Made by a program: the position numbers and the translations under genes. DNA of 41,391 nt from a virus, in the IMG/VR virus record IMGVR_UViG_3300042898_000364, positions 1-41,391 of that record; one strand, 5' to 3'. The notes under the pieces are model-generated. The model saw only the letters and a list, made by a program, of their open reading frames with translations. It was not told the origin of the DNA and searched no databases. How positions within the stretch are numbered: position 1 is the stretch's first letter; every line of letters begins with the position of its first letter. Shown here in pieces: positions 1 to 41,391 of this stretch.

Positions 1-77
1 CAAAAAGTAGGACCAGTCTCGTTTTCGATCTTGATCCTAATGTCTTTGATTCGTTTTTGTTCGTGACTTTCGCTCAT
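1..77 (-). CDS. Start of an unidentified gene, cut by the left edge
   Basis: Reading leftward from an ATG at 77-75, 25 codons are open to the window edge. The visible peptide begins MSESHEQKRIKDIRIKIENE and is rich in lysine, arginine and glutamate. Its ATG shares one base with the TAA stop of the upstream glycosyltransferase (TAATG), the same coupling seen at several other junctions in this window, which supports it being a real gene of the same operon. Too little is visible to name a family. Confidence 0.6.
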   Translation of the reverse strand, partial: MSESHEQKRIKDIRIKIENETGPTF

Positions 78-1030
78 TACCATCCTTCAATTCTACGAAT
101 AACTTCCATCTCTGTGACTAACGGACCTTGATTATGATAATCTGTTTGATAGTGTCGCTTAAAGAATTTGCTTTGCTCAGGGCTTAATGTACAGATAGGT
201 AAACCTAACTTATCACGCAATGCCTCACCGATCTTTTCTGCATAGACAGAAGGGTCTCTGTGTTCACATTCTTGCCATAGTACAGGGTAGTTATCAAACC
301 ATTGAACATTATGTGCGTCCCACTCTGTTAGTAAAGTCATATATGTGCCGAGTCTAGCACCGTATATGGCCCACATGCCGTTCTCTACATCCGCACCTAC
401 GTTCTGCCAAATAGTCAAGTTGTTTAAGTTACGACTCGCAACTGTTTCTTTAAACTCATCTACAGTAGGGACTTCGCCTTTGTTCAAGCACATCTTAACA
501 CCTTCTCTAAAGCCTGCTCTCCAAGCTTGAAAAGGTGTGTGATTGGGATACGTTGTGCTGTAGCAATCATACATCGCCCAATATAAGTTGTCTTTGCTAT
601 CTAAACAAAAGTCAGCGATACGAGCCGCATCTCCGTCTTTTTGATTTTCATGTGTCTTCATATTAGCAACATAAGTCTTTGTCCAAGAACTCATGCCACC
701 GTTACCGTAACGCAATCCATTGACAGCATTCACTGCTTTCCAACGAAATTGTGCTTTGCTATATGATGGATCTCGGCCCGTGAAGTCAAGTTGCATATTG
801 AAGAACGATTCGTCGGGCATGTTGTCCCCGTCAATCAATATGAATCGCTCAGTGTCGCTAGCGGCGCCGGCAGCTTTGTGGGCAGCATCAGAGCCTTTGA
901 CCCCGTCTACACGCTTGGCCCAAGGGACCATGTTCTTAATCTTTAGCCAGAATTCTTCTTTTTGTGGCTCGTCATAGCTTAGGTAGATGCAGTCCAAATC
1001 TGCTACATCAACAATATCATTTAAGCTCAT
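77..1030 (-). CDS. GT2-like glycosyltransferase (GT-A fold), phage-encoded
   Basis: The 317-residue protein has a GT-A-like layout. An N-terminal strand (CIYLSYDEP) is followed by a segment ending in FILIDGDNMPD at about residues 63-73, where D-G-D fits the metal- and nucleotide-sugar-binding DxD site. A glycine-rich YGNGGMSSWTK segment follows at about 109-119, of the kind seen in family 2 enzymes. The C-terminal half is rich in aromatic residues and has no membrane segment, so the enzyme is probably cytoplasmic. It would move a sugar from a nucleotide donor to an unknown acceptor such as a virion protein, phage DNA or host glycan. It overlaps the upstream gene by 14 bases and the downstream gene by one, so it belongs to the operon that also holds two GT8-like proteins. 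The fold call is fairly firm; the substrate is unknown. Confidence 0.6.
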   Translation of the reverse strand: MSLNDIVDVADLDCIYLSYDEPQKEEFWLKIKNMVPWAKRVDGVKGSDAAHKAAGAASDTERFILIDGDNMPDESFFNMQLDFTGRDPSYSKAQFRWKAVNAVNGLRYGNGGMSSWTKTYVANMKTHENQKDGDAARIADFCLDSKDNLYWAMYDCYSTTYPNHTPFQAWRAGFREGVKMCLNKGEVPTVDEFKETVASRNLNNLTIWQNVGADVENGMWAIYGARLGTYMTLLTEWDAHNVQWFDNYPVLWQECEHRDPSVYAEKIGEALRDKLGLPICTLSPEQSKFFKRHYQTDYHNQGPLVTEMEVIRRIEGW

Positions 1031-1367
1031 AAGTGTTTAGTTTCCATCTAATAATGTTATCACCTTCTGACGAAACTAAACTAATATCTTCTGCTTCACA
1101 TATCTGACCTTGAGTGATATGAGGCATGAGTTTAGAAACAATTGCATGGTTACTGGCAGTAGAAATTTTACCGTTAATGATTCGAATATCAGGGCGTGCC
1201 TGTGCAAAAGTAATAGCGTCAACTATCAGATAAGTACCTTCGGGTTTCTCGCAAGTATAGCAAGTGACTCGACCAGTATCTTCATCATAATATAGACGAA
1301 ACTCCGGAACTTCAATCTTGGGTGCTTCCCAAAGAATTAGTACTTCATCTTGTGTAGTTTCAGTCAT
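1017..1367 (-). CDS. Small conserved phage protein of unknown function
   Basis: A 116-residue protein I do not recognise as a named family. It has a probable beta-rich core (EFRLYYDEDTGRVTCYTC, then EGTYLIVDAITFAQARPDIR). It contains one C-x-x-C pair (CYTC, about residues 36-39), which on its own is too little to claim a zinc site. There is no signal peptide or membrane segment. It overlaps the upstream GT8-like gene by 8 bases and the downstream GT2-like gene by 14, so it is translated as part of the glycosyltransferase operon. A role linked to those enzymes is possible but only by position. Confidence 0.7.
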   Translation of the reverse strand: MTETTQDEVLILWEAPKIEVPEFRLYYDEDTGRVTCYTCEKPEGTYLIVDAITFAQARPDIRIINGKISTASNHAIVSKLMPHITQGQICEAEDISLVSSEGDNIIRWKLNTYELK

Positions 1368-2163
1368 AGGCTTTTAGTATTTTATTAGAAAATGTCTTCA
1401 CATGATAGTGAAAAGGGTAAAGCTGGGGGCAAGAATTAATTCTCAATGTGTGAGGTAATATTTCATACACTAATGCATCAGTCCAATCTTCAGTGGGAAG
1501 ATTGTTAATCAACCGTTTCATATGAACCATGCTCATTTCATCAAAGTTAGGCAATGTGCAATTTTCTACTCCCATAACATGTGTAGCATATGCGTATACC
1601 CAATCAGTAGTTGCCTCTTCATATGGGCTGCATTTGAGTGTGGACCTAAACTCAGACCAATTCTCAAACACATACCGAACTGTTTCAAAGAACTTCTTAG
1701 CAGTCTCTGACTTCTTAAAATATGTAATTGCGTTGTACGTATCGGGTAACTTGTTATCATCAATGAATCTACGATAGACCCGTGATGGACTTATCTCTTG
1801 TTTGAAATCTCTAATCTTAGTTGAGATTACCAAATCACGATGCTTCAACGCATCCCACCAATAGTCGATTGATCTAGGAAGATATATGTCTGCTTCTAGT
1901 TTTATAGTGTACTCATATGGGCTAGCGTCATATACTTGCCAATCATTGTTCAACTTCCAAAAGCTTTTAGGTGATTGATCTCCGTAAGGCAAAGGTATGA
2001 TTTTATCATATAGTGCAGTGTTTTTAATCTTATTGTTTGTGATGATAGATACTTTGGCATCAGGCATTGTGCGTTTTATGCTTTTTGCTAATGCTTCTGC
2101 GCATTTCTGATAAGTGTCTAATGTACCACCATCTTGTGCAACGATAACAAAACCTTTATCCAT
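1360..2163 (-). CDS. GT8-like glycosyltransferase paralogue with an E-A-D metal motif
   Basis: The 267-residue protein is related to the adjacent upstream gene: both carry a YDxSPYxxT segment leading into an acidic motif, a later F-K-K/R-x-x-x-AK helix and a C-terminal histidine segment. In this copy the acidic motif reads E90-A91-D92 (KLEADIYLP) instead of D-x-D, and the C-terminal site reads FHYHVK. In GT8 enzymes the DxD and a C-terminal histidine bind manganese and the nucleotide sugar, so an E-for-D change may alter or reduce activity. The start overlaps the upstream gene by 8 bases. No secretion signal is visible. Donor and acceptor cannot be told from sequence. Confidence 0.6.
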   Translation of the reverse strand: MDKGFVIVAQDGGTLDTYQKCAEALAKSIKRTMPDAKVSIITNNKIKNTALYDKIIPLPYGDQSPKSFWKLNNDWQVYDASPYEYTIKLEADIYLPRSIDYWWDALKHRDLVISTKIRDFKQEISPSRVYRRFIDDNKLPDTYNAITYFKKSETAKKFFETVRYVFENWSEFRSTLKCSPYEEATTDWVYAYATHVMGVENCTLPNFDEMSMVHMKRLINNLPTEDWTDALVYEILPHTLRINSCPQLYPFHYHVKTFSNKILKAYD

Positions 2164-2965
2164 TTTTTATTAACTCCATAAAGTTTTCTTTGTTCATCAC
2201 ATGAAAATCAGTGTCTTTGATATTGATATACTCTTTGCGAATCTTACCACGTTGCCAGTTGTCGAACATAACAGTGTATTCAGTATTGAACTCTGTTTCT
2301 TTATCGGCATACACTGATGTGTTCTTACCGACGTGAAGTAGGTTCCACGGGATAATATCTGACTCATGGTTCATATGTCCGTTGGCTATACGCAATGCTA
2401 ATGTCAATGCGTAATCGTTTCTATACACTCCCGCGATAAAGCTATGAATGTTTGCATAATGTTCATAGTTTTTTTGAACCATTTCTAAACATTCAAATAT
2501 TTGCTTTGCTCGTTTGGTTTTTCTAAATGTGATTACAGTTGCCCACAATGTGTTAAAGCTATAAGCACTTAACACTTCTTGCGGGGCTTTTGGATGCATC
2601 AAGAATGATGTGGTATCGTGACAGCAGAAGTCTTCACAAATATCAAAGGTACTTAATAACCTATTGCTATTAACCACATAGTCAGTGTCTAATAACAATG
2701 TTTCATCATACGGACTTAAGTCATATGCTTGATATCTACCTTTGTTAATCCACACTACATAGTCTCGAATGTTGTTCTTGTCTGGTTCCACAACAATCGT
2801 GTTGTCGAACTTGTAGGTGGAATTCTTTGGTATGCTGGATTCATCAGTAACTATTGTTACCGGAAGTCCCAGAAAATGATTTATTCTCTTTGCAGTATAC
2901 TCCGCCATAGCGTAGTAATTATATCTAGATGAGTTAAACGCAAAGAGTAGTGCGCCTCTATTCAT
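2156..2965 (-). CDS. GT8-like glycosyltransferase, canonical D-T-D motif
   Basis: A 269-residue protein with N-terminal MNRGALLFAF, a YDLSPYDET segment and the DxD motif D93-T94-D95 (LLLDTDYVV), followed by a C-terminal DFHVMNK that fits the metal-binding histidine of GT8-type enzymes. I chose the ATG at 2965 over one eight codons upstream because it overlaps the TGA of the upstream gene as ATGA, the usual coupled arrangement, and because the hydrophobic first strand begins right after it. It is the apparently intact member of a paralogous pair with the next gene. It probably transfers a hexose or similar sugar from a nucleotide donor. The acceptor is unknown. Confidence 0.62.
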   Translation of the reverse strand: MNRGALLFAFNSSRYNYYAMAEYTAKRINHFLGLPVTIVTDESSIPKNSTYKFDNTIVVEPDKNNIRDYVVWINKGRYQAYDLSPYDETLLLDTDYVVNSNRLLSTFDICEDFCCHDTTSFLMHPKAPQEVLSAYSFNTLWATVITFRKTKRAKQIFECLEMVQKNYEHYANIHSFIAGVYRNDYALTLALRIANGHMNHESDIIPWNLLHVGKNTSVYADKETEFNTEYTVMFDNWQRGKIRKEYINIKDTDFHVMNKENFMELIKNG

Positions 2966-3267
2966 CGTTTTTTCTCTAACTCTGCCCATTCATTTAGCCA
3001 CTCACGCATTACAGATTCGTAAGTTTCATTAAGTTTAGCTAAAAGTTCTGTACGATTTACCTCAACTGGATTTTCAAAGCTGTCAACTAAGATGACAGTT
3101 TCTGATTGAGAATTATTTAAAAAATTGATTGTTTGGAGATTTGCTCTCCAAAGCCCGCCTTGCTCTGCAACAATTAAGCGTGTTTCATACTTTTCTTTTA
3201 GATATGATTTGGCAGCGTTGTGGCTAAAGCGGGCTTTAGCATCGCTAATTAAAGTTTTTGTGTCCAT
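2962..3267 (-). CDS. Small conserved phage protein, first gene of the glycosyltransferase operon
   Basis: A 101-residue protein of unknown function, predicted mostly helical, with a central WRANLQTINFL segment and a strand (SETVILVDSF) followed by a charged, tryptophan-containing C-terminal helix. The start is well supported: AGGAG lies seven bases upstream and a late-promoter-like TCTAAATA lies about 17 bases upstream. It ends in an ATGA overlap with the GT8-like gene. I recall similar small proteins beside tail genes of marine T4-like phages but know no function for them. Confidence 0.7.
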   Translation of the reverse strand: MDTKTLISDAKARFSHNAAKSYLKEKYETRLIVAEQGGLWRANLQTINFLNNSQSETVILVDSFENPVEVNRTELLAKLNETYESVMREWLNEWAELEKKR

Positions 3268-3283
3268 AGATCACTCCTAAGAG

Positions 3284-3291
3284 TATTTAGA
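3284..3291 (-). promoter_or_regulatory. Late-promoter-like TCTAAATA before the glycosyltransferase operon
   Basis: On the minus strand the octamer TCTAAATA stands 16 bases before the ATG at 3267, with AGGAG between them. It differs from the GATAAATA copies elsewhere in the window at its first two positions (TC in place of GA). T4 late promoters consist mainly of TATAAATA recognised by gp55. The short gene-free gap and the position before a new operon support the call; the mismatches weaken it. Confidence 0.4.
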
Positions 3292-3315
3292 TAGACACAA
3301 GCACTCGCTTAAAAA

Positions 3316-4266
3316 TTATGATCCAGATACAGTTCCGGATAAAGTAATTGCACCCCAAGTATTAGATATGTGTGTTGTTGCGGGAGGTCTAACTGTCAAG
3401 GTAGTTGCTGAGTTAGCTGCTGCTGTCAATCCATCCGGTACTTCATCCCAAATAGTATAGACAGTGATGACAGATCCTGCATCACCGTTTGAGCCTTGTG
3501 TGCCGTTACTTTTTACAATCACACGAATGAATGTACTTAAATAACCACTAGGTCCGGTTGATGCAGTTTGTGTAAATGCCGTAACGTTTGATGTAGTCAA
3601 TGCATAATATCCGCTATTCGTACTAATTGTGGGTGCATTTCCGCCACCGCCTACTTTAGTGATTCCGTTGTATGATGTGCCTGCTACAGTTATTGCACCT
3701 GATGTTGGGCTGCTTAATACTACAGTGCCAACGTTGCTTGCTAGGTTATTTAACAACAAGTTAATACCAGTACCACTAGGATGTGCGCAGGTAATTGCTA
3801 GTTGGCCGCCTGAATTAAAGAAATAACGTGTAGCGTCACCGTTTGCAAAAGTAGCAGTGTGAGTAAATGTTATTGCCGAACTCCATGTACTGGCATATGT
3901 TGCGGTGTTAGCAGTGGTTGAACCCTGTGCTGCCGCATTTAACCTACTAGTGTATATAGTAGTTAGGTTAGTTGGAATAGCAGACAAGAACGTAACTGTT
4001 CCGCCGGCTGATGGTGCTGTAACGCTTGTAATGCTAGTACCCTGATGTGATGCTGAATTTGAAGTTCTATTAACCAAATTTGCCCAATCAGTAGCGGCTA
4101 CTGTTCCGCCCACTGACACATTGGCAACTGCTGTTTGACCATATCCTGCGTTTGTACCACCAGTTGCCCAAACAGTATTAAGTTTACCGCTTGAAGTTAC
4201 AGGGTTACCACCAACAAGATTGTTGAAGTCTGTGGCTTCAATTAAACCATATTGTGCGTAACTCAT
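3316..4266 (-). CDS. Fibre-like virion structural protein
   Basis: The 316-residue protein is extremely rich in Thr, Ser, Ala, Gly and Asn and nearly free of charged residues, typical of beta-rich trimeric phage fibres or appendages. Its N-terminus (MSYAQYGLIEATDFNNLVG) and the following GYGQTAVANVSVGGTVAATD segment resemble N-terminal attachment regions of short structural proteins in marine T4-like phages. It lies 9 bases downstream of another fibre-like gene and has an AAGGAT ribosome site. No enzymatic motif is visible. It probably sits on the tail or baseplate as an appendage; which one cannot be told. Confidence 0.6.
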   Translation of the reverse strand: MSYAQYGLIEATDFNNLVGGNPVTSSGKLNTVWATGGTNAGYGQTAVANVSVGGTVAATDWANLVNRTSNSASHQGTSITSVTAPSAGGTVTFLSAIPTNLTTIYTSRLNAAAQGSTTANTATYASTWSSAITFTHTATFANGDATRYFFNSGGQLAITCAHPSGTGINLLLNNLASNVGTVVLSSPTSGAITVAGTSYNGITKVGGGGNAPTISTNSGYYALTTSNVTAFTQTASTGPSGYLSTFIRVIVKSNGTQGSNGDAGSVITVYTIWDEVPDGLTAAANSATTLTVRPPATTHISNTWGAITLSGTVSGS

Positions 4267-4275
4267 CTTTTATCC

Positions 4276-5493
4276 TTATTTTATAATTACAATGGCTTCA
4301 ACTGTGCCAACGCCAGTTGTAGTCTTGTGTTCTAGTGCTCTTCCGATTGTGTTAAATGCATTTGCTTCGCCTTCTTCGGCAGCTCTTGCAATACCATTAC
4401 CTGCACTTACCAATCGTTGATGTTTATTAACTACACCAGTGACCTTTACCTTAACACGTCCGCTCATAGCGACCGGTGGGTGAGTTTGATCGTTACCTGC
4501 ACCAGCGTTCATTAAATAACCAGCTGTATCAGAAATGACTCCAAATACATCTTCACTTAATTCGTACTGAACCGCAGTAATTTCTTCCGTGCCGCCTAAT
4601 TCAACTACTGTACCAGCATCATATATGTCATCCGCAGCAAATCTTTCGGCCAAGTCAGCGTATGTAGCGTTTAGTCTTGAACCAGCACTTAACGTCCAGT
4701 TACCTGTCATTGTTCCTGCAGTAGTGTTTGCACCAGTAGTTAACACTGTAGTTTGCGTTTGAACGGTTAAAACGTTACCGTTGTACGTAGGTAGATAACT
4801 AGCTACGTTACTGTTACTATATGTACCAGCAAAAGAGATAGGATCACCGTTTGCATACATGTACTTGTCAGTACGGATACCGTATAAGTTTGCACCTGCT
4901 GAATTTCCTATAAACAAATTACCATTTGTCAATATAATTGCGTTACCAGACAGACCGCCGTTCACTGTCCATGTACCAGTCAAACTACCTGCAGTAGTAT
5001 TTGCACCAGCTGTTACGGTCGTTGTAGTGAGTGTTCCTATCGTAGCACTAGTTATGTTAGCATCTGCAATATTTGCATTGGCAGATACAGTTATGTAATT
5101 TAATGAGGCTGCGTTACTAGTTATGTTATTTGTTGCAGCCAAATTATTAGCCTGAACGTTTCCAGTTACTGTAACTGCACCAAAAGTAGTGGTACCTCCC
5201 GAGCTTGTAGATGTTAGTGCTAACCAAGCTAATGCGTTTGCTTCACCGTCTGTAGGACAGACATAAAGTGTGCTGTTGTTAGTGTTGTACCAAAGCTGAC
5301 CACGTATAGGATTCGCCGGAGGGGTTGTGTCGGCAAAGTTTTCTAGTTGATGGACAAAGTTGGTATCTAATGTCTGGCCGTAGCCGGCGTAGTTTCTACC
5401 AGGTAGCCCGATAGATGTGCTGGTGGTATTAATCGTACCATCGGGTACGGTCGTTAAAACTGTTCCATCACTTTTAACAATTGTATATGCCAT
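4276..5493 (-). CDS. Tail-fibre-like protein with a conserved C-terminal ADLAE-type domain
   Basis: The 405-residue protein has three parts. Residues 1-90 are an attachment domain with GLPGRNYAGYGQTLDTNFV and NPIRGQLWYNT, a combination I know from fibres of marine T4-like phages. Residues about 95-290 are Thr/Ala/Asn-rich beta repeats, including two related segments TAGANTTAGSLTGTW and TTGANTTAGTMTGNW. The C-terminal 110 residues begin YADLAERFAADD and continue with a VFGVISDTAGYLMNAG segment; this end domain recurs in many phage fibres and may be related to self-processing chaperone domains, though I cannot confirm that. GGAGTG lies seven bases before the start and GATAAATA about 24 bases before it. 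Its likely role is host recognition or a baseplate appendage. Confidence 0.65.
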   Translation of the reverse strand: MAYTIVKSDGTVLTTVPDGTINTTSTSIGLPGRNYAGYGQTLDTNFVHQLENFADTTPPANPIRGQLWYNTNNSTLYVCPTDGEANALAWLALTSTSSGGTTTFGAVTVTGNVQANNLAATNNITSNAASLNYITVSANANIADANITSATIGTLTTTTVTAGANTTAGSLTGTWTVNGGLSGNAIILTNGNLFIGNSAGANLYGIRTDKYMYANGDPISFAGTYSNSNVASYLPTYNGNVLTVQTQTTVLTTGANTTAGTMTGNWTLSAGSRLNATYADLAERFAADDIYDAGTVVELGGTEEITAVQYELSEDVFGVISDTAGYLMNAGAGNDQTHPPVAMSGRVKVKVTGVVNKHQRLVSAGNGIARAAEEGEANAFNTIGRALEHKTTTGVGTVEAIVIIK

Positions 5494-5517
5494 TTCAAAT
5501 CACTCCGATATTCTTCT

Positions 5518-5525
5518 TATTTATC
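5518..5525 (-). promoter_or_regulatory. Late promoter motif GATAAATA before the fibre genes
   Basis: The minus-strand octamer GATAAATA lies directly after the stop of the upstream gene and 24 bases before the ATG at 5493, with a GGAG ribosome site in between. It matches the late-promoter core known from T4 (TATAAATA) and the NATAAATA form in marine relatives. It would let the two fibre genes be made in larger amounts than the giant gene upstream. Confidence 0.6.
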
Positions 5526-6146
5526 TTAAATAGTTACTAAGTTAGTCAGAGCCTGAATCCTAACTGTGTAATCTATCTGAATTTGTCTATTCAAAGACTT
5601 TTGTACGGGGTGAAAAATAACATGAGTTAAAAGTCTAGTTATAACATTCCCGTCGTTATCTGTGCCATAATTAGCTAGCAACCCAAGTTCATCAAAAACA
5701 TACTCTCCGTCTGTTTGGGTACTATTGTCAAATGCGTTTTGCCCTGCAGGTTCACCGTAATCTAACAAACATTGTACTAAAATGTCAGTATAGACCTTAC
5801 CGGTAGTATGTGAAACAGTCATCTTATTTCGTGTAGGATCTAAGTTAAAAACGCTAGTATCATCAACAATCTTAGTATATGTCTGGTTATACAATGATGC
5901 ATTTTGACCAGTAGTGTTTGGAGGCAAGTATGTGATAACTCCGGTTTCGTCTACGCTTGCGCCACCGTTACCAAATGCCATTTCGTAGATTTCTCCGTAT
6001 CCACGACTGCTTAATGTGTCAGCAATAGCTTCTGACATATTTTCATAGTTGATAGCGTTCTTCTTATCCACTAAAACTTCCCCGGTATTGGGGTCATGGA
6101 TTTTAAGAAAACCTTCAATCTGATATGTTATTTGTATTCCTGACAT
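5526..6146 (-). CDS. Conserved virion-associated protein of unknown role
   Basis: A 206-residue protein with an N-terminal beta segment FLKIHDPNTGEVLVDKKNAI, a helix (NMSEAIADTLSSRGYGEIYEM), a glycine-rich loop (FGNGGASVDETG) and a C-terminal beta domain ending QIQIDYTVRIQAL. I recall homologues next to the large baseplate-associated gene in marine T4-like phages, but no assigned function. Its ATG overlaps the TAA of the mini-gene upstream (TAATG), and GAGG within that mini-gene serves as its ribosome site. It probably belongs to the tail or baseplate by position and beta content. A role joining fibres to the baseplate is speculative. Confidence 0.6.
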   Translation of the reverse strand: MSGIQITYQIEGFLKIHDPNTGEVLVDKKNAINYENMSEAIADTLSSRGYGEIYEMAFGNGGASVDETGVITYLPPNTTGQNASLYNQTYTKIVDDTSVFNLDPTRNKMTVSHTTGKVYTDILVQCLLDYGEPAGQNAFDNSTQTDGEYVFDELGLLANYGTDNDGNVITRLLTHVIFHPVQKSLNRQIQIDYTVRIQALTNLVTI

Positions 6147-6298
6147 TAGTTATCGCCTCTTTTTTGTACTAAAACTTCTTTTGTGTTTGGGTCGAAAATT
6201 TTCACGCTTGAGGAAAAGTAAAAGCCCCCGTGCTCATTAGGCTTGGTTTCGGGCTTTTTCTCTACTTTTTTCTGGATTGGCGTATGTTTTTCGCTCAT
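6146..6298 (-). CDS. Mini-gene, 50 residues, repeating the N-terminal motif of the next protein
   Basis: The ATG at 6298-6296 opens a 50-codon frame ending in TAA that overlaps the next ATG (TAATG). The first half is Lys/Pro/Glu-rich and disordered. The second half reads VKIFDPNTKEVLVQKRGDN, which aligns with LKIHDPNTGEVLVDKKNAI at the start of the downstream 206-residue protein, so the two share a common origin. No Shine-Dalgarno sequence precedes it and the gap from the giant gene is only 14 bases, filled by GATAAATA. A hairpin lies inside the frame. It may be a real small structural subunit, a truncated duplicate, or partly a leader for its neighbour. Confidence 0.55.
   Translation of the reverse strand: MSEKHTPIQKKVEKKPETKPNEHGGFYFSSSVKIFDPNTKEVLVQKRGDN
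6220..6258. terminator. Hairpin with 8-bp stem and T-tract, possible terminator inside the mini-gene
   Basis: AAAAGCCC at 6220-6227 is the exact reverse complement of GGGCTTTT at 6251-6258, with a 23-base loop. Each arm ends in a T-run on its own strand (CTTTTACTTTT on the minus strand, CTTTTTC on the plus strand), so it could weaken transcription in either direction. It lies just past the giant gene and could set the ratio of giant protein to fibre messages. The long loop makes it a weak terminator, and it lies inside a coding frame, so confidence is modest. Confidence 0.35.
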
Positions 6299-6302
6299 AA
6301 TT

Positions 6303-6310
6303 TATTTATC
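6303..6310 (-). promoter_or_regulatory. GATAAATA motif between the giant gene and the mini-gene
   Basis: GATAAATA occupies most of the 14-base gap between the TGA of the giant gene and the ATG at 6298, with only four bases between motif and ATG. If used as a late promoter, transcription would begin at about the start codon, giving a leaderless mini-gene message or mainly serving the next gene. The alternative is a chance AT-rich match around stop and start codons. Confidence 0.4.
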
Positions 6311-6312
6311 AT

Positions 6313-9300
6313 TCAGTTCACATCACCTCGCAAGAATGTTGCCGATTCCGTTACTGATATTTGTAACGGATCTCCGTCGACAGTGTTGTACACATCAGAA
6401 TTCCATGTTTCCTGATAGTCTACTATTGACATTTGGTTGTTAGACAATAATCCATATACTTCACTGTATTGAGGTATAAAGAACTGGCCGCCCGTACCGT
6501 TAGTGCCCCGTTGTAGACCAGAAATAGTATTGTTTGCTAAATCAACAGAACTGAACTTAATTTGTTCACCGTTGATATACAATAAATTTCCTTCTAATAC
6601 TGTTATTGTCAACTGATTTCCAACAGTAATATACGCACCAGAAGTTATTTTTAAGACAGGGGACAAGTTAACAATTATAACCTCATAGTTGCTACTAGCA
6701 ATAGTCTGCCCTGTAGTAGCATTATAGACAGTTACGTTGGATATAAGTCTCTTATCCACATCTAAACCTATATAGAAATATCCGTCGACTGCTGCAGGAA
6801 CAGTTTCTGATTGGGTAACCACGTCAGTTAATCTAGTAACATCATCTACATACATGACAGTATCAGTATTGCTCAATGGTTCAGTTAACCAAGTTCTAGT
6901 TTGAGTATTTGCACGATATGCAACACCTGCTCCAGATTGGTTAACATTGATTAAGAATACTTCTTCATTTGGGGTTGCACTTGGCATCATACTTGTAATA
7001 GTAACTTCATCCAATGCACTGATAACTGTTAATATGCTAATTTCATTGTTGGCATTCAATTTTAGTTCCGAAGATGGAACACGATAGCCATTTACCGTTA
7101 CCCACAGTCTATCAACATTATCCTGCTCCCATTGAGTTACAAACATAGATCCAGTATCAGTAGATAATATTACGTCACTTCCGTTTCTAGTTGCAGTAAT
7201 AGAGAACTCAGTAGCACTTACAATTTCTTTGATGTAATATGTAGTATCTACTGCTACCCCACCAAAAACTGTTCCAGTAAAGACTACCGGGGTACCGATA
7301 ATTAACGGAACAGTGCTTGATACTGTTAGATAATTACCTAGAATTGGATCATTCGTAGTAGCAGTAACTTCTAATGTTTCAATCACATAAGAATTATTTT
7401 CCCAAATATAGCCACCGCTTACATAGGATGATATTGCTGTTACTGGATAGTTAACCGCAGTTAGTCCTGAACTATATGGTTGATCTAAGTACAAGTCAAC
7501 TTGTATAGAGTTAATTACATGCACATAGTAAGTATTGTTGTTCAATTGAACAGAACCTACTGTTCCATCAATTCTTACTAGATCGCCGGATGCTAGATTA
7601 TGCGCAGTACCAGTAGTAACTCGAACTGCTTGTTGTCCACCAACATATGCTACAACTAATCCACTACCAGTAGTTAAGTTAATTATCGTTCCACTTTCAT
7701 TTTGAATAGTGAACGTAGTTGGAGAAAGAACAGCACGAACGTAATATACTGTGCCATCAATTGCAATTCCACCAAAAGTAGTTGCTCCCTTGAACTGAAT
7801 GGTTTGTCCTACAACAAACCCAGTAGTTGAGACACAAGTAATTACTTCTGTCGTGCCGTTTGAAGCTGAACAATTAGTAATAGCTGAAAACGGAACTATC
7901 GAGTTGTTTATATCAATTATGTTAGCAACAGTTACTCCGGTTATGCCGTATTGAGTATTTAGGTACTGTCGTTCAGTATTGTTAAAGGTTGTCACTGCTA
8001 TTGTATCACCTGACGTAGGTGCAGATGTGAATGTAATTTCATTGGTGTTGTCATCAATAGTATAATCAGTGGTATTAATCAAACGTAGACCGTTAACTTC
8101 TACGATAGCATTATTAGGATTGTCATCACCTACATAATTGTCTAATTCATACGTTGAACTACCATCTGCTTCTATAACTTGAACTTCAGGTATAGTGTAT
8201 CCATATTGCTGAGGAGTAGTTTCACCAAATAATGTGTAGCTGATGTAATCAGTTGCATTGTCATAACTATTAGATGCAAATATGATAGATGCACTTATAC
8301 CGTTATCTGCAATTCCAAATGCATAGTCATTAGTAATGAATTCTGCGCCACCTGTAGCATTAGTCAATGTTATTACAGGGCCGCCGGATGTAGCTGCTAC
8401 AGTAAACTCATTAGTATCAATGATTGATTGAACGTAGTATGTTGTTTGAGGTAACAATATGCCACCAAACATGGTGTCACCGAACACAATACGTTCACCC
8501 ACGACCATACCCCCAGTCGTGTTGGTTGTCACTGCATTGTTGCTAGCTTTTGTTCTAGTAACCGTGCTAGTAGTACCAATCAATAGTTTATTACCGTTAT
8601 GGTAAATGATTGGAGCAGTCCATACTTCACCATACCCAACTTTAATGATAACGTTCATAAAACCAGTGTCATCAGTTAATGCTAGTGTAGGACCTGCAGT
8701 GCCAGTTCCTGCATTTATAGTAGTAGAAACAGTGATTCTACTGGTTACGGAACTAATGGTTTTAACATAGTATACGGTGTCTTCTTGAATGCCACCAAAC
8801 ACATTACCTTGGAATGTTATAGGCATGTTTAAAACAAAATCTTCTACATTCGCACACAATATTGAATTGTTAGTTGAGTCAGTTTCAGTAGCCTCTGCAT
8901 CCACTGGATTTGTATCAGGTCTTATTATACCCGATCCATCATATATTTGTCCTGAATAATTACAGTTCACATATATTTCATTCCATCCAGTTGAAGTATT
9001 AGTTCTAATAGGATCAGTCTTTGTGCTAGCTTTGACTAATTGATTTCCGTTACCAACTTCATACACATCAATGCGTAACTTGTCAGCAACCGGAGAAAAA
9101 GTCAACGGGGTGTTTAGTGTGATAGTGTAGTTAATCCAGTTAATAGTGTAGTCTAGTGTTTGATAGACAGCAGTACTTAGACCGGTTGTTCCGTTGATGA
9201 TATACACTGCAATTTGCGCAGGGGTTTGAATATCATACAAATTGCCAATGTCAAAATTATATGTTGTTTGTGTGCCTGATTCAGGTGTGTACTCGACACT

Positions 9301-12300
9301 AACAACATTGTATCCTACATGAGCATAGATAGTCTCATCCCAGTTTGTGCCTGGTCTAGTTGCAACAGTCATTGTGATGTTGTCAGTGACAACACCGGGC
9401 ACTAGTTCTTCTGGTCCATAACCGTATGTGAACTCTGCGCCCTGTACATCATAGAATGTAGCCTGTGGTGCAAACACTGATGAACTAGTCCAATTAATAC
9501 CGTTGTCAGTACTAATCAAGATAGTATTATTGTCGCCAACTACTATCCATTCGGAAGTATCCGCATTAAATTCTACTCCATTTAGATTCTCAATAGTTCC
9601 TGAAGTGTGCGGGGCCCATGCATACCCGTTTGTAGACACCTTAATTAGGCCATGGTCACCTACTGCTACATATGCACCGTTGGCATACTTAACATCTACT
9701 AGTGATGTTGTTCTTGGAGCATACATGTATGTAGTTGTGCTAGGTGCGCCTGCAGTCAAGGTAACAGGTGAACCACTTGGCGTTGTACTTAATTGTAACT
9801 GTGTGCTAGAAACAATCGTTACGACATAGTATGTTGTTCCTGCAGTAAATGCATTAAAAGAAGATGAGAATTCTACCGCAGCACCGACTATAAATCCAGC
9901 AGTGCTAGTGACATTCAACTCATTGGATACATCGTTGGCACTAATAACAGTAACTTCGTTTACACCTAACCAATTTGCACCGTTATTTGATATGTAAATT
10001 ACACCATCTTCACCTACTGTCACAATGCTTGTGCCATTATGTGTTACACCGTAAAAACCTTTAGAACTTACTGCTGGTATTTGATTCCAAGTTATACCGT
10101 CGGTACTCGTTACAATTATATTAACATCTATTGTTATACCAACGCCAGTGGAGTAATCAAGTTGCTGTCCCTTACCTACTGCTACAAAACCAGTAAATGA
10201 GGTTACATCTATACCATTGACACCGTATAAAACATTGGTCAATAGAGGGTTACTAAATGTATAACGTTGTCTCCAAATGTAGGTATCATCACTAGAAACT
10301 ATTCCATCCCCAACTGCTACCCATAAATTATTTCTATATCCAACTGAGTTCAAATTCAATGCAGAAATACTCAACGCAGTAAAATCGTATGTGGTAGTAT
10401 CGTAAGGGACAGATCCATATGGGGTAAAGTATCCATTAGTAGTCCAAGTTACGCCATCTTCACTTCTAAATATCGGAGTAGCTGGGTTATTAGATGTCAT
10501 TATATAATACCCACCTGCATAAATCATGTCAGTGGTGTTTATTGGAGTATTTGCTAGTTTTCGAATTTCCCATTCTTCTCCTGTCAAACTTGACAATACA
10601 CTAGAATAATCTGGGGTGTCGGCAGCAGCCAAATAATGAATGCCGTCCCATACTATAGCGTGAATATCTACCGCAGTTGGATAGAATGCCTGATCTTGTA
10701 GCACAGTGTCTATTGGATACTGGTCATCTGGAGCAAATGCATTACCCAAGTACGTACTATTTGGATATATCACTCCTTCAAACAACTGAGATAAGTCTTT
10801 ACCTGGCATGTTATCAGTTGGTTGATAGTAACCAAATACACGATCCATTGCGTTCAGTCTTCTATCACCACTCGTTAATAATTCCCATTTACCAAATACA
10901 AATTCTTTATCGTTGTTGGATATCACACAAACATATACACGGCCGTTATATTTTACAATGCTCTGATTGAATATGAATGGTTCCGGTAATAATGCAAAGG
11001 ATCCTGATTTTGCAATCGTAAAGTTTGATGCAATAGAAGTGGTGATGTTTATATCAGCGCCGCCGGGCTCAGCCGATACTGTTATATCATTTCCGATAAT
11101 GCTAGTAATATAATAAGTCTGACCTTCTGTAATGACACCTACTGTAGGTGTCAAATTGCCCGTGAATACCACTGCATCATTTAGCTCGAATCCCGAAGCA
11201 TCTGTTAATGTTAATTCATCAGTACCGGAGTCCAAAGAAATAACAGTTGTCTCGGTGATCCCCACATAAGGTAAAGCTAGGCCGCTTACCGGTACTGTCA
11301 TTAATGCATTCTGATACAATTCAAATTCAGTAGGTGATATAACTTTCAAATAGTATTGAGATGATGCTCCGGCTGTTGTTCCGTTACAGATTACGCTTGT
11401 AATTTCACCGTCACTGTCTATTGCGTTTACAGTTAATGTCAAATCATTTAGCGGAGTAGTTCCACCTATGTCAGCTCCAGAAATTACGATAGTATTGTCT
11501 ACTGCATATCCAGTACCTGTACTACTAATCAATGCTCTATAACCACCTAAAATGTAGCTAACATCAAATTGAGGAACTGTTAATGGAGTTTGATCTACTG
11601 TTGTTTCAGTGGTGATAACCATTGTAGAAGTTGATAGTGAACCAGAAGAAGTGTTTATTAACGCACCGCTAGCGGTTAACGAAACATTAAACGTAGTGCT
11701 ATTAGCATTACGGACATAATATGTAGTTCCCAAAGACATGCCTGAAGGTACAGTACCGTTTCTAAAGATTACTGTAGTTCCATTTTCAGGAGCATTAGCG
11801 ACTGTGATAACCGCAGGGTTTGCGGCTGTGATTGATGCACTTTGTTGGGAATCACCTGGATACTCAGCAGGGTCGCCGAGGTTCCCTGCGACTTTGATAT
11901 ACGGTAATCCAGTACCGGTCATCAATCCGCTAGCAGTAGATAATGTTAGTTCTAAACCACCGGGCGTATTAGTGATTGTGAATCTAGTGTCACTTACGAT
12001 TTCTTTAATCCAATATTCAACATCAATTTCTGCACCACCAATGCCTGATCCAGAGAATAGAATTGGCATATCAGCAAATAACATCTCAGTAGTATCACAA
12101 GTCAATTCGTTAGTTGAAGATGATGTATTTGTCACTTCAATTTCAATAGTACCTTTGTCTACGACATAGTATGTTGTTCCCGGAACAAGTATATTTGTAA
12201 AGAATAAATCTTCCGAGATTTCTATGGGCATATTGACATAAATGTTAGTCAATTGCAATGCAACAGTATCGCCGGGGTTAAAATTAGTCATCACAATTGC

Positions 12301-15300
12301 ATTAACATCAACTGGTAATCCGTCAATTCCTGAAGTACGCTCACCGATTAAGGCTGCAACACCTCTAGTAATCAAGTTACCATTGGTTCCAAATTCATTT
12401 GGATACTGTTCGGATGTTTCGTATAGGGTAAATAATTGACCATTGACTTGACCTGGACTTACTGGCAGACTAACGTTGACTACCATATCACTTCCAGTAG
12501 CTGTAATTAATGCAACAGTGTCTTTCTGACTGGTCAACAACGCCGAAGTATTACTTGCAACAGAAACATCAGATAGTGCCACTGCTGGCCCGTTGATAGT
12601 AGTAGATACTTGGAATGTACTTGGGCTCACAATAGAGGCAACATAGTATGTTGTTCCGGACACTAAGTTACCAAAAGTAGAAGTTTTGGTACCTGCAATT
12701 ACCATTGTATTAAAAATTATCTGCTCGTTGACTGACAACCTAGTAGTGTCGCCATCAATCACGATTGTATCAGTGGAAGCTACTGTAGCAGTAACATTAA
12801 ATGTCTGTGGATTTTGTGTCTCAGACATAGTAAATGTTTGATCGTCAACCACTGTTGTTACATAATAAACTTCATTTTCTACTATTCCACCAAACACTCC
12901 GTTTTGAGCAAGATTGGAATCAGTACCAGTAAAGAATATAGGTAAGTTGATATAGAATCCAGCTGTGCCGCCTGTACCAGTGACATTTAACGGAACAGTT
13001 AACTTGTTAGTGACTGCTTGGGTTGCAGTTACGTTAAGTATACCTGGATAGTTTACTGTGATAACAGCAGTGTCAATTACCTCGCCAACAAAACACTCTA
13101 GGCCGGCTGGGCCTACTGTCCAGTTAGACAACGATAGCATTGGGGTACCGGTAGGATCATTTGATAATGTGAAATCAGTTTGGTTTACGATGCTGTTTAC
13201 ATAGTAAACTTGTTCATTTACTAACCCACTATTACCAATATCACCTGTAAACTTGATAGGCATACCAATGTAGAAACCATTAGTACCACCTGATGCGTTT
13301 GGATTACCAGAACCGTCATCTTGTAACGCCAATCTAACTACATCGTTTGAAGCATATGTGCTGTGTACATAACGAATGAATGAGCTATATGTTAATACTC
13401 GATCATTTCTTAAATCAATTATTTCAAACGCCACGCCTTGAGCACTTGCTAAAATATCTGCTATTGGTGGCTGTGTACTTTGCAATGTTATTGATGAACT
13501 AGCAACCGATTCGCTGTTAGAATATGTACCAGCATAGAATGCGCCATAATACCTACCTGACAACCACTCAATAACTTGTGAGTTGTATGTTGTTCTATCA
13601 AAGCGTAGTACTATGTCGTTTTCTCTTATTGGCAATGCACTAGTAATTGCGCTTGCTCTTGCACCTAAATTAATAGTATGGCTTGAACCTGTGCCAGCAT
13701 TGAATAGTGGAAGTCTGTCATGGTCATTAATACAATCTGCGTAATTGTCATAAAATCCTACTACTACCGAAGGTACTGTTTCTAGTACGTTGATATAATA
13801 CCATTGATTGTTTTCTAATCCACCAATTGCAGTACTGTCAGCACCTACTTTGTACTGAATTAAATCACCTGTTTGTAATAGAGGAGCATAGACTTGCACT
13901 GTGTTAGAGAATGTGTTTACGTCTGCGCTTGAGAATGGAACAACAATTGCAGCATCAATAATTATCTTTGGCAACACTGCATATCCTTGGCCTGGATCGA
14001 CTACATCTACTCGTAGTGCACTATCTAAGTTCATAACTGCGGTTAAGACTGCAGGTCTTGTAGGCGCTGGGTATAATATTGGATCTATGTATGCTGTAAC
14101 CTTAGGAGGTTCAGTATATCCCCTACCACCGTCTAATAACAAGACAGCCGGCAAGTTCATAGAGATATTAGCACCAGGAATGTGTTCAGAAACAGTAGTT
14201 CCGTTGACGCCTCGAGTCAACCCAGTAAGAACATTCAATGCTCGATCTACTGATGAGTAGCCAATTTGTTCGGTTCCGATTGTTATTACACCGTTGATTG
14301 GAAAGCCCTGAGCATTATCTACCACAAATGATTTAGTATTCAAAGAAATATATGATGCTAACGTAGTCATCTGTGCGGCCGGTTCGCCGGTTAATGCCAA
14401 GCCATGATTTTCAAACCACTGTGAGTATTCTTGTTCTTCCCAGATAGGATTATCAGGAGTAAACTGATTTACTCCGTTAGAATTAGCATAAACTAATTGA
14501 GGTGTTATAAACTGATTTTGTGATCTGTCATATTTTGCAGGTAAGTCAAAGTCAGTAATGTTTCCTGCATAAAATTCTTCACCGGTATACTTAAACAAGA
14601 ACTCTTTTATAACCACATGGTATGGTTTAATTTCGTTCATGTAACCAGCTAAGAAGTCTTGATTGTCTGATTGGAATACTTCAATTGGTCGCAATTCACG
14701 AATGGTATGTGCAACATCAATGAATGATGTTTTGTTTAACCATGGCAAGTAATTTTGACTTTCTGTTGTCTCACTTTGAATGTATTCGAATAGTAGAATC
14801 AAACTGCGGTTTCTATATACTAGAAGGTCATCAGTATAAATCTGTTCGTTCAATGCACGAACAATCTTGCGTGTTTCTTCGCTTGGATACACATCATAGG
14901 TATCAGTGTCAAAGAAGTTATCACCGTAGCCCAAACGAACAGATTCATAATCCCACAATGAGGACTTAAATCTAATAGTACCGTTTTCTAAACCAATACG
15001 TCTCCAGATACCGTTAGATTCATATATGTATGTTTCTGCTTGGCCGCTGATGTTAGTAGAAACCGTTACAATAGTACCAACTGCAACTGATAGTGTAGAC
15101 AAATCTGCATAGATAGGAACCTGTAATGCTGATTTGGTGTTGTCATCATACCCTGTTGCCCACCAGTTAACGAATTCCCAATAATCAGCGGTGTCATAGA
15201 ATTCTCCAGTAGATGTCAAGAAAGATGACTGTCTAACTTCTGTAATTGGGAATTGATATATTACACTATTTGCATACTGTAGATAATTCTTTAACGCGGT

Positions 15301-18300
15301 GAATCTGTCTAAGAAGAAGCTTTGACGAGGTCTTGCTAATATACCTGTTTGAACTGCTTTAGGTAAGTATGGGTTAGGAACAACTGCTCCGGTTTCATCT
15401 ACACCACACAAGCTATCTAGTAAGCGGTCGTACAAGCTGTCGGGGATGCTGTTAGTTGTAGATGGTACACCCGGTAAGAAATCACTAGGGAATCCTGAAC
15501 GAATCAAATTGAATTGTTCGTGCGATACGTCATCATTGGTGCCAGTTGCAAAGCCAATGTGCAATACACTGTCATTTGCATTGATGTAATCACCTGAGTT
15601 GTACAATCCATATACGCTTGGTAATATTGGACTGAAGTAACTGATACCAGATGCCTTTGGATTTTCTACGTAAGACGCAATTATAGAATCTGCTAGAGTC
15701 TTGTCGTTATCAGTGAATATAGTATTAGTGTTTCTGGCCCAGAAGTAATATACAGGTGACAATGCACCGGATGCGTTTATCACATACTGAATAGAATACG
15801 AATTAACATTCAACGGTGTGCCTGGTCCTCTGTACTCACCTGGCAATACAGTGCTTGCTACCCAACTGTAAACTGCAACATCGCTACCAGGGAACAATGT
15901 ACCCCAATATTGACTGTTATATGCCACATCATCATTTTGATGATAATTTACATAACGCATATTTTTTGTGTTCAGCCAAACTAAACCAACATGGTCAGCG
16001 CCCCAAACTAGACCACCGGTAACTGACTCTCCGTTGTTGTAGTACGCAGGATCAACATTAGAAACAATGTCAATGTTCTCTCTTGCTGCGCCTAAAATTT
16101 TACCCTGCAACGGATCAATATAATCCATGTTGATTAATGTTTCATTTGTCTCGGCACTGAATAGTTGGACATTGAATATTTTATTAATGTCTACGACTGG
16201 AGCAGAATATCTGTATAGCGCCCAGTCTTTTACACCGGTGCTGTTATTATAAACGGTTGCTGAACCAGCGTACTCGCTACCGGTAGTATCACCTACATCA
16301 CCTGGTGTACCAACAATTACCCCGTAGTTGTTGAAGTCTAATGCAGTACCGTAACGTGGTTGATTGCTAGTAGTAACATCAGTAGCCTGATCGTATGAGT
16401 TGAACGGCGTGTATACTAAGTTTGGTGAGTTAACGCTTTGTGCGTAAACAAACTTACCTGGATTCAACAAGCTTTCATTATACTGAGTAATGTAATCAAA
16501 CATGTAGACTGCACCAAAGTTTGGTGACTCGTCTATCCAAGATGTAGTGTTGTTGTCAAACAGTGTATCGTTGTCTTGATTTTCATCATCGATAAAGTCA
16601 AAAGTAGTTGCAGAATATCTAGTGCCAACTGGAGCACTAACTACAAAACTACCGTATTCATTGAACTTGACTACTGTACCAAATTGTGTTGGGCCGCCAT
16701 CACGTGGACAAGTAATTTCTTGAGTCATGTCAAAGACAACAATACCCAATTCACCCAATGTAGCTGTATCAGTTATACCTAAGCATAATTTTTGATTAAC
16801 AGGGGCTAAATTATTATCGATCAAGAAGATTACTAATTTACCATCAATAGATGTTGCAGCTACATTGGTTATATTAGATGAATTGATAGCATTAGCCACT
16901 ACCTCAGCATTGCCTGCAGGGATGAATGTCAAGAATCCGTTTATTAGAATCTTTCTAGTAGTAGTAACATTACAATCGTTTACGCCTACGTACATACCGT
17001 ACGCCGCACCTGGATCAGTGTAGCGATACACTACGCCCTCAGTAGTCTGCGTACTCAATTGGAATGGTGCACCAATTAATATTTCACTGGCAGTGGTGTT
17101 GGTCGTTACACTAATACCAAATTGTGCGCCAGTCTGCGGTATCTCGTCAGGAGAAATATCTTGGAATAGAGTTATCTCGTTTCCATTAACATTTATTATA
17201 TCACCTGCATTCAATGAATCAGTATATATTAGAGTGTCGCCAATAACAGCATAATTATTGTCTTGAACTAATGTGCCGTTTCGAGAAACAAATAGAGTGT
17301 CATTCTGTAAGTATGCACTAGCATTTGTCATTCCAGCAACAGTTGACAAAGCAACATCGGTTGTACTTTCTCTTGTTTCCTTGATAGTTATGTTAGAGCC
17401 TGAAATAGTAGAAACATAGTAAACCGTTGATGTTGTTATGTCCGTGCCAGCAAAGCCTGCTCCAATAAACATGATAGGTTTATCCAAGTCTGTGCTTACA
17501 TTCAGTCCAACTGCCAAAGTAATAACGTTCCCGACACTATTAGTATCAGTTACGATATATTGAGTTGCTGCCGGAGTCCACGCTAATTGTAATGTCTGTG
17601 TGCTTGGTGCTGTGGTGTTGTATTGAATTTCTATGTTTTGGCATAGTCGTTGGAACACATAAGTATGGCCCCACTTATCAATCGTGCCCTCATCTTTATA
17701 AGGAGTACCTATAATTATTTTATTGCTGTTATATTCTGTAGCAATAGAATATCCAAATCTGTCGCCTGGATTAGTCAATCCTAATGCATCACCGTCAATT
17801 GTAGCAGAGGCAGTATATGTTATCTTGGTTGCAATACCTGTACCAGTACCTAATCCTGACGCAATAAAAACGGTACCAACATCATTAGAGGTTGCACCTA
17901 ATGTAGTAAAGTCAGTGGTGCCAATTGAATTAATTACATATGTTTGGCTGGTCTCAAAGTTTCCAGCAGTAGTTAATATATTGGAACGTTGGTAAGCATG
18001 TACTGTGTCGTTATCAATATCAGAAATATAGATCCAATCTTGGTCTTTTGATATTGCAATAGCAGTACCCCAAGTTGTTGCACCGGCTGCGTAAGGTATA
18101 GTCTGAACCAAAACTAGATCATCACTGGTTGTAGTAGACTGTAACTGATATAGCTTTACGCTTCTAGAAACTCCTGTTGTTTCTGCAATTGCATACAAAT
18201 CACCTGCATAACTGATGGTACTACCAAATGTTACATTGCCAGTTATTGTTTGAACAAGTTCATATACATTATTCAATTCGTTGAAGGTGTAACGATATAC

Positions 18301-21300
18301 TTGACCAACATCAGCATCACTAATCATGTAACCCAATTGACTGCTAATAGCAACTGCACTTCCCAAAGATTGAGAAGACGCCTTCGTTACTTGATTTTCT
18401 AATGTGTAGTTGATATTTTTTCTATACACGCCCCATGAGCCAGATGCATCAGTGTCTACCCATACAGTATTCTTTCTGAATTCTGCTTCTGTTAAAGGTA
18501 AATCTGCAATCTCAGATGGAGTTGCAACACGCTGAGAAGTAAACTTCATAGCAACACCTTGTCCGGTAATGGTCTTAATGCTAGTGTCTAATACTTTATT
18601 TACCAATACTCTATTTTGATCGATAACAATAGTTGCTAGATAGTAGCCGTCGATCACTGGGTCAAAATTTACAATAGCAAATGGTTGATATTGTTTTAAG
18701 TTATGTGGTTTGTTGAATGTGATTGTGACTGTTTCATTCAAGTTGTTTCTTGCACTAATCACTTGACCCATAGATACAGGAGTATAGACTTGCCACTGTT
18801 CTAAGTAGTTAGCTAACCATACATAGTCACGCACAAAGAATTCTTGTATAGGAACGATAGACCCACTCTTGTCTACTGCTACTCCCAATTGAGAATAGAA
18901 GAAGGCAGACATTTTAACATCGTTGTAATTAACATATCCTGCATTAGGGAACACAGGACTGATGTTTTCTGCACTGGTTGTAGGAAGAACATTTACATTG
19001 GATACTGCTCTGCCATAATTAAACAATGAGTATAACGGAACTTCTTGTTGTACACCTTGGTTGTATATTCCTTGAGTCAATCCAACTACTGCAGGATTAC
19101 CGGTCATTGATTTTTCATTGACTCTGAATTCTATGAAGTTGTTGTTTAATACGCCACCAAACTCACCTGCCTTAATAGCCCAATTTTCAAAAATTTCGTA
19201 ATCAATTCCACCTTGAGGTAAGTTAGCACCTTTAAATGCACTGGCTGCGTTTAACGTGCCTTTGTTTTTAATCATGTTCTTGTAAACATTGACCTGAGTA
19301 ATATCAGTTAAGTCTGCTAGAGCCATGTAATCACGGGGGCGGTATCCAATTAAACTGAAGCTTAATAAGTCAGCATCTTTTTCTAAGTTAGCTTGATCGA
19401 CATCATAGTACAACGAACTTTCATAACTACGTGTGCTTGAGTTAGGTAACAATCCCTTTTGGATACTATCATAATCAGTGCGCTTCCAATCTTCTTCTTT
19501 GAAAAGTTCACTGGCCTGAATTACTTTAGTGGCTACCCAATATTTGTTTTTATATTTGACAATTTCGCCCTTAGTGTATTTGGTTGTGCGACTCCATTCT
19601 TTGATGTTATCTTGATTGTAAATGAAGCCGCTTGCGTTGACTGTACCATTCCAATCTGCACTCTTAGTACCACGCAATGCGATACGATTTTGACGCAAGC
19701 CAGTGGTCAAGTTGTAAATGATATCCCCAAACAATGTAATATTATCAAATACGATACCGTGTTCAAAATTACTTAGGTTGAACTGACCGTATGATAATAC
19801 ATCACCTGCATTCAATGCTACCACACTGAAGTTTGTGCCTTCACGAACCACAGACATGTCATTCAATTGAATAGGATATAGATTCTGATTCAATATGAAG
19901 TTTGATTGTTGCAATGTCAATGGTTGAACAATGTTACTATCTTTGTCGATAGTTAGTTTCTTAGCTGAAGGGTTCAGAGTAACAATGCTACCAGATGCCC
20001 ATCCTGTCTGCGACCAGTACATGAATTCAGCAATCATCTGACCCCAGTTGATTTCTATTTCATTTTCCATGTCATCAAACTTCATACCCAAACTAGTCAA
20101 GTATGCACCATAGTCTGCTAAGAACTGTGCCACTTCTTGTACAGTGTAGTACGTAGTGTTATAAGGTATAATCTGTTCTGTTGCGTAGTGGTCAGGTGTA
20201 ACTCGCACCGATAAATCTTCTATTTCTATAGTATCGTACTTGCCACCAAATTTTGGTTTCAATGTTTTGAAGTATGCAAATGTTTGTGAGTTTCCGTATA
20301 CAGTGTATCCACCCGTAGATGCTTTTTGTATTATGACACCTGAATAAATTATTCTATTGAATGGTTGGTTATCATAAAGCAACACAGAGTAGCTTTCGTC
20401 AGGAATCAACAAACTAGCGTTAATACTATTTGGTGTGCCTTTTTCAACATAGAATTTTAGTAAGGTCTTATCACTGAATCCAGCTAGTCGATACACTAGA
20501 CGAACATCAGTGTTGTTTATCATTTCGGTTATGTTTGCTGTCGCTGGAATTCCTATCTGTTTCTCGTAGTCAACCACCCAGTTAATGTAACTAGTAACCG
20601 GAGTTCCTGTGCCATACACATCAATATCACTCATTCTCAAATGACTGCGATTATTTACTAGGTACTGATTAAATTCTTCGTTGTATTTGTAGTTGTCTAC
20701 ATTAACTCCCAAATTAAAGAATTCTGCAGGCTTTGTCAGTGCTAATATTCTCATCAAATCGAATGGATATGAACTACTGCGTCTGTAACTAAATTCAACT
20801 GGCGCGCCATCACCAACTTTCCAATCACGTTGGAATAATTTTTGATTGTAACTACCTACAACAGAATCAATCGGAGGTAGTAAATTACCTGCACTGTTAA
20901 CTGGGATTATTTCTAATAGTCCAGGTCGCACTGCTTGTGGAATTACAACTGGATCTCCGTTGTTCCAATCAATTCCTTCTGCTAAATCAGTCCATAGAAC
21001 CAAGTTATCACTAGTGTAGGGTGCTGGACCATATCTATTTGTCCACCATGTAGGCATTTCAGTAAAGCCTAACATCTCCCATGGCGTAGTGTTTGGTGTA
21101 GTAGTGTCGTAGAAATATTGATATATACCTCTCCAATATCCTTGACTAATCACACCTTTATCTATCGCATTACCACTTTGGAAGTAATTCCATGTAAAGT
21201 TGTTTCCAGCATTGTAGAATTGAGTCTTGTAGTTCAACCGATTTTGACCAACCCAATTCAAGAAGTTGTTACTATAAATTTCTAACCATTCTGCGTAGGT

Positions 21301-24300
21301 GTAATCTGTGTCACGGAAGAAGCCAGGAACAACCTCATACTCTTTAATAGGAATTATATTGCTTAATTTTAAGTTATTGTAGACACGCAATTCAAATTCC
21401 AAAGATACTTGATCTCTAAAATCAGATAGCAGTCCAGTAGTAGTATTATAATCACCGTATAATTTAGTGTATGACCCGTCATGCCCTCTAATAAAATATG
21501 TAGGAGTATTGTAATTACTATCTAGTATTACTTCAGGAATGTAAGACGGATACAATCCCAACTTAGTTGGAGTATTAGGTACATATGAACCATATGTTTG
21601 GTTGTACTCTTTAACAGTTATACTGTCACCTGGCTGCAAGTCTAAACTAACAGTCAACGATGGTGATGATGTACTGATAGTATAGTCTTGGTCTTTAATC
21701 AATTGTTGAGTTGATGTTAGACCTAACTCAGTGCGAGTCAAATAAACTAACACTCCGTAATAATTAGCAGTAGCATAATCATACACTCTAGACAACGGAT
21801 AGATACTTACATCTAAACTATTTGCAAATGAATAGGTGTTGGATATGTATGCTGCCTTACTAGGCAGCATATCAGACCAAAAGAACGGCTGACTATCAGT
21901 TTTTGATGCAGTCATCTGATCCAATGCATCATCTAACATGGTAGCAGGATCATATCTTTGCTCATAGTCACTATTTTGAATAGTGTATGCCAGTAAGTTT
22001 TTGAATTTTACATATTCTCTGTCATTAAACATTAACGCATTGAACAAGTTGTGTTCTTGTTTGCGTAAGAATGCACCTGGCAATATTAAGCTTGCACTGT
22101 TTTGAATTATCTTGTCACCCCATGGAACTAAGTTTCCAAGATCGCGGAAGTTATTAGATCCAAATACGTCACCCGTAGTATTAGGATTATTAAAGAACAT
22201 ACTCTGATACTGACCACGAATGTCACCAATGTTAGCGACAGTTATGTCAGCGTTCAACGGGTTGTTGTTTAAGTTAATAGGAATTGAATAATATGCAGTT
22301 TTACTTATTTGGTCACTTAACAACAAGATTTGAACAACTGTTTCTATTAATGGATTTGTTGCTAAAACTACAGTAGTAGTGTCTGGACCCACCGTTACGG
22401 TATAATCATCATGATTGGTAATTACGTTATTTACATACACTTCAATCGTAGGCCAAGCGATGCTATCTGCACTAGACTTAGCGATATCACAAACGTATGA
22501 AGTAGTAGGACTCAATGGATCATAATTAAATTCAAAAATTTGATACTGAACACTAGGCGCAACTGCTGTTTGCCAACCCAGTTGACGTTGATACTCTATT
22601 CTATTATTGTATTGGTTCACATAGCCGGTGTTAACTTTTTGTGTGATAGGATCAGTTCCGCTTACATAGTCAAAAGTATCTGCATTTAAGGATACATCAA
22701 AGCTAATATCACCTACATTGTCTATCGCACTGTATTTGATAGGGAATCCTAAAATAGAATCATCTATACCAGCGCCTAAACCATACGCAAATAATTTACA
22801 ACCAATGAATGATGTACCAACATATACATCTGAGTCACCAAAGCTAATGCCATTGGCATCAAATACATCAAATAGAGGTGGCTGATTCAATGTAGTTTTT
22901 TGCTGACCTTCAATCCAATCTAAACCATTGTACCAAAATTCTTTTCCTTGATTGAAGTAACCTCTTAGTGCAACAGTCTGTTGATCAGTGTGAACAATAC
23001 CATCATTGACTTCTGTTAATGTAATCACCGGTATTGAAGATCCGTTTAATACAGAAAATCTAGATACATAAATTTTATTCTTTACAGTCGAATCTGCGTC
23101 TTGTGTGAAAATAATTCTAGCGCCTTCAAACAATGCATAATTGTCGTTAGTAGTGTCTGTGCTAACAAATGATGAATCAGTAGTTGTAGGTATGTATCCA
23201 GAAGAACCTTCATCCCAGCCCACTGTAATTGTTAATGTAGTAGTTCCACTGATTGATAATACTTGAGTGTTTCTTGGCAACTGATTAGTTGAATCAGTTA
23301 TATATTGTCCAACAGTTATTGTTCCATTCACATCGACTGAATCAATAGTCAATATGGTACTTTGCGGAGTCCATTCGAATCCGTAAGTGCCTGGTCCAAT
23401 ATTAGAATTAGGCCCTATTACATCACCGCCTTTAGTACTAGATATTTTGAACTCATTGCCAGAAACGATCTCTGCTACAAAGTAAGTAGCACCGTTAACT
23501 ATTCCTAAACCAGGTGTGATGTTATCAAATACAATTAAATCATCAACTCTAAAACCAGTAGTGCCTGTTGAGGTAGTAAACACATCAGTGCTTGCAGATG
23601 CAGCAGTTAATACTCTGGTCGCAATATAATCAGTGCTTGTGATAGTACCTGTGGATGCAGTATAAACTTCTACATCAGGGTAATAATTCTGCTGGCCAGC
23701 TACCTCAGTAAATGCATCTGTAGTTCGAGTGTCAATAAAGTCGACCGGATTTTTACCTTCAGATCCAGAGTTAAACATCTTTATGTTAGGATAAAATTCT
23801 ATAATAGGTCTTTTTGCTTTATATTCCGATGTTGCATACAGTGTTGCAAGATTTGGATTATTATTATATGTTGCAGTTGCGTTTATAACATCTATGTGGA
23901 ACCAGCGGTTGCTACGTGACCATGCATTTTTGTCAATGCTATTACGAGCAATAGTAATGTAATCAGGTGTCACTGGGATGTATGAATTACCTTCCCATGC
24001 AGCAGAGTCCCAACCTAAAACATCCCATGGCACGTATGTGCTTGCAGTAAAACTTTCAGGTGCTATGAAATTTTCTACCGGTAGTAATTCAATTGCAGTA
24101 CCTACACCTTCTACATAGTATTCACCTGCAAGATAGCTGGTAGGTATAACATCACCTTGGAAAACAACTTTTAGGCCATTGGTAAACACTACTCCGTTAG
24201 TAGAAGTAAACTGAGCTTGTCCCAAGATATCAGTTTCTACATTCAATGTATTTGTAGTATTACTTTCAATTAGACGAATGATACCTGCTTTATTAGAAGA

Positions 24301-25788
24301 GGTTCCGTCTTGGTAGTACAGTATATCTAGAGGAGCACTAATGTATGGGATTAATAAAATAATTCCAGAAGTGTTTCGATAAAAGTTTCTAGCTCCCCAC
24401 TCAGTGCCAAAAGTAGCAGTAATTTTTTCGTTAACTGGAATTTCAGATGATTGTACTAAACGAATAACTTGTTCTGAAGGATCACCTAACAATTGAATAG
24501 TGTAGAAATATTCATTTACATTTGTGTAGTAACCTTGTTCGTATTGACCTTGATTGATAACACCGGTCATTGTGCCTGATGCAGTGGATAATGCTAGAAC
24601 AGAACCATTTGGTGTTGTAGATACAGTGAACTGAGTAGAATTTATAACAGACTCTACATAATAAATTGTGTTTGGTAAGGTAGCAGAGTATGATGCTAAT
24701 CCACCAAAAGGATTACCATTAAAAATGATTGCATTTCCTACGACTAGATCACTAGTGCTATTACATGTGATAGCATAAGTAAATCCATTCGTGTTAGTAA
24801 CACTGATAGTTTTTAATTCAGTTAAATCATTGTTCTCATCGTACGGAGTAAAGTCAAAGAAGTTTGATACATATCCTACTTCGTTTGGAATTCCAGTATT
24901 ATAGAACATTACACGCAGGCCATCAAGCGAGGTTATACCATCTATACCGTTAACCAAATCAGCTACTCTAATACCATTAATTTGTGAAAAGGGTAAATTT
25001 GAGACTAGGCTTACTGTATTGTTACCTGGAAAATTATATTCGTCTTGTGCGTCTTTAGGAGGAACAGTGAAGGTGACGATACCTTGCGTTGCGCCGTTGT
25101 TGTTCACCCCTAATATTTCACGAGTTTGCAAATTGGGTTGAGTTGGACTAAATCCTGTTACGCCCGGTTCACCTTGAATCCAGAATTGAGAGTCTTGATT
25201 TACGGCGAATGAATATGTACCACCTCGCAATAAAGTTAGTGTGGGGTTTGTGCTACCTAAGCTGTCCGCAGAAGTTAATGGAACAATGTTGTAACCATTA
25301 GGTAAGTCATATACTGCGTAATCATTACTGTAAAAAACAGTTTCACTTGTTACCGTGACATTTTCAGGACCTTCTGGAATCCAGTAGTACTGATTAAAGT
25401 TAATAATCTTATCTAAATTTGTAAAGGAGTCCCATGAATAAAATTCACTGTTGAACAATCTATTATTATTGTTCGTCACACCACCTTCAAGTTTAAGTGC
25501 ATCAATAATACCTGGATAACTTATAAAGTCTTTAGCAACAGATTCGTTTGTTTTTGTAAAGACAACGCCTGGATCTAATTGATAATCTCGGCGAACCTTG
25601 GTAGGTTCAGTTACATAGTAATCCTTAGCATTAATACCGTAACCAAACTTAGTTCCTATATAACCCTCGATCTTTTTCGTTTCTGGTTGCGCCACTACTT
25701 GATCTAGTGTCGCCGCTAAAAACTGAGCGTTAGTTTTTGTTTGGAAGATTTCCGGTAAAAAATTTAGTGTTCTTATTCTTGATGCCAT
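6313..25788 (-). CDS. Giant baseplate-associated virion protein, 6,491 residues, with two beta-propellers and many beta repeats
   Basis: One uninterrupted frame encodes 6,491 residues. The N-terminus (RIRTLNFLPEIFQT, then PTKVRRDYQLDPGVVF) matches in style a very large structural protein that lies next to gp6 in marine T4-like phages, the place of gp7 in T4. In order it holds a conserved head region (residues 1-150); a GGTYSFAVNQDSQFWIQ beta module near 190; a long conserved mixed region (about 1,200-2,300, with LVPWGDKI and GYRPRDYMALADL); an FG-GAP-like propeller (about 2,470-3,190); a second conserved core (3,260-3,760, with LARPRQSFFLDRF and EIKPYHVVIKEFL); TRGVNGTT and GYxxxP segments; a cluster of FCCH-like repeats (4,150-4,930); an Asp-box propeller (about 5,040-5,440); more FCCH-like repeats (5,630-6,220); and a GLQRGTNGT end module. 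It probably forms baseplate-attached arms and contacts the host surface. Its ribosome site is weak. The identity as a virion protein is firm; equivalence to gp7 is inferred from position. Confidence 0.85.
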   Translation of the reverse strand: MASRIRTLNFLPEIFQTKTNAQFLAATLDQVVAQPETKKIEGYIGTKFGYGINAKDYYVTEPTKVRRDYQLDPGVVFTKTNESVAKDFISYPGIIDALKLEGGVTNNNNRLFNSEFYSWDSFTNLDKIINFNQYYWIPEGPENVTVTSETVFYSNDYAVYDLPNGYNIVPLTSADSLGSTNPTLTLLRGGTYSFAVNQDSQFWIQGEPGVTGFSPTQPNLQTREILGVNNNGATQGIVTFTVPPKDAQDEYNFPGNNTVSLVSNLPFSQINGIRVADLVNGIDGITSLDGLRVMFYNTGIPNEVGYVSNFFDFTPYDENNDLTELKTISVTNTNGFTYAITCNSTSDLVVGNAIIFNGNPFGGLASYSATLPNTIYYVESVINSTQFTVSTTPNGSVLALSTASGTMTGVINQGQYEQGYYTNVNEYFYTIQLLGDPSEQVIRLVQSSEIPVNEKITATFGTEWGARNFYRNTSGIILLIPYISAPLDILYYQDGTSSNKAGIIRLIESNTTNTLNVETDILGQAQFTSTNGVVFTNGLKVVFQGDVIPTSYLAGEYYVEGVGTAIELLPVENFIAPESFTASTYVPWDVLGWDSAAWEGNSYIPVTPDYITIARNSIDKNAWSRSNRWFHIDVINATATYNNNPNLATLYATSEYKAKRPIIEFYPNIKMFNSGSEGKNPVDFIDTRTTDAFTEVAGQQNYYPDVEVYTASTGTITSTDYIATRVLTAASASTDVFTTSTGTTGFRVDDLIVFDNITPGLGIVNGATYFVAEIVSGNEFKISSTKGGDVIGPNSNIGPGTYGFEWTPQSTILTIDSVDVNGTITVGQYITDSTNQLPRNTQVLSISGTTTLTITVGWDEGSSGYIPTTTDSSFVSTDTTNDNYALFEGARIIFTQDADSTVKNKIYVSRFSVLNGSSIPVITLTEVNDGIVHTDQQTVALRGYFNQGKEFWYNGLDWIEGQQKTTLNQPPLFDVFDANGISFGDSDVYVGTSFIGCKLFAYGLGAGIDDSILGFPIKYSAIDNVGDISFDVSLNADTFDYVSGTDPITQKVNTGYVNQYNNRIEYQRQLGWQTAVAPSVQYQIFEFNYDPLSPTTSYVCDIAKSSADSIAWPTIEVYVNNVITNHDDYTVTVGPDTTTVVLATNPLIETVVQILLLSDQISKTAYYSIPINLNNNPLNADITVANIGDIRGQYQSMFFNNPNTTGDVFGSNNFRDLGNLVPWGDKIIQNSASLILPGAFLRKQEHNLFNALMFNDREYVKFKNLLAYTIQNSDYEQRYDPATMLDDALDQMTASKTDSQPFFWSDMLPSKAAYISNTYSFANSLDVSIYPLSRVYDYATANYYGVLVYLTRTELGLTSTQQLIKDQDYTISTSSPSLTVSLDLQPGDSITVKEYNQTYGSYVPNTPTKLGLYPSYIPEVILDSNYNTPTYFIRGHDGSYTKLYGDYNTTTGLLSDFRDQVSLEFELRVYNNLKLSNIIPIKEYEVVPGFFRDTDYTYAEWLEIYSNNFLNWVGQNRLNYKTQFYNAGNNFTWNYFQSGNAIDKGVISQGYWRGIYQYFYDTTTPNTTPWEMLGFTEMPTWWTNRYGPAPYTSDNLVLWTDLAEGIDWNNGDPVVIPQAVRPGLLEIIPVNSAGNLLPPIDSVVGSYNQKLFQRDWKVGDGAPVEFSYRRSSSYPFDLMRILALTKPAEFFNLGVNVDNYKYNEEFNQYLVNNRSHLRMSDIDVYGTGTPVTSYINWVVDYEKQIGIPATANITEMINNTDVRLVYRLAGFSDKTLLKFYVEKGTPNSINASLLIPDESYSVLLYDNQPFNRIIYSGVIIQKASTGGYTVYGNSQTFAYFKTLKPKFGGKYDTIEIEDLSVRVTPDHYATEQIIPYNTTYYTVQEVAQFLADYGAYLTSLGMKFDDMENEIEINWGQMIAEFMYWSQTGWASGSIVTLNPSAKKLTIDKDSNIVQPLTLQQSNFILNQNLYPIQLNDMSVVREGTNFSVVALNAGDVLSYGQFNLSNFEHGIVFDNITLFGDIIYNLTTGLRQNRIALRGTKSADWNGTVNASGFIYNQDNIKEWSRTTKYTKGEIVKYKNKYWVATKVIQASELFKEEDWKRTDYDSIQKGLLPNSSTRSYESSLYYDVDQANLEKDADLLSFSLIGYRPRDYMALADLTDITQVNVYKNMIKNKGTLNAASAFKGANLPQGGIDYEIFENWAIKAGEFGGVLNNNFIEFRVNEKSMTGNPAVVGLTQGIYNQGVQQEVPLYSLFNYGRAVSNVNVLPTTSAENISPVFPNAGYVNYNDVKMSAFFYSQLGVAVDKSGSIVPIQEFFVRDYVWLANYLEQWQVYTPVSMGQVISARNNLNETVTITFNKPHNLKQYQPFAIVNFDPVIDGYYLATIVIDQNRVLVNKVLDTSIKTITGQGVAMKFTSQRVATPSEIADLPLTEAEFRKNTVWVDTDASGSWGVYRKNINYTLENQVTKASSQSLGSAVAISSQLGYMISDADVGQVYRYTFNELNNVYELVQTITGNVTFGSTISYAGDLYAIAETTGVSRSVKLYQLQSTTTSDDLVLVQTIPYAAGATTWGTAIAISKDQDWIYISDIDNDTVHAYQRSNILTTAGNFETSQTYVINSIGTTDFTTLGATSNDVGTVFIASGLGTGTGIATKITYTASATIDGDALGLTNPGDRFGYSIATEYNSNKIIIGTPYKDEGTIDKWGHTYVFQRLCQNIEIQYNTTAPSTQTLQLAWTPAATQYIVTDTNSVGNVITLAVGLNVSTDLDKPIMFIGAGFAGTDITTSTVYYVSTISGSNITIKETRESTTDVALSTVAGMTNASAYLQNDTLFVSRNGTLVQDNNYAVIGDTLIYTDSLNAGDIINVNGNEITLFQDISPDEIPQTGAQFGISVTTNTTASEILIGAPFQLSTQTTEGVVYRYTDPGAAYGMYVGVNDCNVTTTRKILINGFLTFIPAGNAEVVANAINSSNITNVAATSIDGKLVIFLIDNNLAPVNQKLCLGITDTATLGELGIVVFDMTQEITCPRDGGPTQFGTVVKFNEYGSFVVSAPVGTRYSATTFDFIDDENQDNDTLFDNNTTSWIDESPNFGAVYMFDYITQYNESLLNPGKFVYAQSVNSPNLVYTPFNSYDQATDVTTSNQPRYGTALDFNNYGVIVGTPGDVGDTTGSEYAGSATVYNNSTGVKDWALYRYSAPVVDINKIFNVQLFSAETNETLINMDYIDPLQGKILGAARENIDIVSNVDPAYYNNGESVTGGLVWGADHVGLVWLNTKNMRYVNYHQNDDVAYNSQYWGTLFPGSDVAVYSWVASTVLPGEYRGPGTPLNVNSYSIQYVINASGALSPVYYFWARNTNTIFTDNDKTLADSIIASYVENPKASGISYFSPILPSVYGLYNSGDYINANDSVLHIGFATGTNDDVSHEQFNLIRSGFPSDFLPGVPSTTNSIPDSLYDRLLDSLCGVDETGAVVPNPYLPKAVQTGILARPRQSFFLDRFTALKNYLQYANSVIYQFPITEVRQSSFLTSTGEFYDTADYWEFVNWWATGYDDNTKSALQVPIYADLSTLSVAVGTIVTVSTNISGQAETYIYESNGIWRRIGLENGTIRFKSSLWDYESVRLGYGDNFFDTDTYDVYPSEETRKIVRALNEQIYTDDLLVYRNRSLILLFEYIQSETTESQNYLPWLNKTSFIDVAHTIRELRPIEVFQSDNQDFLAGYMNEIKPYHVVIKEFLFKYTGEEFYAGNITDFDLPAKYDRSQNQFITPQLVYANSNGVNQFTPDNPIWEEQEYSQWFENHGLALTGEPAAQMTTLASYISLNTKSFVVDNAQGFPINGVITIGTEQIGYSSVDRALNVLTGLTRGVNGTTVSEHIPGANISMNLPAVLLLDGGRGYTEPPKVTAYIDPILYPAPTRPAVLTAVMNLDSALRVDVVDPGQGYAVLPKIIIDAAIVVPFSSADVNTFSNTVQVYAPLLQTGDLIQYKVGADSTAIGGLENNQWYYINVLETVPSVVVGFYDNYADCINDHDRLPLFNAGTGSSHTINLGARASAITSALPIRENDIVLRFDRTTYNSQVIEWLSGRYYGAFYAGTYSNSESVASSSITLQSTQPPIADILASAQGVAFEIIDLRNDRVLTYSSFIRYVHSTYASNDVVRLALQDDGSGNPNASGGTNGFYIGMPIKFTGDIGNSGLVNEQVYYVNSIVNQTDFTLSNDPTGTPMLSLSNWTVGPAGLECFVGEVIDTAVITVNYPGILNVTATQAVTNKLTVPLNVTGTGGTAGFYINLPIFFTGTDSNLAQNGVFGGIVENEVYYVTTVVDDQTFTMSETQNPQTFNVTATVASTDTIVIDGDTTRLSVNEQIIFNTMVIAGTKTSTFGNLVSGTTYYVASIVSPSTFQVSTTINGPAVALSDVSVASNTSALLTSQKDTVALITATGSDMVVNVSLPVSPGQVNGQLFTLYETSEQYPNEFGTNGNLITRGVAALIGERTSGIDGLPVDVNAIVMTNFNPGDTVALQLTNIYVNMPIEISEDLFFTNILVPGTTYYVVDKGTIEIEVTNTSSSTNELTCDTTEMLFADMPILFSGSGIGGAEIDVEYWIKEIVSDTRFTITNTPGGLELTLSTASGLMTGTGLPYIKVAGNLGDPAEYPGDSQQSASITAANPAVITVANAPENGTTVIFRNGTVPSGMSLGTTYYVRNANSTTFNVSLTASGALINTSSGSLSTSTMVITTETTVDQTPLTVPQFDVSYILGGYRALISSTGTGYAVDNTIVISGADIGGTTPLNDLTLTVNAIDSDGEITSVICNGTTAGASSQYYLKVISPTEFELYQNALMTVPVSGLALPYVGITETTVISLDSGTDELTLTDASGFELNDAVVFTGNLTPTVGVITEGQTYYITSIIGNDITVSAEPGGADINITTSIASNFTIAKSGSFALLPEPFIFNQSIVKYNGRVYVCVISNNDKEFVFGKWELLTSGDRRLNAMDRVFGYYQPTDNMPGKDLSQLFEGVIYPNSTYLGNAFAPDDQYPIDTVLQDQAFYPTAVDIHAIVWDGIHYLAAADTPDYSSVLSSLTGEEWEIRKLANTPINTTDMIYAGGYYIMTSNNPATPIFRSEDGVTWTTNGYFTPYGSVPYDTTTYDFTALSISALNLNSVGYRNNLWVAVGDGIVSSDDTYIWRQRYTFSNPLLTNVLYGVNGIDVTSFTGFVAVGKGQQLDYSTGVGITIDVNIIVTSTDGITWNQIPAVSSKGFYGVTHNGTSIVTVGEDGVIYISNNGANWLGVNEVTVISANDVSNELNVTSTAGFIVGAAVEFSSSFNAFTAGTTYYVVTIVSSTQLQLSTTPSGSPVTLTAGAPSTTTYMYAPRTTSLVDVKYANGAYVAVGDHGLIKVSTNGYAWAPHTSGTIENLNGVEFNADTSEWIVVGDNNTILISTDNGINWTSSSVFAPQATFYDVQGAEFTYGYGPEELVPGVVTDNITMTVATRPGTNWDETIYAHVGYNVVSVEYTPESGTQTTYNFDIGNLYDIQTPAQIAVYIINGTTGLSTAVYQTLDYTINWINYTITLNTPLTFSPVADKLRIDVYEVGNGNQLVKASTKTDPIRTNTSTGWNEIYVNCNYSGQIYDGSGIIRPDTNPVDAEATETDSTNNSILCANVEDFVLNMPITFQGNVFGGIQEDTVYYVKTISSVTSRITVSTTINAGTGTAGPTLALTDDTGFMNVIIKVGYGEVWTAPIIYHNGNKLLIGTTSTVTRTKASNNAVTTNTTGGMVVGERIVFGDTMFGGILLPQTTYYVQSIIDTNEFTVAATSGGPVITLTNATGGAEFITNDYAFGIADNGISASIIFASNSYDNATDYISYTLFGETTPQQYGYTIPEVQVIEADGSSTYELDNYVGDDNPNNAIVEVNGLRLINTTDYTIDDNTNEITFTSAPTSGDTIAVTTFNNTERQYLNTQYGITGVTVANIIDINNSIVPFSAITNCSASNGTTEVITCVSTTGFVVGQTIQFKGATTFGGIAIDGTVYYVRAVLSPTTFTIQNESGTIINLTTGSGLVVAYVGGQQAVRVTTGTAHNLASGDLVRIDGTVGSVQLNNNTYYVHVINSIQVDLYLDQPYSSGLTAVNYPVTAISSYVSGGYIWENNSYVIETLEVTATTNDPILGNYLTVSSTVPLIIGTPVVFTGTVFGGVAVDTTYYIKEIVSATEFSITATRNGSDVILSTDTGSMFVTQWEQDNVDRLWVTVNGYRVPSSELKLNANNEISILTVISALDEVTITSMMPSATPNEEVFLINVNQSGAGVAYRANTQTRTWLTEPLSNTDTVMYVDDVTRLTDVVTQSETVPAAVDGYFYIGLDVDKRLISNVTVYNATTGQTIASSNYEVIIVNLSPVLKITSGAYITVGNQLTITVLEGNLLYINGEQIKFSSVDLANNTISGLQRGTNGTGGQFFIPQYSEVYGLLSNNQMSIVDYQETWNSDVYNTVDGDPLQISVTESATFLRGDVN
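7120..8900 (-). repeat. C-proximal cluster of FCCH-like beta repeats in the giant protein
   Basis: Four related units of about 75-85 residues lie here, each with the pattern of a Gly/Met-x-P/I entry, V/I-x-F-x-G/D, x-F-G-G-I/V, then T-x-YYV/I-x-x-I/V-x-S-x-T-x-F/I-T-V/I and a final LTT/LST-TG. The clearest are near 8,800 (FQGNVFGGIQEDTVYYVKTI), 8,480 (FGDTMFGGILLPQTTYYVQ), 7,770 (TFGGIAIDGTVYYVR) and 7,260 (FTGTVFGGVAVDTTYYIKE). They resemble what databases label the E1 FCCH domain in phage structural proteins. They are probably small beta-barrel spacers. Confidence 0.65.
9470..10670 (-). other. Asp-box (sialidase/BNR-type) seven-bladed beta-propeller inside the giant protein
   Basis: Seven Asp-box-type motifs ending in tryptophan occur in order: SSLTGEEW (Trp 5073), RSEDGVTW, SSDDTYIW, TSTDGITW, ISNNGANW, VSTNGYAW and STDNGINW (Trp 5433). 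Between them recur strands such as WVAVGDG, FVAVGKG, YVAVGDH and WIVVGDN. Spacing is about 43-60 residues except between boxes five and six, where about 75 extra residues are inserted. Asp-box propellers are found in sialidases, photosystem assembly factor Ycf48 and secreted lectins. The first and third boxes are degenerate, so the blade count is approximate. No catalytic set is evident, so glycan or protein binding is more likely than hydrolysis. Confidence 0.65.
9720..9960 (-). repeat. FCCH-like module inserted within the Asp-box propeller
   Basis: About 80 residues running from VTVISANDVSNELNVTSTAG through TTYYVVTIVSSTQLQLSTT interrupt the propeller between its fifth and sixth Asp boxes. 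The unit matches the repeat family seen elsewhere in the same protein. Strong propeller strands resume right after it (VDVKYANGAYVAVGDH), so it reads as an insertion into a blade or an inter-blade loop. Confidence 0.6.
10990..13370 (-). repeat. Central cluster of FCCH-like beta repeats in the giant protein
   Basis: Roughly seven to eight diverged units of about 75-90 residues follow each other, recognisable by a YYV (YYVNSIV, YYVTTVV, YYVASIV, YYVVDKG, YWIKEIV, YYVRNAN, YYITSII) followed by a short strand such as FTLS, FTMS, FQVS or FTIT and a terminal LS/LT-rich strand. Lengths vary and several units have extra loops. Some share near-identical DNA, which points to duplication or recombination within the gene. 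They are likely spacers that lengthen an arm. Confidence 0.6.
16215..18375 (-). other. FG-GAP (integrin-alpha-like) beta-propeller with insertions, inside the giant protein
   Basis: Seven successive blade-like units follow the x-F/Y/W-G-x-x-I/V ... I/V-I/V-G/S-x-P ... G-x-V/A-Y-x-F/Y pattern: GYMISDADVGQVYRYTF, FGSTISYAGDLYAIAET, WGTAIAISKDQDWIYISD, FGYSIATEYNSNKIIIGTP, FGISVTTNTTASEILIGAP, FGTVVKFNEYGSFVVSAP and YGTALDFNNYGVIVGTP. Extra beta modules are inserted after the third unit (GTTDFTTLGATSNDVGTVFI), the fourth (an FCCH-like unit with STVYYVSTI) and the fifth. FG-GAP propellers usually bind proteins or glycans outside cells. Residues are about 2,470-3,190. The blade count is by eye. 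Confidence 0.6.
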
Positions 25789-25799
25789 AATAATATTAC

Positions 25800-28700
25800 T
25801 TATGCAATTTGTAATTCAGCTGGTGTGAGGGCAGCGATAACCAATACGTCATTCGCTGTAGCAGCATTGACGAAAATTTCATACGGGGCGCATTTTATTT
25901 CATATAAGTCTCCGAATTTCATAGTAGGGTCATTGGGTACCAGTACCGCGGAACTAATATATTCTCCAACTTGATCGTGCAGATACGCACTCAATTCACT
26001 GAAGTAGAATGTATCACCAAAGTTCCAATTGTTAATCTCAAAGTAGGCGTTCATTGCTGTTAATACTGCACTGCGAATTTCGCTGTCACTAGCATTAGTG
26101 CTCGATGCCTTAATCACTTTGATTGTAGCCCTTAAGTTAGCAGATGCTTTAGGACCAAATAACGGTTTAAACACTACGCTGTTTAGAACCATGCTGTCAG
26201 ATAACATCTTATAATTGTTTAATTCACCGTATTCTTCACTCAACTGATTAATAGTTGGTTTAGGTGGCAGGGGTACAGTATTAGATGTGTCTTGTATATA
26301 GTTTTGATATTGAGTATAGTAACTTTGAGTGACTACATACAAATCAATAATGTTAGTTGTTGCAGGATCAATTCGAGTTGTGTTGTTGCTGTTGTGGCGA
26401 TACTGGAACTGTAATCCTTGGCGACCCGGCTTAGTAGAATATTGCGGCTGTTCTTCTAAGATGTAAAATGGTGTGTTTACCGTATTGTCCTGTACTGTTT
26501 TCCAAAAGGTAGTTTCGCCAAATGCATAGAACAATTGTCCAAGTGGATACTCATATTTAGCTACCTCAATTTGAGTCTTTGTTTGGTACTGAACAACATC
26601 TGATGTAGGGACTATTTGATATCTGGATAAATTAATAGCATCTTCAACTAGTTCAAAGAATACATAGATACCTGCGTTTGCTCCACCAGTGGTGTATCCG
26701 GTAACTGTTTGGAAGAAGTCTGGATTGACAATTAATCCACGATTGTTAATATCATTACTTGCAACTTCAACTTCAAAGTCATTGATGTAGCCGTCGCTCT
26801 CTACCGTTTGCCCAACTATGTTTACAGTAATAGGCTTAGACAACGGTGAGTTGCTGTTTGGTTGTGTGTTAGTTGCCAATACATTAATAAAATCTTGAAG
26901 AATCTTTCCACTTAGCGGGTCATACACTAACTTGTTACGCTCAAAGCTGAAACGAGTATCTTCTACGCTACCAAAATAGTAACGCAATGAGCGATATGTA
27001 GCAATGTATCTTCCATTTACATATTGGAAGTTTACGAACCAATTAACATCATCATATTGTTTGATGCTCCAACGGTCTTGTGCAATAGTTAATGAGTTAT
27101 TGAAAACCAAACTAAAGTTTTGCTGTAGTTCCATACGAATAATACACTCTTGTACGATTTCGTTAGACAATGAATTGTCGAATGCAGGAAGAACAGTTGT
27201 TAGAATTGCGCCTTCAGGTACATAGCCATTCAATGTTACAGGGCCTGTACCATTAGCAAAGTTACCTTGACCGTTATTGTAGCCATCACCTATTACTGCC
27301 AACACTGTTGTCCAAATATATGTTTGATTGCTAGGGCCGGGTATACCTGACACTAAACGATTGTTTGCGTCAAAGTAGAATCCGCTAGGTGCAACAAACT
27401 TAACTAATGCACCTGCGGTAATATACTTTACATTGTTAGTAGAGTAAGTACCAATTGGTACTGGAAGCTCACTGCCGTCAGTGATGTTAAAAAAGTAACC
27501 TGTCAATGAGTTGCCATCAACTGTACTAGCATTCCAATAAACTGTTCCATCGCCTGACGCAGAGTTAATTGAATATTGGGTGAAATTTTGAGTATAGTAT
27601 TGAACTACTCTGTTACTTGACAATACATTGTTTAATGTGTCAGTTAAGAAAGTAATAATATTACCAACAGTATTAATTGTCAATGATTCAAAACCATTAG
27701 TATCATTTTGCCACAATGCCCCGTCAGTTGCGAAACTGTTTAGGCTTGAATATTTGCCAGTAGGATCTAGCAAGTCTAAGTTCTTACTAACACCGATACT
27801 TGAACGATTGATCGCTTTACTCTTGATAATAGAACTGTATAATGTGTATGGGAAGTTGTTATAGTCTTCCCCGTTAACCATACGATTTTGAGTATAATAT
27901 CTAGTCGGGGCTCGTTGCTTAATTTGTGCTAATGGTTCTCTTACTTGTGCGTTTGACACTGGCAATTGTAATTCTAAACCTAGTGTCAATATTTCAGTTT
28001 TACCTGTACGGTTTATATAACTAATCGAAACAGTTATACCTTGCATCTCAGTTGGATCAATCGTATATGTCAATGCATTGCCTGCACGAACATATGCTCG
28101 ATATGTTCCCACTGGAATCTGACTGAATACCCCGTCACCAAACACATAGCTAACTTGGTCGTTGAATCGTGAGTTCACTGAGAATATAGTTCTGTTACTA
28201 GTTTCAGTTTGTAGATACGCATCAGCATAAATGTTTTCAACTTTGTTCCAAAGAACTCTAGTTCCATTATTAGTGTTCAACTGGTACAACCATGTATCTT
28301 CATTATTGATACCTTCAATGTCGATGTTAACTACTTGGTTAGCGATTTGTTGCTCTAATGTAAAGTCGTAATTCTGCAAGATACCTTGCTTGAAATAGAA
28401 GAAGAAACCTGTATTTGGGCTACCGTAACCTAATTTGTCGTTACGATATAGCATGTTGAATCTTCCGCTGGGTGCCGGTGGAATTTCATACATGTAGTTT
28501 TCATCAACACTGGTCACACTGCAAAGTTCAAAATTCATAGCAATACCATCAACAACCGAAGAGAACGGTACAATCGGTAATGAAGTATTAGGAATTCTCA
28601 TAGTGTATTCACTAGTGGTTACCCCTAATAGGTCTGCGGTGTTACCGGGACGGCCGACTCGCTGAGTGTCAACTAAAGAAGCGTTGATAATAGTATTGAA

Positions 28701-29165
28701 CTGTTCTAACCAACTTGGGTTAGCAGGATCATTCCATAAAATTGGAAGATTACTTAGGTTAGTACCGTTCAAGTCAGTAATGTTTTGTGTTGTCTGAATG
28801 TTGACAACTTTCAAATAACCCTGAGCGGCCAAGTTACGCTTAGGAGTATAGCTTACTAAATTAGCAAGCTTGATAACACTATCTCTACGTTCGGCAGTGT
28901 CAATGAAGTTTTCGCGGGTGTTTAAGTCGTTTCTGAATGCTAAGCCTTGACCCATAAACGCAATAACATCCAATAACGCAATGAATTCACTAGACTCAAT
29001 ATAGTCATTGTAGGTTTCAGGGTAGTACACACGCAAGTAATCGATGAAACTTTTACGCAAAGTTTCATAATCATAACTTCTAAAATCGGCTTCACGGAAT
29101 GTTTGGTAGATCGCTTGCCAATCATTCACCCCAAATAACGCTGATTGTCTTGAACTTGTAGCCAT
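25800..29165 (-). CDS. 6: Baseplate wedge protein, gp6-like
   Basis: The 1,121-residue protein begins with the segment typical of gp6 in marine T4-like phages: ALFGVNDWQAIYQTFREADF, then SYDYETLRKSFIDYLR, EFIALLDVIAFMGQGLAFRN and a RRDSVIKLANLVSYTPKR helix. In T4, gp6 dimers form the inter-wedge ring of the baseplate and link neighbouring wedges. The C-terminal part (about residues 985-1,110, ANLRATIKVIK onward) has the alternating beta/alpha layout of gpJ/gp6-like wedge proteins. It is much longer than T4 gp6 (660 residues), mainly through a central expansion. It follows gp25, as in T4-like gene orders, and precedes the giant gene by 11 bases. A GATAAATA late motif lies 18 bases upstream with a short GAG ribosome site. 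Confidence 0.88.
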   Translation of the reverse strand: MATSSRQSALFGVNDWQAIYQTFREADFRSYDYETLRKSFIDYLRVYYPETYNDYIESSEFIALLDVIAFMGQGLAFRNDLNTRENFIDTAERRDSVIKLANLVSYTPKRNLAAQGYLKVVNIQTTQNITDLNGTNLSNLPILWNDPANPSWLEQFNTIINASLVDTQRVGRPGNTADLLGVTTSEYTMRIPNTSLPIVPFSSVVDGIAMNFELCSVTSVDENYMYEIPPAPSGRFNMLYRNDKLGYGSPNTGFFFYFKQGILQNYDFTLEQQIANQVVNIDIEGINNEDTWLYQLNTNNGTRVLWNKVENIYADAYLQTETSNRTIFSVNSRFNDQVSYVFGDGVFSQIPVGTYRAYVRAGNALTYTIDPTEMQGITVSISYINRTGKTEILTLGLELQLPVSNAQVREPLAQIKQRAPTRYYTQNRMVNGEDYNNFPYTLYSSIIKSKAINRSSIGVSKNLDLLDPTGKYSSLNSFATDGALWQNDTNGFESLTINTVGNIITFLTDTLNNVLSSNRVVQYYTQNFTQYSINSASGDGTVYWNASTVDGNSLTGYFFNITDGSELPVPIGTYSTNNVKYITAGALVKFVAPSGFYFDANNRLVSGIPGPSNQTYIWTTVLAVIGDGYNNGQGNFANGTGPVTLNGYVPEGAILTTVLPAFDNSLSNEIVQECIIRMELQQNFSLVFNNSLTIAQDRWSIKQYDDVNWFVNFQYVNGRYIATYRSLRYYFGSVEDTRFSFERNKLVYDPLSGKILQDFINVLATNTQPNSNSPLSKPITVNIVGQTVESDGYINDFEVEVASNDINNRGLIVNPDFFQTVTGYTTGGANAGIYVFFELVEDAINLSRYQIVPTSDVVQYQTKTQIEVAKYEYPLGQLFYAFGETTFWKTVQDNTVNTPFYILEEQPQYSTKPGRQGLQFQYRHNSNNTTRIDPATTNIIDLYVVTQSYYTQYQNYIQDTSNTVPLPPKPTINQLSEEYGELNNYKMLSDSMVLNSVVFKPLFGPKASANLRATIKVIKASSTNASDSEIRSAVLTAMNAYFEINNWNFGDTFYFSELSAYLHDQVGEYISSAVLVPNDPTMKFGDLYEIKCAPYEIFVNAATANDVLVIAALTPAELQIA

Positions 29166-29183
29166 AGGTTTATCTCTTTTAAG

Positions 29184-29191
29184 TATTTATC
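29184..29191 (-). promoter_or_regulatory. Late promoter motif GATAAATA before gp6
   Basis: The octamer lies in the 54-base gap between gp25 and gp6, 18 bases before the gp6 ATG, on the coding strand. It is an exact match to the other GATAAATA copies in the window. Placement in a true intergenic gap before a long gene pair (gp6 and the giant gene) supports use as a late promoter. Confidence 0.6.
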
Positions 29192-29219
29192 ATACCTAAA
29201 AACCGTCTTTTATTAGGGT

Positions 29220-29669
29220 TTATTGGATTGCGGCAGAACCTGTTGAAGAACTTAGAAAGACACTCAATAGATTTGCTTGGTTGAAGGGAGCTACAGCAAC
29301 TTCTAATTCTAATAGAATGCCATTCTCTTGAGGGTATGCTTTTACCGTGTTCACTAGAAGTCTAGGATCTAAACTAGCGACCCGTCTTAATTCATTTTCT
29401 AACTTGAATTGAACATCGGCTGTGTTTGGTTCAAACACAAAATTCCATAATGTAGTGCCGTATCCTGGATTTCCTACCTTTTGTCCTTGTCTGATATTCA
29501 ATGCATTTACAAAGTCTTGAATCACTAATGGTTGGTCAACTAATCTGAATTTTCTACCAGTATTAACCGATCGTTGCACGGTACCAACACCCCCGTCATT
29601 TCCTACAGGAGCGTTAGTTGTTCTGGGTAAATTTGCACCTACTGTGCTGAATCCTATGTATTGCGGCAT
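29220..29669 (-). CDS. 25: Baseplate wedge protein gp25 (GPW/gp25 family)
   Basis: A 149-residue protein of the GPW/gp25 family, usual length 120-150. It shows the N-terminal RSVNTGRKFRLVDQPLVIQD strand region, the NIRQGQKVGNPGYGTTLWNFVFEP core with its conserved G-x-x-L-W, and a DPRLLVNTVKAYPQ segment corresponding to the E/D-P-R turn of the family. In T4, gp25 sits in the wedge core near the tail tube and joins gp6 and gp53, helping to trigger sheath assembly and contraction. The fold is lysozyme-like in name only and has no enzymatic role. It starts 8 bases after gp5 with no clear ribosome site, so translation may be coupled to gp5. Confidence 0.9.
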   Translation of the reverse strand: MPQYIGFSTVGANLPRTTNAPVGNDGGVGTVQRSVNTGRKFRLVDQPLVIQDFVNALNIRQGQKVGNPGYGTTLWNFVFEPNTADVQFKLENELRRVASLDPRLLVNTVKAYPQENGILLELEVAVAPFNQANLLSVFLSSSTGSAAIQ

Positions 29670-29674
29670 GATAT

Positions 29675-29682
29675 TATTTATG
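29675..29682 (-). promoter_or_regulatory. CATAAATA motif overlapping the end of gp5, just before gp25
   Basis: CATAAATA fits the NATAAATA late consensus and lies 5 bases before the gp25 ATG, overlapping the gp5 stop codon. The gap is too short for a ribosome site, so if it is active the transcript would be leaderless. It may equally be a chance match at a stop codon. Confidence 0.3.
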
Positions 29683-32600
29683 CGAGATCGTTATCATCGA
29701 TAGCTATGAATACTGATTGGTTTATTACGCTATCAATCGCTTCAAGTCTGCCCTGCAAGTCTTGACTTAATGTAATCCAATTTGCTCTAGCAGATTCTAG
29801 TTGAGGATCTCCCGCAGGTAATGCATTTTCAAGTGTGAAATATTCTTCTCTTGCAGATTCTGCCTGCTCAGTTAGACCCTCAATTTCTTCAAATGCACTG
29901 TCAATTTGGTCATTCTGCGCTAGCATTGCATCTAACAATGCTGCCGCAGATTCGTCAACATCACCAAAATTAGGCTTAGGAATTCTAGAATCTGCTAACA
30001 ATGAACCAATCTGTGCATTAACTTCAGCGATGTTGTTAGTGTTCAATCCTATACTTGGCATTTTAATTGCGCCTGCGCCGCCAAAGCCTATTGCAGACAT
30101 TGCTGCACTTAATGGTCCTGATTCACCAAGAGATAATCCACCCATAGCTAATCCGGCTAAGTTTTGACCGCCGGCTTGTAAACTATTCAATGCATTAGTG
30201 ATTTGACCTGATGCTAGTGTGGGTAGGCCTGCAGCCAACCCTGCTGCGCCTTGTACAGATTTAGGGAACGCAATGTTGTTCAGTGCTGATGTTACTGCAC
30301 TTGTGATGATAGAATTCAATGCAGGGTTCCTAGGTACACCCAATGATCCCAATGATTTATTAACGATAGATCCTACACTCAACTGACCACCCGGTATACC
30401 AAACAATCCAGTAGTCTTGCTGTTCTTGCCAAATACTCCGGCTATTCTACCAGCGGCATTTATAATAGAACCATATGCACCTAGTGTTTGATTTACGTTC
30501 TTACTTGTGTTCAATACTTGTGATGCTCGTAAGATTTGACCTGTGTTAGTTAGAATCTTATTAATGTCTCTAGTGGTTTTAATAACCTTCTTGTTACCAA
30601 ATATAGAAGCGCCGCGTCCTACACCACCAAACAAACCTACTAATCCATTTAATGCCTGTGAAGATGTTTTGGCATTAGCAATAGAAGCTAGGCTTCTATT
30701 AACTTGTGATGATACACCAATGATAGCGTTTACATCTCTAGAAGCTTTGGCTATGGATTTATTACCTAATGATGTTCCAACAGCTCCTATACTGCCAAGA
30801 ACTCCGGTTAATCCTCTTAATGCTTGTGAAGGGTTCTGTGCAGAGTTTAGTCTTCCAATTGCAGTTATGCTGCCTGCAACTGCGCTCGTAACTCGTGCAG
30901 TATTTCCACCCAATATTTGACCAGTAGTTCTCAGTATCCTAGTTGCCGATGTTAAAGGATCGTTGTAACCAGATGACCTAGCTACTGCAAGATCATAATT
31001 TGAATTAGAATTTGATCGCAAGTTAACAGGGCCTCGAGGTAATGAAGTCAACGATGCTGCTATCAATCCAAATGCTGCCGCACTAGATCCTCTGCTGTTC
31101 AGTTTAGATCCTGCAATCAATCCTGCAACAGGAAGAACAGTACTCATTATTGAGCCTAGGCCGCCTGTGCTTGCTTCAGCAAGTCCAGCAGCATAGTTAC
31201 CTGAACTAATAGCGTTAGTAATAGGACCAGTAACACCCGGTAATCCTAAGCTAGGCAATGATATGTTAGACGCAAGTGAACCTAAATTCTTTACTGCATT
31301 AATCGTATTGCTTACTCCTGCAGTTGCACCTGACATAATCAGGCCTGCAATGCTAATAGGCGATTCTTTTCCTGTCATTAATCCTGCACCAGTCAATGCT
31401 GTCTGTGACTTTTGGAAGTTTGACATCATACCAGATATCTGTGCGCTTGGATTGGACACAAACGATGTTAAGCTAGATACGCCACCTTGACCAGTGAACA
31501 AATTATTAGGCAATGCTTGTGATAAAGATGAGCCTGACTTTACCAACGAGTTTACTAATGCAGATGAGCCGGGCTTTAGTATTCCTGCAGATTCTAATTG
31601 CGCAGGTGTCTGTGCTAATACACCCAATGCCGCAACTTGTCCTTGTGCTGTCTGTACAATACCTGCGCCCGTAGCTACGGCTGCTGCCGCAGCACCTGTT
31701 GCCGCATTTGTTGCAACAGCACTAACCATTGAACCAGTTGACTGCGCATCCATTGCTCCACTCATTGCAGGGGTAGGTGGCACAGTTGATAATGCGGCTG
31801 CTTGAACTGGGTTTCCTGTAGGAGCTACTGCTGCCGCTTCGTTTGCCTTTGCTACGCTCGCACTAGGTGCAGATGGTAATTTGTCACTTGCATTGGAACT
31901 AGTACTTACATTTACGCCTTGATTTGCGTTAACCCACGGTGCATGTGCTGGTGTTCTAGTCGTAATACTCTTTAATGTGCCAGGTGATGCTATGTAACCT
32001 TTAACAGATTCAAACATAGTATCAGTATGACCAATGTCTTGTAACGGAGCAACAGCTTCTGGAGCAGCGCCCTGACCTGTGTTTAGGTTTACTCTACTAC
32101 CGTTGATGTAACAAGTTCCACCTGAATTAAAACTTCCCTCGCCGCCTGATTGCAAACTCATTGATCCGCCAACTTTATGAGTATATTTTCCTGAGGTTTC
32201 TACTTTATAATCTGTTCCTACTTTGTGTGTAGTGCTCTTTTCAGACTGAATATAAATGTCTTCAGCCTTAATGTTTAATTTTTTCTTAGCGTGTATGTTT
32301 ATGTTGGCATCGGCGTGAAAGTTTATATCACCTTGTGTTCGTACATTGAAACTATTTGTACAGAACATGTCAATGGTTCCTTCTTTACCCATCTCTACCC
32401 AAGATTGTCCGTTGCTGTGTATGATGAATAACGTTTGGCCGTCATCACTCATTAATATCTGATGACCAGCCGCAGAGCGTAATCTAACTAATTGATCTCT
32501 TCCTATTAGATCACCGTCATCCATAACGATTGAATGCCCACCTCTACGTGAAATCACCGTCATGCCAGCAGAGTCTTTACCGGACTGCGCGGCTGATACG

Positions 32601-33322
32601 ATACTAGAATCCGTGTATCCACCGGCAAATATTGGGCGGCCGGGTGAGCTTACACCCCATCCCACACGAGAGGGACTTTCCCGTTGAGCGCCGGTAGTAA
32701 TTGTGCCTCTTAATGGGTCACGAACTAACCCTTGTTTGAATAAGATAGATGCTAGATAGCTGTGTACTGGTTTTGGTTCATCTAAAAAGTTGCCACCGTC
32801 AGAAATAGCTTTGTTATTAATGTTGATGTTAGTTACTGGAAGTTGTGAAGCACCACCGTAGCTTTGTGCTTCACCATTATTATTAGTGATAATATTTTCA
32901 CTAGAGCCAATAGCAGGAACCATATGCAATGCTTCTGCTTTGGGAGCGCATCCTATATAGAATCCATAGTTAGGGTCACCGTTGATAAAGATACAAATAA
33001 CAGTAGTGCCTAAGTCGGGAGGACTGTTCCATACACCGTAGCTTGCAGGATTGGCTGCAAAGTCACCGTCGCCCGTAGTTCCTGCAGTTGGCTCAACAAA
33101 TCCATAAAAAGGACTCATGTATGATACCGTTACCCAGCCAGATGGATTATCCGGATCATCGCTGCCTAGATCAGTAACGTATACTTGAATACGACCGGTT
33201 CGGGTAGGATCTACATTATTTTTTACTATACCAAATACAGGTACATTTTTAACGACGCCGCCGCCAGAGTCTGGTTTACTAGCCTTTGATGCACCAGCCG
33301 GTTTGAATATGTCTTCAGCCAT
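29678..33322 (-). CDS. 5: Baseplate hub/spike protein gp5-like, without lysozyme domain, with long repeat-bearing C-terminus
   Basis: The 1,214-residue protein starts with an OB-fold (about residues 25-130: VFGIVKNNVDPTRTGRIQVY, SGWVTVSYMSPF, GTTVICIFINGDPNYGFYIG), as in gp5/VgrG spikes. Residues about 255-430 form the needle: RRGGHSIVMDDGD, GHQILMSDDG, then short repeats such as INFHADANINIHAKKKLNIKA. T4 gp5 has a lysozyme domain between these parts; here no such domain is visible. After residue 430 comes a 780-residue Ala/Gly/Ser-rich tail with a TPAQLESAGILKPGS segment (about 570), many hydrophobic helices, a three-unit repeat (818-976) and a C-terminal coiled coil (about 1,140-1,207). The ATG overlaps the upstream TAA and has a strong AAGGAGG site. 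The spike pierces the outer membrane; the tail's role is unknown. Confidence 0.8.
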   Translation of the reverse strand: MAEDIFKPAGASKASKPDSGGGVVKNVPVFGIVKNNVDPTRTGRIQVYVTDLGSDDPDNPSGWVTVSYMSPFYGFVEPTAGTTGDGDFAANPASYGVWNSPPDLGTTVICIFINGDPNYGFYIGCAPKAEALHMVPAIGSSENIITNNNGEAQSYGGASQLPVTNININNKAISDGGNFLDEPKPVHSYLASILFKQGLVRDPLRGTITTGAQRESPSRVGWGVSSPGRPIFAGGYTDSSIVSAAQSGKDSAGMTVISRRGGHSIVMDDGDLIGRDQLVRLRSAAGHQILMSDDGQTLFIIHSNGQSWVEMGKEGTIDMFCTNSFNVRTQGDINFHADANINIHAKKKLNIKAEDIYIQSEKSTTHKVGTDYKVETSGKYTHKVGGSMSLQSGGEGSFNSGGTCYINGSRVNLNTGQGAAPEAVAPLQDIGHTDTMFESVKGYIASPGTLKSITTRTPAHAPWVNANQGVNVSTSSNASDKLPSAPSASVAKANEAAAVAPTGNPVQAAALSTVPPTPAMSGAMDAQSTGSMVSAVATNAATGAAAAAVATGAGIVQTAQGQVAALGVLAQTPAQLESAGILKPGSSALVNSLVKSGSSLSQALPNNLFTGQGGVSSLTSFVSNPSAQISGMMSNFQKSQTALTGAGLMTGKESPISIAGLIMSGATAGVSNTINAVKNLGSLASNISLPSLGLPGVTGPITNAISSGNYAAGLAEASTGGLGSIMSTVLPVAGLIAGSKLNSRGSSAAAFGLIAASLTSLPRGPVNLRSNSNSNYDLAVARSSGYNDPLTSATRILRTTGQILGGNTARVTSAVAGSITAIGRLNSAQNPSQALRGLTGVLGSIGAVGTSLGNKSIAKASRDVNAIIGVSSQVNRSLASIANAKTSSQALNGLVGLFGGVGRGASIFGNKKVIKTTRDINKILTNTGQILRASQVLNTSKNVNQTLGAYGSIINAAGRIAGVFGKNSKTTGLFGIPGGQLSVGSIVNKSLGSLGVPRNPALNSIITSAVTSALNNIAFPKSVQGAAGLAAGLPTLASGQITNALNSLQAGGQNLAGLAMGGLSLGESGPLSAAMSAIGFGGAGAIKMPSIGLNTNNIAEVNAQIGSLLADSRIPKPNFGDVDESAAALLDAMLAQNDQIDSAFEEIEGLTEQAESAREEYFTLENALPAGDPQLESARANWITLSQDLQGRLEAIDSVINQSVFIAIDDNDLA
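30395..30870 (-). repeat. Three tandem repeats of about 54 residues in the gp5 C-terminal tail
   Basis: Residues about 818-976 of the hub protein repeat a pattern of a helix with NPSQALRGLTGVLGSIG, then a SLGNKSIAKASRDVNAIIG-type helix. Unit two reads SSQALNGLVGLFGGVGRG followed by FGNKKVIKTTRDINKIL. Unit three is shorter: VNQTLGAYGSIINAAGRIAG and VFGKNSK. Glycine- and small-residue-rich amphipathic helices of this kind can pack closely or insert into membranes. Confidence 0.65.
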
Positions 33323-35595
33323 TATCCTCTACCTCCTTGAAGATAATTCTGTTCCCAATTTGAGTCAAATGAAGCATCATCATTTGCTACTCCTTTAGTA
33401 GTGGTGTCTTGTGTAGTTGCAGGTGTTGATGATCCCACTGATTGATTTCCACCAGTAGTACCAGTAGATGGTGGAGGATCAGATTTTAATCCTGCAGGTG
33501 GAGGATATCTAGACGCTAAATTTTGAGTTTCTCTAGAGTTGTTAGCAGCAGCTTCAGCCGATGTTCTGTTTTGCTCTCGTTCTTCTAATATAGTTGTTCC
33601 CTTTACATCAGCAAAAGTGTTTATCTTACATTCTAGTTCTTGTGTAAACTTACCCCCTCTGAAATTATGTGTTATTCTAGTAACTAGATAGCTTATTGCC
33701 CCTTCTAATTGTTTAGCAATAGAAACAGGATAATTAAAAAATAATATGTCTGTGTTTATTTTCATCAATCCGGTATCGTGTTCGTAATCAACTGCTTCTA
33801 GAAACTTAATTTCAATAAAAACTTGTCCAGATTTAAAATCGATGGTGTATCCATCAGGTCCGTAAAATGATTTTGCATCATCATTTATGTTAGCTGTTTC
33901 ATTAGAAAGCCAATCAGGGTCACCTAAAATTTCTATTTTTGCATTAGCCCAATCGCTCGGTGTCATTAGGTCAGTGGTTACACTATTTTGTGCCTCTTTA
34001 CCTACACCCAATTTACCTAATTTGTCGGCTGGTTGAACTTTACTCGTTACTAAAGGAACCTGTGCATTACCACCAGTAGCAGTACTTGACGCATCGCCGC
34101 CGCCTAGTGACACGTTAAAGTATGCGTTATTCATTGATTGTTCGTATTTAATAACTTCAGAGTTTTGTCCAGTCCACCAGTATTCGTATCGTTTGACCGC
34201 ACCATAATATGGAGTAGTCTTATCGGCATATGCGGACATTAACACTGGAATCTCATACGTTCGAACCTGGTATTCAATATCAAACACCCAATCTTTAATA
34301 ATGGTATCAAATTTAGTTCCTGAAATTACAGGTGCTATGTTGAACCACTTTAATCTTTTATTACTGTCAATTTTTTCTGCTGACTGACTATTTGTTTCTG
34401 AATTGGGTTGTTCAGCAGTAGTGTATACCGATTTTAAACCATTGACCAAATACTCACTTTGCGTTATCACACTAGTGATAGCTTGTAGAATTGGGGTGTC
34501 TCGGTTAAATGCAACTGTTCTTTCATTACTATTGGGTTGTGCTTTTATTGACAAACTATCATTAACAGTTTTCTTGTCAGTTGGGTTAGCCATTGGCCAT
34601 TTGATTTTACTTGTATCGGCTAAACTAACAATAGAAGATTGGGCAATACTATCAGCGTCACCTAGAAATCGTATACTATAAGTGTTACCAAATTCTCGCT
34701 TTTTAGCATTAACATCATCTGCTTGATCCTTTGTCATCTTTACCATCAACTGGTTAAGAATCTGCTGTACATTATTTCCCACTAATTGAGTAGCACCTTT
34801 ATCAATAACACCTCTTTTTTGACCTAATGCACTAGCTATTGGAAGAGATGCTGCCTTGATGCTGTATGTTGTTGTTTTACCGTCAATTTTGAATGCAATC
34901 TCAGTAATGTTAATGTCGTAAAATCGTTGAAAAGTAGGATCTGTCTCATTGACTAGATTTGATTTAGTTATTAATTGGCCAGCTGCATCATATCCTAGAA
35001 ACTTTAATCCCAATATGAAAAATTGTCGGCTCGCATTAGTGCTATTTTTATAATTGATAGTTGTCGAATATCTTTCCAACGCTTCTTTAGCTCTTTTTAA
35101 GTTAGTGATAAACGACAGACCATATGCTTCTGTGATAGTAAAGTCAAAACCTACATTAGTTGTAGGTGATGCTGTACTATTACCAGTAACGGCTGACACG
35201 ATTTTTAAGTTATCAATATAATAGTCATATTCAAATCCAGGAGCCCTAGTAACAGGATTATTGATACCACCGCTTTGAGCTATTAAATATGCACCAGATT
35301 CATTTCCAACGGACTCTCTAGCGCCATTAAACATGAAGATGTCTTTTCTGCCTGAGCGATTGAATTCATCTAGCGCATCAGGTGTAATCATATACAATGA
35401 TAGCTGGTAGGTGTAACTTGAATATGTGCTCAATGGATTAAATCTGCGAGAACCTACGCCTGAGTTTTCGGATACGCCCGGACTTCCTGCCTGTGTTGTG
35501 CCCGATTTTGAGTTTTCATCCAGCGGACCTACATCCAGCGGACCGTCACCGTAATCTCCTATTACATTTCCAAATTCATCATAAACGACTGCCAT
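33322..35595 (-). CDS. Probable baseplate hub protein (gp27/gpD-like)
   Basis: A 757-residue virion protein located between gp53 and gp5. Beta-rich segments (TYQLSLYMITPDALDEF, FEYDYYIDNLKIVSAV, VGFDFTITEAYGLSF) fill the first third. Near the C-terminus the segment AISYLVTRITHNFRGGKFTQELECKI has the form of the last strands of tail-hub proteins such as gpD and gp27, where a strand pair ends in GxFxQxLE. Both ends are low-complexity and acidic or Pro/Thr/Ser-rich. In T4, gp27 trimers bind gp5 and dock the tube. Position directly before gp5, with a TAATG overlap, supports the hub role. The start has only a weak ribosome site, two bases after gp53. A gp27 identity is an inference. Confidence 0.5.
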   Translation of the reverse strand: MAVVYDEFGNVIGDYGDGPLDVGPLDENSKSGTTQAGSPGVSENSGVGSRRFNPLSTYSSYTYQLSLYMITPDALDEFNRSGRKDIFMFNGARESVGNESGAYLIAQSGGINNPVTRAPGFEYDYYIDNLKIVSAVTGNSTASPTTNVGFDFTITEAYGLSFITNLKRAKEALERYSTTINYKNSTNASRQFFILGLKFLGYDAAGQLITKSNLVNETDPTFQRFYDINITEIAFKIDGKTTTYSIKAASLPIASALGQKRGVIDKGATQLVGNNVQQILNQLMVKMTKDQADDVNAKKREFGNTYSIRFLGDADSIAQSSIVSLADTSKIKWPMANPTDKKTVNDSLSIKAQPNSNERTVAFNRDTPILQAITSVITQSEYLVNGLKSVYTTAEQPNSETNSQSAEKIDSNKRLKWFNIAPVISGTKFDTIIKDWVFDIEYQVRTYEIPVLMSAYADKTTPYYGAVKRYEYWWTGQNSEVIKYEQSMNNAYFNVSLGGGDASSTATGGNAQVPLVTSKVQPADKLGKLGVGKEAQNSVTTDLMTPSDWANAKIEILGDPDWLSNETANINDDAKSFYGPDGYTIDFKSGQVFIEIKFLEAVDYEHDTGLMKINTDILFFNYPVSIAKQLEGAISYLVTRITHNFRGGKFTQELECKINTFADVKGTTILEEREQNRTSAEAAANNSRETQNLASRYPPPAGLKSDPPPSTGTTGGNQSVGSSTPATTQDTTTKGVANDDASFDSNWEQNYLQGGRG

Positions 35596-35597
35596 TA

Positions 35598-35912
35598 TTA
35601 TATGCCCAATGCTCTTTTAAGTGTATCCATTTTAGGAAGATATATCTCAGTACCAGTGATGAAGTCAAAGTAAGGATCCTTCAATCTATTTGGATTTCGC
35701 TGTGCAAATACCCACCAGAGTCTAGAATCGCTGTAAAGATCGTATGCTAATATATCAGGTCTAAATTCATACACTGGTGTTATCGCCCAAAACACATCAG
35801 AACCCAATGCTGGTATAGGCTTGTTAATCATAACATCTAAGAATTTACTATTTACTACATCCGTATTTGAATACGGGCTTGTTGCTGGATACAAATTATT
35901 AATTGATGCCAT
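35598..35912 (-). CDS. 53: Baseplate wedge protein gp53-like
   Basis: A 104-residue protein containing the gp53 core: YEFRPDILAYDLYSDSRLWW, then FAQRNPNRLKDPYFDFITGT and a final IYLPKMDTL. The pattern R-P-D-x-L-A-x-x-x-Y-x-x-x-x-L-W-W/Y, followed by N-x-x-D-P-Y/F, is what ties wedge proteins of the gp53/LysM-like group together. It is shorter than T4 gp53 (196 residues) but close to marine versions. It overlaps the upstream TAA by one base and has a GGAGG site in the end of that gene. In T4, gp53 joins wedges around the hub. Confidence 0.8.
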   Translation of the reverse strand: MASINNLYPATSPYSNTDVVNSKFLDVMINKPIPALGSDVFWAITPVYEFRPDILAYDLYSDSRLWWVFAQRNPNRLKDPYFDFITGTEIYLPKMDTLKRALGI

Positions 35913-36781
35913 TACCAGATACCTCCACCTTGATCTCCTCGTTGTGATCCCTTCAATAATTCACCTGAAGCATAATCACGCAGGCTGAAGTTTTGACTTA
36001 TATCTCGTCTACTTACTATCGGTATAGCACCTATTTGAATTTGTAGTTTTGTAGGAACATATGTGGGTTCGACTGATCCGGGGGCATTGCCGTTACCTTT
36101 TAATAAAGACCATTCAGGTGGCATAGGTAGTCCGCCGGATCTGATGCCAGAACTCGCAGTTCTTTGGCTAGTTGGATTACCGGAAAATCTAGCAGCAACA
36201 GCTTGGTCTTCAGCTTCAATACTATCGGCTGTAACGCTAGCCCGAATGTAGTCTACATCATTTGGTAAGATATAGGCGAAGCTAGTTATAGCTATCGGAT
36301 GCTTATTGAATTGAAATTCTCCTAAACCGTAAATATAGCATAATGGTGGAGGAGTTCCATTGATAGGATCTTGATCGTTTCCATAGAACATTTTAGTCAT
36401 AGATTTGAAAAAGTGTATGACCGCGAGCATGTAGTTAGCTTCATAAGTGTCTTGAGCAGTGAAATCACCGGTTATTGATATGGAATCAACACTGCTGTTT
36501 TTGTATTGGAATATTTTGTAGTTGCTATGTGCAACGTCGGAGGTATCATATGTGGCTGCATACTGTACTTGAATTTGAGGGGTGTAGGGGAATATGACAC
36601 CGTCAGTTTCTGCTAATGGTGCCATAATACCCGAATTAGGTGACTTGTACATATACCCATCCGCCCCGGGTGCAAGACTTAATCTGACTCTCCAGTCTTT
36701 GAGGGCCTCATAGTTATATTGATCTTGAGCCGATCCTTGTTGTCTTGTTTGACTTGTTGCTCCTTGAAGTCCTCGTGCCAT
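35912..36781 (-). CDS. Baseplate tail-tube cap protein, gp48/gp54-like
   Basis: The 289-residue protein has a tube-protein-like beta core: DWRVRLSLAPGADG, DGVIFPYTPQIQVQYAATYD, SVDSISITGDFTAQDTYEAN, then a helix MLAVIHFFKSMTKMFYG and a strand-rich PPLCYIYGLGEFQFNKHPI. The I-x-G-x-F-T-A-Q...EAxYML-x-x-I-HF pattern resembles the gp48/gp54 tube-cap proteins of marine T4-like phages, which start tube polymerisation on the baseplate. It is the first gene of the baseplate operon, with AAGGAT nine bases before the ATG and GATAAATA 20 bases before it. I cannot decide between gp48 and gp54; a tube-initiator role is likely. Confidence 0.6.
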   Translation of the reverse strand: MARGLQGATSQTRQQGSAQDQYNYEALKDWRVRLSLAPGADGYMYKSPNSGIMAPLAETDGVIFPYTPQIQVQYAATYDTSDVAHSNYKIFQYKNSSVDSISITGDFTAQDTYEANYMLAVIHFFKSMTKMFYGNDQDPINGTPPPLCYIYGLGEFQFNKHPIAITSFAYILPNDVDYIRASVTADSIEAEDQAVAARFSGNPTSQRTASSGIRSGGLPMPPEWSLLKGNGNAPGSVEPTYVPTKLQIQIGAIPIVSRRDISQNFSLRDYASGELLKGSQRGDQGGGIW

Positions 36782-36801
36782 AGTAGTATTATCCTTATCT
36801 A

Positions 36802-36809
36802 TATTTATC
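36802..36809 (-). promoter_or_regulatory. Late promoter motif for the baseplate operon
   Basis: GATAAATA on the minus strand lies 20 bases before the ATG at 36781, with an AAGGAT ribosome site in between. It forms the left arm of a perfect palindrome with a second copy on the plus strand. It is the best-placed late promoter in the window because it heads the whole minus-strand baseplate block. Confidence 0.65.
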
Positions 36810-36810
36810 T

Positions 36811-36818
36811 GATAAATA
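36811..36818 (+). promoter_or_regulatory. Late promoter motif facing gp55
   Basis: GATAAATA on the plus strand lies one base from the minus-strand copy and 88 bases before the gp55 ATG at 36907. If active it would let the late sigma factor raise its own expression. Distance and the presence of a second sigma70-like promoter nearer the gene leave its use uncertain. Confidence 0.45.
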
Positions 36819-36852
36819 TAATGCGCTTTTTACCTTTTCCTCTATCTTTCTA

Positions 36853-36881
36853 TTGCTTTTCTGCAAAGAAAGTGTTACACT
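36853..36881 (+). promoter_or_regulatory. Sigma70-like promoter for gp55
   Basis: TTGCTT (36853-36858) and TACACT (36876-36881) are separated by 17 bases, giving a start near 36888 and a leader of about 20 bases that includes an ACGGAG ribosome site before the ATG at 36907. This would allow host RNA polymerase to make the late sigma factor before late transcription begins. Confidence 0.45.
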
Positions 36882-36906
36882 TATCTCAACAAAACTACGG
36901 AGCCAT

Positions 36907-37809
36907 ATGAGCCTATTACCAGCACCAAGAAAACCTGTAAATTATTTAAACAACAAAGACATTCTCAAAGAGATTCACGAAAGTAAAACAACTTATTGTT
37001 ATTTCGCAAAACCAGAATATCATCGCTACGATTACATCGTTGATATGCCGCAAGAACCATTAGAAAAATGCTATGAACATGCATTCTCTCCCGAGGTTAT
37101 ACAACAAGCAAAAGAAACAAGAGCCCATAGATTATCTATCGAATCCGGTTCTACAGTAGACCCAAATTCAATATCAACTAATGATTTGGTATTTAGAATA
37201 ATGACTTGGGATCATGTGCCCGTAGCCCAAAAGCAACCTAGAAAAACGATAAAAAAGAAAACAGCAAAAGATATCTTTGAGTTTGATGAGCAGGATGAGA
37301 TTTTTGCAGATTTAGAAGATGCCGCACCAATTAAAGCAGATGTTGACGACATGGTGCATGTCAAAGTAAATTTCCCCCCATTCCAACACTACAAGATAGA
37401 CGAAAACAATAGCTTTTATTGTATAGGGAAAAGTCATTGGGAAGGTGATTTAGCAACCGGAAATTTCAACAAAGATCATGGCCAGATCACGAACAAGTTA
37501 GCCCGTATGTACATCATGATGTGTGAAAAGTATGCTATGAAATACAATTGGCGTGGCTATACATACAATGATGAGATGCGCAATTCAGCAATCCTTCAGT
37601 TGACATATGTTGGTTTACGATTCAATGAAGCCAAATCTGCTAACCCATTCGCTTACTATACGGCTGCTATCACTAACAGTTTTTGTCGTGTACTCAATAC
37701 AGAAAAACGAAATCAAAACATCAGAGATGATATCTTAGAGATAAACGGATTAAATCCTAGTTGGTCTCGTCAAGGTTCAGGGGCAGGTGCTCCATCTTTT
37801 GAAGAATAA
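36907..37809 (+). CDS. 55: Late-transcription sigma factor gp55-like, with long insertion
   Basis: The 300-residue protein begins with a VNYLNNKDILKEI segment (about residues 11-23), closely like the NYVNNKELLQAI start of T4 gp55. The other recognisable block is residues about 190-275: ITNKLARMYIMMCEKYAMKY, GYTYNDEMRNSAI, NPFAYYTAAITNSFCRVL and TEKRNQN, matching the sigma region-2-like core that binds RNA polymerase and the late promoter. Between them lie about 160 residues absent from T4 gp55 (185 residues total), including a Lys-rich and then strongly acidic stretch at about 115-148. The C-terminus (GAGAPSFEE) lacks the hydrophobic clamp-binding end of T4 gp55. I chose the ATG at 36907 because of ACGGAG seven bases before it and the N-terminal match. 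It would direct transcription from the GATAAATA promoters seen here. Confidence 0.82.
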   Translation: MSLLPAPRKPVNYLNNKDILKEIHESKTTYCYFAKPEYHRYDYIVDMPQEPLEKCYEHAFSPEVIQQAKETRAHRLSIESGSTVDPNSISTNDLVFRIMTWDHVPVAQKQPRKTIKKKTAKDIFEFDEQDEIFADLEDAAPIKADVDDMVHVKVNFPPFQHYKIDENNSFYCIGKSHWEGDLATGNFNKDHGQITNKLARMYIMMCEKYAMKYNWRGYTYNDEMRNSAILQLTYVGLRFNEAKSANPFAYYTAAITNSFCRVLNTEKRNQNIRDDILEINGLNPSWSRQGSGAGAPSFEE

Positions 37810-37820
37810 TCAATTTAACC

Positions 37821-37847
37821 AAGGGGGTTGCTTTTGCACTCCCTCTT
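37821..37847 (+). other. Hairpin between gp55 and gp47
   Basis: AAGGGGG (37821-37827) can pair with CCCTCTT (37841-37847), with one G-T pair, enclosing a short TGC/GCA stem with a TTTT loop. No T-run follows, so it is not a classical terminator. It overlaps the presumed -35 region of the gp47 promoter and may protect the gp55 message end or affect promoter use. Confidence 0.35.
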
Positions 37848-37857
37848 CCTTTATAAT
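37828..37857 (+). promoter_or_regulatory. Sigma70-like promoter for gp47/gp46
   Basis: TTGCTT (37828-37833) and a perfect TATAAT (37852-37857) are 18 bases apart. The start would fall at about 37864, the gp47 ATG itself, and no ribosome site is visible there, so a leaderless message is suggested. The same TTGCTTTT...GCA sequence forms the -35 area of the gp55 promoter. Confidence 0.5.
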
Positions 37858-37863
37858 CATTGT

Positions 37864-38880
37864 ATGAGTAACCTATTCAAAAAAGCCGCTGTTTTCACTG
37901 ATATCCACTTTGGACTCAAGTCAAACAGCCTGCAACATAATCAAGACTGTGCCAATTTTGTAGATTGGTTCATTGCACAAGCAAAGAAAGAAGGATGTGA
38001 AACATGTTTCTTTCTAGGTGACTACAACCATCACCGAGCTAGTATCAACATCCAAACACTACAGTTTGGTTTACAAGCATTGGAGAAATTAAGTGCTAAC
38101 TTTACTACTGTATATTTTATACCAGGCAATCACGATCTTTATTATCGTGACCGCAGGGACATTCATAGTGTTGAGTGGGGTAAGCATTTACCAAATGTTA
38201 AGATCATCAACGACTTCTTCAAACAAGGAGATGTAGTTATTGCTCCGTGGCTTGTGCAAGAAGACTACAAGAAATTACAAAAGATGGGTGGCAAATATCT
38301 ATTCGGTCACCTAGAACTACCACGCTTCTACATGAATGCTATGGTTGAGATGCCCGATCACGGTGAAATTTCAGAAGAACACATGACTGGATTTGAGAAA
38401 GTCTTTAGTGGACATTTTCACAAACGCCAATCTCGCAAGAACATTTGGTACATTGGTAATGCATTTCCGCATACCTATGCAGACGCAGGTGATGATGCAC
38501 GTGGTATGATGATTCTTGAATGGGGCCAAGAGCCAGTGTTTCGTAGCTGGCCAAGACAACCTGTTTTCAGAGTTTACAAACTAAGTGATGTGTTAGAGAA
38601 TCCAGAAGGTCACTTATTAATTGATAGCCATGTGCGTGTTCACTTGGATATCGATATTAGCTATGAAGAAGCCAACTTCTTACGAGAAACTTTTATCCCC
38701 GAATACAAACTGCGTGAAATGGTTTTGATTCCTGTCAAAGGTGAACAGCCTGCAGAAGGTCAAAGTGCAGATGGTTTGAAATTTGAAAGTGTAGATCAAA
38801 TCGTTATTGACCAAATCAATTCTATCGAGAGTAATAATTTCGACAAGAAAATTCTACTAGACATTTACAACACTCTATAA
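37864..38880 (+). CDS. 47: Recombination nuclease subunit gp47 (Mre11/SbcD-like)
   Basis: The 338-residue protein is a metallophosphoesterase with the Mre11/SbcD motifs in order: TDIHFG (Asp13, His15), GDYNHHR (Asp53), GNHD (Asn89-Asp91), GHLE (His149) and SGHFHKR (His184, His186). Together they bind two manganese ions for exo- and endonuclease activity. Its length equals T4 gp47 (339 residues). The ATG at 37864 is chosen because the first beta strand follows at the same distance as in gp47; upstream TTG codons would add 10-12 residues over the promoter. It ends in a TAATG overlap with gp46. With gp46 it resects double-strand breaks for recombination-dependent replication. Confidence 0.92.
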   Translation: MSNLFKKAAVFTDIHFGLKSNSLQHNQDCANFVDWFIAQAKKEGCETCFFLGDYNHHRASINIQTLQFGLQALEKLSANFTTVYFIPGNHDLYYRDRRDIHSVEWGKHLPNVKIINDFFKQGDVVIAPWLVQEDYKKLQKMGGKYLFGHLELPRFYMNAMVEMPDHGEISEEHMTGFEKVFSGHFHKRQSRKNIWYIGNAFPHTYADAGDDARGMMILEWGQEPVFRSWPRQPVFRVYKLSDVLENPEGHLLIDSHVRVHLDIDISYEEANFLRETFIPEYKLREMVLIPVKGEQPAEGQSADGLKFESVDQIVIDQINSIESNNFDKKILLDIYNTL

Positions 38881-40952
38881 TGCTAACAATAAAAAATATT
38901 ACTCTCCGAAACTTTTTAAGTATAGGCAATGTCACGCAAGCAGTTGACTTTGACAAAAAAGATATCACACTGATTCTAGGTGAGAACTTAGACTTAGGTG
39001 GCGACGGTGCTCGTAACGGTACAGGCAAGACTACACTAATTCAAGGCTTATCTTATGCATTGTTTGGTGTTCCTATCAATAGCATTCGCAAAGACAACTT
39101 AGTCAATCGTACCAATACAAAGGGCATGTTAGTTACACTTGAGTTTAACATCAACGGAACTAACTACAAGATTGAACGAGGTCGCAAACCAAACATTTTG
39201 AAATTCTATGTCAATGATGTTCATCAAAAGGCAACAGAAGATCAACAGGGTGAGAACAAAGAAACACAAGCAGTTATCGAGCGTGTCATTAACATGACTC
39301 CCGATATGTTTCGCCATATTGTCGTTCTCAACACATACAGCGAACCATTCCTTGCACTAAAGAACAACGAACAAAAAGATATCATCGAACAATTACTGGG
39401 CATTACATTGCTTAGTGAGAAGGCAGATGTTGTTAAAGAAATGATTCGTCAAAGTAAAGATGACATTCAACAAGAAGAATTCAAAATCAAAGCAATTGAA
39501 GAAGCCAATAAACGAGTCAAGGAACAAATCGATGCAATCAAGCGCAGACAAATGTTATGGTTAAAGAAGCATGATGAAGACTTGGCTACTCTTGCAATTG
39601 AATATGATGATCTGAGCAAGATTGACATTGAGACTGAATTGCAAGCGCACAAAGATTTAGCAGTATGGGATCAACAAAAACAACAATATGATGCCTATGA
39701 GGCACTGATTGCTAGACAGACTGCTTGGATGCAGAAGCAAGACAAAGATATTAACGCACTCATACTTAAAATGGATGAGTTGAGTCACATTGATTTTGTT
39801 GCAGAACTAAAAGCACACCAAGACTTGATTGAATATAACAAACAAGTACAATTGAAAACTGCATATGATAGTAAAATTGAAAGTCTTAGAAAAGATATAA
39901 CCAAAGAAGGTAAGAACTACGATAAGCTAACACAAGAAGTTACTACACTAAAAGAACATAAGTGCTATGCGTGTGGACAAGACTTCCATGATGACCAGCA
40001 CACTACTGTATTGGATAGTAAGATTGAATTATATAATGCTAGCAAAAGTCATTTAGATGACTTGAAGTTCCAACTAGATGAACTAGTTGCTAACCCAATA
40101 ATTGTAAATGATAAACCTACAACACATTATAAGACAGAGGTTGAAGCGGTTCGGCAGTCAACGGAAATTGATAACATCAAAAAGCAGATTGACGAGAAAT
40201 CCAGCGAAAATAACCCCTTTAGTGAACAACTTTTTGACACGCCTAGCGTCACTCTTGGCAAAAGGCCATCTACTCATTACGATGCCGAAGCCAAAGCAGT
40301 TGAGCACAGAGCGAAGGTGTCAAGTTTACTATCACAAATTGAGAGCAAAGCGGCGGAAGCTGATCCGTATCAAGAACAGGTTGTTGATATGGAAAGACAA
40401 GCTTTACAGGAAATAAAATTTGATGGAATTAATACTCTGACAAAGACAATGGAACATCAAAAGTTCTTGCTTGACTTGTTAACTAGCAAAGATAGTTTTG
40501 TCCGTAAGAAGATCATTGACCAAAACTTGAGTTATTTGAATAGTCGATTGACTCACTACTTAGACAAGATTGGTTTGCCTCATCAAGTTGTTTTCAAGAA
40601 TGACTTGCAAGTTGAGATAACTGAATTAGGTCGTGACTTAGACTTTGATAACTTGAGTCGTGGCGAACGAAACAGACTAATCTTAGGATTGAGTTTTGCA
40701 TTCCGTGATGTTTACGAGAGCTTATACGGACCAGTGAACACATTGTTCATTGACGAATTGATTGACAGCGGTCTTGACACAATGGGTGTTGAGAACAGTC
40801 TTGCTATCTTGAAAGATATGAGTCGCCGCCGTCAAAAATCAATTTGGCTAATTAGTCACCGTGAAGAACTAGCAGGTCGTGTACCTAATGTTCTCAAAGT
40901 GATTAAAGAAAATGGCTTCACTAGCTACAGCACATCAGTGGACATAGAATAA
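38880..40952 (+). CDS. 46: Recombination nuclease ATPase gp46 (Rad50/SbcC-like)
   Basis: The 690-residue protein is an SMC/Rad50-type ATPase. It has Walker A GARNGTGKTT (Lys50), a long coiled coil, a zinc hook CYAC at Cys362-Cys365, the ABC signature LSRGERNR (Ser593) and Walker B TLFIDE (Asp625-Glu626), followed by a D-loop-like SGLD and a switch histidine in LISHREE. It binds gp47 and uses ATP to open ends and tether DNA. It is about 130 residues longer than T4 gp46 (560). The extra length fits tandem duplications in both coiled-coil arms (residues 223-334 and 412-511). Translation is coupled to gp47 by a TAATG overlap and there is no separate ribosome site. Confidence 0.92.
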   Translation: MLTIKNITLRNFLSIGNVTQAVDFDKKDITLILGENLDLGGDGARNGTGKTTLIQGLSYALFGVPINSIRKDNLVNRTNTKGMLVTLEFNINGTNYKIERGRKPNILKFYVNDVHQKATEDQQGENKETQAVIERVINMTPDMFRHIVVLNTYSEPFLALKNNEQKDIIEQLLGITLLSEKADVVKEMIRQSKDDIQQEEFKIKAIEEANKRVKEQIDAIKRRQMLWLKKHDEDLATLAIEYDDLSKIDIETELQAHKDLAVWDQQKQQYDAYEALIARQTAWMQKQDKDINALILKMDELSHIDFVAELKAHQDLIEYNKQVQLKTAYDSKIESLRKDITKEGKNYDKLTQEVTTLKEHKCYACGQDFHDDQHTTVLDSKIELYNASKSHLDDLKFQLDELVANPIIVNDKPTTHYKTEVEAVRQSTEIDNIKKQIDEKSSENNPFSEQLFDTPSVTLGKRPSTHYDAEAKAVEHRAKVSSLLSQIESKAAEADPYQEQVVDMERQALQEIKFDGINTLTKTMEHQKFLLDLLTSKDSFVRKKIIDQNLSYLNSRLTHYLDKIGLPHQVVFKNDLQVEITELGRDLDFDNLSRGERNRLILGLSFAFRDVYESLYGPVNTLFIDELIDSGLDTMGVENSLAILKDMSRRRQKSIWLISHREELAGRVPNVLKVIKENGFTSYSTSVDIE
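39546..39881 (+). repeat. Tandem 56-residue duplication in the rising coiled coil of gp46
   Basis: Residues 223-278 and 279-334 align without gaps. Both begin R-Q-x-x-W, both contain D-D/E-L-S-x-ID and EL-x-AH-x-DL, and by hand count about 23 of 56 positions are identical. The units follow each other directly on the N-terminal side of the zinc hook. Confidence 0.8.
40113..40412 (+). repeat. Tandem 50-residue duplication in the returning coiled coil of gp46
   Basis: Residues 412-461 and 462-511 align without gaps: KPTTHY / RPSTHY at the start, then E-x-x-AV, QI, and NNPFSEQ / ADPYQEQ near the end, with about 16 of 50 positions identical by hand count. They lie on the C-terminal side of the zinc hook, opposite the other duplicated pair. 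Confidence 0.75.
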
Positions 40953-40987
40953 TTTTTCACTGTCTTGTAAAGTACATAAGTAATAGT

Positions 40988-41391
40988 ATGCCAAGTCCAC
41001 AAAAACAAAAAGGTTCCAGTTTCGAGCGTGATGTTGCTCAGTATCTAAGCAAACTATACGGAGAGTCGTTTATTCGTGCTCCGGGCTCGGGAGCTTATGT
41101 GGGCGGTAAGAATCAGTCACGCACAGAGTTCTTGCACGAGGGTCAAATTCGTTCTTTCAAAGGCGATATTGTTCCTGGTCAAAGCTTTGTCAAGTTCAAT
41201 GCAGAATGCAAGAGCTATGCTGATTTCCCCTTTCACTTAGTACTTACAGGAGAGTGTAAGCAATTAAATAGTTGGCTAGATCAACTCATGGCAGTTGCTG
41301 AACCAAACGATGTAAACATCTTGTTTATGAAATTTAACCGCAAGGGTAAGTTCGTTTGTGTTCAGAGTAAACTAACATGGATTACAGATCA
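40988..41391 (+). CDS. PD-(D/E)XK nuclease, Holliday-junction-resolvase-like, cut by the right edge
   Basis: 134 codons are visible from an ATG at 40988. The fold motifs are KGSSFERDVAQYL (Glu13), RAPGSGAY (residues 30-37), a KGDIV with Asp60 and an AECKSY with Glu73-x-Lys75, which together form the PD-(D/E)XK active site; the layout resembles archaeal Hjc-type resolvases and phage nucleases of that group. It lies 35 bases after gp46 with only a weak TAAG ribosome site. A role in resolving or trimming recombination or replication intermediates fits its gp46/gp47 neighbours. The C-terminus is missing, so exact family and length cannot be set. Confidence 0.65.
   Translation, partial: MPSPQKQKGSSFERDVAQYLSKLYGESFIRAPGSGAYVGGKNQSRTEFLHEGQIRSFKGDIVPGQSFVKFNAECKSYADFPFHLVLTGECKQLNSWLDQLMAVAEPNDVNILFMKFNRKGKFVCVQSKLTWITD

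Follow-up and report, generated by a model that had tools for sequence, protein, structure and literature searches.

A 6,491-residue protein encoded directly after gp6 is a module-expanded member of the RaK2-like jumbo-phage giant virion protein family

The wedge subunit gp7 of bacteriophage T4 joins two gp6 chains and reaches the rim of the baseplate. Its gene lies directly after gene 6, and its length of 1,032 residues, quoted in the initial annotation of the DNA described here, proved correct when looked up. In the cyanophage Syn9 a gp25-gp6-giant gene order places gp101 (phrog_701), a protein of 6,076 aa, directly after gp6. Syn9 gp101 carries a gp7 signature, matched by phrog_17744 at residues 667-807, and its residues 699-723 share 52% identity with residues 734-758 of T4 gp7 (E 4.6e-4, in a one-protein database). 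The first 800 residues of the Syn9 giant match 473 phage records, 290 of them over at least 80%, and some of the genes matched are labelled baseplate wedge initiator. The stretch of S-PM2 that we examined held no gp6 gene.

Giant proteins related to the one described here are known from several jumbo phages, with homologues of 3,313-4,555 aa in 10 isolates. RaK2 ORF070w (3,326 aa), PBECO4 gp538 (3,333 aa) and GAP32_230 (3,341 aa) have cores homologous to those of our protein and CBB_236 (3,340 aa) is matched by tblastn, but the four are about half its length and its C-terminal extension is unmatched in them. The same cores are present in PA5oct gp355 (3,857 aa), Atu_ph07 gp180 (4,449 aa), Phosso 294 (4,555 aa), SCTP-2 140 (3,807 aa) and Vibrio 2.275.O 424 (3,771 aa), with 28-30% identity over 33-69% of residues 1-2000 of our protein, although these giants differ in length, at the C-terminus and in what lies between cores 2 and 3. 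CBB_236, which adjoins the gp6-like CBB_237, was found in CBB virions by mass spectrometry (21 unique peptides, 7.72% coverage), according to the available part of the CBB study (PMC5259590), and the PA5oct gp355 record carries the note ESI-MS/MS. A statement of function for this giant was not met in the literature consulted, which included passages of PMC3622015, PMC5259590, PMC6102473, PMC2984593 and PMC10966104.

The window, by which we mean the whole stretch of DNA analysed, is a virus record of 41,391 bases in a single contig, and its most prominent feature is the following gene:

6313..25788, minus strand: giant gene, predicted to code for a virion structural protein; ATG start, 6,491 codons, 709 kDa, pI 4.25; matched by phrog_10938 in three of five pieces

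The initial annotation had described a single uninterrupted frame filling nearly half the window, and both statements were confirmed. The open reading frame listing and two translations, one of them by an independent script, agree on 6,491 residues with no internal stop; the gene takes up 19,476 of the 41,391 bases and lies on the minus strand, which had been left unstated. The computed product has a mass of 708.9 kDa, a pI of 4.25 and 17 cysteines. To our knowledge, T4 has no structural protein of a length approaching 6,491 aa. The probability of so long a frame in random bases at a GC fraction of 0.385 is about 1e-191, and its length is therefore not due to chance.

Because the window rests on one contig, a long frame produced by misassembly or gene calling has to be considered. 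When IMG/VR was scanned with residues 1-2000, relatives were encoded in 597 of the 598 candidate stretches, of which the best 80 served as close loci; a second scan supplied the distant loci, as the best 80 of 593 relatives. For the frame check we picked 29 of the best 80 close loci, those in which the contig runs far enough or the frame closes, and 18 of the 29 relatives were compared at full length. The C-terminal 400 residues were matched in all 29 records, inside open frames of 5,943-6,731 codons, with the best single piece covering between about two thirds and all of the query. The window protein is thus not the longest of its own clade. The 18 full-length relatives (5,940-6,605 aa) align with it from end to end. 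Across 13 blocks, pN was 0.075-0.160 and pS 0.638-0.719 in the comparison with one relative (L095), and pN was 0.113-0.285 and pS 0.686-0.817 against two others (L096 and L099); pN was far below pS in 13/13 blocks against each of the three, and since pS is near saturation this is taken solely as a sign of strong constraint on the protein. Tandem Repeats Finder at its default threshold reported no array in the 41,391-base window. On these grounds an artefact or chimera was rejected as vanishingly improbable: 29 of 29 relatives with the long frame and 18 end-to-end alignments establish that the giant frame is real and not chimeric.

Shorter versions also occur. In 77 of the 80 close loci (best 80 of 597) the frame that carries the N-terminal domain is still open where the sequence ends, and in three it closes, at 5,943 codons (L039), 4,933 codons (L085) and 1,103 codons (L055). 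The last was rejected as a true break, given that tblastn homology goes on without a change of frame and that Ns are present in the stretch. The 4,933-codon version, at 4334-19105 of its locus, has the same N- and C-terminal ends as the window protein and appears to be without some internal segments of the giant. Among the 80 distant loci (best 80 of 593), closed frames of this kind number 51, at 2,503-5,151 codons; the two that were inspected (L210 and L161) are split over frames.

The giant gene follows a block of genes for baseplate components:

25800..29165, minus strand: gp6-like baseplate wedge subunit, 1,121 aa; phrog_10646 (E 3.7e-259) and phrog_219 (E 3.3e-21)
29220..29669, minus strand: gp25-like baseplate wedge subunit; phrog_975 and phrog_43, with GPW_gp25 at 3.9e-6, just under its cut-off
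29678..33322, minus strand: gp5-like baseplate hub and tail lysozyme, 1,214 aa; phrog_13211 (E 1.9e-37)
35598..35912, minus strand: gp53-like baseplate wedge subunit; Phage_gp53 over its cut-off, and phrog_7145

The order is thus gp53-x-gp5-gp25-gp6-giant, with gp55-, gp47- and gp46-like genes beyond the baseplate block, as in RaK2. The position first proposed for the giant, directly after gp6, holds: the gp6-like gene lies directly upstream, at a distance of 11 bases, and is identified by its PHROG matches. No Pfam family matched the gp6-like protein at E<=0.1; tblastn with it matched 63 phage records. At 1,214 aa the gp5-like protein exceeds those of RaK2 (886) and T4 (575), both lengths being taken from PMC3622015, and its profile matches stop near residue 500, which leaves the second half unassigned. 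On the other side of the structural block, 77-3267 holds five genes, one of which (1360-2163) matches phrog_1903, a family whose function is not known; the other four gave no PHROG match at E<=0.001.

The same adjacency is seen in 10 of 11 isolate genomes (PA5oct, Atu_ph07, RaK2, Vibrio 2.275.O, Phosso, PBECO4, GAP32, XacN1, XaC1 and CBB), the gp6 gene of Vibrio 2.275.O, which bears another name, having been identified by tblastn with gp6. The exception is SCTP-2 (L005), with the giant at 127770-139193 and the gp6 homologue at 231230-234949, some 92 kb apart. Gene 141 of SCTP-2, just before the giant, itself has about 3,100 codons.

Profile comparison places the protein in a described family. 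Three of the five pieces into which it was divided match phrog_10938, a family of 3,324 positions annotated as virion structural protein, with E values of 1.4e-64, 2.1e-127 and 3.8e-53, while the last two pieces gave no phrog_10938 match. With residues 1-2000 as query, tblastn matched 58 of 50,697 phage records, belonging to RaK2-like enterobacterial, PA5oct-like Pseudomonas and Xanthomonas phages and to Atu_ph07, Phosso, SCTP-2 and Vibrio 2.275.O. Core profiles were iterated, the N-terminal one three times, over 160 IMG/VR loci and 29 proteins, which were also the sequences then counted. Sequence set A2 kept 96 of 117 sequences after a coverage filter and thinning (97 with the window), and two of 119 were removed by hand from set A3 (118 with the window). 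The conserved blocks are:

25327..25773, minus strand: N-terminal domain, RTLNFLPEIFQT... (residues 6-154); in 10/10 isolate proteins and 80/80 close IMG/VR loci (best 80 of 597)
23692..24285, minus strand: second conserved block (residues 502-699); in 8/10 isolate proteins, absent from SCTP-2 and XacN1
21529..23148, minus strand: third conserved block (residues 881-1420); in 9/10 isolate proteins, absent from XacN1
18892..21591, minus strand: largest conserved core (residues 1400-2299); in 10/10 isolate proteins
14308..16251, minus strand: last family-wide core (residues 3180-3827); in 10/10 isolates, in XacN1 only in part

Pfam searches of the 118 N-terminal members weakly matched 24 families, each in at most three members, and none for the window protein. 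No solved structure was matched by sequence for residues 1-2000 (E<=1) or 2001-4000 (E<=0.1). In Klebsiella phage K64-1 the homologous stretch (NC_027399.1, 55951-59904) is recorded under 14 hypothetical proteins, where AB897757 shows one. The window protein is a module-expanded member of the RaK2-like jumbo-phage giant virion protein family (phrog_10938); it is real and unusually long, yet its kind is already known. That the gene codes for a virion component, as initially annotated, is upheld by this family assignment and by the detection of homologues such as CBB_236 in virions, the evidence coming from homologues only, and we consider that the giant is very probably a virion protein of the baseplate region.

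A link to marine T4-like phages through the RTLNFLPEIFQT head had also been proposed, and this part was not supported. Residues 1-200 matched 59 of 50,697 phage records by tblastn at E<=1, from RaK2-like, PA5oct-like, Atu_ph07/Phosso, SCTP-2 and Vibrio 2.275 phages, together with two weak rows (E 0.6) for one Arthrobacter phage, and the head was not found in cyanophages. Between the window protein and the Syn9 giant, blastp aligned only residues 3882-3944 with 437-497, about 63 residues (E 2.7e-6, one-protein database), and phrog_701 was absent from the matches of the window protein at E<=0.001. Homology of the cores to the cyanophage giant was accordingly rejected, a small beta module alone being in common. 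What survives of the marine parallel is the place and the size, because the 6,076-aa protein of Syn9 lies directly after gp6 in the same gene order and is similar in size to ours, so that the size of the giant is not unprecedented.

The extra length of the window protein is mainly a C-terminal extension of about 2,660 residues, listed here with the end copies of a repeated module, a variable slot between cores and a second propeller candidate:

6316..14307, minus strand: C-terminal extension (residues 3828-6491); kept in the 18 full-length relatives, unmatched in the 10 isolate proteins
24553..24801, minus strand: first module match (residues 330-412), the modelled copy; block pLDDT 96-98 over residues 331-410
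7129..7341, minus strand: last of 16 module matches (residues 6150-6220), from the module scan
16219..18291, minus strand: variable slot with FG-GAP-like repeats (residues ~2500-3190); FG-GAP_2 over the Pfam cut-off at residues 2673-2712, the rest recognised by eye
9379..10611, minus strand: second propeller candidate, with Asp-box-like DGxTW motifs (residues ~5060-5470), from a motif scan and reading

The last 991 residues gave no tblastn match among 50,697 phage records. A 79-residue module has 16 matches in the protein, one of them partial, and 13 of these lie in the last 2,660 residues. The 18 full-length relatives carry 11-18 copies. Nine of the 10 isolate proteins, RaK2 and PBECO4 among them, carry none and GAP32 carries one, and none was detected in 14 other proteins of the window. 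Among 160 IMG/VR and 10 isolate loci, frames bearing the module came from the close loci in 79 cases and from the distant loci in three. Outside the giant, the C-terminal query also matched, through its module region, further frames of two large relatives, one of 870 codons in G013 (match at C1:10486-10854) and two of 858 and 431 codons in G025 (matches at C1:113731-114123 and 110826-111077), and the module may therefore be a building block shared by several proteins of these phages.

The modelled module resembles the FCCH domain of ubiquitin-activating enzyme E1 (7sol; Z 8.3 over 75 residues, rmsd 2.2). Foldseek matched it to an FCCH-like barrel with E 6.5e-3 and prob 1.00, which is near the level of common arrangements. 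Barrels of phage proteins (phi92 endosialidase, FCWL1 and T1 tail proteins, P22 coat) gave Z 6.5-7.8 and EF-Tu barrels Z 6.5, and a Z near 8 can reflect a common arrangement. The module sequence scored 26.7 bits against PF16190 (E1_FCCH), under the cut-off of 29.5. The FCCH likeness carries no implied tie to ubiquitin chemistry.

The variable slot at residues ~2500-3190 is probably a beta-propeller, with an FCCH-like module sitting inside it at residues 2746-2825. In the isolates the gap between the flanking cores ranges from about 85 residues (XacN1) to about 1,500 (Atu_ph07). Judging from its motifs, the region of residues ~5060-5470 is a probable second beta-propeller, also with an FCCH-like module inside it (residues 5280-5356). 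Residues ~155-300 (24889-25326) may resemble a cupredoxin-type domain. For another part of the giant, one of the BFVD relatives bears the name YHYH domain-containing protein.

The sharp split between the family-wide cores, which reach to residue 3827, and a C-terminal extension unmatched in the isolates would suit a polyprotein from which cleavage during assembly releases a wedge protein together with at least one fibre or adhesin part. This is improbable in our judgement: the frame is unbroken in 29/29 relatives checked, and for the RaK2 proteins discussed in PMC3622015 gel positions are reported to be close to predicted masses, although the passage does not name the giant.

Whether the uncut protein corresponds to gp7 was approached through sequence and fold. 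The giant shares with T4 gp7 the position directly after gene 6, but T4 gp7 has 1,032 aa and no sequence or fold match between the two was found. The gp7 signatures PF21428 (the helical domain), phrog_17744 and phrog_964 were not among the matches of the giant, and when profiles of the five cores were compared with those of T4-type gp7 and of Syn9, probabilities reached at most 1.6%. A line at 99.6% in one profile comparison with gp7 covered a single column and was discarded as an artefact. Searches of whole records with PF21428 and phrog_17744 each gave 0 of 13 for this phage group, three of the records being IMG/VR fragments. As controls, T4 was matched by both models and Syn9 by phrog_17744 only, and PF21428 gave matches below its cut-off in 6/14 control genomes; the silence of this narrow model is thus weak evidence in either direction. 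With both models silent in the 13 records, no rival gp7 gene is recognised.

Structure prediction in segments, suggested at the outset as a check, was carried out for two segments and did not recover a gp7 fold. The AlphaFold model of residues 3180-3860 had a mean pLDDT of 80 and a pTM of 0.47. Foldseek gave no PDB match for it under E 0.98, and its best VIA row, a tailspike aligned over 49 residues at Z 5.3, was set aside as not meaningful. In BFVD the model had 16 rows at E<=0.001 from 13 accessions, seven of which bear names, all of them of phage proteins, including the Atu_ph07 structural protein. The model of residues 1-415 had a pTM of 0.34, with the N-terminal domain weak and short confident helices only at residues 7-32. 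Rows for the module filled its fold search, so the fold of the N-terminal domain was barely probed. No gp7 chain appeared in the rows of either segment, a result that does not exclude gp7 folds. The wedge of Anabaena phage A-1(L) is described in PMC10966104 as (gp31)2-gp32, where gp32 has a helical bundle at its N-terminus, and by analogy the helices at residues 7-32 would fit a bundle of that type.

Of the relation to gp7 that had been suggested, the position after gp6 therefore stands, whereas no gp7 model or profile matches the giant or the records of 13 relatives. Equivalence to gp7 is plausible from the place of the gene and the lack of another recognised candidate. The missing signature also leaves room for another role, that of an adsorption protein at the periphery, acting as built-in fibre or rim scaffold, with the true gp7 being a separate gene too diverged to be recognised. 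Structural genes with no assigned role are available in the baseplate cluster (for example 33322..35595 and 35912..36781), the SCTP-2 giant lies away from gp6, and the repeats and probable propellers suggest an adhesin-like make-up. Such a role is possible, if unlikely: gp6 adjacency is kept in 10/11 isolate genomes, a gp7-type protein of cyanophages reaches 6,000 aa in that place, and the conserved cores would seem far bigger than a simple fibre anchor requires.

Most likely, then, the giant is a wedge protein in the gp7 position with very long arms. The phrog_10938 match, the gene order, the virion data for homologues, the lack of a recognised rival gp7, the Syn9 parallel, the constraint on every block with conservation from end to end, and the module matches and fold argue for this, and the lack of a gp7 profile or fold match, the remote SCTP-2 giant and the weak N-terminal model argue against it. 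We hold it reasonably probable that the protein is a baseplate-region structural protein of a RaK2/PA5oct/Atu_ph07-related jumbo myophage, in the gp7 place and with arms, and we lean slightly towards its being the functional counterpart of gp7. The conserved blocks (residues 6-154, 502-699, 881-2299 and 3180-3827) would dock on the gp6/gp25/gp53 wedge, the short N-terminal helices being the likeliest end to bind it. Long arms at the rim, acidic and rich in beta structure, would be built from the variable slot with probable propeller 1, from the C-terminal extension with its 13 module matches and probable propeller 2, and from the scattered barrels; such arms could carry fibres, bind host surface glycans and stiffen the baseplate.

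Comparison of these giants exposes a natural size series, in which a single protein of the baseplate region ranges between about 3,300 and 6,700 residues, the cores staying constant while modules are gained and lost, and in which the 4,933-codon version with the same two ends is an intermediate point. The growth of a phage adsorption machine is thereby open to comparison. A bolder idea, which we consider doubtful, is that in this uncultured phage clade one 700-kDa chain per wedge unites all parts of the baseplate rim, from the wedge arm to the mounts for fibres and the heads that bind glycans, and grows and shrinks by insertion of FCCH-like barrels, even inside propellers, and that two lineages, these phages and the cyanophages, reached 6,000 residues in the gp7 place independently; if so, the adsorption machine would evolve by editing one gene. 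Should the giant be the counterpart of gp7, it would show a wedge core tolerating thousands of added residues, and the common label of virion structural protein would gain a function.
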